NCBI RefSeq assembly: GCF_014075995.1
Contig: NZ_CP055153.1
Coordinates: 1,860,001 to 1,924,000 of the forward strand
Origin: Adhaeribacter radiodurans
GTDB taxonomy: Bacteria > Bacteroidota > Bacteroidia > Cytophagales > Hymenobacteraceae
Length of the DNA stretch: 64,000 nucleotides
Reading direction: 5' to 3'
Below are positions 1 to 64,000 of this stretch, piece by piece. The notes beneath the pieces are model-generated. The model made no database searches. It had not been told where the DNA came from and saw only the letters and a program-made list of their open reading frames with translations. Position 1 is the stretch's first letter, and each line of letters starts with the position of its first letter. Both the position numbers and the translations under genes were made by a program.

Positions 1-456
1 AAGGGAGTACGGGTAGGAGGTGCCTGGATTGTACCGAACCACGTACTTCTCGAAAATATCAGTGAACCAACTAACATTCGAAAATTTAACAAGGTATTAC
101 AAGGAACCTATTTAAGAGAAATAATTGCTGGCAAAGGACCTTTTACTTTATTTATCCCTACGGATGCGGCTTTCAAAAAATTACCTCCTGGCTTGCAACA
201 AGAATTATTCAGTACTTCCGAAAATGAACAACGCCTTGATTTTATTAAGCTTCACATAGTACCAGGAAAAATTGTAGCCTCCGATTTAACAAATGAAGTG
301 GTATTAAAAGCAGGTAACGGTCATAATTTACACGTACAAAATAAGAAAGGCATTATTCACGTAGATGACGCTAGTATTATAGTTAAAGATGGCGTTTCAA
401 ATAACGGAGTGGTCCATATTATAGACCGGGTTCTAGTCGAAGAAAATCAGCATTAA
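1..456 (+). CDS. Fasciclin (FAS1) domain protein, C-terminal part
   Basis: The reading frame is open from the first base of the window, so the gene begins upstream and only its last 151 codons are present. They form one FAS1 domain: a helical lead-in (LLENISEP), the typical strand TLFIPTDAAFKKLP, the conserved block KLHIVPGK, and the closing strand GVVHIIDRVLV. FAS1 domains are secreted or surface adhesion modules, and in Bacteroidota they are often lipid-anchored or found in tandem. Whether another FAS1 domain precedes this one cannot be seen. A TTG at 193 is not a credible start because it would cut the domain in half. The gene ends 14 bp from the convergent rsgA stop. Confidence 0.85.
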   Translation, partial: KGVRVGGAWIVPNHVLLENISEPTNIRKFNKVLQGTYLREIIAGKGPFTLFIPTDAAFKKLPPGLQQELFSTSENEQRLDFIKLHIVPGKIVASDLTNEVVLKAGNGHNLHVQNKKGIIHVDDASIIVKDGVSNNGVVHIIDRVLVEENQH

Positions 457-470
457 ACACTGGTAAATAA

Positions 471-1394
471 TTACCGGCGGTTATCGGTTTCGTCCATTAT
501 GCTGCGGTAACTCTCGTAACGGGTAAGCGAAATTTTACCGGCTTTTAAATCTTTTAAAACCGCGCAACCTGGCTCATTTATGTGCAAACAATTGTAATAT
601 TTACATTGATTAAGCCGCTCGCGCATTTCCGGGAAAAAATAACTTAATTCTTCTTTCGGGATATCTACTAAACCTAGTTCTTTAATGCCCGGAGTATCAA
701 TAATATAGGTATCGGGTGCAAGCTCAAACATTTCAGCGTAAGTAGTAGTGTGTTTTCCCTTATCCGAATAGTCGGATATTACGCTGGTTTTTAATTCCAG
801 TTCGGGCGATAATTGATTGATTAAAGTGGATTTACCAACACCGGAATGTCCGGAAAAAAGGGTTTTATGACCAGCCAGTAATTCTTTAATCTCTGAAATT
901 CCTTGCCCCGAGACCGTTGAACAAATAATACCAGAATAGCCAATCTGGTCATACATTTTTAAAATTTGGTTTTGATATTGGGCAGTTTCCGGATCGTATA
1001 AGTCGGATTTGTTATAAATCAGAGTAACAGGAATGTCGTATGCTTCGGCGGTAACCAAAAAACGATCAATGAAACCGAACGAAGTGCGGGGCGAAACCAG
1101 CGTGACTACCAGTAAAGCCCGATCTATATTAGCAGCAATTATGTGGGAATGAGCCGTTTTATGTGTTGATTTCCGGATAATATAATTTTCGCGTTCGGCA
1201 ATGTGGTGAATAGCGCCCGTAGACTCGCCGGCTTCTTCCAGCTCAAATTCTACTAAATCGCCTACCGCTATGGGATTACTTACTTTTAAGTCTTTTAACT
1301 TAATTTTGCCCCGTAAGCGGCAGCGGTACATTTCCCCATCTTCGGTCCGGACAATATACCACGAACCGGTTGATTTCATTACTAATCCTTCCAT
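471..1394 (-). CDS. rsgA: Ribosome small-subunit GTPase RsgA (YjeQ)
   Basis: Late 30S-subunit maturation GTPase of 307 residues with the circularly permuted GTPase order expected of the family. An N-terminal OB fold is followed by NKSD (G4, about residues 128-131), then the P-loop GHSGVGKST (about 182-190) and DTPG (G3, about 233-236). The C-terminal zinc site is complete, with Cys264, Cys269, His271 and Cys277 in the pattern C-x4-C-x-H-x5-C. I chose the ATG at 1394 because MEGLVMKSTGSWY matches the usual RsgA N-terminus. A TTG at 1421 and an ATG at 1379 are alternatives. The start lies inside the 3' end of kdtA (13 bp overlap), suggesting translational coupling in a kdtA-rsgA operon. Confidence 0.95.
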   Translation of the reverse strand: MEGLVMKSTGSWYIVRTEDGEMYRCRLRGKIKLKDLKVSNPIAVGDLVEFELEEAGESTGAIHHIAERENYIIRKSTHKTAHSHIIAANIDRALLVVTLVSPRTSFGFIDRFLVTAEAYDIPVTLIYNKSDLYDPETAQYQNQILKMYDQIGYSGIICSTVSGQGISEIKELLAGHKTLFSGHSGVGKSTLINQLSPELELKTSVISDYSDKGKHTTTYAEMFELAPDTYIIDTPGIKELGLVDIPKEELSYFFPEMRERLNQCKYYNCLHINEPGCAVLKDLKAGKISLTRYESYRSIMDETDNRR

Positions 1395-2644
1395 GCTGAA
1401 TTTGTTAGCCACTGCTGGCAAGCTGCTAAAATTTTAGTAGTAGCTCCGGCATGTTGCGCCAGGTAATGTATAGCTGTTTCTTTTATGTGCTTTCTTTTTT
1501 CAGGATCGCCGTTTATTTTCTCAAATTTGTCCCTTAGTTCCGAAGTGTTTTGAACGGGAAAAGCGCACTGCAAAGTTACTAAATCTATTGCTTCCTGAAA
1601 TTTAGTAAATGCCGGCCCAAAGAAAAGCGGTAAGCCAAACACAGCCGCTTCCAAGGTATTATGCAAGCCTTTGCCAAAAGCGCCTCCAATATACGCGTAA
1701 GTGCCATAACGGTACAAGGATGCCAATAAACCCACATTATCAATAATTAATACGCGGTAACTTGAAACGGTATCTGGTTGCGCTAAGGAATACCGGATAG
1801 CTTTTCCGGCAAAATTCTGTAATAGTTTTTCTATTTCATCAGAATGAATTTCGTGCGGTGCGATAATAAACCGCATGGCAGATAAATTTTCCTGAATAAA
1901 CGGTAGTAACACGTGCATATCGGCGGGCCAACTACTCCCGATAATAAACACAGGTTCGAGGTTTGTAAAATTGGCCACAATGGGTATTTGCTGCGCTTGG
2001 GCAGCAGTCTGCAGTACCCGGTCGAAGCGCGTATCACCGGCTATAGTTACGTGGTTTATCCCGCCTTGCTTAAGTAATTGAGCTGAATTTTCGTTTTGAG
2101 TAAATATATGAGTAAATAACTTTAAAATGTTGCGGTAAAAGCCGCCATACGATTTAAAGAAAAGTTGATTTTCCCTAAATATTGCCGAAATAGATATTAC
2201 CGGAATTTGCCGTTGATGGAGTTCGAGTAAGTAATGGTACCAAAACTCGTATTTCACAAAAACCGCCAGGCGAGGTTGCAGCAACTCCACGAACTTACGA
2301 GCGTTAGCCGCAGTATCGAGCGGTAAGTAAAAAATGTAGTCGGCACCAGCATAATTTTTCCGCACTTCATAGCCCGAAGGCGAAAAAAAAGTAAGAGCAA
2401 CCTTGTATTCAGGGTATTCTTGTTTTATTCTTTCTATAACCGGCCGTCCCTGTTCAAATTCGCCCAACGATGCGCAATGAAACCAAATAACCGGCTGCTT
2501 ATTTCCGGCGAGTTTATCCTTCATAGCAGGAAAGAAATTTTGCCGGCCCGTAATCCATTTGCCAGCCTTCGTGTGAAAAGGGGCAGTGGTTTGAAGCAAC
2601 AAGCCGTAAAATTGAATTCCCAGGTTGTAAAAGAATTTAGTCAT
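1382..2644 (-). CDS. kdtA: 3-deoxy-D-manno-octulosonic acid transferase
   Basis: Kdo transferase (WaaA/KdtA, GT30) that adds Kdo to the lipid A precursor at the inner membrane; 420 residues, the usual length. A hydrophobic N-terminal helix (about residues 4-20) is the membrane anchor. WFHCASLGEFEQGRPVIE (about 54-71) carries the catalytic Glu62. The second Rossmann domain includes IAGDTRFDRV and, near the C-terminus, AYIGGAFGKGLHNTLEAA, the sugar-nucleotide binding loop. It is translated into rsgA with a 13 bp overlap. kdsA, which makes Kdo 8-phosphate, is in the same window at 48.2 kb but not adjacent. Upstream of the ATG lies an octad repeat tract (2653-2749). Confidence 0.95.
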   Translation of the reverse strand: MTKFFYNLGIQFYGLLLQTTAPFHTKAGKWITGRQNFFPAMKDKLAGNKQPVIWFHCASLGEFEQGRPVIERIKQEYPEYKVALTFFSPSGYEVRKNYAGADYIFYLPLDTAANARKFVELLQPRLAVFVKYEFWYHYLLELHQRQIPVISISAIFRENQLFFKSYGGFYRNILKLFTHIFTQNENSAQLLKQGGINHVTIAGDTRFDRVLQTAAQAQQIPIVANFTNLEPVFIIGSSWPADMHVLLPFIQENLSAMRFIIAPHEIHSDEIEKLLQNFAGKAIRYSLAQPDTVSSYRVLIIDNVGLLASLYRYGTYAYIGGAFGKGLHNTLEAAVFGLPLFFGPAFTKFQEAIDLVTLQCAFPVQNTSELRDKFEKINGDPEKRKHIKETAIHYLAQHAGATTKILAACQQWLTNSAWKD

Positions 2645-2652
2645 GCATGTCT

Positions 2653-2907
2653 GGTTACAGGTTGCAAGTTACAGGTTGCAAGCTGGAAAATTAGAAAGTT
2701 GTCAGGTTTTAAGGTTGAAATTTAGAAAGTTGTTATGTTGTTAAGTTAAATAGATGTGGTATCCTTTGAACTTAAATTATATAGGTTTTTGGATTGAATC
2801 ATTTTACAACCAATTAAAACTATTGTACTTATAAAAATGACAGAAACCCTCAACCTTACAACTTTCTAACTTTTTAACTTTCCAACTAATCAACCTTCCA
2901 ACTACTT
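2653..2907. repeat. Inverted pair of octad repeat arms between kdtA and an enoyl-CoA hydratase gene
   Basis: The right arm (2852-2907) reads as seven phased octads on the + strand: AACCTTAC, AACTTTCT, AACTTTTT, AACTTTCC, AACTAATC, AACCTTCC, AACTACTT. The last unit contains the stop codon (2902-2904) of the enoyl-CoA hydratase gene. The left arm (2653-2749) is the same theme on the opposite strand, for example TTAGAAAGTTGT and AAGGTTGAAA, and includes two copies of ACAGGTTGCAAG. About 100 bp of AT-rich spacer lies between. The arms can pair imperfectly. This is not a CRISPR (units are contiguous, no spacers) and no open reading frame is inside. Confidence 0.7.
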
Positions 2908-3675
2908 TCCTTTGAAATTGGGACTTCGTTTTTCTATAAAGGCGGCCATTCCTTCTTTTTGGTCTTCGGAAGCAAAGGCCAGGTAAAAGTTTTTGCGTTC
3001 CATTATTAATCCTTCTTCGAGGTGCGTCTCGAAGGAACGCAAAACGGCTTCTTTGGCTAACTTAACCGCTATAGGAGAAAGAGCAGCAATTTGCGCGGCG
3101 AGTTTTATAGCTTCCGATAAGTAAAGTTCAACGGGTACTACCCGGTTAATTAGTCCGTGCTTTTCAGCTTCTTCCGCGGATAAAAACTTGCCGGTTAAAA
3201 CCATTTCCATTGCTTTTGCTTTGCCAATGGCTTTGGTTAAACGCTGAGTACCACCGGCGCCCGGAATCACGCCAATTTTTATTTCCGGCTGACCAAAAAC
3301 GGCAGTTTCCGAAGCAATAATCATATCGCAGAGCATAGCAACTTCGCAACCACCTCCTAAGGCAAAACCCGAAACCGCTGCTATAATAGGTTTTTTCGTT
3401 TTTTTAATCTGATCCCAGGTGGCAAACTGGTCAATCTGGTACATGTCAATAGCCGATTTATCGGCCATTTGTTTTATATCGGCTCCCGCAGCAAAAGCTT
3501 TTTCGTTGCCGGTTAACACAATTACCCGCACTTCATTATCGGCATCTAAGTCTTGTAAGGCATTGCGCAACTCACTCATTAAAGGCACACTTAAGGCATT
3601 TAACTCTTTTGGCCGGTTAAACTCAATTAAAGCAATATGTGGTTGTACCGGATTGGTTACTTTAATAAATTCCAT
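2902..3675 (-). CDS. Enoyl-CoA hydratase/isomerase (crotonase family)
   Basis: Crotonase-fold enzyme of 257 residues, the standard length for a single-domain hydratase. The oxyanion-hole motif FAAGADIKQM is at about 61-70. Both catalytic glutamates of true enoyl-CoA hydratases are present: Glu111 in GGGCEVAMLCD and Glu131 in FGQPEIKIG. The PGAGGTQRL signature follows. The substrate would be a trans-2-enoyl-CoA in fatty-acid or amino-acid catabolism, but chain-length preference cannot be read from sequence. No other beta-oxidation gene is adjacent. The gene ends inside the octad repeat tract. A small membrane-protein gene lies 21 bp upstream on the same strand. Confidence 0.9.
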   Translation of the reverse strand: MEFIKVTNPVQPHIALIEFNRPKELNALSVPLMSELRNALQDLDADNEVRVIVLTGNEKAFAAGADIKQMADKSAIDMYQIDQFATWDQIKKTKKPIIAAVSGFALGGGCEVAMLCDMIIASETAVFGQPEIKIGVIPGAGGTQRLTKAIGKAKAMEMVLTGKFLSAEEAEKHGLINRVVPVELYLSEAIKLAAQIAALSPIAVKLAKEAVLRSFETHLEEGLIMERKNFYLAFASEDQKEGMAAFIEKRSPNFKGK

Positions 3676-3696
3676 AAGTTAAATAGTAGGTAGCTT

Positions 3697-4110
3697 TTAC
3701 AATAAAGTTTTAGGTTTTTGAAAAGAAGATACTAAAAACGCAGAAATAAGTATGGAAACATGCATAGCAATAGCCCCCTTAAAAGAAAACGCATTTACTT
3801 TATTTCCCAGTTCACTTACAATAATGTAGGACATTAATCTTCCTTCTATTAGATAGTAGACAATGTTCATGAATAGTATCTCAATAAAAAGAACCCAAAT
3901 AAAAAACGTGGATTTAGTAACTGGTACTACAGCTTTGTAAATTGGAAAAAGCAAAAACTGAAGAACTGTTCCTGATATTCCTAGTACTAGCGTGCTGAAT
4001 AGCAGAAACGAAAATAATTCATTATCCAGTTTATCAAATATAGCAATGGCTAGACCAAATAAAGTAAAAAGAATAAAGTGAAAAACTGTAAAACTCCAAA
4101 GTAATTTCAA
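3697..4110 (-). CDS. Small four-helix membrane protein, unknown function
   Basis: 137 residues with about four hydrophobic segments: near residues 5-24, 31-56, 66-90 and 112-130. I do not recognise the family. The only start that keeps the first helix is a TTG at 4108-4110; an in-frame stop lies three codons upstream and the first internal ATG would remove more than half the protein, so TTG is likely genuine. It lies 21 bp upstream of the enoyl-CoA hydratase gene on the same strand and may be co-transcribed, although no functional link is apparent. A strain-specific membrane protein or decayed transporter fragment is possible. Confidence 0.6.
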   Translation of the reverse strand: MKLLWSFTVFHFILFTLFGLAIAIFDKLDNELFSFLLFSTLVLGISGTVLQFLLFPIYKAVVPVTKSTFFIWVLFIEILFMNIVYYLIEGRLMSYIIVSELGNKVNAFSFKGAIAMHVSILISAFLVSSFQKPKTLL

Positions 4111-4236
4111 TTCCCTTATCTTTTATGATTAAGTACTTTAACCAAATTAGTTGAGATTATTAATAGTAAGTTGTTGAGCATTAAAATTTACTAAACTAAT
4201 AACGAACAACTACTTACCTGTTGCACTTGTTATTAC

Positions 4237-5508
4237 TTAGCTGATGCCGGTTTTACTAACAAACTGATACGTTGTGCGGGTACGCTGTTCCAGTAAAATT
4301 TCTTTCTCTTTTGTTAAACGAGTTATGCTTGGCTCGTCGTAATTTTTAATGGTAAATAAAGTTAAACCGGTATTGTAATGAATAGTAAAGTGGTCTTGTA
4401 AAGATTGAATAAACAGGTGGAGCCGGTTCGCGTCGTAATCTGTACAAACAGAGAATGAGATGGCAGAATTTTGCATTAAGTTGATCCTGAACCGATAATT
4501 AGCTAAAGCGGCAAAAATGGTGCTCAGGTTGCTTTCGTTTATAAAAGCAAAATCTTTCTCCTGAAAAGAAATTAAACATTGCTGTTGTTTCAAGATAAAG
4601 GCCGGCGCTATTTTATCGTGCCGGCAATCATGGATAATGGTGCCGGGGGCTTCTGGTTGCAGAAAGGATTTTACGTATAAAGGGATGCGGCTGGTGGCTA
4701 ATGGTTTAATAGTTTTCGGGTGAATAACACTGGCGCCGTAATACGCCATTTCTACCGTTTCCTGAAAAGAAATTTCCTGGTACAAAACTGTATCCGGAAA
4801 TAACTTCGGATCGGCATTTAGTAAACCCGCCACGTCTTTCCAGATGGTTACCGATTGAGCCGAGAGACAATGCGCAAAAATAGCAGCGGTATAATCCGAG
4901 CCTTCTCGCCCTAAAGTAGTTGTTAATCCATCGAAAGTGCCTCCCAAAAATCCTTGTGTTACTACGTGCTTTTCCTGCAAAAGTGGTTTTACATGGTTTT
5001 CAACGTTATTTTGGGTCAGGTTCCAGTCTACTTTAGCCTCACGCCAGATAGAATCAGTACGGATAATAGGTCGGCAATCCAGCCAGGTGCTGGGTACTTC
5101 TACGTGTTCCAGGTATTCGTTTAAAATTACCGATGCCAAGAGTTCCCCGTAACTTACTACCTGATCGTATTGCTTATCGTAAAAATCAGAAGCAGTAACG
5201 GTAAGTAAATAAGTCTCTAGTTGCTGAAATAAATTTTCTACTTGTTGATATACCGGATGTTGCGCCGTAAATAAATCTTGTAGTATCTGGTAATGGTATT
5301 GTTTCAGGTTATTTAATGCGGAGGTAAAATCTAGTTGCTGGAAGGCTTGTTCAAACACCTGCTCCAGGCCATTAGTAGTTTTACCCATGGCCGATACCAC
5401 TACCAAAATAAAATTATTATCCGGAGGTTGGCTTTTAAGAATGGTCCCAACGTTGCGTACAGCCGCCGCATCTTTCACCGAAGCACCACCAAATTTAAAT
5501 ACTTTCAT
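4237..5508 (-). CDS. lysC: Aspartate kinase
   Basis: Phosphorylates L-aspartate, the first step toward lysine/diaminopimelate, threonine and methionine. 423 residues, monofunctional, with no fused homoserine dehydrogenase. The kinase domain opens with KFGGASV (residues 5-11), then VSYGE (118-122), TTLGREGSDYTA (197-208) and WKDVAGLLNADPK. The region after about residue 290 is the expected place for the ACT-type allosteric domains; it is less conserved to my eye, so feedback specificity cannot be assigned. dapB, a later enzyme of the same pathway, is at 52.2 kb. The start ATG at 5508 sits directly before the kinase motif. The gene stands alone on its strand, with about 140 bp to the next gene upstream. 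Confidence 0.93.
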   Translation of the reverse strand: MKVFKFGGASVKDAAAVRNVGTILKSQPPDNNFILVVVSAMGKTTNGLEQVFEQAFQQLDFTSALNNLKQYHYQILQDLFTAQHPVYQQVENLFQQLETYLLTVTASDFYDKQYDQVVSYGELLASVILNEYLEHVEVPSTWLDCRPIIRTDSIWREAKVDWNLTQNNVENHVKPLLQEKHVVTQGFLGGTFDGLTTTLGREGSDYTAAIFAHCLSAQSVTIWKDVAGLLNADPKLFPDTVLYQEISFQETVEMAYYGASVIHPKTIKPLATSRIPLYVKSFLQPEAPGTIIHDCRHDKIAPAFILKQQQCLISFQEKDFAFINESNLSTIFAALANYRFRINLMQNSAISFSVCTDYDANRLHLFIQSLQDHFTIHYNTGLTLFTIKNYDEPSITRLTKEKEILLEQRTRTTYQFVSKTGIS

Positions 5509-5617
5509 TTATTTGTTTTAAGTAGGCCAGGAACAATAAATTTTATTTTTTGATTTACTAATTCCGAGGATCCGCTTGTTATCCGGAGAATTGAGCCGGA
5601 AAGGTAAACTTTTAGCA

Positions 5618-5646
5618 AAAAAAAATCCTCTGAAAAGAGGATTTTT
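5618..5646 (-). terminator. Rho-independent terminator after the DUF5606 gene
   Basis: Stem AAATCCTCT/AGAGGATTT with a four-base loop (GAAA on the + strand). Read on the minus strand it is followed by a run of nine T. It lies immediately downstream of the stop codon at 5650 and insulates the DUF5606 gene from aspartokinase. Confidence 0.85.
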
Positions 5647-5649
5647 AAT

Positions 5650-6135
5650 TTAAGATTCTTTATTGCTTGGTTCTTCGTCGGTTTCGCTAAGTGCTGGTTC
5701 GGCACTCATGGCATTTTCAGTTTCAGGGGTTGGTTCTGCTTCGGTAAAAGGTACGTATTTGCTTACAATACCATACCAATTTACTATTTTTTTAATGTCC
5801 GATACATACACCCGCGAGCGGTCGTAATCCGGAATAATTTCCTGAATAAAAGAAAATAACTCCGCGTTGCTCGACTTGCTGTTAACTGTTATCTCATCAC
5901 CAAACTTCTGGCGAATCCGTTCAAATACTTCGGCAAGAGGTACGGTAACTTCGGCATCTTCGGTATAAATAGAAATCTCGTGCAGTAAAGAAATCCGATG
6001 CTTTGATTGCGCTACTTGTCGGTTGGCTTTATCGTCTAACGTTTCGATAATAACCCCGTTGCGGGTAGGGCTCACTATCCGGTATAAGCCGCTCATACCA
6101 GCTATAGAAGCTATGTCTTTTAAATTAACAGGCAT
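5650..6135 (-). CDS. DUF5606 family protein
   Basis: 161 residues. The N-terminal half (MPVNLKDIASIAGMSGLYRI through about residue 70) matches my memory of DUF5606, a Bacteroidota-restricted cytoplasmic family of unknown function. The middle predicts mixed helices, including an EVFERIRQKFGDEI segment. The last 25 or so residues are acidic and Glu/Ser-rich (PETENAMSAEPALSETDEE), probably disordered. No catalytic motif is evident. It follows the TonB-C gene by 14 bp, so engB, the TonB-C gene and this gene probably form one minus-strand transcription unit ending at the terminator at 5618-5646. Confidence 0.8.
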   Translation of the reverse strand: MPVNLKDIASIAGMSGLYRIVSPTRNGVIIETLDDKANRQVAQSKHRISLLHEISIYTEDAEVTVPLAEVFERIRQKFGDEITVNSKSSNAELFSFIQEIIPDYDRSRVYVSDIKKIVNWYGIVSKYVPFTEAEPTPETENAMSAEPALSETDEEPSNKES

Positions 6136-6149
6136 AAATTGAGTTTTAA

Positions 6150-6557
6150 TTAAAGTTTAAAATTAATCGGAATGCTGTAGTTAGAAGCAAAACCAGGCGC
6201 ATTAAATTTTAATAATTTAACTACGCGTAATGCTTCATCGCCGCAGCCACCCCCAATGTTTTTAAGAATTTTGGCATTTGCTACTGTACCATCTTCGTTC
6301 ATCGTGAAGCCTATAATAACCTGACCCATAATGCGGTTCCGTTTCGCTAGCGGAGGGTATTGCAATTCTTGCGCGATAAAATCGTACATAGCTGTCTGCC
6401 CACCTTCGTAAAATTCGGCGAAAGGCAATACCTTCTCCACTCCAACCTTATTCGTTTTTGGCGCATCTTGTGTTGGAGCAGTAGTTTGAGCCATGGCTGA
6501 ATTAGCGGCTGCAAAGAAAGCAAAACTTAAAAACAAAATCGAAAATTTTAACTGCAT
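6150..6557 (-). CDS. Secreted TonB C-terminal domain protein
   Basis: 135 residues. The chosen ATG at 6557 gives a clean signal peptide: MQLK, a hydrophobic core, and cleavage after ANSAMA before Q. An upstream ATG-less extension to 6617 would bury it. The mature part has a TonB_C fold: YPPLAKRNRIMGQVIIGFTM, then DGTVANAKILKNIGGGCGDE and LKFNAPGF. It lacks the transmembrane anchor plus proline-rich linker of classical TonB, so it is a periplasmic stand-alone domain of the kind common in Bacteroidota, probably binding a partner rather than transducing energy. It sits 66 bp downstream of engB. Confidence 0.8.
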   Translation of the reverse strand: MQLKFSILFLSFAFFAAANSAMAQTTAPTQDAPKTNKVGVEKVLPFAEFYEGGQTAMYDFIAQELQYPPLAKRNRIMGQVIIGFTMNEDGTVANAKILKNIGGGCGDEALRVVKLLKFNAPGFASNYSIPINFKL

Positions 6558-6623
6558 ACTTTTTATTTGATTATAAAGATGAAAGTAGAACGCAGCCGGG
6601 GTCAAGATTAGTGCCAAATAATT

Positions 6624-7229
6624 TTAATTTTTCCCCAGTTCAACGTTGGTTTGCTCAATGAATTGTAATAGCTCCTCACGACCATTTTTCTCTGCCGAAG
6701 AAGTAACATATAGGGGCGGTAACTCCTCCCAGGTTTGCAGTAAGGCTCTTTTGAAACCTGCAATGTTTGCCTGCGTTTTTTGGATGGATTGTTTATCTGA
6801 CTTCGTAAATACGAGCACAAAGGGTACGCCCATTTCGCCAAGTAATTGAATAAAGTCTAAATCTGATTTTTGGGGTTCCAGGCGGGAGTCAATCAGCAAA
6901 AACACACAAGCCAGGTTCTTCCGGTTACGCAGGTAAGCCTTTACCATTTTTGACCATTTTTCCCGGGACGTTTGACTTACCCGGGCCCAGCCGTAACCCG
7001 GTAAATCGACCAGGTACCAGTTTTCATTAATTAAAAAATGATTGATTAATTGCGTTTTGCCCGGTAAAGAAGATGTTTTAGCTAATTTACTACGTTCGGT
7101 GAGCATATTAATCAACGAAGATTTTCCTACGTTAGAACGGCCAATAAATGCGTATTCCGGCAAATTTGTTTCGGGGCATTTGGCTACTTCGGTGTTGCTG
7201 CAAATAAATTTAGCTTCTTTTATAATCAT
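6624..7229 (-). CDS. engB: Ribosome-biogenesis GTP-binding protein EngB (YsxC)
   Basis: Essential-class GTPase for 50S assembly, 201 residues. Motifs in order: FIGRSNVGKSSLIN (P-loop), SLPGKTQLINHF (G2), VDLPGYGWARVS (G3) and VFTKSDK (G4). I chose the ATG at 7229 (MIIKEAKFICSN) because it matches family N-termini. An in-frame extension to 7391 has no domain similarity, and a promoter-like box at 7306-7313 falls within it. The stop is 66 bp from the TonB-C gene downstream. Confidence 0.95.
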   Translation of the reverse strand: MIIKEAKFICSNTEVAKCPETNLPEYAFIGRSNVGKSSLINMLTERSKLAKTSSLPGKTQLINHFLINENWYLVDLPGYGWARVSQTSREKWSKMVKAYLRNRKNLACVFLLIDSRLEPQKSDLDFIQLLGEMGVPFVLVFTKSDKQSIQKTQANIAGFKRALLQTWEELPPLYVTSSAEKNGREELLQFIEQTNVELGKN

Positions 7230-7711
7230 TACTTTTCTTTTACGGCTCAACCAAACTTTTAACCTAAACAGCACACAGCGGTTAGTCGGGTTATGTTTTA
7301 CGCAACAAATATAAGTAAAGTATAAAGAATGCCTGGCTTCCTCAATCCTATATACAATATGCTGTTTCTGCCTTTTATCTGCTAAGTACAAATGCCTAAA
7401 ATAAAATACTGAATTAAGGAACAGTTTTCGAGGTTAGTATTGTTGGATGCAGTAAGAGATGCAAGATCTTTAAAAAATGCTCTTATATTTGCATTTAAAA
7501 TGCTATTAGGTTAGGTTAATATTGTTTTTGTGCAAATTTTAATAAGTTAGGTTAAAGCTGGTGTATAGAACTGAAATACTTGCTGGTTTCTGTTTTAAGA
7601 TTTACTAAAAACTCTAAAATAATATTATTTAACAATTACCGGCTAATGGCGCTGGAGCTAAATTTATTTTATTCTTTTTAAGTTATTGCCTATTCTTTTA
7701 ACTGCTACTTC
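7230..7711. other. Gene-less divergent region between engB and the TPR/PD40 gene
   Basis: 482 bp of AT-rich DNA between divergent genes. Besides the engB -7 box it holds a plus-strand TATATTTG at 7484-7491 (a -7 match lacking a -33 partner, 220 bp from the next ATG). It also holds direct repeats: TTAGGTTAGGTTAA at 7506-7519 and TTAGGTTAA at 7547-7555, 36 bp apart in register. I see no RNA gene or conserved open frame. Confidence 0.5.
7306..7313 (-). promoter_or_regulatory. Candidate -7 box for engB
   Basis: On the minus strand the bases read TATATTTG, a full match to the Bacteroidota -7 consensus TAnnTTTG, about 75 bp upstream of the engB ATG. No TTTG occurs 19 bp further upstream, so support is partial. 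Confidence 0.4.
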
Positions 7712-9304
7712 ATGAATTATCTTTTCGGGAAATCTGCCAGAATTTTAGTGCTCCTTACCATTGCCCTCTTATTTTCTCTTGCCAGCCAGGCACAAAACTT
7801 GCGTAGCCTGATGAAAACGGGTGATAAGTATTTTGCTTTAGGAAATTACCGGGCAGCCATCCCGTATTACGAGCAAGCACTAAACGAAAATACAGATAAT
7901 GCCGAAGCTTTATTTAAAGCAGGCGTGAGTTTTTTAGCTTACGATAAAGACCGGGCCAGCGATTATTTGTATAAAGCCCAGCGGTTAAACGCCCACATTT
8001 CGCCGGACATTGAATACTGGCTAGGCCGGGTTGACCACGTTAACTATCGTTTTGAGGATGCAATTCAGCATTACGAACAATACGCCAATACTTTAGCTAA
8101 AAAAGCAAATGCTCGGCAAGAATTGGCTATGTTAATTGCCCAAAGTCGATTCGCGGATAAAATGGTTCGTCAGCCGAAAGACCTTTTTGTGCGTAATTTA
8201 GGGCCAACCATTAACACTCCTTTTTCGGATCATAGCCCGGTTATATCAAGAGATAGTAAAACCCTTATTTATACTACCCGCAGCAGTCATGTAACTAATA
8301 ACCCGGTAGCAACCGATGGGGAATATAACGAAGAAATTGTGGAAGCTATTCGCCTGGATGCAGATGATTGGTCGGCGCCCCGTTCATTAAGCCTGCACCT
8401 GAACAGCAAAGGCCACGATGCTTCTATTCAGCTTTACGATAACGAAACTAAGTTACTTTTATACCGCCAAACCGAAAACGGCGATTTTTACTATTCCATG
8501 AAAGATCACCAGGATTGGGGTGTTCCGCAAAAAGTACCGGGCCACGTAAATACCAGCAGCTACGAAAGTGATGCCTTTATAACGGCAGATGGTTCTACGA
8601 TGTATTTTGCCACCAACCATTTTTCTAAAACGGGTGATAAAGATTTGTACGTTGCCCAAAAAACAATTAAAGGAGATTGGGGTAAACCCAAAAATTTAGG
8701 TAAAAACATTAATACTTCTTTTGACGAAGACAGTCCTTTTCTAACTGCCGATGGTAAAACCCTATATTTTACTTCCCGGGGACATGCTACCATGGGGGGT
8801 AGCGATGTATTTGTAACGCATTTTAATGAGGCAAGCCAAACCTGGTCAGAACCCGAGAACATGGGCTACCCGGTAAATTCACCCGACGACGACACGTACT
8901 TCCGGTTAAGTGCCGATGGCCTTACCGCTTATTTATCTTCGTACCGGATGGGAGGCTACGGCGAAAAAGATATCTGGTCGATAGATTTAAGTAAAAGTGT
9001 TTTAATACGGGGCTTGGTTTCTGATCAATTAGAAGGGAGCGCTGATTCTGAAATAGAAGTTGTTTTCAGTAGCAAACCCTTACATAATAAATTACTTACT
9101 TATTCGGTAATTATAACTCCCGGCACTCGTTCTTTTGAATTACCAGTGCAATCGGGCCGTACATATAAGGTAACTTTTTCTAAAAACGGTCAGGTATTCC
9201 CTACTCAGGAATGCAACGTGCCGGCAACTACAAACGAAAACGTAATTCTGGAAAAAGGTTTTTCCTTAGCCAAACTGCCCAAAGAAACAGCTAAAAGAAA
9301 TTAA
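7712..9304 (+). CDS. Secreted TPR plus PD40 beta-propeller protein
   Basis: 530 residues. A signal peptide ends near SLASQAQ (residue 28). It is followed by TPR-like helices (about 30-150; YFALGNYRAAIPYYEQALNE is one repeat). At least four PD40/WD40-like blades follow, such as SRDSKTLIYTTRSS, TADGSTMYFATNHFSKTGDKD, TADGKTLYFTSRGHATMGGS and SADGLTAYLSSYRMGGYGEKD. After about 435 comes a short beta domain. The order TPR then propeller resembles PorE of the type IX secretion system and similar OmpA-family proteins, but the peptidoglycan-binding OmpA C-terminal domain is absent. Role unknown; a periplasmic or outer-membrane scaffold is an inference. A porT-like gene lies 1.5 kb downstream. Confidence 0.8.
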   Translation: MNYLFGKSARILVLLTIALLFSLASQAQNLRSLMKTGDKYFALGNYRAAIPYYEQALNENTDNAEALFKAGVSFLAYDKDRASDYLYKAQRLNAHISPDIEYWLGRVDHVNYRFEDAIQHYEQYANTLAKKANARQELAMLIAQSRFADKMVRQPKDLFVRNLGPTINTPFSDHSPVISRDSKTLIYTTRSSHVTNNPVATDGEYNEEIVEAIRLDADDWSAPRSLSLHLNSKGHDASIQLYDNETKLLLYRQTENGDFYYSMKDHQDWGVPQKVPGHVNTSSYESDAFITADGSTMYFATNHFSKTGDKDLYVAQKTIKGDWGKPKNLGKNINTSFDEDSPFLTADGKTLYFTSRGHATMGGSDVFVTHFNEASQTWSEPENMGYPVNSPDDDTYFRLSADGLTAYLSSYRMGGYGEKDIWSIDLSKSVLIRGLVSDQLEGSADSEIEVVFSSKPLHNKLLTYSVIITPGTRSFELPVQSGRTYKVTFSKNGQVFPTQECNVPATTNENVILEKGFSLAKLPKETAKRN

Positions 9305-9378
9305 AAAAAAGTTTAAACCAATAATTATCAATATATTAGACACAAGACTTGTTTGTGTAATGTGTTTTATTCCTTCTT

Positions 9379-9879
9379 ATTAGGGCGCATTAAAAAAGAA
9401 AATGTTAATAGGAATATTAAACTTACTTGACTTCAGGACTAAAGAAAGCTTAGACCTGATAAATATTAATGAACCTATTAATTCCAGAATATTTAAATTT
9501 TTTAAGTTTTATTTCATTATCTGCATTATTATACCCAGCGCTTTTATTATTGGGTTATATATTTTTACTCCACTTCAGCTTACCGCACTATTAACAGAAA
9601 TATTAACAACGATAGGTTATGAAGGGGTGATAATATTTTATGCACTTCTTTTCTTTCTGACTGAATCTCTATTCAATCCAAAACTTATAATCTGCATACT
9701 TCAAATTCCAATGTTTATAGCAAATCCAAGATTTTTAAGGAAGGAAAGAAGAAGGAAAAGATTTGTAGAATTAAAGGAAAACTTTCATGACTTCCTATAT
9801 GGAAGTATTAGAATTAGCTTGAAAATGGCTTTAATTATAACTTTAATAAATGCTTTTAAATAAAATAACGTGCCCTAAT
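9379..9879. repeat. Inverted repeat bracketing a small AT-rich gene
   Basis: ATTAGGGCGCATTA at 9379-9392 faces TAACGTGCCCTAAT at 9866-9879. The outer eight bases (ATTAGGGC) are identical as an inverted repeat, and 10 of 14 match overall. The bracketed 473 bp contain one complete gene and little else. No transposase is present and I could not identify a target-site duplication. Confidence 0.45.
9402..9863 (+). CDS. Small AT-rich membrane protein, unknown function
   Basis: 153 residues with three strong hydrophobic spans (about 32-56, 68-91 and 93-107). A basic loop, RFLRKERRRKRFVELKENF, follows, then an amphipathic to hydrophobic C-terminus (about 130-150). I do not recognise the family. Codon use favours A/T-ending codons (ATT, TTA, AAA, ATA) more than the neighbours, consistent with recent acquisition. 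The gene is enclosed by the inverted repeat at 9379-9392 and 9866-9879, so gene plus repeats may be one inserted unit. The ATG at 9402 follows AAAAAAGAAA, an A-rich leader typical of Bacteroidota. No function is proposed. Confidence 0.6.
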   Translation: MLIGILNLLDFRTKESLDLININEPINSRIFKFFKFYFIICIIIPSAFIIGLYIFTPLQLTALLTEILTTIGYEGVIIFYALLFFLTESLFNPKLIICILQIPMFIANPRFLRKERRRKRFVELKENFHDFLYGSIRISLKMALIITLINAFK

Positions 9880-10080
9880 CACCCCTATACGGCAGCAATG
9901 CAGTCGCATAGCCAACCAAGATTACAGTTAAAATATTTTTTATTAAAGGATCCAATTAATTTTACACCTTTACTTAAGTAAAAACCAGAAGCATTAACTT
10001 TAATTTAAGGGCATAAAGTAGAGCTCCGATTAATTTAATATTATAAAAAGAATTGTACTTAAAATACAGTTCGAGCGTTT

Positions 10081-10113
10081 AATAGGCTAAACTCCGGTTT
10101 AGCCTATTTTTTT
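10081..10113 (+). terminator. Strong rho-independent terminator upstream of ubiE
   Basis: Perfect 12 bp stem AATAGGCTAAAC/GTTTAGCCTATT with TCCG loop, followed by a T run to 10113. It is 218 bp from the nearest upstream stop codon, so it may end a long 3' UTR or a separate small RNA. Confidence 0.9.
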
Positions 10114-10146
10114 GTACCGAAGCTACGTAATACTAGTAATCAATCG

Positions 10147-10154
10147 TACTTTTG
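10147..10154 (+). promoter_or_regulatory. Candidate -7 box for ubiE-porT
   Basis: TACTTTTG fits TAnnTTTG and lies 22 bp upstream of the ubiE ATG, just past the terminator. No TTTG occurs at the ideal 19 bp spacing. Confidence 0.4.
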
Positions 10155-10176
10155 ATCCAGGATTTAATAATAAAAT

Positions 10177-10899
10177 ATGGCCGTAGTTCCTTATAAAGAT
10201 ACCGCAGACAATAAAAAATCGCAGGTGGCGCAAATGTTTAACAGCATTGCGGGCAAATACGATTTTTTGAATCATTTTTTAAGTGCCGGAGTAGATATTT
10301 ACTGGCGGAAAAAGGCCATTGATTTAGTAGCAAAATCAAAACCGGAGTTTATTCTGGATATAGCAACCGGTACCGGCGATTTTGCCATTGAAGCATTACG
10401 AATCAAACCCAAGAAAATTATTGGGGTAGATATTTCCGAGGGAATGCTGGAAGTTGGCCGTCAAAAATTGCAGAAAAAGCAAATCAGCCACTTAATTGAA
10501 TTAAAAACCGGCGATTCGGAGAATTTGGAGTTTGAGGCTAATACGTTTGATGTGGTAATGGCCGCTTTTGGAGTGCGTAATTTCGAAAACCTGGAAAAAG
10601 GTCTGGCGGAAATGCACCGGGTTTTAAAACCAGGCGGACAAATAGTAATTCTGGAATTTTCTAAGCCCAGAGCTTTTCCGTTTAAGCAAGGTTATAATTT
10701 TTATTTTAAGCATATTCTGCCGGTATTTGGTAAGATGATTTCGAAAGACCGGGCGGCTTATACGTATTTGCCGGAGTCGGTACAAGCTTTCCCAGATGGC
10801 CCGGATTTTATTAATATTTTAAAACAAGTTGGATTTAAAGCAACAGCATGGCATTCTCTTACCTTTGGCATCAGTTCCATTTACGCGGGTACCAAATAA
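10177..10899 (+). CDS. ubiE: Demethylmenaquinone methyltransferase
   Basis: SAM-dependent C-methyltransferase of 240 residues making menaquinone from demethylmenaquinone. The N-terminal signature QVAQMFNSIAGKYDFLNHFL is followed by SAM motif I, ILDIATGTGDFAIEA (about 62-76). Then come GVDISEGMLEVGR, the family motif AAFGVRNFENLEKGL (about 130-144) and MHRVLKPGGQIVILEFSKP. Given the Bacteroidota setting, menaquinone rather than ubiquinone is the likely product (menG is an equal name). Its last 52 bp overlap the start of the porT-like gene in another frame, a ubiE-porT pairing I know from other Bacteroidota. Confidence 0.95.
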   Translation: MAVVPYKDTADNKKSQVAQMFNSIAGKYDFLNHFLSAGVDIYWRKKAIDLVAKSKPEFILDIATGTGDFAIEALRIKPKKIIGVDISEGMLEVGRQKLQKKQISHLIELKTGDSENLEFEANTFDVVMAAFGVRNFENLEKGLAEMHRVLKPGGQIVILEFSKPRAFPFKQGYNFYFKHILPVFGKMISKDRAAYTYLPESVQAFPDGPDFINILKQVGFKATAWHSLTFGISSIYAGTK

Positions 10900-11594
10900 C
10901 AGCAGGTTTCCTTTTTCTTTTTTTTACTGTTATTTACCAACCGGTACAGGCGCAAAAGAAAATCGAAAAAATTAATTTATCGAATCACGATGCCAAATCC
11001 ATGCATTATGGTTTTCACCTGAGCGCCAACCTAGCCAAATTTAAGTTGGAGCATTCGCAGTATTTTGTAGATAGCGTTTACAAACCCGATGGTAGTACGC
11101 TTTTTTCAAAAGGCACGCCGGGCTTTAATATTGGCTTTGTTTTAAACAAGAAAATTACCCACTACGTAGATTTGCGCTTTTTGCCGGGCGTAGGATTTTA
11201 TTCGCGCCGCTTGAATTTTAAAAATGGCGAAGGCGAAGAAAGCACCCAGGAATTTGGAATTACGGCGGCGGAATTTCCATTATTAGTAAAATTAAAATCG
11301 GAACGGCGCAAAAACGTGCGCATGTACGTGGTAGGCGGAGTGAAATCTTCGATAAACGTGGGCAATAAAAAGAAAGGTGATGCCGCTACTCAGCTAGAAA
11401 TAAACGCGAATGATTTTGCTATTGAATATGGGGTAGGAGTAGATTTGTTTTATCCTTTCTTTAAATTCGCTCCGGAACTTCGTTTCTCCAATGGACTTAC
11501 TAATTTACGGTCACCCGGCAATAATTTGGGAGCAAGAAGCTTAGATCGGGTTACTACTAATACGGTTACTTTGTATTTGTTTTTCGAAAATTAA
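10848..11594 (+). CDS. porT: PorT-like outer-membrane beta-barrel protein
   Basis: 248 residues. The N-terminus has a hydrophobic signal (ITAGFLFLFFTVIYQPVQA, cleavage before QKK). The rest alternates short amphipathic strands with turn residues and ends in TLYLFFEN, as in eight-stranded barrels. Length, barrel pattern (including the segment HYVDLRFLPGVGFYSRRL) and position directly after ubiE fit PorT/SprT of the type IX secretion system, needed for export of CTD-bearing proteins. The ATG at 10848 overlaps ubiE by 52 bp. I found no other ATG, GTG or TTG before the end of the signal peptide, so the overlap appears real. The PorT assignment rests partly on synteny. Confidence 0.75.
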   Translation: MAFSYLWHQFHLRGYQITAGFLFLFFTVIYQPVQAQKKIEKINLSNHDAKSMHYGFHLSANLAKFKLEHSQYFVDSVYKPDGSTLFSKGTPGFNIGFVLNKKITHYVDLRFLPGVGFYSRRLNFKNGEGEESTQEFGITAAEFPLLVKLKSERRKNVRMYVVGGVKSSINVGNKKKGDAATQLEINANDFAIEYGVGVDLFYPFFKFAPELRFSNGLTNLRSPGNNLGARSLDRVTTNTVTLYLFFEN

Positions 11595-11667
11595 AGTATA
11601 GTTCAGTCTAAAATGAAAGGGCGGGTAGTTTAATCTAACATAAAGAAAAAAATCATACAAAATAACG

Positions 11668-11702
11668 GTGGACTGTCGTCTATCGACTATGGACTAAACA
11701 CT
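11668..11702 (+). repeat. Five-heptad repeat ending at the SDR start codon
   Basis: Five contiguous heptads, GTGGACT, GTCGTCT, ATCGACT, ATGGACT and AAACACT, run without a gap into the ATG at 11703. The same family in the same orientation relative to its gene precedes rnhA (15496-15530). Confidence 0.7.
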
Positions 11703-12452
11703 ATGAATAAAATTGCTTTTATAACCGGCGCAACCTCGGGTATAGGTTGGGCTACTGCTGTAGCGTTGGCAAAAGTAGGCTACCGGATTATAGCCACTGG
11801 CCGGCGTGCCGAAAGATTAGAAGCCTTACAGAAAGATATTGACCAGGCAATTTTACCGTTGGTTTTTGATGTGCGCGATAAGCAGGCGGTAAAAGCCGCA
11901 ATAGCTAGTTTACCCACGGAATGGCAACAAATTGATGTACTCCTGAACAATGCCGGCAATGCCCACGGTTTAGCTCCTATTCAGGATGGCGATGAGCTGG
12001 ATTGGGAAATGATGATTGATATTAATGTAAAAGGTTTACTTTACGTATCGAAAGAGATTATTCCTTTTATGTTAAAGAGACAAGCCGGACACATAATAAA
12101 TATTGGTTCGGTAGCCGGTAAAGAGGTGTATGCTAACGGAAACGTTTATTGTGCTTCTAAATTTGCCGTAGATGCGCTCACCCAGGGCATGCGCCTGGAT
12201 TTAAATAAAGCGGGTATAAAAGTATCGGAGGTAAATCCGGGCTTGGTACAAACCGAGTTTTCGGAAGTACGGTTTAAAGGCGATAAAGAGCGCGCCGAAA
12301 CCGTATACCAAGGCTTTCAACCTTTACTGGCCGAAGATATTGCCGACTTAATTGTATTTATGGTTACTCGTCCGGCGCATGTAAATCTGGCGGAAATTCT
12401 TATTTTACCTACCGCCCAAGCCAGCGCCACTACGGTTAAGAAAGTTTTATAA
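11703..12452 (+). CDS. Short-chain dehydrogenase/reductase (YdfG-like)
   Basis: NAD(P)-dependent oxidoreductase of 249 residues, classical SDR. The cofactor loop is TGATSGIG (8-15); ATGRR at 31-35 suggests an NADPH preference. LNNAGNAHG is at 81-89, and the catalytic set is Ser136, Tyr149 and Lys153 in YCASK. It most resembles the YdfG group that oxidises serine, allo-threonine and 3-hydroxy acids, but substrate is not decided by sequence. The start ATG at 11703 is fixed by the conserved MNKIAFITGA N-terminus and sits directly at the end of a heptad repeat. The VOC gene follows after 110 bp. Confidence 0.88.
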   Translation: MNKIAFITGATSGIGWATAVALAKVGYRIIATGRRAERLEALQKDIDQAILPLVFDVRDKQAVKAAIASLPTEWQQIDVLLNNAGNAHGLAPIQDGDELDWEMMIDINVKGLLYVSKEIIPFMLKRQAGHIINIGSVAGKEVYANGNVYCASKFAVDALTQGMRLDLNKAGIKVSEVNPGLVQTEFSEVRFKGDKERAETVYQGFQPLLAEDIADLIVFMVTRPAHVNLAEILILPTAQASATTVKKVL

Positions 12453-12562
12453 GACCTCCAAATATACGGGAGCCACGTTCTATTAGCTGAAATTAATTTT
12501 CAGAATGCAAGCCCATAATTAAAGGTAGCAGGTGCCAATAAAGTAAAAGGTGCAGTTATAAG

Positions 12563-12958
12563 ATGGAATTCATAAAAATTAAAGAAACCTGCCTTTACGT
12601 AACGGATTTAGAGCAAAGCAAAGCTTTTTACCATAATAAATTAGGCTTGCCCATTATAAGTGAAGTACCGGGCCGGCATTTATTTTTACGGGTGGGTAGC
12701 TCGGTGCTGCTTCTTTTCATTGCTGAAGTTTCCCGTCAATCCACTGAAGTTCCTCCTCATTTTGGTTCGGGGCATTTGCATATAGCTTTTGAGACCAGCC
12801 CCGAAGAATATCTTAAATGGAAAGAAAAAATTAATGAGCAGCAAATTTCTATAGAACACGAGCACAACTGGGGCAACGGTTATTTATCCTTTTATTTCCG
12901 GGATCCGGACCAGCATTGCCTGGAAATAGTAATTACTGGTATGTGGGAAAAACCGTAA
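12563..12958 (+). CDS. VOC/glyoxalase-fold protein
   Basis: 131 residues covering one vicinal-oxygen-chelate domain. The beta-alpha-beta start is IKETCLYVTDLEQSKAFYHN. A likely metal ligand lies in GSGHLHIAFE (about residues 70-79), and the closing strand is YFRDPDQHCLEIVI, with the conserved Asp-Pro and terminal Glu. Such proteins act as glyoxalases, dioxygenases or antibiotic-binding proteins. The compact size and no neighbour of known pathway prevent a narrower call. It is 13 bp upstream of the saccharopine-dehydrogenase-like gene and probably co-transcribed with it. Confidence 0.8.
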   Translation: MEFIKIKETCLYVTDLEQSKAFYHNKLGLPIISEVPGRHLFLRVGSSVLLLFIAEVSRQSTEVPPHFGSGHLHIAFETSPEEYLKWKEKINEQQISIEHEHNWGNGYLSFYFRDPDQHCLEIVITGMWEKP

Positions 12959-12971
12959 AGCTTTATTAAAA

Positions 12972-14309
12972 ATGAAGCAAATTTTAATACTAGGTGCCGG
13001 TCGTTCTTCGGTTTACTTAATTGAGTATTTAATTGAGCAAGCACCCGTTCAAAATTGGCAAATAACTATTGCCGATTTGCAAACCCAACCTTTACAAAGC
13101 CGGTTAAATCCGTTCACTTTTGTATCCCTACTAAATATTAATATTCATAATCAGGAGCATTTAAACAACCAGGTACAACTTGCTGATTTAGTTATTTCTC
13201 TTTTACCGGCTGCTTTTCATTTAATTATTGCGCAAACATGTTTGGAGTTAGGCAAACATTTTTTAACTGCTTCTTACGTTACGCCCGAGTTAAAAGCTTT
13301 GCACGAAGCCGCCCAACAGAAAAATTTACTTTTTTTAATGGAAACGGGTCTGGATCCAGGTATTGATCACATGTCGGCAGTGGCCGCGATAGCTAAAATC
13401 CGGCAGCAAGGGGGCGAATTATACAGTTTTAAATCCTATACGGGTGGTTTAGTAGCGCCCGAATCTGATACAAACCCCTGGCATTACAAAATTTCTTGGA
13501 ATCCGCGTAACGTAGTGTTGGCAGGGCAGAGCACAGCTCGTTTTCTGCAAGATAATTCACCTAAATACATTCCGTATTCACAATTATTCCGGCGTACAGA
13601 AAAAATAGAAGTAGCAGGATTAGGTTTAATGGAAGGTTACGCCAACCGAGATTCACTTTCCTACCAGGAGGCTTATGGCCTAGAATCTATTTCTACGCTT
13701 ATCCGGGGTACTTTGCGCTGGCCAGGGTTTTGTGGGGCGTGGCGGCAATTAATTAACCTAGGACTTACCGACGACAGTTATTCTCTCCCTCTTTCTGGTA
13801 ATAGCACCTTTTTCCAATGGCTGGAGAGTTACTTACCGGCTTCTTACCAAAACGTACCTTTACTAAATCGGCTAGCCGATTACTTAGATTTACCCGAGAA
13901 TAGTGCCGAGATCCAGGCGATTCAGTATTTAGGTTTGCTGGAAGAAGAACCTATAGGTTTAGTAAATGCTACGCCGGCGCGAGTACTAGAACAACGCTTG
14001 ATTCAAAAATTGCCTCTGCAAGCCGAAGATAAAGATTTAGTGGTGATGCAGCACGAGTTTGAGTTTATGCTGGCGAACAAACAACGGCGGTTAAGATCGG
14101 CATTAGTGGTAGTAGGAGAAAACGCTACCTATACGGCTATGGCGAAGACCGTAGGTTTACCTTTAGGATTGGCAGCTAGCTTATTATTACAAAATAAAAT
14201 AACTCTTACCGGAGTACAGATACCCACCCACCCGGAAATTTACGAACCAATATTAAAGGGCCTCGAAAAATTGGGTATTAACTTCACTGAGCAGGAAGAA
14301 GTGCTTTAA
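12972..14309 (+). CDS. Saccharopine dehydrogenase-like protein
   Basis: 445 residues. The NAD(P)-binding Rossmann motif ILGAGRSSVYLIEYL is at 5-19, followed by ADLVISLLPAAFH and FLMETGLDPGIDHMSA (about 116-131), hallmarks of the LYS9/saccharopine reductase family. The C-terminal domain includes SWNPRNVVLAGQ and the segment LSYQEAYGLESISTLIRGTL. In fungi and animals the reaction interconverts saccharopine with glutamate and an aldehyde or lysine. In this genome lysine seems to be made through diaminopimelate (aspartokinase, dapB), so a catabolic or different role is plausible. Its stop overlaps the convergent trmN6 stop by 4 bp. Confidence 0.85.
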   Translation: MKQILILGAGRSSVYLIEYLIEQAPVQNWQITIADLQTQPLQSRLNPFTFVSLLNINIHNQEHLNNQVQLADLVISLLPAAFHLIIAQTCLELGKHFLTASYVTPELKALHEAAQQKNLLFLMETGLDPGIDHMSAVAAIAKIRQQGGELYSFKSYTGGLVAPESDTNPWHYKISWNPRNVVLAGQSTARFLQDNSPKYIPYSQLFRRTEKIEVAGLGLMEGYANRDSLSYQEAYGLESISTLIRGTLRWPGFCGAWRQLINLGLTDDSYSLPLSGNSTFFQWLESYLPASYQNVPLLNRLADYLDLPENSAEIQAIQYLGLLEEEPIGLVNATPARVLEQRLIQKLPLQAEDKDLVVMQHEFEFMLANKQRRLRSALVVVGENATYTAMAKTVGLPLGLAASLLLQNKITLTGVQIPTHPEIYEPILKGLEKLGINFTEQEEVL

Positions 14310-15022
14310 ATATGTAAATAATAGGGTTGTAGCAGTTGCTGAAAAGCCTCGGTATACTGATTATTTTTTGTCCGGATGTAAATAGGAGAAGATGCTTCCG
14401 GAGATACAATGGGTTGAGGTTGAAAGTGGAGAATACTCCGGATTTGTTTACCGGTTTCACTGGTAAAAACCGGAAGTTCTTGCCGAAGAAAAAGTTGATA
14501 AGTAGGAGCGGCGTTTTTGATTAATTGCGCTTCGTACGGCGGTAATAAAAGATACAAGGAACCGGTTGCTTTTAAAAACTTCTGACAAAACCGTAGTAAA
14601 TCCGGAAAAGGTAAATCGGTGCTATGCATAGCCCGGTTGCGGCCACTGTCCGGCGACTTTTGCGAGGCCTGGTAAAAGGGTGGGTTACTTAAAATTATAT
14701 CGTAACTTTCTTTATTTATCCGTTCAAAATCTTGCAAGCTGCCTTTGTATAAAGTTAGCCGATCAGCCCAAGGACTTGCCTTAAAGTTTTCGGTGGCTTG
14801 TTCGGCGGCCGCAAAATCTAATTCTACTGCGGTAATTTTAGCTGAGGAACGTTGCGCCACCATTAAGGCTAATAAACCCGTGCCCGTGCCTATGTCTAAA
14901 ATTGAATTAGCGGTTTCTACGTCCACGTAAGCTCCGAATAAACAAGAATCGGTACAAACTTTCATGGCACAGCGGTCTTGCTCCACCCGAAACTGCTTAA
15001 ACTGAAAATAAGAATTAGCCAC
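14306..15022 (-). CDS. trmN6: tRNA1(Val) (adenine37-N6)-methyltransferase
   Basis: SAM methyltransferase of 238 residues (TrmN6/YfiC). Near the N-terminus, FRVEQDRCAMKVCTDSCLFG is family-typical. Motif I is ILDIGTGTGLLALM (about 42-55), and the catalytic N6-adenine motif is ILSNPPFY. It modifies A37 of a valine tRNA in the E. coli member; the substrate here is inferred. It begins 2 bp after the rnhA stop, so rnhA-trmN6 is an operon. Confidence 0.9.
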   Translation of the reverse strand: MANSYFQFKQFRVEQDRCAMKVCTDSCLFGAYVDVETANSILDIGTGTGLLALMVAQRSSAKITAVELDFAAAEQATENFKASPWADRLTLYKGSLQDFERINKESYDIILSNPPFYQASQKSPDSGRNRAMHSTDLPFPDLLRFCQKFLKATGSLYLLLPPYEAQLIKNAAPTYQLFLRQELPVFTSETGKQIRSILHFQPQPIVSPEASSPIYIRTKNNQYTEAFQQLLQPYYLHI

Positions 15023-15024
15023 TT

Positions 15025-15489
15025 TTACTTCGTCAATTTCTCGGCTGCTTCGTAACCGTAATCAATTAATAAATTAGGGCTTAAAGCACTTTCCACAGCC
15101 ATTTCGTCGCAACGTTCATTTTCTGGGTGACCAGCGTGACCTTTAATCCAAACAAAAGAAATAGTAAATTTTCGGTAAAGCGGCAGAAAACGGGTCCATA
15201 AATCGGCGTTAGCTTTACCGGCGAATCCTTTTTTTTGCCAGCCAAATACCCATTTCTTTTCCACGGCATCTACCACGTATTTGGAATCGGAGTATATAGT
15301 AACAGGTATATTTTCGTTTTTTAAAGCTTCTAATCCCACGATTACCGCAAGCAATTCCATCCGGTTATTGGTGGTGCGCCGGTACCCGGCCGTAAGCTCT
15401 TTTACAAATTGCTTGTATTTTAATATAGTACCGTAACCTCCCGGTCCCGGATTTCCCCGCGAAGCCCCATCCGTAAATATTTGAATCAT
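15025..15489 (-). CDS. rnhA: Ribonuclease HI
   Basis: Degrades RNA in RNA-DNA hybrids; 154 residues, the classic bacterial length. The metal-binding carboxylates are all present: Asp7 in IFTDGASRGNPGPGG, Glu45 in NNRMELLA, Asp68 in YSDSKYV and Asp128 in ENERCDEMA. His118, in the flexible loop KGHAGH, is the expected catalytic histidine. The basic handle segment KKWVFGWQKKGFAGKAN is also there. The ATG at 15489 is preceded by six bases and then a five-heptad repeat block. It is the first gene of an rnhA-trmN6 unit. Confidence 0.96.
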   Translation of the reverse strand: MIQIFTDGASRGNPGPGGYGTILKYKQFVKELTAGYRRTTNNRMELLAVIVGLEALKNENIPVTIYSDSKYVVDAVEKKWVFGWQKKGFAGKANADLWTRFLPLYRKFTISFVWIKGHAGHPENERCDEMAVESALSPNLLIDYGYEAAEKLTK

Positions 15490-15846
15490 GTTTTTAGTCC
15501 ATAGACCATGGTCGATAGTCCACAGACCAAAGCCCTACGTCTTTAAATTAAGTTTATTAGTTTAAATTGTTATATGTACTAGGTTCTGGTAAAGCAAGGG
15601 TTAAATTAAAAGGCATTATAAAGCAAGGCGTGCAGTGTAATAATTTTATTTTTTATCGGGCCTATCGTAAAATCACACTTATAGCTGTTTGTGAAGACAC
15701 AAACAGCGGCACCGCGCATTAGCATTGTCCTCACTGTCAAACTTTTTAAATTCTGTATCTTTATTTATTATACTGGATGTTGTAATAAATAATTGATTTC
15801 AGCTAGTTAACTAAAAAAGGTCTAATGTCCTGATACATGTATCTTT
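15490..15846. other. Gene-less stretch between a hypothetical gene and rnhA
   Basis: 357 bp. The rnhA-proximal part is the heptad block. The remainder is AT-rich with no open frame, hairpin terminator or full TAnnTTTG match that I can see on the rnhA strand. Confidence 0.5.
15496..15530 (-). repeat. Five-heptad repeat upstream of rnhA
   Basis: In the gene's direction the units are TTGGTCT, GTGGACT, ATCGACC, ATGGTCT and ATGGACT, then AAAAAC and the rnhA ATG. The block shares GTGGACT and ATGGACT with 11668-11702, and the latter is 6-7 bases before the start codon in both. Confidence 0.7.
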
Positions 15847-16359
15847 TTACTTTAACCTTTCTTTTAAATTTTGCCCTACTTTTTGCTCAAATTCTACTTG
15901 CGATAATTTTAAGTCTTCTCGTTCATAAAGGGCTAAATGCCCTATATTATTTGCCCTTGAAAGCTGGTAAGCAAAATCTATTTTTCGCATTGTTTCCGCC
16001 GAAGCACATAAGTTTTTGTGTTTGATTTTTCTGTTTAACCGGTATTTTTTATCAACCAGTATAACTTTGTTCTTAAGCAGATGGAATTTTACAGAATCAT
16101 TTTGCTGATTAAAGCGAGCTAAGCTATTCAATGGAATAGTCATTTGCCGATACTTGGCATACGACCACGAATACCAATGATTGAACAATTCGTATTTTAA
16201 TTCACTATTGTTAACGGTAATTACAATATCATAATGGCCCGGGAAAAATTTTGATCCTTTTCTGGAAGTAAATTCATTCTGCGCGAAAGCATTAATTGGG
16301 AAGGTTAACCAAAATAAAATCGCTATTGAAATTTGCCTTCTTACAATAACCTTGTCCAT
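15847..16359 (-). CDS. Secreted protein of unknown function
   Basis: 170 residues. The N-terminus is basic (MDKVIVRRQ), then a hydrophobic core and a cleavage site after INAFA before QNEF, a standard signal peptide. The mature part is basic and rich in Lys/Asn, with predicted strands in the first half (HYDIVITVNNSELKYELF) and helices toward the C-terminus (LSQVEFEQKVGQNLKERL). I do not recognise the family and see no catalytic motif. It lies downstream of the MarC gene on the same strand only if transcription passes the short octad tract between its start and marC (27 bp), so co-transcription is likely. Confidence 0.6.
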   Translation of the reverse strand: MDKVIVRRQISIAILFWLTFPINAFAQNEFTSRKGSKFFPGHYDIVITVNNSELKYELFNHWYSWSYAKYRQMTIPLNSLARFNQQNDSVKFHLLKNKVILVDKKYRLNRKIKHKNLCASAETMRKIDFAYQLSRANNIGHLALYEREDLKLSQVEFEQKVGQNLKERLK

Positions 16360-16372
16360 TATGAAACAGAAA

Positions 16373-16396
16373 AACCTTTCAACCTTCTAACCTACT
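16373..16396 (+). repeat. Octad repeat running into the 3' end of the MarC gene
   Basis: AACCTTTC, AACCTTCT, AACCTACT: three phased octads of the family also seen at 2852-2907. The MarC stop codon (16387-16389) and its last codons (Gly-Val-Gly) are encoded within the final two units, read on the other strand. Confidence 0.6.
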
Positions 16397-16962
16397 CCAA
16401 AATGAATATTGCTTTTGAATAATTTTATGGCAATAGCAAGTAATATAACGCCGAATACTTTCCGGAGAATATCCGAACCGCTGTCACCAAGTTTTCGCTC
16501 AATCCAACTCGACGACTTAAGTACGATGTACACAAAAACTAAATTAATAACTATACCCACTAAAATATTGGACAGAGAATACGCTGCCCGAAGAGATAGG
16601 AGAGTAGTAAGCGTACCGGCCCCTACAATTAACGGAAAAGCCAAAGGAACAATAGAACCGGTCTTAGAATTAGGATTAGATTGAAAAAGGTGAATACCCA
16701 ACACCATTTCCATACCGATTAAAAACAAAATTATGGCACCTGCTAAGGCAAACGACTCAAAATCGAGCCCGAATAATTTTAAAATCTCTTGTCCCAGAAA
16801 CAGGAAAACAATCATGAGTACGCCTGCTACTAAGGTGGCTTTTTCTGATTGAATTACTCCTTCGCGTTTTCTTAATTCTATAATAATAGGAATGGAACCC
16901 AGTATATCAATAATGGCAAATAATATTAAAGTAACTGATAAAATTTCTTTAAAGTTAAACAT
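16387..16962 (-). CDS. MarC family integral membrane protein
   Basis: 191 residues with six hydrophobic segments, as in the MarC/SNARE-associated family. The conserved first helix region is MFNFKEILSVTLILFAIIDI followed by LGSIPIIIELRK. The internal block is FALAGAIILFLIGMEMVLGI and the polar loop is PLAFPLIVGAGTLTT. The function of the family is unsettled; a link to antibiotic resistance was proposed and later withdrawn. The C-terminal residues are encoded by an octad repeat, so the gene end may have been reshaped by repeat expansion. The ATG at 16962 starts the first helix properly. Confidence 0.88.
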   Translation of the reverse strand: MFNFKEILSVTLILFAIIDILGSIPIIIELRKREGVIQSEKATLVAGVLMIVFLFLGQEILKLFGLDFESFALAGAIILFLIGMEMVLGIHLFQSNPNSKTGSIVPLAFPLIVGAGTLTTLLSLRAAYSLSNILVGIVINLVFVYIVLKSSSWIERKLGDSGSDILRKVFGVILLAIAIKLFKSNIHFGVG

Positions 16963-17008
16963 GAGGCAAAATAGACGGTGGCGCGTGTTTTTTCATAAAG
17001 CCGCAAAT

Positions 17009-18088
17009 TTAAGCGTAATATTTCAGAAAAAATTCTTTTAAGATTTCATATTCCTCATCGTTAATGGCCGGAAAATTAGCAACCCGGAAGCTATTTTTAG
17101 CCCAGGCACCGTAACCATTTCCTAATGTTAGGTTGTGGCGGGTTGCATTTCTTTTTACTTCCTCCACTAGTTTAGGATCAGCTTTTATAGCTAAAACCGT
17201 ATGCGACCGCACATCCGGATTTTCGACCAGCAAAGTTAAATTGCTGGTTACTTGTTCCTGAAAAAAATCGTAAAGTTGTTGCGCCCGCTGCACTAAATCT
17301 TTATCAATTACTTTTATTAAGGGGCGTTGCTCCAGTACTTTATTTAGTAAATAAATATTTAAAACATTAGGCGTATGGGTGGTCTGAAAGTTTAACATTT
17401 TCTCGTACATAGGCACGAGGCTATTGTAATGCCTCCGTTCGTTTAACTGTTTGGCCCGAATAATAGTACGCGGCGAACACACCATAATTCCCATTCCGGC
17501 GGGTAAACCAAAACATTTTTGCACCGAAGCGTACCAAATATCGGCTTTAATGTATTTTAAATTAATGCCGGCCATAGAAGAAGTAGCATCCACGGCAATA
17601 AGCGGATCCGGAAAACGATTTAGCAAATTCAGAATGTTATTTTCTTTTATTTGCGTACCATTAGACGTTTCGTTTTGCGTAATGCAAATTACATCTGTTT
17701 GGGCCGGAATATTTAATTCGTTCACGTTTATTTCGGCATTTAGGTCAAAAGCAATGCCAGTGGAATTTGGTTGTAATTTACGGGCATATTCCAGCCATTT
17801 TTGCCCAAAGGCCCCATTGTAAACATGAAAGCTAAGCTGTTTTACTAAACTTTGAGTAATAATTTCCCAGCATTCGGTGGCCGATGAGGTAAAAAAAACA
17901 TAGTAATCCTGCGGAATATTGAGCTTTTTTTTCAGCAGAGCGACGGTGTTTTTCGAAATCTCCACAAATTTTTCGCTCCGGTGCTGTATACCGAGGATAC
18001 CTTCCTCGAAGGCCAGGGCTAAATAATCTTTTACTTGATCGTAAACCTTAGAAGGGCCCGGATAAAAGTTTAAAGAAGGTAGGGACAT
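17009..18088 (-). CDS. Class V aminotransferase, SerC-like
   Basis: PLP-dependent enzyme of 359 residues. NFYPGPSKVY at the N-terminus is the glycine-rich substrate loop. VDATSSMAG holds the Asp that contacts the pyridine nitrogen, and WYASVQKCFGLPAGMG holds the PLP-binding Lys (the SVQK motif, about residue 194). The pattern fits phosphoserine aminotransferase (serine and pyridoxal phosphate synthesis) or the closely related alanine-glyoxylate group. Because its N-terminus differs from the usual Bacteroidota SerC, I leave the symbol blank. The next gene on the strand upstream is aroQ, 51 bp away. Confidence 0.8.
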   Translation of the reverse strand: MSLPSLNFYPGPSKVYDQVKDYLALAFEEGILGIQHRSEKFVEISKNTVALLKKKLNIPQDYYVFFTSSATECWEIITQSLVKQLSFHVYNGAFGQKWLEYARKLQPNSTGIAFDLNAEINVNELNIPAQTDVICITQNETSNGTQIKENNILNLLNRFPDPLIAVDATSSMAGINLKYIKADIWYASVQKCFGLPAGMGIMVCSPRTIIRAKQLNERRHYNSLVPMYEKMLNFQTTHTPNVLNIYLLNKVLEQRPLIKVIDKDLVQRAQQLYDFFQEQVTSNLTLLVENPDVRSHTVLAIKADPKLVEEVKRNATRHNLTLGNGYGAWAKNSFRVANFPAINDEEYEILKEFFLKYYA

Positions 18089-18139
18089 AATGATTTTTTA
18101 ATGAAAAATGAAGCGTAAGGCAGATCTACCAACGGTTAG

Positions 18140-18595
18140 TTAAGCGTTTTTGTAGGCGAAACCTACTGTTTTGGGTCTCAGATTATTGAGGTAAATTAAG
18201 CCTAACCGGTAACCTTCTAAGCCAAAACCTACAATACAACCTTTACAATTTTTGCTGATATAACTCTTATGCCGGAACTCTTCGCGGGCATATACATTGG
18301 ATATATGTACTTCAATTACTGGTGTTTCTATAGCCGCAATAGCATCGGCTAAAGCAATGGAAGTATGCGTATAGGCTCCGGCATTTAATAAAATTCCTTT
18401 ATACGAAAAGCCTACCTCGTGTAATTTGTTTATCAGTTCACCTTCAATGTTACTTTGATAGTATTCCAGTTCTAAATCCGGAAATGCAGTTTTTAATTCT
18501 TCAAAATAATTATCAAAAGAGCGGGTGCCGTATACCGATTTTTCGCGGGTGCCCAGTAAGTTTAGATTTGGACCGTTTATAATAAGTATTTTCAT
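18140..18595 (-). CDS. aroQ: 3-dehydroquinate dehydratase, type II
   Basis: Shikimate-pathway enzyme (anti-dehydration of 3-dehydroquinate), 151 residues, dodecameric in the family. Residues seen: NGPNLNLLGTRE (8-19), Tyr22 of the active site, Asn71 and His77 in NAGAYTHTS, His97 in EVHISN, and Arg108. The gene diverges from xerD across 148 bp, an arrangement I associate with Bacteroidota. A minus-strand TACCTTTG (18621-18628) lies 26 bp upstream of the ATG. Confidence 0.96.
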   Translation of the reverse strand: MKILIINGPNLNLLGTREKSVYGTRSFDNYFEELKTAFPDLELEYYQSNIEGELINKLHEVGFSYKGILLNAGAYTHTSIALADAIAAIETPVIEVHISNVYAREEFRHKSYISKNCKGCIVGFGLEGYRLGLIYLNNLRPKTVGFAYKNA

Positions 18596-18620
18596 AAAGT
18601 AGTTTCTGTTTTTACTAAAT

Positions 18621-18628
18621 CAAAGGTA
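18621..18628 (-). promoter_or_regulatory. Candidate -7 box for aroQ
   Basis: Minus-strand TACCTTTG matches TAnnTTTG and would place transcription start about 18 bp before the aroQ ATG. A TTTG lies further upstream but at 26 bp rather than 19 bp. Confidence 0.45.
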
Positions 18629-18743
18629 GAAAAAATTAGTCCGGCTGCCTAAAACAAACTAAATACAGGAGAGTAATTAGCTAGTTACGTTTGGTTCTTT
18701 AATTAATATAGTGCTTATTTGCTTTTTTATGTAAAATAGAATA

Positions 18744-19643
18744 ATGAACTGGAACACCGGACTGCAACAATTTAAAGCCTACTTGCAACTTGAAAAATCT
18801 TTATCGGGCAATTCGGTGGAAGCCTACCTTCGCGATGTTCCAAAGTTAATTCAATCTTTAGAGGCAAACAATCTTTCGGTGGGACCTTTGGAAGTGCAAT
18901 CCTCGCATGTACAAGGGTTGCTTAAATGGGTGAATGAACTCGGCATGACTCCTCATTCGCAAGCACGTACGCTTTCGGGCATCCGGGCTTTTTATAAGTT
19001 TCTGATTATGGAAGATTTATTGGCTGCCGACCCCACGGAAACTATAGAAGCTCCTAAATTAGACCGCAAATTACCCGATACGCTTAATTACGAAGAAATT
19101 ACTCAATTATTGGATGCCATCGATGTTTCTACCCCAGAAGGAACCCGCAACAAAGCCATGCTCGAAACTTTGTACAGTTCAGGTTTGCGCGTATCCGAAT
19201 TAGTAGAGCTCCGATTAAGTAATATTTACCGCGATTTAGGCTTTGTAAGAGTTATCGGGAAAGGCAGTAAAGAACGGCTGGTGCCCATTGGGCGGGATGC
19301 CTTAAAATATTTAAAAATTTACCTCGAAGAAATTCGCTGTCATATACCCATTAAAAAAGGGCAAGAAGATTATGTTTTTTTAAACCGCCGGGGTGCCGCA
19401 CTTACCCGGGTAATGGTATTTACCATCATTAAAAATCTGGCGCAAAAAATCAGCTTAAATAAAACTATTAGTCCGCACACTTTCCGGCATTCCTTTGCTA
19501 CTCACTTAATTGAAGGAGGCGCCGACTTAAGAGCCGTACAAGAAATGCTCGGCCATGAATCCATTACTACCACCGAAATATATACTCATTTAGACCGGGA
19601 TTATTTAAAGCAGGTCATTCAGGATTTTCATCCGCGCAGTTAA
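18744..19643 (+). CDS. xerD: Tyrosine recombinase XerD/XerC
   Basis: Site-specific recombinase of 299 residues that resolves chromosome dimers at dif with FtsK. The N-terminal core-binding SAM-like domain spans about 1-90. The catalytic set is complete: Arg149 in SSGLRVSEL, Lys173 in GKGSKERLVP, His245 and Arg248 in HTFRHSFATHL, His271 in LGHESI, and nucleophile Tyr280. Housekeeping rather than phage origin is supported by length, conserved aroQ neighbourhood and absence of attachment sites or phage genes. ftsK is 8 kb downstream. Confidence 0.9.
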   Translation: MNWNTGLQQFKAYLQLEKSLSGNSVEAYLRDVPKLIQSLEANNLSVGPLEVQSSHVQGLLKWVNELGMTPHSQARTLSGIRAFYKFLIMEDLLAADPTETIEAPKLDRKLPDTLNYEEITQLLDAIDVSTPEGTRNKAMLETLYSSGLRVSELVELRLSNIYRDLGFVRVIGKGSKERLVPIGRDALKYLKIYLEEIRCHIPIKKGQEDYVFLNRRGAALTRVMVFTIIKNLAQKISLNKTISPHTFRHSFATHLIEGGADLRAVQEMLGHESITTTEIYTHLDRDYLKQVIQDFHPRS

Positions 19644-19662
19644 TATAGATTTGTTCTATATT
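19642..19662 (+). terminator. AT-rich hairpin after xerD
   Basis: AATATAGA and TCTATATT pair around a five-base loop directly at the xerD stop, followed by ATTTTATTT. The stem is weak. The same bases contain TAGATTTG (19646-19653), a -7 match that could instead serve the receptor operon. Confidence 0.35.
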
Positions 19663-19760
19663 ATTTTATTTAACTGCATAATATTGCCAAAAAAAATTAG
19701 TAAAATGCCAGCATAAAAGTCGACTTTAACGGAATTTGTCATCCGGATTATATTCATTTG

Positions 19761-22496
19761 ATGAAAGTTTACCGCTGCTTTTTATTTTTTAGTTGTATCC
19801 TTCTTTTTCATTCGCGCGCGCAAGCCCAACAGGTAGTGCCTTCAACCGTTTCCACTCCGGATACAATGGTACTTATTTCGGCTTCGGCTACTAACCAGCC
19901 TTTAGTTCAGGTATTAACCACAATTCAGGAGAAGTACAAAATTCGTTTCTATTACCGCCCCGAATGGTTAGAAGAAAAAGTAGTTACCCTTAACATCAAT
20001 CAAGTGCCTTTAAGTCAAGGCTTGAAACAAATTTTACAGGGAATCACGCTGGATTTTATTATTTACCACCCAACAGCCGTAGTAATTTTGCCTAATGCCA
20101 CTACTATAGTAAATAATGCTGCTGAAATAAAAGAAGAAAAAACCTTCGTTGAAAGTGATAAAGTAATAATCGGGGATCGGCGATATGCCCGCGTAAATAA
20201 GAAACTTACCTTAATGGGTTATTTGAAAGATAGTATTTCCGGCGAGCCGATTATTGGTGCCAATGTGGTAGAGAAGAATCAGGGAATTGGTACTGCCACC
20301 GATAAAAACGGTTTTTATTCTTTGGTACTCAGTACGGGCTACCATCCGCTTACGTTTAGCTCGTTAGGCTATGAAAATGCCGAAAAAGTAATTGCCTTGT
20401 ACAGCAATGGTACTTACAATCAATCCTTAGTAAAATCAGCAGTTCAGTTATCCGAAGTTGAGATTAGAAGTAGAGCTAATAAACTGGATAATCTGGCCGC
20501 TATTCAATCCGGGGTGACGAAACTGGATTTAAGTCAGGTAAAAAAGTTACCGGCTTTTATGGGAGAGATAGACGTGGTGAAAACCTTGAAACTTATGCCC
20601 GGCGTAAGTTCTATTGGCGAGGCAGCGAGTGGTTTTAACGTGCGGGGCGGCAACGTAGACCAAAACTTAATTTTAATGGATGAGGCTCCTATTTTTAATT
20701 CTTCGCACTTGTTTGGGTTTTTCTCGGTTTTTAACCCCGATGCTTTGCAAGATATAACTTTATACCGCGGCGGCATTCCGGCTCAGTACGGCGGACGCAT
20801 TTCTTCGGTGCTGGAAGTAAAGCAAAAAGAAGGGAATTTTGAGAAATGGGAAGGAAACGGTGGCATTGGTCCGATAACCGGCCGCTTAGCTTTGCAGGGC
20901 CCCATTATTAAAAATAAAACGTCGGTTTTGGTGGCAGGTCGTAGCTCTTATTCTAACTGGGTTCTTAACCGCATGCACGACTCCGATCTAAGGCAAAGTA
21001 AAGCCTCTTTTTATGATGTTTCGGCTAAGATAAGTCACAAACTCTCCGATAAAGATAAAATTACTTTAACCGCTTATTCCAGTCAGGATAAATTTGGTTT
21101 TGCCGTGGATACTATTTACAGTTGGTATAATAAAGCCGCCAGTTTATTATACGGCCATACTTTTACCGATCGGTTTTTTCTGGATGTAGCCGCCGTGTAT
21201 TCTGATTATAATTTCCGGATTAATGTGGATGAACCAAATAATGCCTCGGTTTACAAAAACGGAATCCGGCAACAAAGTTTAAAAGCTACATTTACTTATA
21301 TTACCGGTCCGCATGAGTTGCAATTTGGCGCCATGGTAAATAATTATTTATTCTCGCCGGGCCAAATAAAACCGAATTCCAGTTACTCGCAAATAATACC
21401 CATTACGCTAGATGCCAAAAGAGCCCGCGAAGGAGGTATTTTTATTAACGATGAGTTTACCATTACGCCGCGCTTATCTTTAATGGCCGGAATCCGGTTT
21501 TCCGTTTACCAACACTTAGGCCCCGGTAAGGTTTTCAGCTACGCCGAAGATCAACCGCAAAAAGAAGAAACTATTATTGATACTCTTCAGTACGGTTCCG
21601 GCAAAATCATGAAAACTTACGGAGGGATAGAACCGCGCCTGTCTTTGCGATTTAGATTAACGGAAAATTCGTCGGTAAAAGCCGGTTATAACCGCATCCG
21701 GCAATATATTCATTTAGTATCCAATACAGCGGCCGCTTCGCCGGTGGATACCTGGACTACGAGTAGCACGTCCATCCAGCCTCAAATTGGCGATCAGGTA
21801 AGTTTAGGGATTTTCCAAAACCTGGCCCAAAATACCTTTGAGACTTCTGCTGAAGTTTATTATAAAGACATTCAGCATATTCTGGATTATAAAAATGGCG
21901 CTGTTCTTTATTTAAATAATAATTTAGAAACAGAATTGTTGCAAGGCAAAGGAAGGGCTTACGGAGCAGAATTTACTTTAAATAAAAAATCCGGCCGTTT
22001 ATCGGGCTGGGTAAATTATACGTATAGCCGCATCCAGTTGCAGATTAATGGAAAAACTCCCGAAGAAACCATTAACTACGGCGAATACTATCCGGCTAAT
22101 TACGAGAAGCCGCATACATTAAATATTGTTAGTAATTACCAATTTAACCGGCGGGTTAACTTTGGAGCTAACTTTACTTATAGTACCGGCCGGCCAATAT
22201 CAGCTCCTATTTCCTACTACCAATACGATGTTTTCTCGGTGCCTAATTACGCTTTACGCAATCAATACCGGATACCAGACTACCACCGCCTGGACTTATC
22301 TATCGGGATACAAACCGGTTATAAGAAAAAGAAAAAATGGGCCGGTTCCTGGAATTTTAGTGTGTACAATGCGTATGCCCGCAAAAATGCTTATTCCGTT
22401 TTCTTTAAAAAAGTATACGGGGCTCCGCCACAACCTTACCGTTTAGCCGTAGTGGGAACCTTAATACCGTCTGTTACCTATGATTTTAAATTTTAA
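19761..22496 (+). CDS. TonB-dependent outer-membrane receptor with STN domain
   Basis: 911 residues. After a signal peptide ending at SRAQA (about 24), an STN/secretin-like domain (about 40-105: VLTTIQEKYKIRFYYRP) precedes a carboxypeptidase-regulatory-like beta-sandwich (about 150-235: YLKDSISGEPIIGANV). Then come a plug domain (VKTLKLMPGVSSIGEAASGF, VRGGNVDQNLILMDEAPIFN) and a 22-strand-type barrel ending in VTYDFKF with a terminal aromatic. STN-bearing receptors in Bacteroidota often take signals from a FecR anti-sigma factor, but none is adjacent. The ATG at 19761 is preferred to an adjacent TTG. It forms an operon with the DUF4249 and macroglobulin-like genes. Ligand unknown. Confidence 0.92.
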   Translation: MKVYRCFLFFSCILLFHSRAQAQQVVPSTVSTPDTMVLISASATNQPLVQVLTTIQEKYKIRFYYRPEWLEEKVVTLNINQVPLSQGLKQILQGITLDFIIYHPTAVVILPNATTIVNNAAEIKEEKTFVESDKVIIGDRRYARVNKKLTLMGYLKDSISGEPIIGANVVEKNQGIGTATDKNGFYSLVLSTGYHPLTFSSLGYENAEKVIALYSNGTYNQSLVKSAVQLSEVEIRSRANKLDNLAAIQSGVTKLDLSQVKKLPAFMGEIDVVKTLKLMPGVSSIGEAASGFNVRGGNVDQNLILMDEAPIFNSSHLFGFFSVFNPDALQDITLYRGGIPAQYGGRISSVLEVKQKEGNFEKWEGNGGIGPITGRLALQGPIIKNKTSVLVAGRSSYSNWVLNRMHDSDLRQSKASFYDVSAKISHKLSDKDKITLTAYSSQDKFGFAVDTIYSWYNKAASLLYGHTFTDRFFLDVAAVYSDYNFRINVDEPNNASVYKNGIRQQSLKATFTYITGPHELQFGAMVNNYLFSPGQIKPNSSYSQIIPITLDAKRAREGGIFINDEFTITPRLSLMAGIRFSVYQHLGPGKVFSYAEDQPQKEETIIDTLQYGSGKIMKTYGGIEPRLSLRFRLTENSSVKAGYNRIRQYIHLVSNTAAASPVDTWTTSSTSIQPQIGDQVSLGIFQNLAQNTFETSAEVYYKDIQHILDYKNGAVLYLNNNLETELLQGKGRAYGAEFTLNKKSGRLSGWVNYTYSRIQLQINGKTPEETINYGEYYPANYEKPHTLNIVSNYQFNRRVNFGANFTYSTGRPISAPISYYQYDVFSVPNYALRNQYRIPDYHRLDLSIGIQTGYKKKKKWAGSWNFSVYNAYARKNAYSVFFKKVYGAPPQPYRLAVVGTLIPSVTYDFKF

Positions 22497-22499
22497 AAA

Positions 22500-23546
22500 A
22501 TGCAGTCTACCGTTTGGAAATACTTTTTAGTTTTATTGGCTTTAACCAGTTGCATTGACCCGGTAAATATTAACTTAAAACCGGAACCCGACCAACTGGT
22601 AGTAGAAGGATTAATTACCAACGAAAGTACGCAAGCCCCGATAAAAGTAGCTTATACCCAGCCTTATACCCAGCAAGTAGGCGTTATTCCCAAACCCCTA
22701 CAGAATGCTACCATTTATGTTGAAGATCAGAATAATAACCGGTTTAATTATTACGAGAATGCTCCCGGTAACTACATTCCGGAATCTTTTACCGGGGTAG
22801 TAGGTAACACGTACACCTTAACTATTATAACCGAAGGAAAAAAAGTTTACCAATCCAAGCCCGAAAAAATGGTTCCTACCAATCCCGTGGATGGAGTTTC
22901 GGCGGAGTTGCGCGCCCGCCCGAAAGTAGATAGCCAGGGCGACGAAATAATTGAATACAGTTTCCAGACTTTTGTAAATACCAGCGACCCTGCCGAGGAA
23001 AAAAATTATTACATGTGGCGGTGGATTGGAACATACGAGGTGCACACGCAGCCACAGGATCATACCCGGGATGTACAAGGAACTCCCGTACCCGATCCAT
23101 TACCTTGCTGCGCGGTTTGCTGGGTAACGGAAGGCCACCATAATATTTCCGTTCGAAACGATGCGTTAATTAATGGTAATAAAATTATTAAACAACCCAT
23201 TGCCTTACTGCCCATTTTACCTGAAAACTTTAGTTTCAGATACCATTTAAGAGTAAAGCAATACTCCCTTACGGAACCGGCTTATAATTTCTGGCGGATT
23301 CTTACCTCTCAGGTAACGGGGGTAGGTTCGGTGCAAGATCCGCCACCCGCGTCGGTGCATGGTAACATATTTAACGTGGATGATGAAAAAGAAGTGGTAT
23401 TAGGTTATTTTGGAGCTTCGGCGGTTTCCACAGATGCTTTTTTCATTGATCGGGGCGAGGTGCCATTCGCTATTCCCCGCTTTATTTACGCAGATGATTG
23501 CCGGGTTTTAAAAAATAGCACGGCAACTAAACCAGATTTTTGGTAA
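22500..23546 (+). CDS. DUF4249 family lipoprotein
   Basis: 348 residues. A short lipoprotein signal ends in LALTSC, with the lipobox Cys near residue 18. The DUF4249 signature follows: DQLVVEGLITNESTQAPIKV, then TIYVEDQNNNRFNYYE. Predicted beta-rich. DUF4249 proteins are found immediately after TonB-dependent receptors in Bacteroidota and probably act as their surface partner; function has not been established to my knowledge. Three cysteines in PCCAVC (about residues 201-206) plus flanking Trp could bind metal or form disulfides. Only 3 bp separate it from the receptor gene, so translation is probably coupled. Confidence 0.85.
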   Translation: MQSTVWKYFLVLLALTSCIDPVNINLKPEPDQLVVEGLITNESTQAPIKVAYTQPYTQQVGVIPKPLQNATIYVEDQNNNRFNYYENAPGNYIPESFTGVVGNTYTLTIITEGKKVYQSKPEKMVPTNPVDGVSAELRARPKVDSQGDEIIEYSFQTFVNTSDPAEEKNYYMWRWIGTYEVHTQPQDHTRDVQGTPVPDPLPCCAVCWVTEGHHNISVRNDALINGNKIIKQPIALLPILPENFSFRYHLRVKQYSLTEPAYNFWRILTSQVTGVGSVQDPPPASVHGNIFNVDDEKEVVLGYFGASAVSTDAFFIDRGEVPFAIPRFIYADDCRVLKNSTATKPDFW

Positions 23547-23569
23547 ACCAGATTTAATTACCTGCTTTC

Positions 23570-25567
23570 ATGTTTCAAGCTTCTAAATATTACCTGGTAA
23601 CAAGTTTAATGGGGTGGTGCCTATTTTTAGCGAAACCGGTTACGGCTCAAACTTTACCCGAAAAACTATCTACTTTTTTTAAACAACATGCTACCGAAAA
23701 GCTGGCATTGGTTACAAGTAAGCCTGTTTACCAAGCAGGTGATACCATTTATTTTCGGGTGAATAGTTGGCAAAATACTTCGGAAAACCTGATAGAAGTA
23801 CAATTGCTTTCTCCGGAATCGGGGAACAATAACGCAACTAAAGTCTTATTAAAAGATGGTGTTACCATTAGCTACATAACCTTACCAGAAAACTCGGCCA
23901 GCGGAGATTATATCTTGCGGGTTTTTAATTCTGTTGGATGGGAAGCGGCGGAGCTTATTCACGTGTATAATCCTGGTCAGGCAACTGCCGGGTATAAAAC
24001 CAGCAATTGGGCAAAATCTGGTAATAACGAGAATTTGCAAATTTTAAAGAACCCAAATAACTGGGAAATAAACTGGCAACTCTCCGGAAAACCGACCGAA
24101 ACGAAAGGTTGGTTTTTAATGACGGATTTAACTCAGGTGCTCTTCTCGCAGGAAGTTGATTTTACCGCTTTAAACGGAAAAATTACGGTTCCTTCCGAAG
24201 TTGTTAATAGTAACCAGGTTCAGCTATTGCTGGCGCAAAGTTCCGGCGAGATTCTTTCTAACAATACCCTTTATACTGCTGAATCTAATAAAAATGCTCT
24301 CGAATTAAAACTAAATAAAAACACCTACAACCTACGCGAACCGGTAAACCTGACTCTTACACCTGAAAAATCGTCTCCAGTTGTTAATTCTTTCATTTCG
24401 GTGCGGGTTCTGGAAATGTTAGATTCCATTCCGTCTACTGTTTTACACAATACTCCATTAGGTAAATCCTTTTATCTGCAAAAAAGCCTACCCGTACTTA
24501 ATTTCAAAAAAATTCTGGCAACCAGCTCTACTGTTACACAGGAATATATTTTTACTTTAAAAGGCCGCATTGTTAACATTACGGATAAGAAACCCATAGG
24601 CCATAGCTTAATTCATTTATTAGTACCAACTACCAATCAACTAGAAGTAGTTTACTCCGATAAAGATGGAAGAATTCAGGTGGAATTAGACCCCTTTGAA
24701 GGGACCAAACCATTGCTCTTTCGGGCTATTCAGGATGGAGTAGAATTACGTAACCTGGAATTTATTCCTGATTCTACGCAACCTACTACTCCCTGGCAAC
24801 TAAATTATTCCAGTAATACCTTTAACCCGACAGAAGAAAAAATAGTAAATAAATTTAAAATTCTGAAACAAATTGATCAGGCTTTTCAGCAGAGAAACGA
24901 AGCAAGCGTAGACGATCAAAGTAATTATTTAAGACCAAGCCAGTTTGCCGAAAGTAAATTAAAGCCTACTACCAGCTACGATTTACAGTCGTACGAGAAA
25001 TTTAGTACGGTAACGGAAATATTCCGGGAGCTTATTCCGGCAATTGAAATTATAAAGCGAAAAGATGGAGTGCATGCCCGCTTGTACGCCCGGCTATTAA
25101 AAAGATTTTACACCCATTATCCTTTGTTTTTAGTAGATGGTATTCCAAGTTATGATATAGAAACTATCCTGAATCTGCCGGCCAATCAATTAGTAAAGAT
25201 TGATGTATTTAACACCACTACGGCTTTGGCTCCATTTGATGTGATTAGTACGGGAGGCGTAATTGCCTTGTACACCAAAAACCGCAATTTTAATCCGGCC
25301 ATTTTACACGATAATTATATAACCGTAACCGGAACTGCTCCTTCCATTTCTGCTCCCAAATTTAATCGGCCCGAACCCACCATTCCGAATTTTGGTCCTT
25401 TGGTTTTTTGGAACCCTTTGCTTAAAACAGATGCGAACGGAGCCACCAATCTCTCCTTTACCACCAACGATCAGGTCGGAAAATTCCTGATTGAAGTTAC
25501 CAGCACCGCTCCAAATGGTGAAGTTAAAACAGCCACTACCAGTTACACCGTCGAAGCCCAGAAGTAA
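23570..25567 (+). CDS. Secreted macroglobulin-like protein with plug-like segment
   Basis: 665 residues with a signal peptide ending at AKPVTA before QTL. The N-terminal MG2-like domain contains KPVYQAGDTIYFRVNSW (about 48-64), the signature strand of alpha-2-macroglobulin-like proteins. A carboxypeptidase-regulatory-like sandwich follows at about 325-390 (LKGRIVNITDKKPIGHSL). A TonB-plug-like strand set is near 520-570 (LFLVDGIPSYDIETILNLPA). The C-terminus resembles an A2M-type beta domain (PLLKTDANGATNLSFTTNDQ). No thioester CxEQ motif is visible. As third gene of the receptor operon it likely works at the outer membrane with that receptor. The role is unknown. Confidence 0.75.
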   Translation: MFQASKYYLVTSLMGWCLFLAKPVTAQTLPEKLSTFFKQHATEKLALVTSKPVYQAGDTIYFRVNSWQNTSENLIEVQLLSPESGNNNATKVLLKDGVTISYITLPENSASGDYILRVFNSVGWEAAELIHVYNPGQATAGYKTSNWAKSGNNENLQILKNPNNWEINWQLSGKPTETKGWFLMTDLTQVLFSQEVDFTALNGKITVPSEVVNSNQVQLLLAQSSGEILSNNTLYTAESNKNALELKLNKNTYNLREPVNLTLTPEKSSPVVNSFISVRVLEMLDSIPSTVLHNTPLGKSFYLQKSLPVLNFKKILATSSTVTQEYIFTLKGRIVNITDKKPIGHSLIHLLVPTTNQLEVVYSDKDGRIQVELDPFEGTKPLLFRAIQDGVELRNLEFIPDSTQPTTPWQLNYSSNTFNPTEEKIVNKFKILKQIDQAFQQRNEASVDDQSNYLRPSQFAESKLKPTTSYDLQSYEKFSTVTEIFRELIPAIEIIKRKDGVHARLYARLLKRFYTHYPLFLVDGIPSYDIETILNLPANQLVKIDVFNTTTALAPFDVISTGGVIALYTKNRNFNPAILHDNYITVTGTAPSISAPKFNRPEPTIPNFGPLVFWNPLLKTDANGATNLSFTTNDQVGKFLIEVTSTAPNGEVKTATTSYTVEAQK

Positions 25568-25680
25568 GCCACAGTTAAGCTAAACGGTTTTACTTAAATT
25601 GAAGGATAAATAGCTTCTATAAAAAGGAAGGAATGTAGTATCTCAAACTCCAATTTCAGCTTTAATACTTTAGAAAGATT

Positions 25681-26382
25681 TTAATTGGGAGGTGGGGTAA
25701 AATTGGGCGGACCGTACCCACCAAAGTTTTGGGCAACCCGGGCAAAAGGTACCTGCGGTTGCTGATAAGGGTTTTTAGAAATACGGGCGGCACAACCCAT
25801 ATATTGGAAATTAATACTTAATAGATTTTTCCGGTGCGGAGGAGAATGCAACCAACCATACACTAATGCTTCGGCGTAGGCCAGGTAAGTATAAGGCTTA
25901 AACAACTGGCGTGTATCGCAATTTATATAATTAAAAGACTCTTTTCCTTCCCGTATCGGACAATACTCCGGCTTGGTATCCATAATATCGTACTGGGCAA
26001 TATTTTCCGCTGAATAATGAAAAAAGCCGCCAAAAGCCGTTATCCGCTTATCTGGGGTTAAGTAAGCTAGTTGTTTGAAGTTGTAATGATCGTAAAAATC
26101 CAAATCAATCATAGCCTTTGCGTGGAAAGTAGCGGACCGGTGCAAAGCGGGCAAATACTGCAAAAGGGGCACTCCTTCTTTAGCCCGGATTTTATTAGTA
26201 ACCTGAAAAATGGCTGCGTCCAGCAGTTCGTAATCAGGCTGTTTTAGGGGAATACTTTTCCGGACACTGGGCAATTTTTCAAACTCCTGCCAGGTTAAAG
26301 TATAAAAAGCCGGTAGTATGAGCTCTTGCCGAGGCACCGGCCAATATATAAACCACATAATGAAAGCTATCAGCAGGTGCAC
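25681..26382 (-). CDS. CAP (SCP/PR1) domain protein
   Basis: 233 residues. A hydrophobic N-terminal segment (MHLLIAFIMWFIYWPVP) is a signal peptide or anchor. The CAP fold is seen from about 60: AIFQVTNKIRAKEGVPLL, the histidine in FYDHYNF, AENIAQYD, and LVYGWLHSPPHRKNLLS, which carries the conserved His/Arg signature. The N-terminal histidine and AEN glutamate suggest an intact cavity. CAP proteins in bacteria are secreted with mostly unknown targets (lipid or protein binding). The C-terminus ends in a proline-rich tail (PPNFTPPPN). It is convergent with the macroglobulin-like gene and diverges from pyrD. Confidence 0.8.
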   Translation of the reverse strand: MHLLIAFIMWFIYWPVPRQELILPAFYTLTWQEFEKLPSVRKSIPLKQPDYELLDAAIFQVTNKIRAKEGVPLLQYLPALHRSATFHAKAMIDLDFYDHYNFKQLAYLTPDKRITAFGGFFHYSAENIAQYDIMDTKPEYCPIREGKESFNYINCDTRQLFKPYTYLAYAEALVYGWLHSPPHRKNLLSINFQYMGCAARISKNPYQQPQVPFARVAQNFGGYGPPNFTPPPN

Positions 26383-26500
26383 AGTATTTTAATATTATAA
26401 ATTGTTCTTATTCAGAATAATGTATTAAGAATTTTTAGAAACCACCGAATTAGTAAAAGCAGTTCTTACATTTTTGCGCTTAGTGCCTTAACTTTACGGT

Positions 26501-27541
26501 ATGTACAAACCGCTAATTCGTCCGCTGCTTTTTCAAATCGATCCGGAACAGATTCATGATCTTTCGTATCCGGTAATTAAAACAGCCTTTAAATTGCCGT
26601 TTGCGGCACAACTCGGGAAAAATATATTCCGGGTAGATTATCCTGCTTTAGAACGCGAAGTATTCGGGTTAAAGTTTCCGAATCCGGTGGGTTTGGCGGC
26701 GGGTTTTGATAAAGATGCCCGTTTGGTAGATGAGTTTGAAAATTTCGGCTTTGGCTTTCTGGAAATTGGTACTTTAACTCCCATGCCCCAACCCGGTAAC
26801 GAAAAGCCCCGGCTGTTTCGCTTGCCTAAAGATCAGGCTATTATAAACCGGATGGGATTTAACAACCGGGGGGTAGAAGTAGCGGCGCACCGGCTACGCA
26901 ACCGAAGAGGGAATATTATTATTGGCGGCAATATTGGTAAAAATAAAGTAACGCCGAACGAACAAGCCTTAAAAGATTACTTGTATTGTTTCGATGCCTT
27001 GTACGAGGTAGTAGATTATTTTGTGGTAAATGTGAGTTCCCCCAATACCCCCGACTTGCGGGCCTTACAAGACAAAGAACCTTTGCAACATTTACTCTCG
27101 GAATTGCAGAACCGCAACCAAAGTAAATTAAAAGCAAAACCTTTACTGCTAAAAATTGCGCCGGATTTAAATCAAAATCAGTTAGATGATATTATTCAGA
27201 TTGCCGTAGATACCCAACTGAGCGGTATTATTGCAACCAATACTACTATTAGTCGCGATAATTTACTTACCAACCAGGCCCAGGTTTTAGCCATGGGAGC
27301 TGGCGGATTAAGCGGTAAACCCCTTACCCAGCGTTCCACTGAAATTATTCGTTACCTGCGGCAGCATTTGCCCCCCGCTATTCGCCTGATTGGGGTAGGA
27401 GGAATTATGACCGCTGAGGATGCCCTGGAAAAGTTAGATGCGGGCGCCGATTTAATTCAACTATACACGGGTTTTATTTACGAAGGCCCAGGCTTGGTCC
27501 GGCAAATTAATCAGGCACTTCTTAAAAGAACAAAGTGGTAA
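26501..27541 (+). CDS. pyrD: Dihydroorotate dehydrogenase (quinone), class 2
   Basis: Pyrimidine-synthesis flavoenzyme of 346 residues, long enough for the N-terminal membrane-associating helices of class 2 enzymes ([20 protein letters not shown]). FMN and substrate sites: [32 protein letters not shown] and NRMGFNNRG. The catalytic Ser is in NVSSPNTP, with [10 protein letters not shown] and [14 protein letters not shown] further on, and [19 protein letters not shown] near the end. The electron acceptor should be menaquinone, consistent with ubiE/menG in the window. Confidence 0.95.
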
Positions 27542-27601
27542 CCTTAAATTTTGTTCTGGCTAATTAAGATAAAAATGTAAATTAGAGTTTTCTTCAAAAG
27601 C

Positions 27602-30334
27602 ATGGCGACGAATACTTACAAACGGGAGGCAGATAATGTGCCGAAAGCAAAAAATAGCCCGAAGGCTAACAATGAGCCGGTTAGCCGCCCTTTACAAGCA
27701 CCTAAACCGGTAAAAACAGCTTCTCCGGGACGTTCTTTTCCAAAATTAAAATTTTTTAGCCTCGGCTTTCTCCGTGATCGGCGGTTTCATTTATTTATTG
27801 GCTTTACTTTGCTGCTGGCAGCTTTGTATTTACTAATTGCCTTTATTTCTTATTTATTTACCGGTCCTGCGGATCAAAGTGTAGTTGAGGCGCTGAACAC
27901 CAATAACTTAAAGGATTCTGGCCTGGAATCGGAAAACTGGCTGGGTTTGATTGGCGCCTGGATTTCGAATTATTTTATTTATAAGTGGGTAGGCGTTGCC
28001 TCCTTCTTTATTATTCCCATTATTTTTTTCAGCGGCTATAAAATTTTATTCCGGCGTACCCAAGTTTCTCTTTCGTATACCTACACCATTTGTATGTTTG
28101 CTACGGTGTGGTGTAGTTTACTGTTGGGATATATAGTGCTGCGCCTGAATCGGGTCGAAGATTTATCTTTTTTAAGTGGGGGCATTGGTTACGAAACAGC
28201 TCTGTGGTTTGAAAGTCTGATTGGCTTAGGTACCGCTTTTTTACTGGCTTTTTTACTCATTATTTTTGTCGTTTTCTTTTTTAATATTACCAGTCTTTCG
28301 AGTAAAAAAGTAGTGGAGAAATCCGCTAATAATAACCTGCCTACTGACAACCGGTCGGCTGTAAATGCCTGCAATGCGGCTACTTACGAGCAAGAATCAA
28401 CCGGCATAAATCAATATACCAATCCTACTGTCGAAATAAAATCAGAGGAAATTCCGGAAGAAGTTGTAGAAGATCTTTTGGAGGAAGAACCAGAACTGGT
28501 TTTAACCCAGAATTCTTTTACGGATAAAGCCAATGTTGAATTAACTATTACTAAATCGCCCAGCTTTACCGTTGAGTCTTCTGCTGTTAGTAACGGAAAC
28601 AGTATGTCTCCTACTAAACCTTTAACCGGAGGCATTCAACTGGATATAGAACCAATGCCGGATTACGAAGATGAGCTTTTCGATGACGAAGACTTGTTTT
28701 CGGATGAAGACGAACTCGGTAAGAATTCAGATGCACCTTTAAATAATACAGCTAATATTCTTTCTCCGGCTCCTGAATTTAAAATTACTGATTTACCAGT
28801 AGAGCCTTTGGGCCGGGAAATGGAAAATTACGATCCTACTCTGGACCTAGCCCGTTACCAATACCCCAATATTGAACTGCTTAACGACTATAATTCTGGC
28901 AAAGTACAAGTTTCAAAAGAAGAACTGGAAGCCAATAAAGATAAAATTGTAGAGACGCTGGCTAATTACGCCATTGGCATTGCCAGTATTAAAGCTACCA
29001 TTGGACCCACTGTAACGCTTTACGAAATTGTGCCTGACGCCGGGGTTCGTATTTCCAAAATTAAAAATCTGGAAGATGATATTGCCTTAAGTTTGGCGGC
29101 CTTGGGCATCCGGATTATTGCCCCAATTCCGGGCAAGGGAACGATCGGGATTGAGGTGCCGAATAAGAAAAAGGAAATGGTGGCCATTAAGTCTATTCTG
29201 AGTACCGAAAAATTCCAGAAAAGCGAGATGGATTTACCGATTGCTTTTGGTAAAACCATTACCAACGAAGTATTTATTACTGATTTAGCTAAAATGCCGC
29301 ACTTGCTTATGGCCGGAGCTACGGGTCAAGGGAAGTCGGTGGGGTTAAATGCGATTCTTACGTCTTTGATTTATAAGAAGCACCCGAGCCAGTTAAAGTT
29401 TGTGTTAGTAGACCCGAAGAAAGTGGAGCTTTCTTTATTTAATAAAATAGAACGCCATTTCTTAGCCAAATTACCCGACAGCGACGAGCCTATTATCACC
29501 GACACCAAAAAAGTAATTAATACGCTTAATTCGTTGTGCATGGAAATGGACATGCGCTACGATTTATTAAAAGATGCCGGTTGCCGCAACCTGAAAGAAT
29601 ACAATCAAAAATTTATCGAACGCCGTCTCAATCCGAAAAAAGGTCACCGCTTTATGCCCTTTATAGTTTTGGTAATTGATGAGTTAGCGGATTTAATGAT
29701 GACGGCCGGTAAAGAAGTTGAAACGCCTATTGCCCGTTTAGCACAGTTAGCCCGGGCTATTGGTATTCACCTGGTGGTTGCTACCCAGCGACCGTCGGTT
29801 AACGTTATTACGGGTATTATCAAAGCCAACTTCCCGTGCCGGATTTCTTTTAAAGTTACTTCTAAAATAGATTCCCGCACTATTTTAGATACTGGCGGAG
29901 CCGAACAATTAGTAGGCCAGGGCGATATGTTGTTTTCGGTAGGATCGGACTTAATTCGTTTGCAGTGTGCTTTTGTGGATACGCCCGAAGTAGATCGTAT
30001 TTGTGATTTTATTGGCGATCAGCAAGGCTATAACGATGCTTATTTGTTACCTGAGTTTTTTGGAGATGAAAGTGGTAACGATAAAGCTGATTTTGATCCG
30101 GCTACGCGTGATTCTTTGTTTGAGGAGGCAGCCCGAATTATTGTAACGCACCAGCAAGGCAGTACTTCGTTGTTGCAACGCCGGTTAAAATTAGGCTATA
30201 ATCGGGCCGGACGGTTGATTGACCAACTAGAAGCAGCCGGAGTGGTAGGACCTTTTGAAGGCAGCAAAGCTAGGGATGTTTTAATCCCGGACGAATACAG
30301 TTTGGAACAATTATTGAATACAATGGAAAAATAA
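27602..30334 (+). CDS. ftsK: DNA translocase FtsK/SpoIIIE
   Basis: 910 residues. The N-terminal 55 or so are basic and proline-rich. About four transmembrane helices span 60-240, and an acidic Ser/Asn/Glu-rich linker covers about 240-400 (for example EEIPEEVVEDLLEEEPEL). The alpha/beta motor domain follows, with Walker A GATGQGKSVGLN (about 570-581) and Walker B FIVLVIDELADLMM. The C-terminal gamma winged helix (LLQRRLKLGYNRAGRLIDQL) reads KOPS-type polar sequences and activates XerCD. It pumps chromosome termini through the septum and works with the xerD product at 18.7 kb. lolA starts 32 bp downstream. Confidence 0.95.
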   Translation: MATNTYKREADNVPKAKNSPKANNEPVSRPLQAPKPVKTASPGRSFPKLKFFSLGFLRDRRFHLFIGFTLLLAALYLLIAFISYLFTGPADQSVVEALNTNNLKDSGLESENWLGLIGAWISNYFIYKWVGVASFFIIPIIFFSGYKILFRRTQVSLSYTYTICMFATVWCSLLLGYIVLRLNRVEDLSFLSGGIGYETALWFESLIGLGTAFLLAFLLIIFVVFFFNITSLSSKKVVEKSANNNLPTDNRSAVNACNAATYEQESTGINQYTNPTVEIKSEEIPEEVVEDLLEEEPELVLTQNSFTDKANVELTITKSPSFTVESSAVSNGNSMSPTKPLTGGIQLDIEPMPDYEDELFDDEDLFSDEDELGKNSDAPLNNTANILSPAPEFKITDLPVEPLGREMENYDPTLDLARYQYPNIELLNDYNSGKVQVSKEELEANKDKIVETLANYAIGIASIKATIGPTVTLYEIVPDAGVRISKIKNLEDDIALSLAALGIRIIAPIPGKGTIGIEVPNKKKEMVAIKSILSTEKFQKSEMDLPIAFGKTITNEVFITDLAKMPHLLMAGATGQGKSVGLNAILTSLIYKKHPSQLKFVLVDPKKVELSLFNKIERHFLAKLPDSDEPIITDTKKVINTLNSLCMEMDMRYDLLKDAGCRNLKEYNQKFIERRLNPKKGHRFMPFIVLVIDELADLMMTAGKEVETPIARLAQLARAIGIHLVVATQRPSVNVITGIIKANFPCRISFKVTSKIDSRTILDTGGAEQLVGQGDMLFSVGSDLIRLQCAFVDTPEVDRICDFIGDQQGYNDAYLLPEFFGDESGNDKADFDPATRDSLFEEAARIIVTHQQGSTSLLQRRLKLGYNRAGRLIDQLEAAGVVGPFEGSKARDVLIPDEYSLEQLLNTMEK

Positions 30335-30366
30335 GAAATATCCAAAGTTACGTCCTTCAAAAAATT

Positions 30367-31011
30367 ATGAAAAGAATCACTCTGTTCGTATTTATTATAG
30401 CTTTAACCATAAACCAGTTTGCGCAGGCTCAAGACCCAAAGGCTCGTCAGATTTTGGATGCGATGAGCAAAAAGTACCAATCCATGAAGGCCTTTCGGGC
30501 TAATTTTAACCAAACGCTGGAAAACACCACCAGTAAGGTAAAAGAAAATCTGGAAGGGGAAATTACAGTAATGGGAAATAAGTTTCGTTTGAAAACCGAA
30601 GATCAGGAAATCATTAATAATGGCAATACCATCTGGACCTATATAAAATCAGAAAACGAGGTAAATATCTCGGAGAACGATCCGGATGATGAGGCCATGA
30701 CCCCAGACAAAATCTTTACTATGTACAAGAAAGGCTACAAGTCGGCTTACGTAGAAGAAGCAAAAGAAGACGGGGAATTATGCGACGTTATTGAGCTTTC
30801 GCCCGAAGACCGGAATGACCCGGTTTTTAAAGTGCGTTTAAACATCAGCAAAAAAGATAAATCTTTAAAAAGCTGGAAAATGTTTCGCAGTAATGGAAAC
30901 CGTTATACCTACACCATCACTAATTTCGCCCCTAACCCAAATGTAGATAACAACTACTTTGCTTTTGATAAATCTAAATTTAAAGGAGTAAAAGTAATTG
31001 ATTTACGATAA
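30367..31011 (+). CDS. lolA: Outer-membrane lipoprotein carrier protein LolA
   Basis: 214 residues with a signal peptide (hydrophobic core to FAQA, cleavage before QDPK). The mature protein has the LolA fold pattern: ARQILDAMSKKYQSMKAFRA (helix), then antiparallel strands ITVMGNKFRLKTEDQEIINN and GNTIWTYIKSENEVNI, ending in DNNYFAFDKSKFKGVKVI. LolA shuttles lipoproteins across the periplasm from LolCDE. Its position directly after ftsK is shared by many Bacteroidota and some Proteobacteria. Transcription ends at the hairpin at 31036-31064. Confidence 0.88.
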   Translation: MKRITLFVFIIALTINQFAQAQDPKARQILDAMSKKYQSMKAFRANFNQTLENTTSKVKENLEGEITVMGNKFRLKTEDQEIINNGNTIWTYIKSENEVNISENDPDDEAMTPDKIFTMYKKGYKSAYVEEAKEDGELCDVIELSPEDRNDPVFKVRLNISKKDKSLKSWKMFRSNGNRYTYTITNFAPNPNVDNNYFAFDKSKFKGVKVIDLR

Positions 31012-31035
31012 TCAAAATTTAATAAAATGAAGGTA

Positions 31036-31064
31036 AAAGCTGCTCACTTTGAGCAGCTTTTTTT
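31036..31064. terminator. Terminator between lolA and a GNAT gene
   Basis: Perfect 11 bp stem AAAGCTGCTCA/TGAGCAGCTTT with a three-base loop, followed by TTTT on the + strand and by TTTT on the minus strand as well, so it can serve both convergent genes. Confidence 0.88.
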
Positions 31065-31590
31065 ATGCGCCTGTATTTGGTTTAATAGCCGCATAAAGCA
31101 GCGAATCAATTAGCTTCCCGTTTTTATAAACACTCTTATATAATTTGCCTTCAAACTGATAGCCTGCTTTTTCTAAAACTCTGGCTGATTTTATATTCCA
31201 GTCGAAAACAGCGGCGTAAATGCGTTTTAATTGTAAATTCTCAAATCCATAATCAGTTATCGCGCTTAATGCTTCCGTAACAATTCCCCGGTTCCAGTAC
31301 ATTTCGCTTAGCCAATAACCAATTTCGGCACTTTTACTGTATACATCGGGTTGTAATATTAAACCTATTCCTCCGGCCGCTTCTCCGTTTATTTCCAAAG
31401 CAAAATTGGTTATTGGTTCAGAAGCATTAGCAATTAATATCCAGTTTTGCGCATCTTGCAAGGTATACGGATACGGAAACGAGTTTCGCAGATTTATCCA
31501 GATATTGTAGTTATTTGCGTGTTTGGCCAAAGCTAATTCGTCGCCCGGTTGCCATTTACGGATGGAGCAGGATTGGAGGGAAAGATGCAT
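31063..31590 (-). CDS. GNAT N-acetyltransferase, RimJ/RimL type
   Basis: 175 residues. The order of elements is that of ribosomal-protein or Ala/Ser acetyltransferases of the RimJ/L group. A lead segment is IRKWQPGDELALAKHANNYN. The strand FALEINGEAAGGIGL precedes EIGYWLSEMYWNRGIVTEAL, where the acetyl-CoA loop corresponds to WNRGIVTEAL. The end is RIYAAVFDWNIKSARVLEKA with GYQFEG. The substrate cannot be assigned. The stop overlaps the T run of the convergent terminator. The ATG at 31590 begins MHLSLQS. Confidence 0.85.
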   Translation of the reverse strand: MHLSLQSCSIRKWQPGDELALAKHANNYNIWINLRNSFPYPYTLQDAQNWILIANASEPITNFALEINGEAAGGIGLILQPDVYSKSAEIGYWLSEMYWNRGIVTEALSAITDYGFENLQLKRIYAAVFDWNIKSARVLEKAGYQFEGKLYKSVYKNGKLIDSLLYAAIKPNTGA

Positions 31591-31864
31591 AAATCAATAC
31601 AGTAAGTTATAATTTAGTAATTTTGATTTAAGTTAAACCTTAAGTCAAAAACCAAAACAAATTTGTATTTGGAAATTAGTAAATAAATTAAGTTTGAGTT
31701 ACTAAACTGGCTTAAACTAAGAGAATGGCGTTTATTTTAAAATTTTCTAAAAAGAAACAGTTTAACTTCTTACTTGTTTCTTTAGCCAATATATTAGCGT
31801 TCTAATCCGGGTATGGCATTTTATCTAAGCTTGTGTTTAATAAGTGCCAATACCCTATGCAAAA

Positions 31865-34804
31865 ATGAATACAGAAAAATTACAGCAACTTGCCCAACAG
31901 CTAACCGGCGAACTTCATTTTGATTCTACCATGCGTACCTTGTACGCTACTGATGCCTCGGCGTACCGCGAAATGCCCTTAGCAGTTGCCTTTCCGGCTG
32001 ATAAAAAAGATATAAAAACCTTAATTCAGTTTGCCCGCCGCGAAGGCACTTCCCTCATTCCGCGTACGGCTGGCACCTCATTGGCTGGTCAGGTGGTAGG
32101 TAGCGGCATTGTGGTAGATGTTTCGCGTACGTTTACTCAAATTTTAGAAATAAACCCAGAGGAGCGTTGGGTTCGGGTTCAACCTGGTGTTATCCGGGAT
32201 GAGCTGAATTTATTTTTAAAACCCTACGGCTTGTATTTTGGGCCGGAAACCTCTACCGCTAACCGGGCCATGATTGGGGGGATGGTAGGCAATAATTCCT
32301 GTGGTTCTAACTCCGTGGTATACCGGAGTACCCGCGAACATTTACTATCAGTGAATGCAATATTAAGCGATGGTACCGAAACGGAATTTACTCGTTTAAC
32401 CCCGGAAGAATTTGAAGCAAAATGTTTAGGTGAAACTTCCGTTAGCCCTTTGGAAACCCGAATTTACCAGGCAACTAAGGCCATGCTTTCCCACCCGGAT
32501 ACGCAGGAGGAAGTCCGGCGCGAGTTTCCAAAGCCTACCGTGGAGCGCCGCAATACGGGTTATGCTATAGATTTATTACTCGACACCGAGCCATTTACTC
32601 CGGGTACCGATGCTTTTAACTTTTGTAAATTAATAGCCGGTTCGGAAGGTACTCTGGCTTTTTTAACCGAAATAAAGTTAAACGTAGTACCTTTGCCGCC
32701 CCGCGAAATTGGTTTGCTTTGCGTGCATTGCAATAGCGTGGATGAATCTTTGCGAGCAAATCTTTTAGCTTTAAAATACCAACCCAGTGCTAGCGAACTA
32801 ATGGATCATTACGTGCTGGAATGTACTAAAGCCAACATTGAGCAAAGTCAAAACCGATTTTTCGTGCAAGGCGACCCCGGAGCTATTTTAGTGGTGGAGC
32901 TGGCTAAAAATTCTATCGCAGAAGTAGAAGAAGTTGCCGCCACTTTAACCGCCGATTTAAAAGCTCAAGGTTTAGGTTATCATTACCCTTTAGTAACGGG
33001 GCCTAATACCAAGAAGGTGTGGACCCTACGCAAGGCTGGTTTAGGTTTACTGTCTAACATTCCCGGCGATGCCAAGCCAGTGGCCGTAATTGAAGACACC
33101 GCCGTGGACGTAAATGATTTACCCGATTTTATTGCCGATTTTAATCAAATTCTAAAGGAACACGATTTATACTGCGTGCATTACGCCCACGCTGGTTCCG
33201 GCGAATTGCATTTGCGGCCAATTATTAATCTAAAAACAGCTGCCGGTAATAAGCTTTTCCGAATAATTGCCGAAGAAATTGCCCGTTTAGTAAAAAAATA
33301 CCGCGGTTCACTTAGCGGTGAACACGGCGACGGGCGTTTACGGGGTGAATTTATTAAATGGATGGTAGGAGATAAAAACTACCAACTACTGGAGGAAGTG
33401 AAGCGTACCTGGGACCCGGACAATATATTTAACCCGGGTAAAATAGTAAATACTCCCGCCATGGATACTTTCCTGCGGTACGAACCCGGGCAAGAAAATC
33501 CGGTTATTGATACGGTATTTAAATTTAAAGATTCTCAAGGAATTTTAAGGGCCGCTGAACTTTGTAATGGTTCCGGCGATTGTCGTAAAACGCATTTAAC
33601 GGGGGGTACCATGTGTCCCAGTTATATGGTTACCCGCAACGAAAAAGATACGACCAGAGGTAGAGCCAATATGTTACGCGAGTTCCTGACCCGTTCGGAA
33701 AAAGCCAACCGGTTCGACCATCACGAAATTAAAGAAGCGATGGAGCTATGTATTTCCTGCAAAGGATGTAAATCAGAGTGTCCATCCAACGTAGATGTTG
33801 CCAAGCTGAAAGCAGAATTTCTGCAGCATTACTACGATGCCAACGGCATTCCCCTGCGCACCCGTTTGGTCGGTAATTTTACTAATTTAAACAATCTGGC
33901 TTCGGTAGCTCCGGGTATCTATAATTTTGTATTCACGAATAAATTAACTTCACAACTAGCCAAAAAAGTAGTAGGGTTTGCTCCTGCCCGGCCATTGCCT
34001 TTACTGCACAAAACAACCTTGCGGCAGTGGTTCAAAAAGCATCAGCGGCAAAATAAAGAAACAACATCCTTTAAAGGTAAGATTAATTTATTCTGCGACG
34101 AGTTTACTAACTTCAACGATGCTGAAATTGGCATGAAGGCCGTGCAACTGTTAGAGCGTTTGGGTTACGAGGTACATATTCCGGAGCACGAAGAAAGTGG
34201 CCGTACGTATTTATCGAAAGGTTTAGTACGCGATGCGAAAAAGCTTGCTATTAAAAACGTGACTCGGTTGAGTAAAGTAGTTTCTACAGATGCTCCGTTG
34301 GTAGGTATTGAGCCGTCGGCTATTTTAACGTTCCGGGACGAGTACCTGGATTTAGTAGATGATAATTTATACGCAGAGGCGCAGAAATTAGCTCAAAACA
34401 GCTTTTTAATTGATGAATTTTTAGCCGCGGAAATTGGAAAAGGGAACATTACCAAAGAGCAATTTACCCAGGAAAAGCGGTTAATTAAGTTACATGGGCA
34501 CTGCCACCAGAAAGCCCTTTCTTCGGTAGCATTTACTCAAAAAATGTTATCCCTGCCCGAAAATTATATCGTGGAGGTTATTCCTTCGGGTTGCTGTGGT
34601 ATGGCTGGTTCCTTTGGTTACGAAACTGAACATTACGAAGTATCCATGAAAATCGGAGAGTTGGTTTTATTCCCAACCGTTCGGAAACAGCCGGAAGAAG
34701 TTATAATTGCGGCACCTGGTACCAGTTGTCGTCACCAGATAAAAGATGGTACTGGTCGAAAAGCTTTGCATACCCTGGAAGTATTGTTTGAAGCTTTAGT
34801 TTAA
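31865..34804 (+). CDS. FAD-linked oxidase fused to Fe-S/CCG domain (D-lactate/2-hydroxyacid dehydrogenase type)
   Basis: 979 residues. The N-terminal PCMH FAD-binding domain has IPRTAGTSLAGQVVGSGIVV and NRAMIGGMVGNNSCGS. The FAD-oxidase C-domain includes HYAHAGSGELHLRP and SLSGEHGDGRLRGEF. A ferredoxin-like part has CNGSGDC and CISCKGCKSECPSNVD (one full CxxCxxCxxxCP). The C-terminal cysteine-rich part has HGHCHQKAL and SGCCGMAGSFGYE. This architecture is a respiratory D-lactate or D-2-hydroxyglutarate-type dehydrogenase feeding quinone; the exact hydroxy acid is not evident. An in-frame GTG at 31844 is less likely than the ATG at 31865 (MNTEKLQQLA). Confidence 0.88.
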   Translation: MNTEKLQQLAQQLTGELHFDSTMRTLYATDASAYREMPLAVAFPADKKDIKTLIQFARREGTSLIPRTAGTSLAGQVVGSGIVVDVSRTFTQILEINPEERWVRVQPGVIRDELNLFLKPYGLYFGPETSTANRAMIGGMVGNNSCGSNSVVYRSTREHLLSVNAILSDGTETEFTRLTPEEFEAKCLGETSVSPLETRIYQATKAMLSHPDTQEEVRREFPKPTVERRNTGYAIDLLLDTEPFTPGTDAFNFCKLIAGSEGTLAFLTEIKLNVVPLPPREIGLLCVHCNSVDESLRANLLALKYQPSASELMDHYVLECTKANIEQSQNRFFVQGDPGAILVVELAKNSIAEVEEVAATLTADLKAQGLGYHYPLVTGPNTKKVWTLRKAGLGLLSNIPGDAKPVAVIEDTAVDVNDLPDFIADFNQILKEHDLYCVHYAHAGSGELHLRPIINLKTAAGNKLFRIIAEEIARLVKKYRGSLSGEHGDGRLRGEFIKWMVGDKNYQLLEEVKRTWDPDNIFNPGKIVNTPAMDTFLRYEPGQENPVIDTVFKFKDSQGILRAAELCNGSGDCRKTHLTGGTMCPSYMVTRNEKDTTRGRANMLREFLTRSEKANRFDHHEIKEAMELCISCKGCKSECPSNVDVAKLKAEFLQHYYDANGIPLRTRLVGNFTNLNNLASVAPGIYNFVFTNKLTSQLAKKVVGFAPARPLPLLHKTTLRQWFKKHQRQNKETTSFKGKINLFCDEFTNFNDAEIGMKAVQLLERLGYEVHIPEHEESGRTYLSKGLVRDAKKLAIKNVTRLSKVVSTDAPLVGIEPSAILTFRDEYLDLVDDNLYAEAQKLAQNSFLIDEFLAAEIGKGNITKEQFTQEKRLIKLHGHCHQKALSSVAFTQKMLSLPENYIVEVIPSGCCGMAGSFGYETEHYEVSMKIGELVLFPTVRKQPEEVIIAAPGTSCRHQIKDGTGRKALHTLEVLFEALV

Positions 34805-34823
34805 ATAATATCTCTAAAATAAT

Positions 34824-34860
34824 ACAAGCCCGCTTGATACCAGGTGCCAGGCGGGCTTGT
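34824..34860. terminator. Hairpin after the FAD/Fe-S oxidase gene
   Basis: ACAAGCCCGC (34824-34833) pairs with GCGGGCTTGT (34851-34860) around a 17-base loop. T-tracts on either side are short (AGTTTAT on +, ATTATTTT on -), so it is a probable bidirectional terminator for convergent genes. Confidence 0.6.
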
Positions 34861-34871
34861 AGTTTATAATC

Positions 34872-34906
34872 GAATACCTAAAACTTAAAACCGAATACTT
34901 AAAGCT
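34872..34906. repeat. Five-heptad repeat at the 3' end of a hypothetical gene
   Basis: GAATACC, TAAAACT, TAAAACC, GAATACT, TAAAGCT in phase. The block ends one base from the stop codon (34908-34910) of the minus-strand gene. Its sequence differs from the other heptad blocks but the organisation is the same. Confidence 0.55.
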
Positions 34907-34907
34907 T

Positions 34908-36014
34908 TTACTGATATTGAATATAATATGGTTTCGGGCTTAAGGTTAGGATTTCTTTAGGATTCATTAAGCGCCAGCCTTTCCTTTTAATATCGTTTTT
35001 ATAGAAAATCTTTAAGCCAGTATATTGCACCGGTTCACCTTTTATGTATTTCTGGTAACTCCAACGTTTAATGGCAGGACTTCCCCAACCATCCATGTGC
35101 ATTACAATCTGGCAATAAGGGTTTAGTTTGATTTTTTTATAATTAGTAATCATAGCCTGGGTAAACCGGTGTACAATTAATAGCTTGGGTGGAATTTGAT
35201 GTTGCTGGGCAAGATCGGCCAAGTATTGAGTAGCATAATTTATGTCTTCAGCATCAAAAGAGCCTATGTGCCGGCCAGGAATACGATTCTGCTTTAAAGC
35301 AAATTCTGCGTCAATGCCCAGGTGCACATTGGGTAATTTTAAATAAGTTTCCAAAACCGGTAATTCTTCCTGCAGCGTACTTTGGCCGGCCTGAATATCT
35401 AAAAAAACTAAAGCATTACGTTTCTGAGCCAGTGCCAAAACTGTATCAATTACAGAATTGGCCATGCGCAACCGATATTTACCACTATTACCTGGTTCGT
35501 TCTGCGCCGTAACGGCAATTACATGTAAAGCTGGTTGTACGGGAGTTTTCGGATCGGCCTTTTCCCAATTTGCTACTTCCTTATCTAATTTAGCCAGCAT
35601 TTCGTTCGAGGGGAGTTCGCCTAAAATCCCCATCCGCTTAGATAAAGGATTACCGTAAAAAGCAATGATTCGTTTCCGGGGTAAAATGGAACCCATCAGG
35701 GTATCCGGGCCAACCACCGCTGAAGGGGAGGAGGTGATTTTACCTTTAAGTTTGGCATCAGTACCTAACCTGGTGTTGTTTAAACTATCAGCAATATTTC
35801 CTCGGTTAATCGAATCCTCAGCTGATTTCTTTATTAAATAATTGGTGTTGCTAGAGGCTGAATTTACTAAAGTGTCAGGATAGACTAAGTTCTGATTTTT
35901 TTTTGGAATTTTACTTTTAACCTTGTCTTCTGTTACAGGAGAAATAGCGGATATCACAAAGTAAATTAAGGTTGAAACAAGAGGGCAGTAAAGAAAAAAG
36001 AACTTCCAATTCAC
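34908..36014 (-). CDS. Secreted protein of an unnamed conserved family
   Basis: 368 residues. An N-terminal hydrophobic segment (FFFLYCPLVSTLIYFVISAI) is a signal anchor. A Ser/Asn-rich linker runs to about residue 110. The conserved C-terminal domain starts at RIIAFYGNPLSKRMGILGEL and contains LVFLDIQAGQSTLQEELPVL, NVHLGIDAEFAL and PPKLLIVHRFTQAMITNYKK. From memory this resembles lipoproteins in actinobacteria with strands ending in Asp, Gln and His, of TIM-barrel character. Function unknown; polysaccharide-related activity would be a guess. The gene diverges from smpB across 607 bp. Confidence 0.65.
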   Translation of the reverse strand: MNWKFFFLYCPLVSTLIYFVISAISPVTEDKVKSKIPKKNQNLVYPDTLVNSASSNTNYLIKKSAEDSINRGNIADSLNNTRLGTDAKLKGKITSSPSAVVGPDTLMGSILPRKRIIAFYGNPLSKRMGILGELPSNEMLAKLDKEVANWEKADPKTPVQPALHVIAVTAQNEPGNSGKYRLRMANSVIDTVLALAQKRNALVFLDIQAGQSTLQEELPVLETYLKLPNVHLGIDAEFALKQNRIPGRHIGSFDAEDINYATQYLADLAQQHQIPPKLLIVHRFTQAMITNYKKIKLNPYCQIVMHMDGWGSPAIKRWSYQKYIKGEPVQYTGLKIFYKNDIKRKGWRLMNPKEILTLSPKPYYIQYQ

Positions 36015-36621
36015 AAGAAAATTATATAATTAAGTTTGTTGAAAGACAATATCGGACAAATTACTCAATGTTTAGTAAGTCAAAGTAAAATTGTTCTCTA
36101 AATATTCTAGCAACTGAATAGTAAAGAATATATTATTTATATAAAGTTTAGGCCTCCCTACAAAGCATGATTTTGTTAGACTTTAATTGTAAATTACTCC
36201 AGAAGGATGCATATCTAAAAAAGGAATTTTCTAATTGAAAAATACTTTTAAAATATTGAATAGCTAAGTAGCTGAACAAAATTAATTTAGAATTCTCGGC
36301 TCAGAATTGCTGTTATTATCCATTAAGCAATTGCGTAAAAGTCTAGCCGTTAATAACTTGATATTGGTGTCTCTTTCCTTTGCTACTTAAAAAGCCTTTA
36401 TTTTCGTTAAACACTTCCTGTTTACTTTTAAAAATCGTAGATAGTAATGTTAGCTCCTTTTAAGAGTTAAAGTTACCCTCGGAATATGTTTGGCACTTAG
36501 TTGCAAATACTTCCGGAAAGTAAATAAGATTAATTATTTTGAATAAATGGCAGGAGAAACCAACTATAAAATTTTGAAAAAAGAAAAAATAGCTAAACTT
36601 TTGGCTATTACACGCGGATAA
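36015..36621. other. Gene-less 607 bp upstream of smpB
   Basis: AT-rich divergent region. The only structure I see is a degenerate five-heptad block at 36341-36375 that aligns unit by unit with the one at 42020-42054. No open frame, terminator or full TTTG-N19-TAnnTTTG promoter was found. Confidence 0.5.
36341..36375 (+). repeat. Degenerate five-heptad block (copy 1)
   Basis: GTCTAGC, CGTTAAT, AACTTGA, TATTGGT, GTCTCTT. It aligns in register with 42020-42054. The flanks also align for about 30 bp upstream (ATCCATTA then AAAAG before the first unit), implying common origin. Confidence 0.5.
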
Positions 36622-37089
36622 ATGGCGAAAGAAAAAGATCGAATCAAGAAAAACGTAAATATAGTTAATCGACGGGCTTCGTACGAGTATGAATTCCTGA
36701 GCAAATATATTGCGGGTATTATGTTATCCGGCACCGAAATTAAATCTATTCGGGAAGGCAACGTAAATCTGCAGGATGGATTCTGCACCTTTCTAGGAAA
36801 TGAATTGTGGCTGCACCAGGTTACCATTGCTAAATACACCGAGGGTACTTATAATAACCACGAGCCAACCCGTGCGCGTAAGTTGCTGTTAAATAAAAAA
36901 GAATTAAATCAATTAAGTAAAAAGTCCGAAGAGCAAGGTCTTACTATTATTCCTATTCGTTTCTTTATAAATGAACGCGGTTTCGCCAAAGTAGAAGTAG
37001 CCCTGGCCCGGGGTAAAAAACTGTTCGATAAACGCGAAGACATTAAAGAACGTGATGTAAAGCGGGAGTTACAACGCGAACGATTTTAA
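36622..37089 (+). CDS. smpB: SsrA-binding protein SmpB
   Basis: tmRNA partner for trans-translation, 155 residues. Conserved blocks: VNIVNRRASYEYEFLSKYIA, then GIMLSGTEIKSIREGNVNLQ, YTEGTYNNHEPTRARKLLLN, and ARGKKLFDKREDIKERDVKR in the basic C-terminal tail that mimics the tRNA anticodon arm. The tail ends LQRERF, the usual form. The ATG at 36622 follows a purine-poor leader, as is normal here. The tmRNA gene itself is not in the window. The stop is followed directly by the left arm of an inverted heptad repeat. Confidence 0.96.
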   Translation: MAKEKDRIKKNVNIVNRRASYEYEFLSKYIAGIMLSGTEIKSIREGNVNLQDGFCTFLGNELWLHQVTIAKYTEGTYNNHEPTRARKLLLNKKELNQLSKKSEEQGLTIIPIRFFINERGFAKVEVALARGKKLFDKREDIKERDVKRELQRERF

Positions 37090-37090
37090 A

Positions 37091-37214
37091 TTAGACACTA
37101 GCCGTTAGATGCTAAAATTTATATTTAATATGATTAATTTTGATGGCAGGCTCTGATTAACACTGCCTGGTTATTCAAAGTCTAACGTCTAGTATCGAAC
37201 ATCTAACATCTAAA
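37091..37214. repeat. Inverted heptad repeat arms filling the smpB-NlpC junction
   Basis: The left arm (37091-37117) begins TTAGACA, CTAGCCG, TTAGATG one base after the smpB stop. The right arm (37180-37214) is GTCTAAC, GTCTAGT, ATCGAAC, ATCTAAC, ATCTAAA and ends 2 bp before the GTG start codon. Read on opposite strands the arms are the same repeat. The 60 bp centre holds a small GGCAG/CTGCC hairpin. Confidence 0.7.
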
Positions 37215-37216
37215 TA

Positions 37217-38002
37217 GTGGATTACGGAATTTGTATTTTAAGTTTAGTACCTGTACGGGCCGAACCTTCTGATAAAAGTGAATTAGTAACGCAACTGCTA
37301 TACGGAGAGTGCTATCAAATTATTGGTTCACAGGGAAACTGGCACCAAATTCAAATTGCGGCCGATAACTACCAGGGTTGGATTGATTTTAAACAGCATT
37401 GCTCGGTAACTTCCAATTATTTCGAGGAATGGAAAGCAGCGCAACATTCCCGGGCAGTAGATTTAGTGCAAACCATCAGCAGTCCCGAGATCCGCATTCC
37501 CATAATGATGGGGAGTGTTCTTCCTTTCTTTGATGGCATTAACGTTCGAATAAACAATCAAAAATATGTTTACAGTGGGCGGGCTACTAATAATACTTTG
37601 CCTTTTAAAATAAATTTCTTTACCAAAATGGCCAGAAGCTATTTGAAAACACCCTATTTGTGGGGAGGTAAATCCATTTTTGGTATTGATTGCTCGGGTT
37701 TGGTGCAGCAAGTGTATGGTATCTGCGGTTACACGTTTCCGAGAGATGCCTGGCAGCAAGTTTCGGTGGGCGAAGAAGTACATTTTGCGAATCAAACCCA
37801 ACCCGGCGACCTGGCTTTTTTTGATAATGACGAAGGACGAATTATTCACGTGGGTATTATGCTGGAAAATCAGCAAATAATTCATGCGCACGGAGAAGTA
37901 AGAATAGACGTTTTAGATCATTATGGCATTTTTAACCACCAGCGAAAACGTTATACCCACCGCTTGCGCATCATAAAAAGAATTTTACCTGGGGCAAAAT
38001 AA
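37217..38002 (+). CDS. NlpC/P60 peptidase with SH3-type domains
   Basis: 261 residues, no signal peptide visible. The N-terminal half (about 1-120) is SH3-like: LVPVRAEPSDKSELVTQLLY and WHQIQIAADNYQGWIDF. The catalytic domain (about 135-260) has Cys159 in GIDCSGLVQQVYG, His211 in HVGIML and His223 in IIHAHGEVRID. This is the gamma-D-Glu-diaminopimelate endopeptidase type (YkfC-like), acting on cell-wall peptides, probably in recycling. The start is a GTG at 37217. No in-frame ATG precedes the SH3 motif, and an in-frame TAA lies two codons upstream. The start codon directly follows a heptad repeat arm. Confidence 0.9.
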   Translation: MDYGICILSLVPVRAEPSDKSELVTQLLYGECYQIIGSQGNWHQIQIAADNYQGWIDFKQHCSVTSNYFEEWKAAQHSRAVDLVQTISSPEIRIPIMMGSVLPFFDGINVRINNQKYVYSGRATNNTLPFKINFFTKMARSYLKTPYLWGGKSIFGIDCSGLVQQVYGICGYTFPRDAWQQVSVGEEVHFANQTQPGDLAFFDNDEGRIIHVGIMLENQQIIHAHGEVRIDVLDHYGIFNHQRKRYTHRLRIIKRILPGAK

Positions 38003-38091
38003 AACCTTCGGCTTTTTTGTTCTTAAATGTAGAACCTGCTATTGCTTAACTAATTAAAATTACGTAGGTTAGGTTAGCTTCTTACACGTTT

Positions 38092-38592
38092 ATGGATCAG
38101 AAAGTACTCATTCTTAATCAAGATTATTCCGCTATTTCTCTTTGCAGTATTCATAAAGCTTTTATTCTACTATTCCTCGATAAAGCTGAATTAATAGAAA
38201 AAAGGACGGGCGCTTTACGTTCAATTAGTAAATCGTTTCCGATTCCATCTATTATTCGGTTACAACGATACGTAAATGTGCCTTATAAAGGCATTGCGCT
38301 TAGCCGCCAGAATATTATGCGCCGCGATCAGTTTCGCTGCTTGTACTGTGACTCTACCAAAAATTTAACCATCGACCATATTATTCCGCGGTCCAGAGGC
38401 GGAGAATCTAACTGGACCAACTTAGGCACCGCTTGTATGCGGTGTAATACCCGTAAAGGCGACCGTACCCCCGAAGAGGCGAACATGCAATTAAGGCATA
38501 AACCCAAAAGGCCAAGTTTAACTTCTTTTTTGGTTTTACATTCAGATACTATTGATAATAGCTGGCATACTTATTTGCGCACGAAAAATTAA
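38092..38592 (+). CDS. HNH endonuclease
   Basis: 166 residues. The HNH signature is complete: CLYCDS, then LTIDHIIPRSRGG with catalytic His, ESNWTNLGTACMRCNTRKGD with Asn and the second CxxC, followed by RTPEEA. The N-terminal part (VLILNQDYSAISLCSIHKAF) is the fold typical of a widespread stand-alone HNH family in Bacteroidota, probably chromosomal and not part of a restriction or defence locus. No methyltransferase or toxin neighbours are present. The biological substrate is unknown. Confidence 0.88.
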   Translation: MDQKVLILNQDYSAISLCSIHKAFILLFLDKAELIEKRTGALRSISKSFPIPSIIRLQRYVNVPYKGIALSRQNIMRRDQFRCLYCDSTKNLTIDHIIPRSRGGESNWTNLGTACMRCNTRKGDRTPEEANMQLRHKPKRPSLTSFLVLHSDTIDNSWHTYLRTKN

Positions 38593-38930
38593 TAACTTCT
38601 GCTTTTTAATTCACTAAGGCCACTATTACTTTGTTTGCTATAAAAAGAAATGGTTACTATTTAAAAGAACCGGCCAAACTCTTCTAACCAAGGTTTGCCT
38701 TTTAAATTGATTGCATCGAATAAATTATCCTTTAAACTACATGTAACTAATATGTCTGATTTAGGGTGATAAGTTACTCTTCTCCTTCAAACTAGATTTT
38801 TATTTCTGCTAAAAATTTACTAATTTTGCCGTTCCGTTCAAAATGAATGGTTCCGGCTCCTCCGGAAATTTTATAATTAAATTACCGGTAGAAAGCTCGG
38901 CTGCCGGTTAGTATGAAAGAGCTGCTTTTT
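38593..38930. other. Leader and promoter region of rpsA
   Basis: About 340 bp between the HNH gene and rpsA. It has a -7 box TAATTTTG at 38821-38828 and, downstream of it, two small hairpins: TTCCGG/CCGGAA (38851-38867, five-base loop) and an ACCGG/CCGGT pair (about 38883-38909). The upstream 220 bp show nothing I can interpret. Confidence 0.5.
38821..38828 (+). promoter_or_regulatory. Candidate -7 box for rpsA
   Basis: TAATTTTG matches TAnnTTTG. At the 19 bp spacing upstream stands TTTT rather than TTTG. The transcript would carry an untranslated leader of roughly 75-95 bases that includes two hairpins. Confidence 0.5.
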
Positions 38931-40832
38931 ATGAGTGCAAATGATGATTTTGACTGGGACATGTTTGATTCCCAGAAGTTTGGTGGATCTTATTCTAAAG
39001 ATCAAAGAGCCGAACTGGAAAAAATGTATGCCGACACCCTGAATACCGTTCAGGAAGAAGAGGTAATTAAAGGTACCATAGTGGGTATCACCGATCGGGA
39101 TGTTATTCTGAACATCGGCTTTAAATCAGATGGGTTAGTTCCTCTTTCTGAATTCCGCGACCAACCTGATATTAAAATTGGGGACGAAGTAGAAGTATTT
39201 ATCGAAGATCAGGAAGATCCAAACGGTCAATTAATTTTATCCCGTAAAAAAGCGAAAATTGTAAAAGCTTGGGATAATATTCACAAAGCTTTAGAAAACG
39301 ATACTGTACTGGAAGGTTTAGTAAAACGCCGTACCAAAGGTGGTTTAATTATGGACCTTTACGGTGTAGAAGCTTTCTTACCAGGTTCTCAAATTGATGT
39401 GAAGCCAATCCGCGATTTTGATGTTTTCGTGGGTAAGAAAATGGAAGTGAAAGTTGTTAAAATCAACTCTGCTTTTGATAACGTAGTTGTTTCGCATAAA
39501 GTCCTTATCGAAAAAGATCTGGAGCAACAACGTCAAGGTATCCTCAACAACCTGGAAAAAGGTCAGGTACTCGAAGGAGTTATCAAGAACATGACCAACT
39601 TTGGGGTGTTCATCGACTTAGGCGGTGTAGATGGTTTATTGCACATCACCGATATTTCATGGGGTCGTATCAACCATCCGCAGGAAGTCCTGGAGTTAGA
39701 CCAGAAAGTAAACGTTGTGGTTTTAGACTTCGACGAAGACAAAAAGCGGATTTCTTTGGGTATGAAACAATTAACTCCTCATCCGTGGGATGCTTTACCA
39801 GCTGACATTGAAGTTGGTTCCCGCGTTAAAGGTAAAATTGTTAACGTAGCCGATTACGGTGCTTTCTTAGAAATTCTGCCGGGTGTAGAAGGTTTGATTC
39901 ACGTTTCAGAAATGAGCTGGTCTCAGCACTTGCGCAATCCGCAAGATTTCATTAAACAAGGCGACGAAATTGAAGCAGTTGTTTTAACCTTAGATCGCGA
40001 TGAGCGCAAAATGTCTTTAGGCATTAAGCAATTAACCGAAGATCCTTGGACGAAGCAAGATGTATTAGAGAAATACGCCGTTGGTACCCGTCACACTGGT
40101 GTAGTTCGTAACCTGACTAACTTTGGCTTATTCATCGAATTAGAAGAAGGTGTGGATGGTTTAGTACACGTTTCGGATTTATCCTGGACCAAGAAAATTA
40201 AACATCCATCTGAGTTCGTGAAAGTAGGTGAAAACTTAGATGTAGTAGTTTTAGAATTAGATGTTCCAAACCGCCGTTTAGCTTTAGGTCATAAGCAACT
40301 GGAAGAAAACCCTTGGGATACTTTTGCAACCGTGTTCCATATAGGTTCTATTCACCGGGCTACTATCCTCGAAAAGAGCGATCGCGGTGCTGTTCTGGAG
40401 TTACCTTACGGAATTGAAGGATTTGCTTATCCTAAAAACCTGGTGAAGGAAGATGGTTCTGTTGCGGAAGCAGGCGAAATTTTAGACTTTAAAGTGGTTG
40501 AGTTCTCGAAAGAAGATCGTAAAATTACTTTATCGCACAGCAACGTTTTCCAAGATGCAAAAGAGGACGCTGCCAAAGCCGATAAGTTTAAGAAAAAGCC
40601 AACTCCGGCCACAGGTGTTACAGGTGGTCAGCAAGGTGTTAAACCTGCTGATATCAAGAAAAAAGAAGAAGTAAAATCTACTTTAGGTGATCTGGAAGCG
40701 CTTTCAGCATTAAGAGAGCAAATGCAGAACAACGAAAAAGAAGTAGGTACCCGCAAACTTCAGGCCGCTGCGGATGCCAGAGCCGCCGCTGATACTAAGT
40801 CGGATGAATCTGACGAAGCAGAAACGGAATAG
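38931..40832 (+). CDS. rpsA: 30S ribosomal protein S1
   Basis: 633 residues with six S1 (OB-fold) repeats. They start around VIKGTIVGITDRDVILNIGF, VLEGLVKRRTKGGLIMDLYG, VLEGVIKNMTNFGVFIDLGG, RVKGKIVNVADYGAFLEILP, RHTGVVRNLTNFGLFIELEE and the divergent IHRATILEKSDRGAVLELPY. A low-complexity Lys/Ala/Asp-rich tail follows. It binds mRNA at the 30S platform. I prefer the ATG at 38931 (MSANDDFDWD, with AAAGAG 8-10 bases upstream) over the in-frame ATG at 38913. Codon use is strongly optimised (GGT, GAA, TTA) as expected of a highly expressed gene. Confidence 0.95.
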   Translation: MSANDDFDWDMFDSQKFGGSYSKDQRAELEKMYADTLNTVQEEEVIKGTIVGITDRDVILNIGFKSDGLVPLSEFRDQPDIKIGDEVEVFIEDQEDPNGQLILSRKKAKIVKAWDNIHKALENDTVLEGLVKRRTKGGLIMDLYGVEAFLPGSQIDVKPIRDFDVFVGKKMEVKVVKINSAFDNVVVSHKVLIEKDLEQQRQGILNNLEKGQVLEGVIKNMTNFGVFIDLGGVDGLLHITDISWGRINHPQEVLELDQKVNVVVLDFDEDKKRISLGMKQLTPHPWDALPADIEVGSRVKGKIVNVADYGAFLEILPGVEGLIHVSEMSWSQHLRNPQDFIKQGDEIEAVVLTLDRDERKMSLGIKQLTEDPWTKQDVLEKYAVGTRHTGVVRNLTNFGLFIELEEGVDGLVHVSDLSWTKKIKHPSEFVKVGENLDVVVLELDVPNRRLALGHKQLEENPWDTFATVFHIGSIHRATILEKSDRGAVLELPYGIEGFAYPKNLVKEDGSVAEAGEILDFKVVEFSKEDRKITLSHSNVFQDAKEDAAKADKFKKKPTPATGVTGGQQGVKPADIKKKEEVKSTLGDLEALSALREQMQNNEKEVGTRKLQAAADARAAADTKSDESDEAETE

Positions 40833-40856
40833 TTTCGGTTTAAATTAAAATTAAAA

Positions 40857-40883
40857 ACGCCCTGTTTGCAGGGCGTTTTTTTT
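40857..40883 (+). terminator. rpsA terminator
   Basis: Stem ACGCCCTG/CAGGGCGT with TTTG loop, preceded by five A and followed by eight T. Confidence 0.93.
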
Positions 40884-40949
40884 ATTCCATCTGGAAAGCA
40901 GATAGATAAGTGAATTGCATAATAAAAAACGATTTTCCGGGTCAAACCA

Positions 40950-40980
40950 TTTTGAATCCCGTAAATTTATGTTTATGTTT
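40950..40980 (+). promoter_or_regulatory. Promoter of tRNA-Cys, consensus TTTG-N19-TAnnTTTG
   Basis: TTTG at 40950-40953, then exactly 19 bases, then TATGTTTG at 40973-40980: a full match to the Bacteroidota primary-sigma promoter. Transcription would start about 10 bases before the mature tRNA. Confidence 0.8.
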
Positions 40981-40996
40981 GCACTCGCAAATACAC

Positions 40997-41067
40997 GGTA
41001 ACGTGGCCGAGTGGCTAGGCTCAGCTCTGCAAAAGCTGCTACAGCGGTTCGAATCCGCTCGTTACCT
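40997..41067 (+). tRNA. tRNA-Cys (anticodon GCA)
   Basis: 71 bases folding as a cloverleaf. The acceptor stem is GGTAACG/CGTTACC. The D arm is GCC/GGC with AGTGG loop bases. The anticodon stem is CAGCT/AGCTG around the loop CTGCAAA, giving anticodon GCA. The T arm is AGCGG/CCGCT around TTCGAAT. The discriminator base is T, the cysteine identity base. The CCA end is not encoded (CTCT follows). Confidence 0.96.
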
Positions 41068-41070
41068 CTA

Positions 41071-41099
41071 AAAGGCTTGGTTTTAACCAAGCCTTTTTT
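41071..41099 (+). terminator. tRNA-Cys terminator
   Basis: AAAGGCTTGGTT pairs with AACCAAGCCTTT, then a T run, starting four bases after the tRNA. Confidence 0.93.
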
Positions 41100-41203
41100 G
41101 TTTAGTTAAAATGCTATTTATATATCAGCTATAAGCAGCTTATAAGGGCAGGAAAAAGTAAATTATAAGTTCTTTAAGGCATTATTTATCTTTAAGGCAT
41201 TAT

Positions 41204-41854
41204 TTAATCAATAATGCCTTTCTCTAAAGCAAATTTTACCAAAGCAGCCGTATTCTTTGCCTGAGTTTTTTCAATTAGATGCTGCCTATGCGACTCAATC
41301 GTTCGTTTGCTGGTAAAGAGTTTATCCGCAATTTCGGCATTCGTAAATCCCTCGGCAATTAATCTTAAAACTTCAATTTCCCGTTTAGATAAATCGCTGT
41401 GTTGCCGGCTACCATTCGTTTCTAATTTAGTGGTAGTGGTTTGTACTCTTTTTAATAAGTTAAGAGCAATCTCCGTACATATAAATTGATTACCAGCGGC
41501 TACGGTAATAATGGCGTAAATCATTTCTTCGCGGCCGGTATTTTTAAGGATATACCCTGAAGCACCAGAGTCCAGAACTTTCGATATGTAATTTTCATGA
41601 TCCAACATGGAAAGAACAAGTACTTTCGTATTAGGATAATGTTCCCGTACATACTTTGTACCTTCAAATCCATCCATTAGGGGCATGTTTAAATCCATCA
41701 GAATTACATCTACCGGATTGTTAGGTAAAAAGTCTACCATCTCCAAGCCATTAGAAGCTTCTCCAACAACCATAATAGATGGTTCATCTTTTAATAAGGA
41801 TTGAATTCCGTCCCGAATAATTTTGTGGTCATCTACTAGTAGTATTTTAATCAT
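41204..41854 (-). CDS. Response regulator, NarL/FixJ type
   Basis: 216 residues. The receiver domain has the acidic pair DD at 8-9, phospho-acceptor Asp54 in VDVILMDLNMPLMDG and Lys104 in GASGYILKNT. The C-terminal LuxR-type HTH (about 150-210: LSKREIEVLRLIAEGFTNAE) binds DNA. No histidine kinase is adjacent, so it is an orphan by position. The neighbour across 551 bp is a STAS-domain gene, divergent, which may or may not be related. The regulated genes are not evident. Confidence 0.9.
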   Translation of the reverse strand: MIKILLVDDHKIIRDGIQSLLKDEPSIMVVGEASNGLEMVDFLPNNPVDVILMDLNMPLMDGFEGTKYVREHYPNTKVLVLSMLDHENYISKVLDSGASGYILKNTGREEMIYAIITVAAGNQFICTEIALNLLKRVQTTTTKLETNGSRQHSDLSKREIEVLRLIAEGFTNAEIADKLFTSKRTIESHRQHLIEKTQAKNTAALVKFALEKGIID

Positions 41855-42405
41855 TTTAAAATAAGTATAAAGAGCTAAAAAAGAACAGTGTGAGATAGGA
41901 AATTAAAAAGTAAAATTAAAAGTAATTATATAAGCAACTCGACAAAAATTAATCTACTATCCTATGTGTTGGGATTGCAGTAAAAAGTGATTACCATTCC
42001 ATTACGGATACGCACAAAAGTCTAACATCTACTATCTTGATATCTGTGTCTATTTACTTATATTTATTTAGTAATTGATCTTTTCTTGTTAGAAAGAAGA
42101 TACGTCACAGGCTCAGTTAATAAGATTATATAATTTATTAAATACTTATTACTGAAATAAATAGAAATTTGTTATCCTCAACCTAGGACCGGATATCACA
42201 AATGTAAATTTTCAGTATTTATACAATAAAAGTATAAATACTGATTTAATAGCTATTTACACGGCATTTGATAATTACGTAAATTATCGGCTTACTTATC
42301 TGAGTAAATAACAGACATTTACTACCGGCTACTAATAATTTAGTAACTATAAGAGCATTAATAAACAAAATTATCCTTTTCAGAAACTTAGGATGAAAAT
42401 ATAGA
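41855..42405. other. Gene-less region between the response regulator and STAS genes
   Basis: 551 bp, very AT-rich, with divergent genes on either side. It contains the heptad block at 42020-42054. I see no clear promoter pair, open frame or terminator in the rest. Confidence 0.5.
42020..42054 (+). repeat. Five-heptad block (copy 2)
   Basis: GTCTAAC, ATCTACT, ATCTTGA, TATCTGT, GTCTATT. It is the better preserved of two aligned copies (the other is 36341-36375) and shares GTCTAAC with the smpB-NlpC right arm. Confidence 0.6.
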
Positions 42406-42747
42406 ATGGAAGTAAATACTAACTTAAGCCGGGATCATTTACTAATTACTATATCTGGTAGTGTAGATTCTGATACCCTTGCTTCTTTAAACAAACAATT
42501 AGACCAATGCTTAGAAACGGAAGCTCCGGCTGTTCTTGTTAATTGCGAAAGCTTAACTCATGTTTGTATAGCTGGTTTACGCTCCTTGCTGCATTATCAA
42601 AGATTACTTCAAAATAAAAACAAAAGAATTATTGTATTTGGGTTAAGAGATAAAATTCAATCAGTTTTTTTTGAAACAGGTTTAGACCGTTTTATATCAG
42701 TTGCTTCTACTTATAATCAAGCCTTAAGCTTAGTTCGTCAACGATAA
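42406..42747 (+). CDS. STAS-domain protein (anti-sigma antagonist-like)
   Basis: 113 residues, one STAS fold: LLITISGSVDSDTLASLNKQ, AVLVNCESLTHVCIAGLRSL and KRIIVFGLRDKIQSVFFETG. In regulated anti-sigma factor antagonists the loop reads D-S-[ST/A]-G with a phosphorylated Ser. Here it is V-C-I-A-G (Cys54, Ile55), so that Ser is missing. It may bind a partner constitutively or by other means. No sigma factor or anti-sigma kinase is beside it. Confidence 0.8.
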   Translation: MEVNTNLSRDHLLITISGSVDSDTLASLNKQLDQCLETEAPAVLVNCESLTHVCIAGLRSLLHYQRLLQNKNKRIIVFGLRDKIQSVFFETGLDRFISVASTYNQALSLVRQR

Positions 42748-43059
42748 ATTTAGATTTTAAACCTTTTGTGGTATTAAAAATAGTAATAGTTGATTTAGGC
42801 TTTTTCGCTGTTCTTATCTTGTTTGAATAAAATTCCTAAATCTTTTTAATCTGTATTTAAGTTTTTATTAAATTCTTTTTTATAAGTCAAGCACCTGTTT
42901 TAACAAGGCATTTACTGTTAAAATTTACAGGTTAAGCAAGCATTCGCGATTCAGTAGAAATACGGATGATTTTCATTTAAATACCAAATAGTCCTATTTG
43001 GTTATCTTTTCTCTCAAGGTTGCGTAATTTCATCTGCAAGCCAAAACGATTAACCTTGT
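42748..43059. other. Intergenic region upstream of cphB
   Basis: 312 bp. It contains an imperfect inverted pair, ACCTG-TTTTAAC (42893-42904) and GTTAAAA-n4-CAGGT (42917-42932), and a 7/8 -7 match TATCTTTT at 43003-43010. Nothing else is apparent. Confidence 0.4.
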
Positions 43060-43953
43060 ATGACAAAAAAGCGGAAAGCGCTAGAGCAAAGTTCGGAATG
43101 CCCGACGCCTAAAGGAGTTTTAATTGCTATTGGAGGAAAGGAAAATAAAGGGCAAGCACCTGATGAAGGCTCCAATCAAGAAAATAACGCCAACTTTATT
43201 GAGCTTGGAATATTAACGTGTTTCAAAAAAGAACTGAAAGGCGATAATCCTTTAATTGCCATAATTCCAACTGCCAGTTCACAACCGGAAGAATCTGCGC
43301 AAGATTACATTAAGGCTTTCGCGGAACTAAACCTGACTAATGTAAAGGTTGTGGATATTCGTTGCCGGGAAGATGCTAGTAAACCCGAATACCTGGATCT
43401 GATTGAGCAGGCTAAAGGCGTTATGTTCACGGGGGGGGATCAATTACGCTTAACTGCCATTTTTGGCGGTACAGATTTCCTGACGATTATTAAAAACAGG
43501 TATACCTACGATTCTATTGTAATTGCTGGTACCAGTGCGGGAGCAATGGCCTTATCTACCCCCATGATTTACGAAGGGGCAAGTGCCGATAGTGGTATTC
43601 TGAAAGGAGATGTGCGAATTACTACCGGACTGGAATTTATGAAAGATGTTGCCATTGATACTCATTTTATTGCCCGGGGCCGGATTGTGCGTATGGCGCA
43701 GGCAGTAGCTACTAACCCCGGGTGCATTGGTATTGGTTTAGAAGAAGATACGGGCATTATTGTACGGGATGGCAGGCTTATAGAAGTAATAGGGAGCGGT
43801 TTAATAGTAATTGTAGACGGTCATTTCTCCACAGAAACCAACGTACATATAGTACATACCGGTGCACCTGTAACTATTCGTAATTTAATTGTGCACATGT
43901 TAGGTAAAGGCGATCAATACGAAATTAATATTACAGATAGCTATCATAAATAA
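43060..43953 (+). CDS. cphB: Cyanophycinase
   Basis: Serine peptidase family S51, 297 residues, intracellular (no signal peptide). It cleaves cyanophycin to beta-Asp-Arg dipeptides. Blocks seen: GVLIAIGGKENKG, AIIPTASSQPEES, MFTGGDQLRLTAIFGGTDF, and the nucleophile Ser159 in IAGTSAGAMALS. Further on are GLEFMKDVAIDTHFIARGRI and GIGLEEDTGIIV. Intracellular type, not the secreted CphE type. It lies 57 bp upstream of cphA on the same strand, forming a degradation-synthesis pair. Confidence 0.93.
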   Translation: MTKKRKALEQSSECPTPKGVLIAIGGKENKGQAPDEGSNQENNANFIELGILTCFKKELKGDNPLIAIIPTASSQPEESAQDYIKAFAELNLTNVKVVDIRCREDASKPEYLDLIEQAKGVMFTGGDQLRLTAIFGGTDFLTIIKNRYTYDSIVIAGTSAGAMALSTPMIYEGASADSGILKGDVRITTGLEFMKDVAIDTHFIARGRIVRMAQAVATNPGCIGIGLEEDTGIIVRDGRLIEVIGSGLIVIVDGHFSTETNVHIVHTGAPVTIRNLIVHMLGKGDQYEINITDSYHK

Positions 43954-44010
43954 AGTGTATTACCAACAGATTTCGGCTATATAATCATAATTGTAAAAAT
44001 ATTCCCATTC

Positions 44011-46635
44011 ATGGAAATCGTCGATTTAAGGATCATGCGTGGTCCTAATTATTGGTCCGTTAAACATCCTAAAATTATTGTTTTAAAAATTGCTTTACAC
44101 GAATATAGTGGAGTGTTAACCAGCAACATACCTGGATTTGCTGACCGATTACAACAAATGTTTCCGGGTTTATATGAACACCGGGGTTCGGAAGGAGTAG
44201 AAGGCGGATTTTTTAAATTAGTAAGCGAGGGTGTCCGGATAACCTATGTTATTGAGCACATTGCGTTGGAATTGCAAAACTTGGGCGGAATGGATTGTGG
44301 TTTCGGTAGGACTATGCCCTCACCGGATAAAGACAAAGATTTCGTAATATTTTCTTACAGCGAGGAGCGGGCAGGTGAATATGCCGCACGAGCAGCGGTT
44401 AAGATTACCGAAGCTTTAATTAAAGGTACTAAATACAACCTGCAACGGGATGTAGATCGATTACACGAAATCCGGGAAGATGAGCACATTGGCCCGAGTA
44501 CCTATTCCATTGTGTCAGAAGCGGTAAGCCGGAATATCCCTTATATTCGTTTAAATAAAAATTCCCTTATTCAGTTGGGTTATGGTGTTAACCAGAAACG
44601 CATTCAGGCTACAATGACCTGCCGCACTTCGGTTTTTGCCGCTGAGTTAGCGGGGGATAAAAATGCCACAAAAGATATGCTTCGGGAAGGAGGGGTGCCG
44701 GTTCCCCGGGGCACTACGGTTTACGATGCTGCCGAGTTGAAAGAAGCCGTGGCTGAACTGGGTTACCCCATTGTAACAAAACCTTTGGATGGAAACCACG
44801 GCAAAGGAGCAACCATTAACATAAAAAATTGGAAAGATGCTTTAAAAGGCTTGAACGAAGCTCAAAAATATTCGGAAGCCGTAATTGTGGAGCAGTTTAT
44901 CGAAGGTTTTGATTTTCGATTATTAGTAATAAATAAAAAATTTGTAGCGGCGGCTAAACGTACACCGGCCATGGTAGTAGGAGATGGCATTTCTACTATT
45001 CAGGAGTTAATAGATAAAGTAAACGAAGACCCAAGGCGGGGAGTAGGCCACGAAAAAGTTCTTACCAGAATTAAAGTAGATAAACAAACCAATGCTATTT
45101 TAAGAGATAAAGACTTAACTACTAAATCGGTACTGCCAGCCGACGAAATATTGTATCTAAAAAGCACGGCTAATATCAGCACGGGTGGTACTGCCACCGA
45201 TGTAACCGATATTATTGATCCTTATAATGTGCTAATGGCCGAGCGGATAGCCGGAATTATTGGCTTGGATGTATGCGGTATTGACGTAATGACAACTGAT
45301 ATTGCTATTCCTTTAAACGAAGCGCGTGGGGCGGTATTAGAGGTAAATGCGGCACCTGGTTTCCGGATGCACATTTCGCCTACCGAAGGCTTACCCCGCA
45401 ACGTAGCCGAACCAGTTATAGATATGTTATTTCCCCGGGGGTGCCCTTCCCGGATCCCTATTATTGCCGTTACAGGTACAAATGGTAAAACTACTACTAC
45501 CCGTTTAACTGCGCATATAATAAAATCGTGTGGCTACCAGGTAGGTTTTACTACTACAGATGGTATTTACATTCAAGACCGGTTGCTTGAAAAAGGCGAT
45601 ACGACCGGCGCTCTTAGTACCGAATTTGTCTTAAAAGATCCTACGGTAAACTTTGCGGTACTGGAATGTGCCCGCGGAGGAATGCTACGTTCTGGCCTGG
45701 GTTTTCAACATTGCGATGTAGGCATTGTAACCAATGTGGCCGCCGACCATCTAGGGCTTAAAGATATTCATACTTTGGAGGATATGGCTCGTGTGAAAGC
45801 TGTAGTTCCCAAAACAGTTAACCCAGATGGATACGCCATTTTAAATGCCGATGATAACTTAGTTTACGCTATGGGTAAAGAACTTAGTTGTAAAGTCGCC
45901 TACTTTAGCTTAGATGAGAACAATCCCCGCATTTTAAAACATATTGCCAGAGGAGGTTTAGCCGCAGTACTTGAAAACGGTTACATTTCCATATTTAAAA
46001 ACAGTTACAAAATTCGGATAGACCGGGCAGCAGATATACCTTTAACTTTTGGCGGTAGAGCTCGGTTTAACATTGAAAACGTACTAGCCGCCATTTTAGC
46101 TGCTTACGCATCGCATGTAGCCGTTGATGATATAAAAACTGCCTTGCGAACCTTTATTCCATCGCCGGCTAAAACACCTGGCCGGATGAATTTATTTAAA
46201 TTTCCGAACTTCGAGGTATTGGTAGATTATGCCCATAATGCTGCCGGTTTAAAAGCTATTGGTGAGTTCTTAAACAATACGCAAGCTGCCCGCAAAGTAG
46301 GTATCATTGCCGGAGTAGGGGATCGGCGTCCGGAAGATACCAGGGAGTTAGGTAGGTTGGCCGGAGAATTATTCGATGAAATAATTATTCGGCAGGATAA
46401 AGATTTACGCGGGGCAAATCCAGATGAAATTTTATATCATCTTAAGCAAGGAATAAATTACTCCGGAGAAAAAGACGTAAAAGTAATACCAGAAGAAATG
46501 CGGGCGATTGCTTATGCCTTGGAGAATGGTACCCGTGATTCTTTTATTTGCATTTTCTCCGAGGAAATATCCGAAGCCATTAAAATGGTAGAAAATTTTA
46601 GAGTTATCCAGGATCGCCGGGTATTAGTGGAATAA
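44011..46635 (+). CDS. cphA: Cyanophycin synthetase
   Basis: 874 residues, CphA1 type. It polymerises Asp and Arg into multi-L-arginyl-poly-L-aspartate, non-ribosomally, using ATP. Three regions are seen. A small N-terminal domain (1 to about 160) comes first. An ATP-grasp domain (about 215-470) has YPIVTKPLDGNHGKGATINI and IVEQFIEGFDFRLLVINKKF. A Mur-ligase-like domain has P-loop GTNGKTTTT (489-497), then TEFVLKDPTVNFAVLECARG and VLVDYAHNAAGLKAI. All parts look intact. A 20 bp perfect terminator follows. Confidence 0.95.
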   Translation: MEIVDLRIMRGPNYWSVKHPKIIVLKIALHEYSGVLTSNIPGFADRLQQMFPGLYEHRGSEGVEGGFFKLVSEGVRITYVIEHIALELQNLGGMDCGFGRTMPSPDKDKDFVIFSYSEERAGEYAARAAVKITEALIKGTKYNLQRDVDRLHEIREDEHIGPSTYSIVSEAVSRNIPYIRLNKNSLIQLGYGVNQKRIQATMTCRTSVFAAELAGDKNATKDMLREGGVPVPRGTTVYDAAELKEAVAELGYPIVTKPLDGNHGKGATINIKNWKDALKGLNEAQKYSEAVIVEQFIEGFDFRLLVINKKFVAAAKRTPAMVVGDGISTIQELIDKVNEDPRRGVGHEKVLTRIKVDKQTNAILRDKDLTTKSVLPADEILYLKSTANISTGGTATDVTDIIDPYNVLMAERIAGIIGLDVCGIDVMTTDIAIPLNEARGAVLEVNAAPGFRMHISPTEGLPRNVAEPVIDMLFPRGCPSRIPIIAVTGTNGKTTTTRLTAHIIKSCGYQVGFTTTDGIYIQDRLLEKGDTTGALSTEFVLKDPTVNFAVLECARGGMLRSGLGFQHCDVGIVTNVAADHLGLKDIHTLEDMARVKAVVPKTVNPDGYAILNADDNLVYAMGKELSCKVAYFSLDENNPRILKHIARGGLAAVLENGYISIFKNSYKIRIDRAADIPLTFGGRARFNIENVLAAILAAYASHVAVDDIKTALRTFIPSPAKTPGRMNLFKFPNFEVLVDYAHNAAGLKAIGEFLNNTQAARKVGIIAGVGDRRPEDTRELGRLAGELFDEIIIRQDKDLRGANPDEILYHLKQGINYSGEKDVKVIPEEMRAIAYALENGTRDSFICIFSEEISEAIKMVENFRVIQDRRVLVE

Positions 46636-46650
46636 TTCCTGGTAGAATTA

Positions 46651-46696
46651 AAAAGAAGGGGCCGGACAAAATAATTTGTCCGGCCCCTTCTTTTTA
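46651..46696. terminator. Strong bidirectional terminator after cphA
   Basis: A 20 bp perfect stem (46651-46670 with 46675-46694) and a four-base loop. The core is GGGGCCGGACAAA/TTTGTCCGGCCCC. A/T tails on both sides suit the convergent genes. Confidence 0.95.
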
Positions 46697-46710
46697 AATT
46701 AAGCTTGTAT

Positions 46711-47685
46711 TTATTTTAAGGTAAAAGACGATTTACCAATCAAAACACCATCGGCGTATAGTTCAATGGTGTGCGCTCCCCTCTTATAAGCAGCCCCTTT
46801 AGAGTAAATAAACGAAACTGCTTGTTGGGTATTATCATATACTATATCGCGTTTAGCCGTAAAGAAGGTTTCTTGTCCGTCCAGCATAAATGTACCAGAA
46901 CCTGTAGCTAAATTATAAACTGCGGCACCGTCTGGTTCAATTAACCGCATCAAAATTTCTTTACCTTCTTTTGGAGCAACATCGTTTTTAGCCAGCTTAA
47001 AAGAAACTTTAATTTTATCTACCCTTTTAGCCCGGTATTCGGCATCATTGTCTTCTTTTTCTTTACCACGTTTGTTTATAATATTAACCTGAATATTTTC
47101 GGCTTCTAGTCGTGATGCTAAAGCTACTTTTTCAGTTAAAGTAGTATTAGTAGATTTTAATGTTTTAAGAGTATCTGATAGTTGAGTGCTGGTGGTTTTA
47201 AGCTGAGTATTTTCGCCGTACAGAACCTGGTTATCCTCTTTCAATTTAGCAATTTCGGCATTCTTCTGCCTTAATTGATTCTCGAGGTTAGCCGCCCGGG
47301 CTTTAAACAAGCGCTGATCCTGTAAACTAAAAGAACTGTTCCGGAAAGATTGCAGTTTAGTTAAATCGGCATTAATAGAAGCAATACGGGATTCGAGCGA
47401 ATCGTTGGCGAGACCTAAAGCCTGCAATTCCTGACTCTGACGTTCAAAATCAGCTTTCAGCGCCTCATAAACCTTAATTTGGTTTTCAAGTTCGCTGTTT
47501 TTTACCCGAATAATTTCTTCTTTTTCTTCTACCTGTTGAGTTTTTTGGTGTTGCATGTAAAAGAGAATGCCGTTAATAGTTAACAGCACAATAATTAACC
47601 CCACTACTAACAATTTTCGATTGTTGTTAGGATTATTTCCATCGGGTAAAGTTCCTGCCATTTTGCTCGTTGTTTTCTGTTCCAT
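46711..47685 (-). CDS. Membrane-anchored coiled-coil protein, unknown function
   Basis: 324 residues. A short cytoplasmic N-terminus of about 23 residues precedes one transmembrane helix (LLVVGLIIVLLTINGILFYM). A long coiled coil spans about 50-205, with the heptad pattern evident in VEEKEEIIRVKNSELENQI and ENQLRQKNAEIAKLKEDNQV. A C-terminal beta domain (about 225-324, ending GKSSFTLK) contains TAKRDIVYDNTQQAVSFIYS. I recall similar architectures in Bacteroidota but no name. It is convergent with cphA and has its own well-formed promoter (47709-47739). Confidence 0.7.
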   Translation of the reverse strand: MEQKTTSKMAGTLPDGNNPNNNRKLLVVGLIIVLLTINGILFYMQHQKTQQVEEKEEIIRVKNSELENQIKVYEALKADFERQSQELQALGLANDSLESRIASINADLTKLQSFRNSSFSLQDQRLFKARAANLENQLRQKNAEIAKLKEDNQVLYGENTQLKTTSTQLSDTLKTLKSTNTTLTEKVALASRLEAENIQVNIINKRGKEKEDNDAEYRAKRVDKIKVSFKLAKNDVAPKEGKEILMRLIEPDGAAVYNLATGSGTFMLDGQETFFTAKRDIVYDNTQQAVSFIYSKGAAYKRGAHTIELYADGVLIGKSSFTLK

Positions 47686-47708
47686 TAGTTAAAATTATGC
47701 AAGTTATA

Positions 47709-47739
47709 CAAAAATAATCTTATATCATTCGAATACAAA
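47709..47739 (-). promoter_or_regulatory. Promoter of the coiled-coil gene, TTTG-N19-TAnnTTTG
   Basis: On the minus strand TTTG (47739-47736), 19 bases, then TATTTTTG (47716-47709), a full consensus match. The transcription start would be about 17 bases before the ATG at 47685. Confidence 0.75.
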
Positions 47740-48154
47740 TATCCTTCAAAAATACTTCGGAGGATAGATCAGGTAGTAATAGCAAAAATTTCTCTTTTGT
47801 TATTTTGGTTCAATAACCTTGCCACTTGAAGATAAGATGAAGAGATTAAGTAAAAATTTAAGGAATAATGAATCTTGCTTTAGTACTATACCCAGCAAGT
47901 TTATTCAGTTTTAGACAAGAAAATGTTAAATTTTAATTGAAGTAAATCAGGAGTATTTAATAGGAAAAGCCTATACATTATACTTTCTGCTATACATTGA
48001 AATTACTTTCTATCTATTTTTTAGTAAACGATACCATCATTATTAATTCTTAGATAAGTGGCTTAAATATTTATTCTAATTCTTTAAAATAAAGTTTAAT
48101 TAAAGCGTAAAGGTGTAAGTTTATTAATAGAGAAATACTTGTTTGCAGAAAGGC

Positions 48155-48182
48155 TTGTACCGAATATATTTAAATATCTTTG
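48155..48182 (+). promoter_or_regulatory. Promoter of kdsA
   Basis: TTG at 48155-48157, 17 bases, then TATCTTTG at 48175-48182. The box overlaps an in-frame start candidate at 48180, which argues for the ATG at 48231. Confidence 0.6.
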
Positions 48183-48230
48183 CTGGTAAGAATACTTCAT
48201 TATTTTTTATCTGAAATAAAGAACACGGAA

Positions 48231-49043
48231 ATGATATCTATTCCAAAATTAAAATACTCTAATTCTAATAATTTCTTCTTGATGGCGGGACCTTGTGCCA
48301 TTGAAGGAGAAGATATAGCTTTTGAAATAGCAGAAAAAATAAAGAAAATAACGGATAAACTGCAAATACCCTGGATTTTTAAAGGTTCTTACCGAAAAGC
48401 AAATCGCTCCCGATTAGATTCTTTCACGGGTATTGGCGATGAAAAAGCTTTGCGTATTTTGCAAAAAGTAAGTCAGGAGTTTGAGGTGCCTACCGTAACG
48501 GACATTCATGAAACGGATGAGGCAGCTATGGCGGCGGAATACGTAGACGTTTTGCAAATTCCGGCTTTCCTGTGCCGGCAAACCGATTTGCTGGTAGCCG
48601 CTGCCCAAACGGGAAAGGTTGTAAACGTTAAAAAAGGCCAGTTCCTTTCTGGTGAGTCCATGAAATTTGCCGTTGATAAGATTGTAGGTTCCGGTAACCA
48701 GAACGTTATTTTAACGGATCGTGGTAATACTTTTGGTTACTCTGATTTGGTTGTAGATTTTCGGAATATTGCAGCTATGAAAGCCTACCAGGTGCCCGTA
48801 GTAATGGATGTAACCCACTCGTTGCAACAGCCCAATCAAACCTCTGGCGTTACGGGTGGTAAACCTGCTTTAATTGAAACAATTGCTAAAGCTGCTATTG
48901 CCGTTGGTGCCGACGGGCTATTTATTGAAACCCATCCTAACCCCAGAGTAGCCAAATCGGATGGAGCAAACATGCTACCACTGGATCAGTTAGAAGGTTT
49001 ACTGGAAAAGTTGTTAAGAATCAGACAAGCCATTACAACTTAA
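48231..49043 (+). CDS. kdsA: 3-deoxy-8-phosphooctulonate synthase (Kdo8P synthase)
   Basis: Condenses phosphoenolpyruvate with arabinose 5-phosphate to Kdo 8-phosphate, 270 residues. Signature segments: FFLMAGPCAIEGEDIAFEIA, WIFKGSYRKANRSR, FTGIGDEKALRIL, TVTDIHETDEA, LQIPAFLCRQTDLL, VNVKKGQFLSG, and VMDVTHSLQQPNQTSGVTGG. Upstream in-frame codons to 48180 are ignored because a promoter box overlaps them. The product feeds KdtA at 1.4-2.6 kb. The stop overlaps the convergent methyltransferase stop by 4 bp. Confidence 0.95.
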   Translation: MISIPKLKYSNSNNFFLMAGPCAIEGEDIAFEIAEKIKKITDKLQIPWIFKGSYRKANRSRLDSFTGIGDEKALRILQKVSQEFEVPTVTDIHETDEAAMAAEYVDVLQIPAFLCRQTDLLVAAAQTGKVVNVKKGQFLSGESMKFAVDKIVGSGNQNVILTDRGNTFGYSDLVVDFRNIAAMKAYQVPVVMDVTHSLQQPNQTSGVTGGKPALIETIAKAAIAVGADGLFIETHPNPRVAKSDGANMLPLDQLEGLLEKLLRIRQAITT

Positions 49044-49825
49044 ACCCGAATAGTAAAGTGCTGTTTCGGTTGATTTTTCCGAAAAAAAATGAATCCTAAA
49101 TAAAACAAGTCAATAGATATCATCACTTCGGGGTGTTTACAAATCTGTTTCCAGGCTTGCTGCATTTCTTTTGACCAGTAAATATCATCAAATACAAAAA
49201 CGCTGTTTTCGGTGGACTTTGTCAGGCACCATTCAAAATAACGTAAAGTGGGTTCGTAACGATGGTTACCATCAAATAAAACAAAATCTACGGTATTTAA
49301 ACCAGCTAATACAATTGGTAAGGTTTCATCAAAGTTGCCGGTTATTACTTCTACATTTTTGAGTTGAAGTTTTTTAAAAACTAATTCAGCTTGCTGAGCC
49401 AATGGAGAGCAGCCTTCTAATGTAAATACCTGCGCTTTCTTTTTAGCTGCTGCCAAATAAGAAGTAGTAAGGCCTAAACTGGTGCCAATTTCCAAAATGG
49501 TAACTGGTTGCTGAAAATTGACCAGACGAAAAAGTAATTGCGCTCTGCGGGGAGGGTTGGCCGTCGTACGGGCAATATGGCTTATGGTTTTAGTGCGCGT
49601 ATTTTGGGTACGGGAACCCGCACCAAAATCGGTAATTAATACCTGCTTGTTATTTTTATAAAGACTTTGACGTATTTTCTCGATGGCCGGAAAAATACTA
49701 AAAGAGCCGGTATGAATAATTACCCGGTTATATAAATCGAAAACGAAGGGGGAGTGAATACCATGTAACCGGGTAGATTTAATTAAATGTATTACATAAT
49801 AATATACCAGCCGGATTACAAACAC
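49040..49825 (-). CDS. Class I SAM-dependent methyltransferase
   Basis: 261 residues. A hydrophobic stretch near the N-terminus (FVIRLVYYYVIHLIKSTRLH) precedes the Rossmann fold: motif I is ILEIGTSLGLTTSYLAAAKK (about 115-134), then VFTLEGCSPLAQQAELVFKK and VDFVLFDGNHRYEPTLRYFE. The O-methyltransferase/glycosyl-type family with the DGNHRYEPTL segment is common in Bacteroidota, with substrate unknown. The start is a GTG at 49825; an in-frame stop lies just upstream and no ATG is available. It follows apaG by 13 bp. Confidence 0.8.
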   Translation of the reverse strand: MFVIRLVYYYVIHLIKSTRLHGIHSPFVFDLYNRVIIHTGSFSIFPAIEKIRQSLYKNNKQVLITDFGAGSRTQNTRTKTISHIARTTANPPRRAQLLFRLVNFQQPVTILEIGTSLGLTTSYLAAAKKKAQVFTLEGCSPLAQQAELVFKKLQLKNVEVITGNFDETLPIVLAGLNTVDFVLFDGNHRYEPTLRYFEWCLTKSTENSVFVFDDIYWSKEMQQAWKQICKHPEVMISIDLFYLGFIFFRKNQPKQHFTIRV

Positions 49826-49838
49826 GAATAAGGTAAAA

Positions 49839-50225
49839 CTAATTTAATTTATAAGGTACAATTAACACAAATTCCGGAATATTCACGGTGAACAAACTTC
49901 CGTCTACCAGTCTTTCCATGGTGTAAGTACCGCGCATTTTACCTAAACCGGTTTTTAAGTTACATCCCGATACATATTCGTGCGATTCGCCTGGTTCCAG
50001 CACCGGTTGCTGACCTACTACACCTTCTCCTTCTACTTCGCGTACAACCGCATTAGAATCATAAATATACCAATGACGTCTTAGTAACTTTACGGTAAAC
50101 TCGCTGTTATTCTCAATAATAATTTTGTAAGCAAAAACAAAATGCTGCTGCGAAGGGCTGGAATAATCAGGTAAATAATTGGTAGTAACCGTTATTTTTA
50201 CTCCTTCTGTGGTGGTTGTATCCAT
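49839..50225 (-). CDS. apaG: ApaG domain protein
   Basis: 128 residues, an Fn3-like beta-sandwich. YKIIIENNSEFTVKLLRRHW (about 36-55) is followed by VVREVEGEGVVGQQPVLEPG, ESHEYVSGCNLKTGLGKMRG and the ending VNIPEFVLIVPYKLN. The role of ApaG is poorly known (linked to Co2+ resistance and Ap4A in enterobacteria). The ATG at 50225 (MDTTTTEGVKITV) matches family N-termini better than the ATG at 50255. It is the first gene of a two-gene unit with the methyltransferase. Confidence 0.9.
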   Translation of the reverse strand: MDTTTTEGVKITVTTNYLPDYSSPSQQHFVFAYKIIIENNSEFTVKLLRRHWYIYDSNAVVREVEGEGVVGQQPVLEPGESHEYVSGCNLKTGLGKMRGTYTMERLVDGSLFTVNIPEFVLIVPYKLN

Positions 50226-50337
50226 ATGGCGAGCGCTTTTGTTGGTAATTAACATTCAATTTTAGGCAATAGTTTTTGTAAAACAAGAAAATAGTAAAAA
50301 AATACTGTTTAAAAGTAAAATCATAAAGCATACTTGT

Positions 50338-51003
50338 ATGAACGTTAAAATAGAAAAAAGTTGGCAAAATGAACTGCAACCAGAATTTGAGAAAGATTAT
50401 TTTAAAAAGCTTATTTCATTTGTAAAGGAAGAATACGCCACTCATACCATTTACCCACCAGGCGGCCAGATTTTTAATGCTTTTGATAAATGCCCCTTTG
50501 ATCAGGTAAAAGTAGTTTTAATAGGACAAGATCCTTATCATGGACCTGGACAGGCCCACGGGCTGGCTTTTTCAGTGAACGATGGGGTGGCTATACCGCC
50601 CTCTTTACGCAATATTTTTAAGGAAATACAAGATGATTTAGGCAAGTCTATTCCGAAGAGTGGCAATCTGGAACGCTGGGCGAAACAAGGCGTATTGTTG
50701 CTGAATGCTACTTTAACGGTAAGGGCAAATACGCCCGGTTCTCATCAGAAAAAAGGCTGGGAAGAGTTTACGGATGCCGTTATAGAGATAGTATCAGAAA
50801 AAAAGGATAATTTAGTTTTTATGCTTTGGGGAGCCTACGCGCAAAAGAAAGGAGTAATTATTGAGCAGAAGAAAAAGCATTGCATTCTGAAAGCGGCTCA
50901 TCCATCGCCTTTTGCGGCTGACAAAGGTTTCTTCGGCTGCCGGCATTTTAGCCAGGCTAATTCTTACTTAAAAGAACATGGCTTAGCCGAAATAGACTGG
51001 TAA
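50338..51003 (+). CDS. ung: Uracil-DNA glycosylase, family 1
   Basis: Removes uracil from DNA; 221 residues. Catalytic motif A is VVLIGQDPYHGPGQAHGLAF with the water-activating Asp65 and the uracil-stacking region. Motif LLNATLTVRANTPGSH follows, and the leucine intercalation loop with the catalytic His is AAHPSPFAA. The C-terminus ends FGCRHFSQANSYLKEHGLAE, typical of the family. It diverges from apaG. Confidence 0.97.
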   Translation: MNVKIEKSWQNELQPEFEKDYFKKLISFVKEEYATHTIYPPGGQIFNAFDKCPFDQVKVVLIGQDPYHGPGQAHGLAFSVNDGVAIPPSLRNIFKEIQDDLGKSIPKSGNLERWAKQGVLLLNATLTVRANTPGSHQKKGWEEFTDAVIEIVSEKKDNLVFMLWGAYAQKKGVIIEQKKKHCILKAAHPSPFAADKGFFGCRHFSQANSYLKEHGLAEIDW

Positions 51004-51028
51004 AAATTAATTAACCGTAGTAACTAAA

Positions 51029-51066
51029 AACAAAAAAGTACTGACTAAAGCCAGTACTTTTTTGTT
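51029..51066. terminator. Bidirectional terminator between ung and lepB
   Basis: A 15 bp stem (51029-51043 with 51052-51066) whose core is AAAAAAGTACTG/CAGTACTTTTTT. A and T runs on the two sides make it work for both convergent genes. Confidence 0.92.
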
Positions 51067-51083
51067 TTCTATTTATCTAATTA

Positions 51084-52178
51084 TTAATGAATAATATTAA
51101 AGATACGGTTCCAGCGAACTTTACCCCCTATGCCACCATTTGGATTGGCCGACATCCAGATAAGAACTGCTTTACCTACAATATGATCTTCCGGAACAAA
51201 ACCCCAAAAGCGTGAATCTGCCGAGTTATGGCGATTATCACCCATCATAAAATAGTAATTTTGCTTAAAGGTATATGTTTTAATTTCTTTACCATTAACA
51301 AAAACCTGATCTCCTTGTACTTCTACGTTTTCATTGCCTTCGTATTTCCGGATAACTGTTTCGTAAAGAGGCACTGTCATGGAGTCGAGGGTAATGGTTT
51401 GGCCTTCTTTCGGGATTTGGATCGGTCCGTAATTATCTTTGTTCCACTTAAACCGTGAAGGCAAATTGGGATATACACTTGGGTCTGCTACTCCCACCGG
51501 ATCTTTTAATAATTGAACTTCCTTAATAAAACCTAAGGTTTTTAATTTTTCGGCGGTTTCGGGCATTGTATGTACGATGTATCCACCTTGCACCATATTA
51601 ATGTCCGTAATGTCGTATTCCTCGAAGGTTTTTTCGTTTATGGCCTGATCTGTAACCAAATAGTAACTGTACTGCAGCTTTTCAGGTTTAGTGGCTAAGG
51701 TACCATTTACGTAAACCTCCATATCGCGTATTTCTACTTTATCGCCCGCAATGCCAACACAACGTTTAATATAATTAGTGCGTAAGTCGGCGGGGTATTG
51801 ATCTTCCGGGGGATAATTAAATACCACCACATCGTTATTTTTTACTGAAGAAAAACCAGGTAACCGGTGCGATTTTAACTGAATAGCACTGGAATAAGAA
51901 GGAATGCTGGTTCCCCAAATAGTTTGATGGGTAAGCGGTACCTGCAAGGGAGTTCGCGGGGTACGAGGGCCATAATGTAACTTACTCACAAACAGATAAT
52001 CCCCTACTAACAGCGATTTCTCCATGGAAGGAGTAGGAATCGTATACGCTTCGAAAGTAGCCCACCGGATTAGAGTAGCTGCTACTACCGCAAATAAAAT
52101 AGCATCGCCCCATTCCCGAAAGAAGCTTTTTTGCTTTTTTGTTTTTCTTTCAGGTTTCGTTAAAATCTTGATATTCAT
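51084..52178 (-). CDS. lepB: Signal peptidase I
   Basis: Inner-membrane serine protease that removes signal peptides; 364 residues. One transmembrane helix (about 25-42) precedes nucleophile Ser51 in TIPTPSMEKSLLVGDYLFVS. The general base Lys138 is in NYIKRCVGIAGDKVEIRD, and GDNRHNSADSRFWGFVPED is the box E motif. Between the catalytic Lys and box E is a long insertion, as in the larger Bacteroidota LepB. It is the last gene of the run UPF0173-parA-parB-DUF5683-dapB-lepB and ends at the shared terminator. Confidence 0.95.
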   Translation of the reverse strand: MNIKILTKPERKTKKQKSFFREWGDAILFAVVAATLIRWATFEAYTIPTPSMEKSLLVGDYLFVSKLHYGPRTPRTPLQVPLTHQTIWGTSIPSYSSAIQLKSHRLPGFSSVKNNDVVVFNYPPEDQYPADLRTNYIKRCVGIAGDKVEIRDMEVYVNGTLATKPEKLQYSYYLVTDQAINEKTFEEYDITDINMVQGGYIVHTMPETAEKLKTLGFIKEVQLLKDPVGVADPSVYPNLPSRFKWNKDNYGPIQIPKEGQTITLDSMTVPLYETVIRKYEGNENVEVQGDQVFVNGKEIKTYTFKQNYYFMMGDNRHNSADSRFWGFVPEDHIVGKAVLIWMSANPNGGIGGKVRWNRIFNIIH

Positions 52179-52195
52179 ACGTTTGATATTGTAAC

Positions 52196-52912
52196 TTACA
52201 AATTTAGCATATCTTTCATTCCAAATACGCCTTTTTTATTTTGTAACCATTCGGCGGCCATTACGGCACCTTCGGCAAAGCCGGTCCGGCTGTGCGCATC
52301 GTGCATTAGTTCAATGGTATCATTCTCCGATTGGTAACGGACCACGTGGGTTCCTACCACATTTCCGATCCGTTCGGAGGAAATAGTAATTTTATTTGTT
52401 GCTTCTTCCGGTGCTAATATCCAGCCTTGTTTATCCCGATATTGAGTTAAAATTCCATCTACAGTAGTAATGGCCGTGCCGCTCGGTTTATCTACTTTTT
52501 GGGTATGATGCACTTCTTTAACCGAAACTTTAAAATCAGGGTAAGCCTGCATTTTAGAGGCTAAGTATTCGTTAAAATGGAAAAACAAATTAACTCCAAT
52601 ACTGTAATTAGAGGCATAAAAAAAAGCTCCGTTTTTGGTTTCACAAATAGCTTTAGCCTCACCCAAATGTTCTAACCAACCTGTAGAGCCACAAACTACC
52701 GGAATTTTATTATTTAAACAATAATATACGTTTTTAAAGGCCGATTCTGGGTGCGTAAACTCAATAGCTGCATCTACATTTGTTCCATTGTACTGGTTTA
52801 AAGTATGGGTATTAGTTACATCAATAATACCAACTATTTCGTGCCCCCGTTGCGTAGCAATATGTTCAATCGTGTGGCCCATTTTACCGTAGCCAATTAA
52901 TAGTATTCTCAT
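52196..52912 (-). CDS. dapB: 4-hydroxy-tetrahydrodipicolinate reductase
   Basis: Diaminopimelate/lysine pathway reductase, 238 residues (short form). The nucleotide-binding motif LLIGYGKMGHTIE is at 4-16. AAIEFTHPESAF is followed by VCGSTGW. The catalytic block is KEVHHTQKVDKPSGTAI, with paired His and the Lys/Ser/Gly/Thr substrate loop. The C-terminus is RTGFAEGAVMAAEWLQNKKG. Its ATG overlaps the stop of the DUF5683 gene by 4 bp (ATGA), showing coupling. Aspartokinase is at 4.2 kb. Confidence 0.95.
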   Translation of the reverse strand: MRILLIGYGKMGHTIEHIATQRGHEIVGIIDVTNTHTLNQYNGTNVDAAIEFTHPESAFKNVYYCLNNKIPVVCGSTGWLEHLGEAKAICETKNGAFFYASNYSIGVNLFFHFNEYLASKMQAYPDFKVSVKEVHHTQKVDKPSGTAITTVDGILTQYRDKQGWILAPEEATNKITISSERIGNVVGTHVVRYQSENDTIELMHDAHSRTGFAEGAVMAAEWLQNKKGVFGMKDMLNL

Positions 52913-53535
52913 TGTTTTTTAAAATTTAATCTCACCGAAATTCCGGGTGTAACTCCATAGCTTGGACCGGTTAGAAAAGAAGGTTCGATACGTAAAGATA
53001 ACTCATCACTTATATCAAAGCCTTTTAAATGAGCATCTACGTAGGCTTCGCTTACATTAAGTCCATACAACAGGATAGCAAAAATAATATTATAATCCCG
53101 GTACCGTCTAAAATTTTGAACGGCTCTTGATAAGCTTTGAAATCGTTGAGTTTTATCCGGTATCTGTTTAGCAAATCTATCTTCCCCTCCCGCATTTAGA
53201 ATTTCTAATGATGAACGATACAAAAGGTATTTTTTATGATTGTCTTGTAAAAAGTACCCAAGTACAGCACCTCCCGCATAAAGCACAGGTATTTTCCAAT
53301 AGCTTTTATTGTAAAATTGACCGGCACCTGGAATAATAGCGGAATATAAAGCTGCCCGGGAAGGCTTATCCCAGCTTTTCAAGCTGCCAAATATACCCGT
53401 AGAAAGGGTATCGTTAGTAGTAGTGGTGCTCACCACTGTAGAATCGCTGCCAGTAGTAATTACCTGAGCTTTGGAAATACAAGTGGAGCATAAAAGCGCC
53501 AGCAGAAGAAAAACTCTCAGGTGAGCAACAGCCAT
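52909..53535 (-). CDS. DUF5683 family membrane protein
   Basis: 208 residues. A signal-type N-terminus ends near CISKA before QVI. The family signature is PSRAALYSAIIPGAGQFYNK with KSYWKIPVLYAGGAVLGYFL, giving one or two membrane segments. A later hydrophobic stretch is YNIIFAILLYGLNVSEAYVD, and the C-terminus is SVRLNFKKQ. The gene sits between parB and dapB, as I have seen in other Bacteroidota, but its function is unknown. The 2 bp gap to parB and 4 bp overlap with dapB show one operon. Confidence 0.8.
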   Translation of the reverse strand: MAVAHLRVFLLLALLCSTCISKAQVITTGSDSTVVSTTTTNDTLSTGIFGSLKSWDKPSRAALYSAIIPGAGQFYNKSYWKIPVLYAGGAVLGYFLQDNHKKYLLYRSSLEILNAGGEDRFAKQIPDKTQRFQSLSRAVQNFRRYRDYNIIFAILLYGLNVSEAYVDAHLKGFDISDELSLRIEPSFLTGPSYGVTPGISVRLNFKKQ

Positions 53536-53537
53536 AT

Positions 53538-54455
53538 TTAATAATTTAAAATTTCCAAAATCCGGTTTAAATCTTCAACGGAAACAAAAGGTATTTTAAT
53601 CTCTCCTTTTCCTTTAGAATTTGATTTTACCTGAATTTTGGTCCCGAAATGCGTAGATAAACGGGATTCTACATTTTTTATCTCGCCCGAGGGTGTTGGT
53701 ACTGGCTTTTCTTCTTTTTTAGATGCCTGATTGGATTCGTTGTTTAAGTGGCGGGCTAGTTCCTCTACTTTCCGCACCGATAGTTCATCGGCAATTATAC
53801 GTTTATAAACTTCCAGTTGCTTTTCAACGGTAGAAATGTTGATTAATGCCCGGGCATGGCCCATGCTGATTTGATTATCCCGCAGACCAATTTGAATATC
53901 CGGTGGAAGCTTTAATAAACGCAGGTAATTAGTAACCGTAGTCCGCTTTTTGCCAACCCGGTCTCCTAATTCTTCCTGCTTTAAATTACACTCACTAAGT
54001 AAGCGCTGGTAAGAAAGCGCAATTTCAATAGCATTTAAATTCTCGCGCTGGATATTTTCGATTAATGCCATTTCCAGCATTTGCTGGTCATTGGCCTGGC
54101 GAATAAAAGCAGGGATAGTTTTTAAACCAGCTAATTTGGAGGCCTGCAAGCGGCGTTCGCCCGAAATTAATTGGTACGTATTATCATCAAACTTACGAAC
54201 CGTAATAGGTTGAATAATGCCTTGGATTTTAATGGATTCGGCCAACTCTTCTAACGCTTCCGCATCGAAATGAGTACGGGGCTGAAAAGGGTTTGTCTGA
54301 ATAGAATTTAAAGAAATCTCATCAATAGCGTTTACGGGTGCAACCTCGGTACTACTGGCAACTTCTTCTTTTCTGTCATAGCTACCAGTAATTAGAGCGT
54401 TTAAGCCCCGGCCCAATCCTCCTTTTTTCTTTACTTGATTTTTATTTTCGGACAT
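53538..54455 (-). CDS. parB: Chromosome partitioning protein ParB
   Basis: 305 residues. Conserved segments: KKKGGLGRGLNALITG at the N-terminus, then ISLNSIQTNPFQPRTHFDAE, the CTPase motif region YQLISGERRLQASKLAGLKT (about 112-131) and NIQRENLNAIEIALSYQRLL. The HTH is LGDRVGKKRTTVTNYLRLLK. It binds parS and loads SMC. No parS site (TGTTTCACGTGAAACA type) was seen in the window. The start is 67 bp downstream of the parA stop. Confidence 0.95.
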   Translation of the reverse strand: MSENKNQVKKKGGLGRGLNALITGSYDRKEEVASSTEVAPVNAIDEISLNSIQTNPFQPRTHFDAEALEELAESIKIQGIIQPITVRKFDDNTYQLISGERRLQASKLAGLKTIPAFIRQANDQQMLEMALIENIQRENLNAIEIALSYQRLLSECNLKQEELGDRVGKKRTTVTNYLRLLKLPPDIQIGLRDNQISMGHARALINISTVEKQLEVYKRIIADELSVRKVEELARHLNNESNQASKKEEKPVPTPSGEIKNVESRLSTHFGTKIQVKSNSKGKGEIKIPFVSVEDLNRILEILNY

Positions 54456-54522
54456 TCGAATAATTGCAATTTTGAAACTGCTTTCCGGTAAAAGCTAAAA
54501 TTTAATAACAGGTAGCAGTACA

Positions 54523-55302
54523 TTATCGTGCTTGAACCACCGCATTTTTTTCCACAATCTCTCGTGCCAGGTTCAGGTAACTAATGGCTCCTTTGCTATC
54601 CGCATCGTGCATAATAGCCGGCAAGCCAAAGCTCGGAGATTCGCTTAATTTAACGTTACGCGGAATAATTGTATCAAAAACCATTTGTTGGAAATGGAGC
54701 TTTACCTCTTCAACTACCTGATTTGATAAACGCAACCGTACATCGTACATGGTAAGCAAAATGCCCTCAATTTCCAGTTCCTGATTTAAGCGCGATTGAA
54801 TAATTTTAATGGTATTCAACAACTTACCTAAACCCTCCAGGGCAAAATATTCGCATTGTACCGGAATAATAACCGAGTTAGCGGCAGTAAGTGAATTTAC
54901 GGTAATTAAACCCAGCGAAGGGGAGCAATCAATTATGATAAAATCGTATTTATCTTTAATCGGTGCTAATGCTTCCTTCATTTTTTCCTCGCGGTTTGGC
55001 AGGTTAATCATCTCTACCTCAGCCCCAACTAAGTCAATATGCGAAGGAATTAAATCTAAAAAATTAATAGAAGAAGATATAATAATATCGGCTGCATTTA
55101 ATCCGTCTACCATGCACTCATAAATACTGGTAGAAATATCTTTCGGGTCGTATCCAATACCGGAGGTAGCATTTGCCTGTGGATCGGCATCAACCAATAA
55201 GGTTTTGTATTCCAACGCTGCCAGGCTGGCCGCCAGGTTAATCGCGGAAGTGGTTTTGCCTACCCCGCCTTTTTGGTTGGCTACTGCAATTATTTTTCCC
55301 AT
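54523..55302 (-). CDS. parA: Chromosome partitioning ATPase ParA (Soj)
   Basis: 259 residues, a deviant Walker A ATPase. KGGVGKTTSAINLAASLAAL (11-30) is followed by LLVDADPQANATSGIG and FIIIDCSPSLGLITVNSLTA. The C-terminal helix is typical. The absence of an N-terminal HTH marks it as the chromosomal type. It comes first in parA-parB and 20 bp downstream of the UPF0173 gene. Confidence 0.96.
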   Translation of the reverse strand: MGKIIAVANQKGGVGKTTSAINLAASLAALEYKTLLVDADPQANATSGIGYDPKDISTSIYECMVDGLNAADIIISSSINFLDLIPSHIDLVGAEVEMINLPNREEKMKEALAPIKDKYDFIIIDCSPSLGLITVNSLTAANSVIIPVQCEYFALEGLGKLLNTIKIIQSRLNQELEIEGILLTMYDVRLRLSNQVVEEVKLHFQQMVFDTIIPRNVKLSESPSFGLPAIMHDADSKGAISYLNLAREIVEKNAVVQAR

Positions 55303-55322
55303 TTTATGCGTTGTTCCTAAAC

Positions 55323-56006
55323 TTAAATAGTTATGGTTTCTCCAATGGCAGGTATAATTAACTCTTTACCTGCCTGTTGAGCTGCTTTTAAGGCCTGCTC
55401 TTTGTCTAATTGTATAATAGGAAAAGTATCGTAGTGCATTCCTATAATTTTACTTGTGTTCACCCATTCGGCAGCTATTAAGGCGTCTTCTACGTCCATG
55501 GTTAAACGATCGCCGATAGGTAAAAAAGCTACATCTACTTTGCCGTATCTTTCGGCAATTATTTTCATATCGTAGGTAAGAGCAGTATCACCGGCGAAGT
55601 AAATTACTTTATCAGCAATTTGAACAACATAGCCCGCCGGATTACCACCGTACGTGCCATCGGGCAATACGCTGGAATGTACAGCCGCTACCATTTTAAC
55701 AGTACCAAACGATAGAGGAGCTTTACCCCCGATATTCATGTGTACTAAATTCTCAATACCTTTATTCTTAAACCACTCGGCAATATCGTATATAGCTACC
55801 AGGGTGGCATTATCTTTTTTGGCAAAATACTCGGCATCGGCCATATGATCCTGGTGACCATGCGATAACAAAATAAAGTCGCAGGTAATGCTCTCTTTAT
55901 CAATGGATTTTGCCAGTTCGTTATACGTAATAAATGGATCAGTAAGTACTCTAATACCATTAAAATCAAATAAAAAACACGAATGTCCCAGATACGTAAC
56001 GGTCAT
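55323..56006 (-). CDS. UPF0173 metal-dependent hydrolase
   Basis: 227 residues, metallo-beta-lactamase fold. MTVTYLGHSCFLFDFNGI at the start is followed by FILLSHGHQDHMADAEYFAK with HxHxDH, VHSSVLPDGTYGGNPAGYVV, and YFAGDTALTYDMKIIAERYG. The end has GMHYDTFPIIQLDKEQ. Substrate unknown. It precedes parA by 20 bp, so the parA-lepB run could begin here, driven by the -7 box at 56052-56059. Confidence 0.9.
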   Translation of the reverse strand: MTVTYLGHSCFLFDFNGIRVLTDPFITYNELAKSIDKESITCDFILLSHGHQDHMADAEYFAKKDNATLVAIYDIAEWFKNKGIENLVHMNIGGKAPLSFGTVKMVAAVHSSVLPDGTYGGNPAGYVVQIADKVIYFAGDTALTYDMKIIAERYGKVDVAFLPIGDRLTMDVEDALIAAEWVNTSKIIGMHYDTFPIIQLDKEQALKAAQQAGKELIIPAIGETITI

Positions 56007-56051
56007 GATGGAATGGTTTAGCAGCCGTATTTTATTCGACTAAATCTTGCG

Positions 56052-56059
56052 CAAAGATA
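56052..56059 (-). promoter_or_regulatory. Candidate -7 box for the UPF0173-parAB-lepB operon
   Basis: Minus-strand TATCTTTG, a full TAnnTTTG match, 46 bp upstream of the ATG at 56006. No TTTG stands 19 bp upstream. Confidence 0.45.
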
Positions 56060-56091
56060 TACTATTTTAGGGAGAATTTTTATTTAGAACG

Positions 56092-57738
56092 ATGAGACTA
56101 AGGATATTTTTCTGCTGCTGCGTGCTTGTAATATTGGCTTGCGAAAGGCGGTTTGCAGATGAAACGAATAAAAAAGTTTTTAAGTATAACCAGCCAGAAT
56201 CCTTAACCTCGCTGGACCCGGCTTATGCACGCAACCAGGGTAATATTTGGGCTGTAACCCAACTCTATAACGGTTTAATAGAACTTGATGCGCAACTGCA
56301 TCCAGCACCGGCCATTGCCCGCTCCTGGCAAATTTCGCCGGATGGACGCCGGTATTTATTTCATTTGCGGCAAGATGTTTATTTTCACGATGACCCGGTT
56401 TTTTCAAACGGAAAAGGACGCCTGGTGAAGGCAGCTGATTTTGTTTATTCTTTTAAACGCATTCTGGAGCCCCGTACCGCTAGTACCGGCAGTTGGATTT
56501 TTAAAGGCAAAGTGCTGGAAAATAGTAAAGGAGAAGTGGCAGATACGTGCTTTAAAGCTCTGAACGACAGTACGCTAGTAATTTATTTAAAAGAGCCGTT
56601 TATTCCTTTTTTAGGAATTTTGAGTATGCCTTATGCATTTGTGGTACCTAAAGAAGGAATAACTAAATTTGGCAAAGATTTTCGTAGCCACCCCATTGGT
56701 ACGGGACCGTTTTTATTTAAAAGCTGGGACGAAGAAAATGCCATTATCTTTCACAAAAATCCGCGGTATTGGAAGCGAGACATCAAAGGTAAAGCATTAC
56801 CTTATTTGGATGCTGTACAGATTTCGTTTATTAATGATCGCAAATTAGAGTTTCTCACTTTTCAGCAAGGCAAATTAGATTTTCTTTCGGGAGTGAAAGG
56901 CAGTTCTAAAGATTTAATATTTAATCCCGACGGAACCGTACAAGAAGATTTTGCCGGAAAGTTTAAAGTAGAGAAAAGACCTTACTTAGACACCGAATAC
57001 ATAGGAATTCAGTTAGACACTAAAAATCTTCCGGAGGATAATCCGGCTTTACGCGATAAGCGCGTGCGGCAAGCTTTGAATTATGCATTAAATAAAAAAG
57101 CCTTGGTATTGTATTACCGGAATAACTTAGGTATACCCGGACACTCAGGCATGGTACCGCCAGCTTTGCCTTCATATAATCGTAAGCTAGTGGGTGGTTA
57201 TGCGTTCCAACCAGATAAAGCGAGAAAGCTGTTACAATTGGCTGGGTATGGTCCGCACAATCCTTTACAGATTCGGCTGAATACTGTGGCGGAACACAAA
57301 GAAATTGCCGAATTTATGCAAAAGAACTGGGCAGATGTAGGAGTGGAGGTAGAGATTAACATTAATCAGTTTCCCGCTCACCAGGAAGCCGTAGATAACG
57401 GACGCTCGGCCTTTTTTATGAAGTCGTGGTTTGGCGATTACCCGGATGCAGAAAACTTTTTAGCTCTGTTTTACAGTCCCAATTTCTCACCCGGAGGCCC
57501 CAATAAAACTCATTTTAAAAATTCTACTTATGATCGTTTGTACGAACAAGCCCGTTTGGAGCAAAATGAAGAAAAGCGGTGTGCTTTATACCAGGCCATG
57601 GATAAAATTATAGTGGAAGAGTCGCCGGTGATTGTGTTGTTTTACGATGAGGTAATTCGTTTAACGCAAAATAATATCACTGGTTTGCAGGCCGATGCTA
57701 TGAATAATTTGCGCCTGGAAAAAGTAGATAAAATCTAA
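56092..57738 (+). CDS. Peptide ABC-transporter substrate-binding lipoprotein
   Basis: 548 residues, solute-binding family 5 (DppA/OppA type). A short signal ends in a lipobox-like CCCVLVILAC with the lipid Cys near residue 17. Family blocks: SLTSLDPAYARNQGNIWAVT, the WQISPDGRRYLFHLRQDVYF strand, FVYSFKRILEPRTASTGSWI and HPIGTGPFLFKSWDEENAII, then VRQALNYALNKKALV, AFFMKSWFGDYPDAENFLAL and EESPVIVLFYDEVIRL. No permease or ATPase genes are adjacent, so its transporter is elsewhere or it signals. The ligand is probably oligopeptides. Confidence 0.9.
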   Translation: MRLRIFFCCCVLVILACERRFADETNKKVFKYNQPESLTSLDPAYARNQGNIWAVTQLYNGLIELDAQLHPAPAIARSWQISPDGRRYLFHLRQDVYFHDDPVFSNGKGRLVKAADFVYSFKRILEPRTASTGSWIFKGKVLENSKGEVADTCFKALNDSTLVIYLKEPFIPFLGILSMPYAFVVPKEGITKFGKDFRSHPIGTGPFLFKSWDEENAIIFHKNPRYWKRDIKGKALPYLDAVQISFINDRKLEFLTFQQGKLDFLSGVKGSSKDLIFNPDGTVQEDFAGKFKVEKRPYLDTEYIGIQLDTKNLPEDNPALRDKRVRQALNYALNKKALVLYYRNNLGIPGHSGMVPPALPSYNRKLVGGYAFQPDKARKLLQLAGYGPHNPLQIRLNTVAEHKEIAEFMQKNWADVGVEVEININQFPAHQEAVDNGRSAFFMKSWFGDYPDAENFLALFYSPNFSPGGPNKTHFKNSTYDRLYEQARLEQNEEKRCALYQAMDKIIVEESPVIVLFYDEVIRLTQNNITGLQADAMNNLRLEKVDKI

Positions 57739-57740
57739 AT

Positions 57741-57776
57741 CGCGGATTTTCCCGGATTACCCGGATTCCGCGGATT
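57741..57776. repeat. Nonad repeat arm, left
   Basis: CGCGGATTT, TCCCGGATT, ACCCGGATT, CCGCGGATT: four phased nonads beginning two bases after the stop codon of the peptide-binding gene. It is the inverse of the arm at 58055-58081. Confidence 0.65.
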
Positions 57777-58008
57777 AATTTTGCTTGTACCGCTGGAAGT
57801 GTGTACTGTATTGGAGAGTAATCCAGAAAATATAAATGCGGCTATAATTAGGTTACGGATATTATACCAATGCTATACCTTAAAGCCTAGGGAGTGAAAA
57901 CCTCCCGAATTTGTTTTTTAAACTACTGATATAGTAATTAGTAAATACTATTTGGTATTAATATTTTTATATGCTGAAAATATTTGTTGATTATAGTGTA
58001 CAAAAAGT

Positions 58009-58041
58009 AAAGCCGTACTTAGTATAACTAAGAACGGCTTT
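58009..58041. terminator. Hairpin between the convergent peptide-binding gene and yidC
   Basis: AAAGCCGT-A-CTTAG (58009-58022) pairs with CTAAG-A-ACGGCTTT (58028-58041) around TATAA, with one A/A mismatch. AT-rich flanks lack long T runs. Confidence 0.6.
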
Positions 58042-58054
58042 ATGCTAATAAAAT

Positions 58055-58081
58055 AATCCGCGTTATCCGCGAAAATCCGTG
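58055..58081. repeat. Nonad repeat arm, right
   Basis: AATCCGCGT, TATCCGCGA, AAATCCGTG: three phased nonads ending two bases before the yidC stop codon (58084-58086). The reverse complement of the unit matches the left arm. Confidence 0.65.
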
Positions 58082-58083
58082 AT

Positions 58084-59895
58084 TTATTTTTTACTGCTTT
58101 TCTTTTGTTGAGCTTCGCGTTCAGAGGCAGCTTTCATTGCATCTTGTAAACGTTTTTGGAAACCGCCGGGCTGCTTGTTTTTATTTTTCTCTTTATTGGC
58201 AATTAGTTTAGCCCGAATTTTATCTTCGTCTACGAAACGCTTAATTAATTCTTGTTGACCAAATGTAATAATGTTCGCCACGAAGTAATAAAAACTTAAA
58301 CCAGCCGGTAACGAGTTTACTACAAACAAAAAGATTAAGGGCATCAAGTAAGAATAAAACTTCATGGGGCCCTGAATGCTAGTATTAACCTGATTATTTG
58401 ACCAGGTATACAAAATAGTAGAAGCCGTCATTAAGAGGGTGAACATACTTACGTGGTTGCCATAAAACGGAATGGTAAACGGCAAACGGGCAAATACATC
58501 GTAAGTAGAAAGGTCATGCGCCCATAAGAATGGTTCCTGCCGCAATTCTATCGAGTTAGGGAAAAAGTTGAACAAGGCAAACAAAACCGGAATAGAAAGT
58601 ACCACCGGAATACAGCCGCTCATGGGGTTCACACCCACTTCGCTGTACAGTTTCATGGTCTCCGATTGAGTCTTTTGCATATCACCCTCGTTCTTTTCTT
58701 TAATAGCATCAATTTCGGGTTTTAATACCCGCATTTTAGCCATCGATAAGTACGATTTGTAGGTAAGCGGCAGCAATAAGGTTTTAATAAATAAAACTAG
58801 CAAAACGATTATAATGCCGTAACTACTAATAAATTTTTGCAGAAAGTGGAATATCGGAATAATCAGAAATTTATTAACATAAGCAAAAATACCCCAGCCC
58901 AGCTCTAAATTGCGCTCAAAATCAAAGGGTAACTTCTTTAGAACAGTGTAATCGTTCGGTCCGAAGAAAAAAGTAAATTCTCCCCCGTTACCTAGCACGT
59001 CTTTCGCTGGAATAGCAAGTGTTGTAGCAAAAGTTTTAACTTCGGTTGTATCGGCCTGATTAAACGATGCTTTTAACTCACCTCCTGAAAACGTGTTTTT
59101 AGCAATAATGGCTGCTGAAAAAAAGTTCTGCTTGTTAGACACCCATTTAATTGGACTTTCTACTTTTTGGGTTTCTACTTCATCGGCTGTACCTACTAAA
59201 TGCTCAAAGTTTTCTTCGGCGGTCATCAGGTTTAAGCGTGAATGATCCCGGTTTTGTTTTAAATCAAATTCCGTCTTTTTTAAGCGATCGTTCCAATTAA
59301 AAGTTAAAGGCTTATCGGCTACTAATTGATTTAAACCCTTAAAATTAATTTTGTAATCCAAAGTAAAACCATCAGAAGCTAAGGCATAAGTCTGGTCAAT
59401 AGATTGGCCGTCTCCTAATTCCGCCCGGTAAGTTAAAACCTGAGATCCGTTTTGGTTTTGTACAGGTAAAGCTTTGAAATATAAATCAGACAGCTTAATG
59501 GTTTTACCATTATTTGTTTGAAAGCTGATATCGGTTTGGCTGCTTTGTTTATCAAATAAAATAAGCGGCTTCTTATCCCAGGTTTTATAATTCTTCAGTA
59601 AAACTTCTTCTACTTTACCGCCTTTGTTACTCAAGGTAACCTGCAGATTCTTGTTTTCTAACCGCGCTTCTTCGGCAGTACCCACTGCAGCCGCCCCAAA
59701 TTCGCCTAAAGCCTGTGCTCGTACTGAATCCGGAACATTAGCAGGAGTAGCAGAAATAGTTGCCGGGGAAGTACTTACCGAAGTGGTCGGTTTTTCCTGA
59801 GCAGGTTTAGGGGGTGCCTTGGGAGCAAAGAATGTCATGTACACGATCAGTAGGACCGATATAATAACTAAGCCTACTGCTTGATTTTTCTCCAT
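58084..59895 (-). CDS. yidC: Membrane protein insertase YidC
   Basis: 603 residues, long Gram-negative type. The first transmembrane helix is at about 5-22 (AVGLVIISVLLIVYMTFF). A large periplasmic beta domain (about 60-340) follows. The conserved five-helix insertase core begins near FLIIPIFHFLQKFISSYGII. The core includes YKSYLSMAKMRVLKPEIDAI and MKLYSEVGVNPMSGCIPVVL. The C-terminal tail is basic (KKSSKK), as in ribosome-contacting tails. It inserts inner-membrane proteins with or without Sec. It is 19 bp downstream of pyrG and probably co-transcribed. Confidence 0.95.
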   Translation of the reverse strand: MEKNQAVGLVIISVLLIVYMTFFAPKAPPKPAQEKPTTSVSTSPATISATPANVPDSVRAQALGEFGAAAVGTAEEARLENKNLQVTLSNKGGKVEEVLLKNYKTWDKKPLILFDKQSSQTDISFQTNNGKTIKLSDLYFKALPVQNQNGSQVLTYRAELGDGQSIDQTYALASDGFTLDYKINFKGLNQLVADKPLTFNWNDRLKKTEFDLKQNRDHSRLNLMTAEENFEHLVGTADEVETQKVESPIKWVSNKQNFFSAAIIAKNTFSGGELKASFNQADTTEVKTFATTLAIPAKDVLGNGGEFTFFFGPNDYTVLKKLPFDFERNLELGWGIFAYVNKFLIIPIFHFLQKFISSYGIIIVLLVLFIKTLLLPLTYKSYLSMAKMRVLKPEIDAIKEKNEGDMQKTQSETMKLYSEVGVNPMSGCIPVVLSIPVLFALFNFFPNSIELRQEPFLWAHDLSTYDVFARLPFTIPFYGNHVSMFTLLMTASTILYTWSNNQVNTSIQGPMKFYSYLMPLIFLFVVNSLPAGLSFYYFVANIITFGQQELIKRFVDEDKIRAKLIANKEKNKNKQPGGFQKRLQDAMKAASEREAQQKKSSKK

Positions 59896-59914
59896 AAATA
59901 AATTAATTCAGGTA

Positions 59915-61546
59915 TTAACCTTTTAAATAATCGTTTTTAGTTTTGGTGTGATGAATAGCCGCTTTTATGAATTTAACAAATAGCGGATGCGGGTTTAATA
60001 CAGTACTTTTTAGTTCAGGGTGGTATTGGGCAGCAACAAACCAAGGATGATTTTGCAGTTCAATAACTTCTACCAGGTTGTTTTCGGGGTTAATACCCGT
60101 GGCTAACATGCCATTTTCTTCGAATGCTTGCAAGTATTGGTTATTAAACTCATAACGGTGCCGATGCCGCTCACTAATTCTGGTTTTACCGTAAATATGC
60201 TGTGCCCGGCTTCCCTTTCTTAACTCACAAATATAGGCACCCAATCGCATAGTACCACCTTTCTGGGTAACATCTTTCTGTTCCTCCATTAAATCAATAA
60301 CCGGATTAGTGGTGTCAGGGTTCATTTCGGTAGAAGCTGCATCCGCCAGACCTAGCACATTGCGGGCAAATTCCACGGCGGCACATTGCATTCCCAGGCA
60401 AATACCCAGGAAAGGAATATTGCGTTCCCGCACGAATTTAATCGCCTCTAGTTTACCTTCGAAACCACGGCTGCCGAAACCAGGAGCTACTAAAACCCCG
60501 TCGCTTTTGCCTAACAAAGACTCAATATTATCAGAAGTAATATATTCCGATTGGATGGTTTTAATGCGCACTTTGCACTCGTTAGCGGCTCCTCCGTGAA
60601 TAAAAGCTTCGATAATAGATTTATAAGCATCCGGCAGTTCCACGTATTTACCCACTAAAGCAATATTTACTTCTTCGGTGGGGTTCTTTAACCGGCCTAA
60701 AAACTCTTTCCAAGAGTCGAGGTTTAATTCGTGTTTGCCTGTAATTTTAAGTTTCTTGATTACCCGTTCGTCCAGCTTTTCTTTTTTCATCATCAGCGGC
60801 ACGTCGTAAATAGTTTCCGCATCCAAAGACTCAATTACTGAGTTTACCTTTACATTACAGAACAAGGCAATTTTCTTGCGCATTTCCATCGGAATTGGAT
60901 GCTCCGAACGACAAACCAGAATATCTGGCTGTACCCCGGCCTCAGAAAGTGCTTTTACCGAGTGCTGGGTAGGTTTAGTTTTTAATTCGCCGGCAGCTCT
61001 CAGGTAAGGCAATAAAGTTAAATGAATTACCAAAGAATCGTTATGAGGTAGTTCCCATCGCAACTGGCGGACAGCTTCAATAAAGGGTAATGATTCGATA
61101 TCACCCACGCAGCCACCTATTTCGGTGATTACAATATCGTATTCGCCGGTTTGGCCCAATAGCAACAAACGACGTTTAATTTCATCGGTAATGTGCGGCA
61201 CTACTTGCACGGTTTTGCCCAGGTAAGCTCCCTGACGTTCCTGCGTAATAACGTGGTTGTAAATTTTACCGGTGGTTACGTTGTTGGCTTGGGAAGTAGG
61301 AATGTTTAAGAAACGTTCGTAATGACCCAAATCCAAGTCAGTTTCGGCTCCGTCGTCGGTTACAAAACACTCACCGTGTTCGTAAGGGTTTAGAGTGCCG
61401 GGATCGATGTTGATGTAAGGATCGAATTTTTGAATAGTTACCGAGAGACCTCGAGCTTGTAAAAGTTTGGCGAGCGACGCGGAAATGATACCTTTTCCCA
61501 GGGAGGAAGTTACCCCGCCCGTCACAAAAATATATTTAGAATCCAT
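59915..61546 (-). CDS. pyrG: CTP synthase
   Basis: 543 residues. The amidoligase domain begins [20 protein letters not shown] and has [20 protein letters not shown]. The C-terminal glutaminase has the nucleophile Cys in [15 protein letters not shown] and the His-Glu pair in QYHPEL. It makes CTP from UTP, ATP and glutamine. The ATG at 61546 ([10 protein letters not shown]) is preferred over an upstream in-frame start at 61573, which overlaps a promoter box at 61571-61578. yidC follows. Confidence 0.97.
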
Positions 61547-61570
61547 AAGTATTTTAAGGCTTATGGGATA

Positions 61571-61578
61571 CAAAGATA
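61571..61578 (-). promoter_or_regulatory. Candidate -7 box for pyrG-yidC
   Basis: Minus-strand TATCTTTG, a full TAnnTTTG match, 25 bp upstream of the pyrG ATG. The ideal -33 element is absent. Confidence 0.5.
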
Positions 61579-61803
61579 CGAGGAAATTATGAGTTCTGCT
61601 TTATTTATTCTTCGGATTTACAAAATATACCATTAGCTGCAGGTAGTGGCAAGTTGTAATTTACTTAAGTATAGTGACAAAGTTATCAGGAACCATAGGA
61701 TAAATATAGTAGATATAAATATTTCTAATGGTTGATTATAAAATATTTAAAATTAAATTGGCTTTAGCTTCAGCTAGAGGAATTATTAGTAAATAAGTTG
61801 ATT

Positions 61804-64000
61804 CTATCGGCCGCCTTTATCGTCGTTGCTGATTTTTTTGCTTTGCTTGCCACCTCCTGCACTCATTTGGCCGAACCGCCACTCAAAGGTTAGCCGTATT
61901 GAACGATTTACAAATGACCAACGATTATCGCTGATAAAAGTAGGTGCTGTTTGCTGACCAGTCTGTTGTATGCTGCGCTTAAATGGATTATTAACTCCCA
62001 AAGTAAGACTGGCTTTTTTATCCCAGAATTCGCGCTTTCCGGCAAACCCATACCAATAATAACCCGAGTTGGTGCCTTGTAAACTTATCCATCCCGATCC
62101 GAAATTTCCATTAGCTTGCAGGGAATAATCTTTCGGTAATTTGTAGGTGGAGTTAAAATTAATGTTCCAGACAATACCATTATTGCTCTGATTCAAAGCT
62201 GGACTACGAAGGTCAACGTAGCGTATATCTATGCCACCGTTTACATTTAATTCTTTATTAGGTTGGCCCGATACATTTAAATTTAAACCGTATGCCTGAC
62301 GGGTTGCAATATTTTGCGGTTTACTCAGGGATACACCGTTAGGTTCTACGATAGTTAAATATTCGATGGCATTATCGGTATAACGCCAGTAAAATGCTGT
62401 ATTTACCGATAATCCTTTTTTAGTGTTTAAATTATACCCTAACTCAGTGGCATGATTTAATTCCGGCTTCAGGTAAGGATTGCCGGTATTCACATTTAAA
62501 GTATCGCTGGCATTGAGCCAGGGATTCAGATACCAGATTAAGGGGCGTTGAATGCGCTGCGTATAACTAATTTTAAACGTTTGGGTTTTTATACCTTTAG
62601 ATAGGGTAATACTCGGAATCAAATTATTGTATTGATTGGCTAATTTAGTTTGGGTAGTAACAAAATCACCTTTGATATCGGTATGCTCCAAGCGAGCCCC
62701 GATGTTTACGCCCCATTTACTTTTAGTATCTAAACGTACCGAGGTGTAACCCGATGTAACCTGCTGTTTATAATTAAAATCATTTGACTGCGCAGGATTC
62801 GGAATTAATTCGCCTGCTCCATCCAAGGATTCTTCAACGCGGTACTCGCTGCCAATATCGCGCAAAATGCCTTTAAGCCCTATTTCAATTTTTATATTAG
62901 TAGTATCGTGTTGGCTTTTAATGGTGAAAGGATGCGTATAATCAATTTGTGAGGTGTATTCTTTATTACGGCTATAATTAGTGCTGTGCTGGCGGTAGGT
63001 AAGCTGCTCCGCTAAGGAGTAACTATCCGTATCGTAAAAATAGTTATCGGGCATCCGGCTAAACTGGGTCAAAAAAGAAAATTCCTGTTCCGGTTTTTTA
63101 AATGTTTTGGTATACCCTAAATCCAATTGTCCGTTACCATATGGATTTCTAAACCGGCGGTCGTTTCTAAAATTTTGTAATTCCTGCCCGGTAGGATCGA
63201 TGAGAAGGTTGTAAAGCGTGTTGTTGTTAGGATAACTACCGCCCCAGACATTCGCCGAAAAGTTAATACGACTCAAAGAATCCGGATCAAAATCAAAACT
63301 GATTTCGCCGTAACCGCCCGTTCCCGTATTATCAGCTAAACTCCTTTGAATGAGAATATTTACCGGCTGGTTGTTTAACAAAGTAGTACGGGTATTCTGG
63401 CTTTCCCATTGGTTGCGGTACTGGTAACCATTAGCCGAAAACGTTAAACCGATTTTCTTTTTCTTGTAATTTATATTGGTTCCGATAGAACGATTATAAT
63501 TTCCGGCCGTGATGTTGGTAGAGCCATTAAAGCCTTGTAAACCTTTTTTAGTAATAATATTAATTACTCCGGCCGAGCCTTCGGCATCGTACTTCGCGCC
63601 CGGACTGGTAATAACTTCCACGGATTTAATAACGTTAGCGGGCATTTGCCGCAGGGCATCGGCCAGGTTGCGGGCCATCATGGCCGATAGTTTGCCATTT
63701 ACTAAAACTTTAAGGTTGCTATTCCCGCGCATTTGCACATTACCATTTAAATCAACGGTAAGGGTAGGAACTTTGCGGAGCACATCGGCGGCGGTTCCGC
63801 CCGCATTAGAAATATCTTTTTCGGCGTTGTACACCAAGCGGTCGCCTTTATCTTCTACTAAAGTTTTTTGGCCGGTAACGGTAACTCCGCTGAGTATTTT
63901 TGTATCCGGACTTAGTTGGATTTTACCTAACTCCAGAACAGAACGATCCGTTGTAAGGGCAACCGGAATAATTTTGGTGCGATAGCCTACAAAGGAAATC
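61804..64000 (-). CDS. Outer-membrane beta-barrel receptor, N-terminus outside the window
   Basis: The frame is open to the window edge, so the start lies beyond it; about 731 codons are visible. The first visible residues (ISFVGYRTKIIPV) are the end of a carboxypeptidase-regulatory-like domain. A plug-like part follows: VYNAEKDISNAGGTAADVLR, KVPTLTVDLNGNVQMRGNSN, LKVLVNGKLSAM and VEVITSPGAKYDAEGSAGVI. The remaining 600 residues are a barrel with repeated Tyr/Asn-rich strands. An Asp/Lys-rich tail (KKISNDDKGGR) ends the protein, a late extension not typical of barrels with a terminal aromatic. It resembles the OMP_b-brl_3 group. The ligand is unknown. Confidence 0.85.
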   Translation of the reverse strand, partial: ISFVGYRTKIIPVALTTDRSVLELGKIQLSPDTKILSGVTVTGQKTLVEDKGDRLVYNAEKDISNAGGTAADVLRKVPTLTVDLNGNVQMRGNSNLKVLVNGKLSAMMARNLADALRQMPANVIKSVEVITSPGAKYDAEGSAGVINIITKKGLQGFNGSTNITAGNYNRSIGTNINYKKKKIGLTFSANGYQYRNQWESQNTRTTLLNNQPVNILIQRSLADNTGTGGYGEISFDFDPDSLSRINFSANVWGGSYPNNNTLYNLLIDPTGQELQNFRNDRRFRNPYGNGQLDLGYTKTFKKPEQEFSFLTQFSRMPDNYFYDTDSYSLAEQLTYRQHSTNYSRNKEYTSQIDYTHPFTIKSQHDTTNIKIEIGLKGILRDIGSEYRVEESLDGAGELIPNPAQSNDFNYKQQVTSGYTSVRLDTKSKWGVNIGARLEHTDIKGDFVTTQTKLANQYNNLIPSITLSKGIKTQTFKISYTQRIQRPLIWYLNPWLNASDTLNVNTGNPYLKPELNHATELGYNLNTKKGLSVNTAFYWRYTDNAIEYLTIVEPNGVSLSKPQNIATRQAYGLNLNVSGQPNKELNVNGGIDIRYVDLRSPALNQSNNGIVWNINFNSTYKLPKDYSLQANGNFGSGWISLQGTNSGYYWYGFAGKREFWDKKASLTLGVNNPFKRSIQQTGQQTAPTFISDNRWSFVNRSIRLTFEWRFGQMSAGGGKQSKKISNDDKGGR

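Follow-up and report, generated by a model that had tools for sequence, protein, structure and literature searches.

Intergenic heptamer repeats have been reported in several bacterial groups, with no agreed cause. Cyanobacterial STRR heptanucleotides form 7-nt intergenic arrays, and IVP genes on cyanobacterial plasmids carry arms of this kind. The GGGNATC heptamers of Xanthomonas and Nostoc are likewise intergenic 7-nt arrays, but they were studied for their G-quadruplex potential, and the link to IVP is not drawn in the sections of that work cited here (PMC4692102). The TAACTGA repeats of Beggiatoaceae, Cyanobacteria, and some Bacteroidetes resemble our blocks in being heptads by start codons, yet they consist of one word only and are read, in the portion cited, as possible translational control (PMC4679880). 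The original prediction for the DNA studied here knew of no named family; these two publications supply heptamer relatives, while the connection to IVP is absent from the parts of them used here.

IVP (PF05635, 23S_rRNA_IVP, or S23) is a four-helix bundle. To our knowledge, the protein has no settled function. Its frame is found in intervening sequences (IVS) of 23S rRNA, such as the 428-nt IVS of Coxiella and that of Azospirillum lipoferum. Like the elements described below, these hold one PF05635 gene between terminal inverted repeats, are of similar length, and have heptamers in tandem next to the gene: the unit is GACAGAT in Coxiella, according to the passage cited (PMC4990558), and GACAGAG-like units in the heptad arms of the A. 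lipoferum IVP, which lies inside 23S rRNA (Rfam). Our elements differ in lying between protein genes, in their many unit families, and in their many gene-less copies. Two other systems bear comparison. REPIN/RAYT shares inverted doublets, a variable spacer, and repeat families tied to protein lineages (PMC3116915, in part), but depends on a Y1 transposase and palindromic repeats. In addition, PF05635 resembles Avd, the accessory protein of diversity-generating retroelements, and IVP relatives are described as ring pentamers akin to Avd in the relevant sections of PMC4990558 and PMC10053308. Both PDB relatives have 5 chains, and Xanthomonas campestris XCC0516 is a solved IVP (2gsc).

Our results make it likely that the heptad and octad blocks of Adhaeribacter radiodurans are arms of IVP elements, mostly as gene-less copies or relics. 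The blocks were predicted within the window, the whole 64-kb stretch of this genome that was analyzed, where we recognize the following arms and blocks:

2653..2747, + strand: left arm of region 2645-2901, heptads GGTTACA/GGTTGCA by a gene start, then octads (lag-8 score 19)
2851..2901, - strand: right-hand partner of the preceding arm; its octads are CAACTTTC (+ strand), or GTTGGAAA when read outward from the gene (lag-8 score 18)
11665..11699, - strand: arm of TAGTCCA heptads ahead of the SDR gene at 11703 (lag-7 score 13)
15495..15535, + strand: arm of TAGTCCA heptads ahead of the RNase H gene (15025-15489, - strand; lag-7 score 14)
16362..16391, - strand: short, marginal octad block between two - strand genes (lag-8 score 7)
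34864..34907, - strand: weak, marginal heptad block directly abutting the stop codon at 34908 (lag-7 score 10)
37091..37120, + strand: left arm of TTAGACA/TTAGATG type after smpB, weak alone
37177..37213, - strand: right arm of TTAGATG heptads before the NlpC/P60 gene (lag-7 score 14)
57739..57777, + strand: left nonad arm after the SBP_bac_5 gene (lag-9 score 14)
58055..58083, - strand: right nonad arm by the stop codon of the 60KD_IMP/YidC gene (lag score 7)

Phased blocks at gene ends are confirmed as a class, but the class is mixed. In 2.06 Mb from A. radiodurans and three sister species, arrays of period 7-9 numbered 100, while shuffled sequence gave 5.7, and 56 of the 100 lay within 10 bp of a gene boundary, where uniform placement in the same regions predicts 14.0. 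Because of this excess and this clustering, the class stands against shuffling and random scatter. Of the three periods proposed, 7 and 8 are enriched and 9 is not: across 720 intergenic regions of A. radiodurans (224 kb; segments scoring at least 14; two shuffles), there were 28 segments at lag 7, 18 at lag 14, and 7 at lag 8, each against 0 in shuffles, and 2 at lag 9 against 1.0. To call the period strict was too strong, since heptads and octads join within one arm; the drift of units was seen as described. When the scan (lags 7 and 8; score at least 14) went beyond intergenic DNA, 63 of 84 arrays were intergenic, 19 crossed an edge, and 2 lay in genes. The same unit families recur among arrays at many loci with locked polarity.

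Within the window, the blocks predicted at 11668, 15496, 37180, and 2852 hold up, and those at 34872 and 16373 are weak when taken alone. The arm at 2653..2747, absent from the earlier list, is the partner of block 2852. Two of the three junctions said to carry inverted arms are clear, namely 2645-2901 (score 20, with an inverted match of 20-23 between its arms) and 57739-58083 (21, even though the nonads at 57741 and 58055 differ in lag score); the third, 37090-37216, scores only 13 in its own genome and 23 in the G003 ortholog. Each window arm was scored against the IVP arms, with 60 shuffles as controls. In IVP-arm likeness and polarity, the arms starting at 2653, 2851, 11665, 15495, 37177, and 34864 exceeded all 60. 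Specifically, the best match was 23 for 2653..2747 (L244, G003; shuffle maximum 20), 30 for 2851..2901 (L244; maximum 17; opposite polarity 9), 20 for 37177..37213 (L232, G003; maximum 14), and 18 for 34864..34907 (maximum 15), while an arm of L222, an IVP locus of the same genome, matched 11665..11699 at 25 and 15495..15535 at 22 (maxima 14 and 11). Block 16362..16391 was one point above its shuffles (14 against 13), arm 37091..37120 was not above them (12 against 14), and the nonads matched no IVP arm (score 7). The nonad junction has orthologous arms in G003 and G004. The array at 11665..11699 is also found in G003 and has at least 20 matches in its own genome (itself included; 40 of 50 candidates scored); among the matches listed, those other than itself cover the array part only. 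No PF05635 gene lies in the window, and the five matches in this genome are all outside it.

With lag scores of 0 and 6, the two other heptad blocks of the original prediction, at 36341 and 42020, do not qualify as tandem arrays. Each is the 3' part of one copy of a ~131-bp dispersed repeat, which we call element B; a second dispersed repeat, element A, also occurs in the window:

4130..4216, + strand: copy of element A, with ends TAAGTA...TACTTA and a heptad tail
36265..36380, + strand: copy of element B containing 36341
41931..42060, + strand: copy of element B containing 42020

Element A has at least 17 matches in its own genome at E < 1e-3 (itself included; 40 of 99 candidates scored), and the 3' end of the element B copy at 41931..42060 has at least 41 (itself included; 40 of 103 candidates scored). 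Both show MITE traits, that is, terminal inverted repeats (TAAGTA/TACTTA) and many dispersed copies; no target-site duplication was recognized by eye in the flanks examined.

The evidence for IVP elements comes from the PF05635 genes. In A. radiodurans, all five lie between inverted arms, of five different unit families. Among 30 loci found in the genus with the PF05635 model, inverted arms scoring at least 16 flank 24, compared with 31 of 1603 genes overall and 11 of 301 size controls (genes of 90-160 aa); at a score of at least 20, the counts are 18 of 30 and 6 of 1603, and the best-scoring control gene is itself an IVP. Six loci had no arms scoring at least 16 (L222, L229, L245, L246, and the broken L249 and L250); at L222, matching arms are present but further out. 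A full element at the 24 armed loci measures 417-568 bp, and a single arm strings together units of 7 or 8 nt and spans 19-69 nt in alignments. Arm ends fall within 15 bp of the neighbor's called boundary in 40 of 48 cases and within 10 bp in 29. Where both neighbors were called, they were codirectional at 29 of 29 loci, compared with 1064 of 1545 gene pairs, but the 29 cases are not independent because they represent only 11 junction groups. Three distant IVP lineages are represented within one junction group.

The association extends beyond the genus. Of 16 plasmid loci found by tblastn with one IVP (one more was found by annotation), on cyanobacterial and other plasmids, 14 have inverted arms, against 0.3 in shuffles and 1.7 with mismatched loci; one of the 14 is the A. 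lipoferum locus in 23S rRNA. A control set of 118 other genes, from 150 kb of three of the plasmids, contained no armed gene, and one further IVP there had an arm score of 37. As in the genus, plasmid loci with annotation are otherwise located between protein genes, outside 23S rRNA; a Gemmatirosa plasmid locus without annotation stands outside this comparison. In IMG/VR, 11 of 16 IVP records have arms (10 of 14 after two look-alike pairs were merged). A search of 296 Bacteroidota genomes gave PF05635 matches in 232; G002 is the genus member without a match. In two other Bacteroidota with IVP genes (200 kb each), we counted 3 and 0 arrays, and inverted arms scoring at least 16 at 0 of 73 and 3 of 49 regions; of these three, one is heptad-arm-like (convergent, score 21) and another is a different repeat.

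Furthermore, arms covary with proteins. Across 23 loci, protein and arm similarity were correlated (Mantel r 0.56, p 2e-4), also when only pairs at different junctions were compared (r 0.32, p 6e-4), and not in the opposite polarity (r -0.12, p 0.95). Of the 100 arrays, 73 match an IVP arm at 16 or more in the same outward polarity, compared with 5 in the opposite polarity and 13 of 100 scrambled-unit controls; 27 have no such match. A. radiodurans has only 5 IVP genes next to many gene-less arrays, and the octad GTTGAAA family, without an IVP in this genome, has one in a sister (L244).

One junction can be compared with and without the element. Between an acyltransferase and a dihydrolipoyl dehydrogenase gene (Pfam; named sucB-lpd in our analysis), the element is present in G000, G007, G003, and G004, with its frame broken in the last, and the intergenic lengths are 438, 438, 488, and 563 bp, respectively. 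The native spacer measures 110 (G002), 109 (G001), 110 (G005), and 114 bp (G006). A terminator-like hairpin pattern occurs in all four native spacers and in none of the four element-bearing ones.

From these observations, we propose that arms are carried by a small element that is probably mobile. A full element consists of an arm, one PF05635 gene, and an inverted arm, set between codirectional genes with the arms near the neighbors' codons; its two arms are alike, and their unit word follows the IVP lineage. The window blocks would be arms without the gene, either noncoding copies or relics. The IVP protein may read the arms with one unit per subunit; a solved relative forms a ring of five subunits. 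The distribution suggests that the element is or was mobile, perhaps via RNA, a route that we propose because the related protein Avd acts together with a reverse transcriptase and because divergent regions almost lack matched arms. In the transcript, the two arms could pair with each other and be cleaved at that point, as is reported for IVS in rRNA, and adjoining noncoding DNA may be lost, so that arms would end up near codons. Since we know of no nuclease or polymerase activity for PF05635, a partner enzyme must be assumed; none was identified (RAYT was examined), and no target-site duplication was found for IVP elements. More tentatively, and leaning slightly against it, we consider that one ancient class of IVP elements might explain most repeats of 7 or 8 nt between bacterial genes, namely the heptads and octads of Bacteroidota, the heptanucleotides of cyanobacteria, TAACTGA, and GGGNATC, and also 23S rRNA intervening sequences. 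By reading one unit with each subunit, the IVP ring would set the unit length, each lineage would have its own word, and spread via RNA would lead into transcribed junctions, replacing the native spacer.

Alternatively, slippage and template switching could generate the arrays independently in intergenic DNA, with IVP genes merely inserting between existing arms. Template switching creates and repairs inverted arms (PMC8794818, in the part cited), unit order was common to both arms in 13 of 32 tests (p ≤ 0.05, with arms chosen by best alignment), and after the acyltransferase gene, the native spacer of G005 and G006 starts like two units of the G000 arm. We nevertheless regard this scenario as unlikely, given that the units of an arm track the IVP lineage even when the junctions differ, that identical words with fixed polarity occur at many loci, and that every IVP gene of A. 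radiodurans sits between arms. The unusual replication or repair process first suggested may keep arms alike, but it leaves the tie to one protein family unexplained. Concerted evolution of arms is without support, because arm-to-arm similarity within species (mean 19.4) is not clearly above that of the same arm between species (16.3 and 20.2). Of the three original guesses, spreading repeats fits best, with many loci, common unit families, and locked polarity.

Regulatory leaders fared worse. As 5' elements binding a translational regulator, a role proposed for the TAACTGA repeats, they would explain why many arrays end a few bases from a start codon, as is also described in the cited part of PMC4679880. 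The nearest codon is a start for 60 arrays and a stop for 40, but within 9 bp, 28 arrays lie at stops and 27 at starts (start distances are less sure, because genes were called as longest ORFs), so the TAACTGA trait of lying mainly before start codons fails here. Arms are also inversely paired across a region, at the two ends of 28 of 794 intergenic regions against 2.0 for mismatched ends. Matched arms occur in only 1 of 184 divergent regions, yet in 8 of 118 convergent ones, which have no start codon. Arrays as such, in contrast to matched arms, do occur in divergent regions (9 of 100, in 230 regions), although of the 62 within 15 bp of a boundary, 1 is in such a region. Taken together, this makes a leader role very improbable. 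We give even less credence to hairpins kept by selection on transcript processing or termination without a mobile element: matched arms do lie mostly where transcripts can cross, and RNase III cuts the IVS out of Coxiella rRNA (PMC4990558, as far as cited), but GU-type mismatches are not in excess over AC-type (47 against 73 in codirectional regions, 41 against 35 in IVP arms), leaving RNA pairing unsupported, and the IVP gene goes unexplained. Equally implausible is movement of palindromic repeats by a Y1 transposase, for although REPINs are likewise intergenic inverted pairs with variable spacer and fixed polarity (PMC3116915, same sections) and the genome has four Y1_Tnp genes, heptad units are tandem where REPs form hairpins, and no heptad-family arm was seen within 300 bp of any of the four, two of which (L219, L220) have strong inverted repeats of other sequence and two short palindromes.

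If IVP proteins and heptamers belong together, each explains the other. The link to a gene family known from rRNA inserts could then account for similar unexplained repeats in other bacteria. IVP elements would form a family of tiny elements with a repeat code of their own, which would be simple to test by binding, and their arms would provide a readout of junctions remodeled by such elements, operons included.

Our results support the existence of short-period phased repeats as a class in intergenic DNA, along with their anchoring at gene ends, both of which the original prediction had proposed from the window alone. Across four species (2.06 Mb, 1160 regions), we found 100 tandem arrays with periods of 7 to 9 nt against 5.7 in shuffled sequence, and 56 of the 100 lay no more than 10 bp from the start or end of a gene, where 14.0 would be expected, with gene limits here being those of the longest open reading frames. 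In the 6.94-Mb genome of A. radiodurans, for which one window protein points to Botryobacter and Pontibacter as the closest named kin, lags of 7, 14, 21, 8, and 16 rose above dinucleotide shuffles of 720 intergenic regions and lag 9 showed no excess, leaving two of the three proposed periods enriched. The ten blocks originally named were likewise a mixture: four are clear, another two are weak, a 131-bp dispersed repeat accounts for two more as copies of itself, and the two nonad blocks are true inverted arms of another kind. Single arrays do occur in divergent regions (9 of the 100, in 230 such regions), but of the 62 that come within 15 bp of a gene boundary just one does so there. The idea that arrays supply stop codons in all frames was dropped because the GTTGCAA family, inspected by eye, shows no stop when read outward. 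Samples of 200 kb from two other Bacteroidota yielded three arrays and none, with inverted arms scoring at least 16 in 0 of 73 and 3 of 49 regions, one of these heptad-like. Since they are so few there, arms without a gene may be frequent in some genera only.

The arrays behave as arms, that is, as runs of 7- or 8-nt units at the ends of an intergenic region. The two ends of one region matched in inverted orientation with an alignment score of at least 16 in 28 of 794 cases, compared to 1 with the polarity reversed and 2.0 for ends taken from different regions. By class, matched arms occurred in 8/216 ++, 11/276 −−, 8/118 convergent, and 1/184 divergent regions. Taken together, these counts indicate that arms pair across a spacer and that divergent promoter regions are nearly devoid of matched arms. 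A gene-cassette model, in which arms surround ordinary genes, was ruled out, as pairing across one gene was found in 1 of 888 cases against 2.0 for mismatched pairs. Read outward from the neighboring gene, a unit family mostly keeps a constant polarity, whether after a stop or before a start; among interlocus pairs scoring at least 22, some of which are non-array repeats, 140 share polarity and 62 are opposed. Mismatches between arms are not enriched in GU pairs, which counts against a requirement for an RNA stem and against selection for RNA pairing. A test of whether the arms of one species evolve in concert gave no demonstration of it, and the unit order common to both arms is only suggestive because the arms were picked by best alignment.

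The probable coding partner of these arms is a PF05635 (23S_rRNA_IVP) gene, hereafter IVP. A 118-aa gene between two TAGTCCA-armed regions belongs to this family, and a whole-genome search of A. radiodurans recovered five PF05635 genes, all five between inverted arms, with arm families that all differ: TTAGATG, TAGTCCA, CCATTTA, AATTATGAATTAGA, and GTTGCAG (names given by eye). The family is present in seven of the eight genus genomes, G002 being the member without it, and yielded 35 matches. Arms were counted at 30 loci, the remaining five matches having no locus. Inverted arms scoring at least 16 flank 24 of these 30, compared to 31 of 1603 genes overall and 11 of 301 genes of 90 to 160 aa; at a score of at least 20 the contrast is 18/30 against 6/1603, and the top-scoring control gene is itself an IVP gene whose locus was not among the 30. 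These counts are not independent because the species are closely related and have junctions in common. Six loci fall short of 16: L229, L245, and L246; L249 and L250, which are broken; and L222, where matching arms lie farther out. The 24 armed loci have 48 arm ends, 40 of them no more than 15 bp from the neighbor's called boundary. At one locus (L198, 5870-6610), TAGTCCA arms occupy successive junctions around a single IVP gene and the right arm is doubled. At another (L197, 4171-5680), two facing GTTGCAG arms enclose an IS3-type gene pair (HTH_Tnp_1 and rve domains), possibly an insertion into an armed spacer. A RAYT/REPIN partner was excluded because the four RAYT-like genes of this genome (L217 to L220) carry other repeats. 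These form a separate repeat system, including GGCGCGGAAGTTACTTCCGTGCC at L219 and a 64-bp inverted flank at L220.

The repeat word follows the protein lineage. Similarity among IVP proteins correlated with similarity among their arms (Mantel r = 0.56, p = 2e-4, 23 loci), including when only pairs from different junctions were considered (r = 0.32, p = 6e-4), and no correlation remained once the polarity of the arms was reversed (r = -0.12, p = 0.95). The 23 loci exclude five with arms below 16 (L229, L245, L246, L249, and L250) and two with a broken or misread frame (L221 and L236); L225 and L232, which contain a stop, were used only up to that stop. Furthermore, 73 of the 100 arrays, which had been found regardless of IVP, matched an IVP arm from one of 25 loci at a score of at least 16 in the same outward polarity, compared to 5 in opposite polarity and 13 with letters scrambled within the unit; at 18 or more the numbers were 61, 3, and 2. 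Window blocks 2653, 2851, 11665, 15495, 34864, and 37177 matched IVP arms above all 60 shuffles and block 16362 did so by one point, while block 37091 and the nonads did not exceed the 60 shuffles. For L222, the outer pair of arms was chosen manually for the Mantel test, the array matching, and the scoring of window blocks.

Occupancy of junctions turns over among species. By flanking genes, the 30 genus loci form 11 junction groups, eight of which include more than one species. At a junction of two MacB/FtsX permease genes, the IVP proteins of the various species belong to three lineages that are distant from one another (relative protein score, 0.11 to 0.17) and differ in repeat word, which implies replacement or independent reinsertion there. 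A second junction separates genes that we call sucB and lpd (names our own; Pfam, 2-oxoacid dehydrogenase acyltransferase and pyridine nucleotide-disulphide oxidoreductase). With an element, their spacing is 438, 438, 488, and 563 bp in genomes G000, G007, G003, and G004, the IVP frame being broken in G004; with a short spacer, it is 110, 109, 110, and 114 bp in G002, G001, G005, and G006. A terminator-like hairpin pattern occurs in all four short spacers and none of the four long ones, and thus at this junction the element sits where the native spacer would be. The short spacers of G005 and G006 start with letters resembling two units of the G000 arm, so this arm may have a local origin. In all seven genomes that have the thiolase gene of a thiolase-acyl-CoA dehydrogenase junction, this gene is followed by an IVP match, which in G006 is a piece only.

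The association extends beyond the genus. A tblastn search of named plasmids gave 22 records with an IVP match, of which we read 16 (14 cyanobacterial, one Gemmatirosa, and one Azospirillum), leaving out H22, four from the bird pathogen Riemerella, and H6, which shares its species with H5. Inverted arms scoring at least 16 were found at 14 of the 16 loci, compared to 0.3 with shuffled flanks and 1.7 with mismatched loci; the two misses, from Pseudanabaena and Nostoc HK-01, are flanked on each side by heptad arrays that form no matching inverted pair. Among 118 other genes in a 150-kb sample drawn from three of the plasmids, none reached 16, and one further IVP gene there scored 37. IVP genes also lie within CRISPR operons of cyanobacterial plasmids, between cas6 and cas4 twice and between cas10 and a Cmr3-family gene once (L268, L273, and L280). 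The Azospirillum gene is inside 23S rRNA (Rfam) with GACAGAG-like heptads on both sides, resembling the Coxiella IVS, which is described as having terminal inverted repeats of 28 bp along with heptamers of the form GACAGAT (PMC4990558). Among IMG/VR contigs, 11 of 16 records scored at least 16, or 10 of 14 because two pairs are look-alikes (misses L255 and L256, identical; hits L257 and L259, 99% alike). When IMG/VR was scanned with another three IVP queries, they returned 0, 3, and 0 loci, which stand outside the scored arm counts, and one IVP query found no tblastn match in phage records. PF05635 matched in 232 of 296 sampled Bacteroidota genomes, a figure that concerns the gene and not the arms.

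Other repeats in the window are not explained by IVP.

Repeats of the window outside the IVP system
57739-58083: nonad arms of the CGCGGATTT type that flank a terminator-like hairpin where two genes converge; G003 and G004 have them too
4130-4216: element A, a dispersed repeat of ~90 to 115 bp with ends TAAGTA/TACTTA
36265-36380 and 41931-42060: element B, dispersed, nearly fixed in length at ~131 bp

The nonads were considered as IVP arms and rejected, having no match to them. Element A carries a variable heptad tail (AACGAAC/AACTAAT) and has at least 17 matches at E < 1e-3 in its own genome, itself included. Element B has conserved ends and a hypervariable middle, with at least 41 matches to its 3' end in the same genome; RNAalifold found no conserved RNA on either strand of 25 copies. 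At gathering cutoffs, Rfam matched only tRNA-Cys in the window. In another genome (L132 to L141, G084), intergenic ends are occupied by GTCATYCTGAG...GAAGRATCT, a repeat of another kind that shares this inverted layout.

The anatomy of the elements, their association with IVP, the covariation of protein and arm, the polarity, and the turnover at junctions are all observed as distribution; no element was seen to move. A partial literature search for links between PF05635, S23, or four-helix-bundle proteins and tandem heptamers returned only the Coxiella IVS paper, which, in the part available, mentions heptamers lying upstream of the IVS reading frame (PMC4990558), and on this sole basis we regard the general link as unreported. 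Parts of published work nevertheless offer a framework. In its solved structure, the Xanthomonas campestris IVP forms a homopentameric ring (PMC4990558, citing Lin 2006), RNase III cuts the Coxiella IVS out of rRNA (PMC4990558), and PF05635 bears a resemblance to Avd, a protein that partners a reverse transcriptase (PMC10053308). Both PDB relatives that we found have five chains. It is possible that each subunit of the IVP ring reads one repeat unit, that the elements spread through a putative partner enzyme, perhaps via RNA, and that flanking DNA would be lost up to the codons of the neighboring genes.
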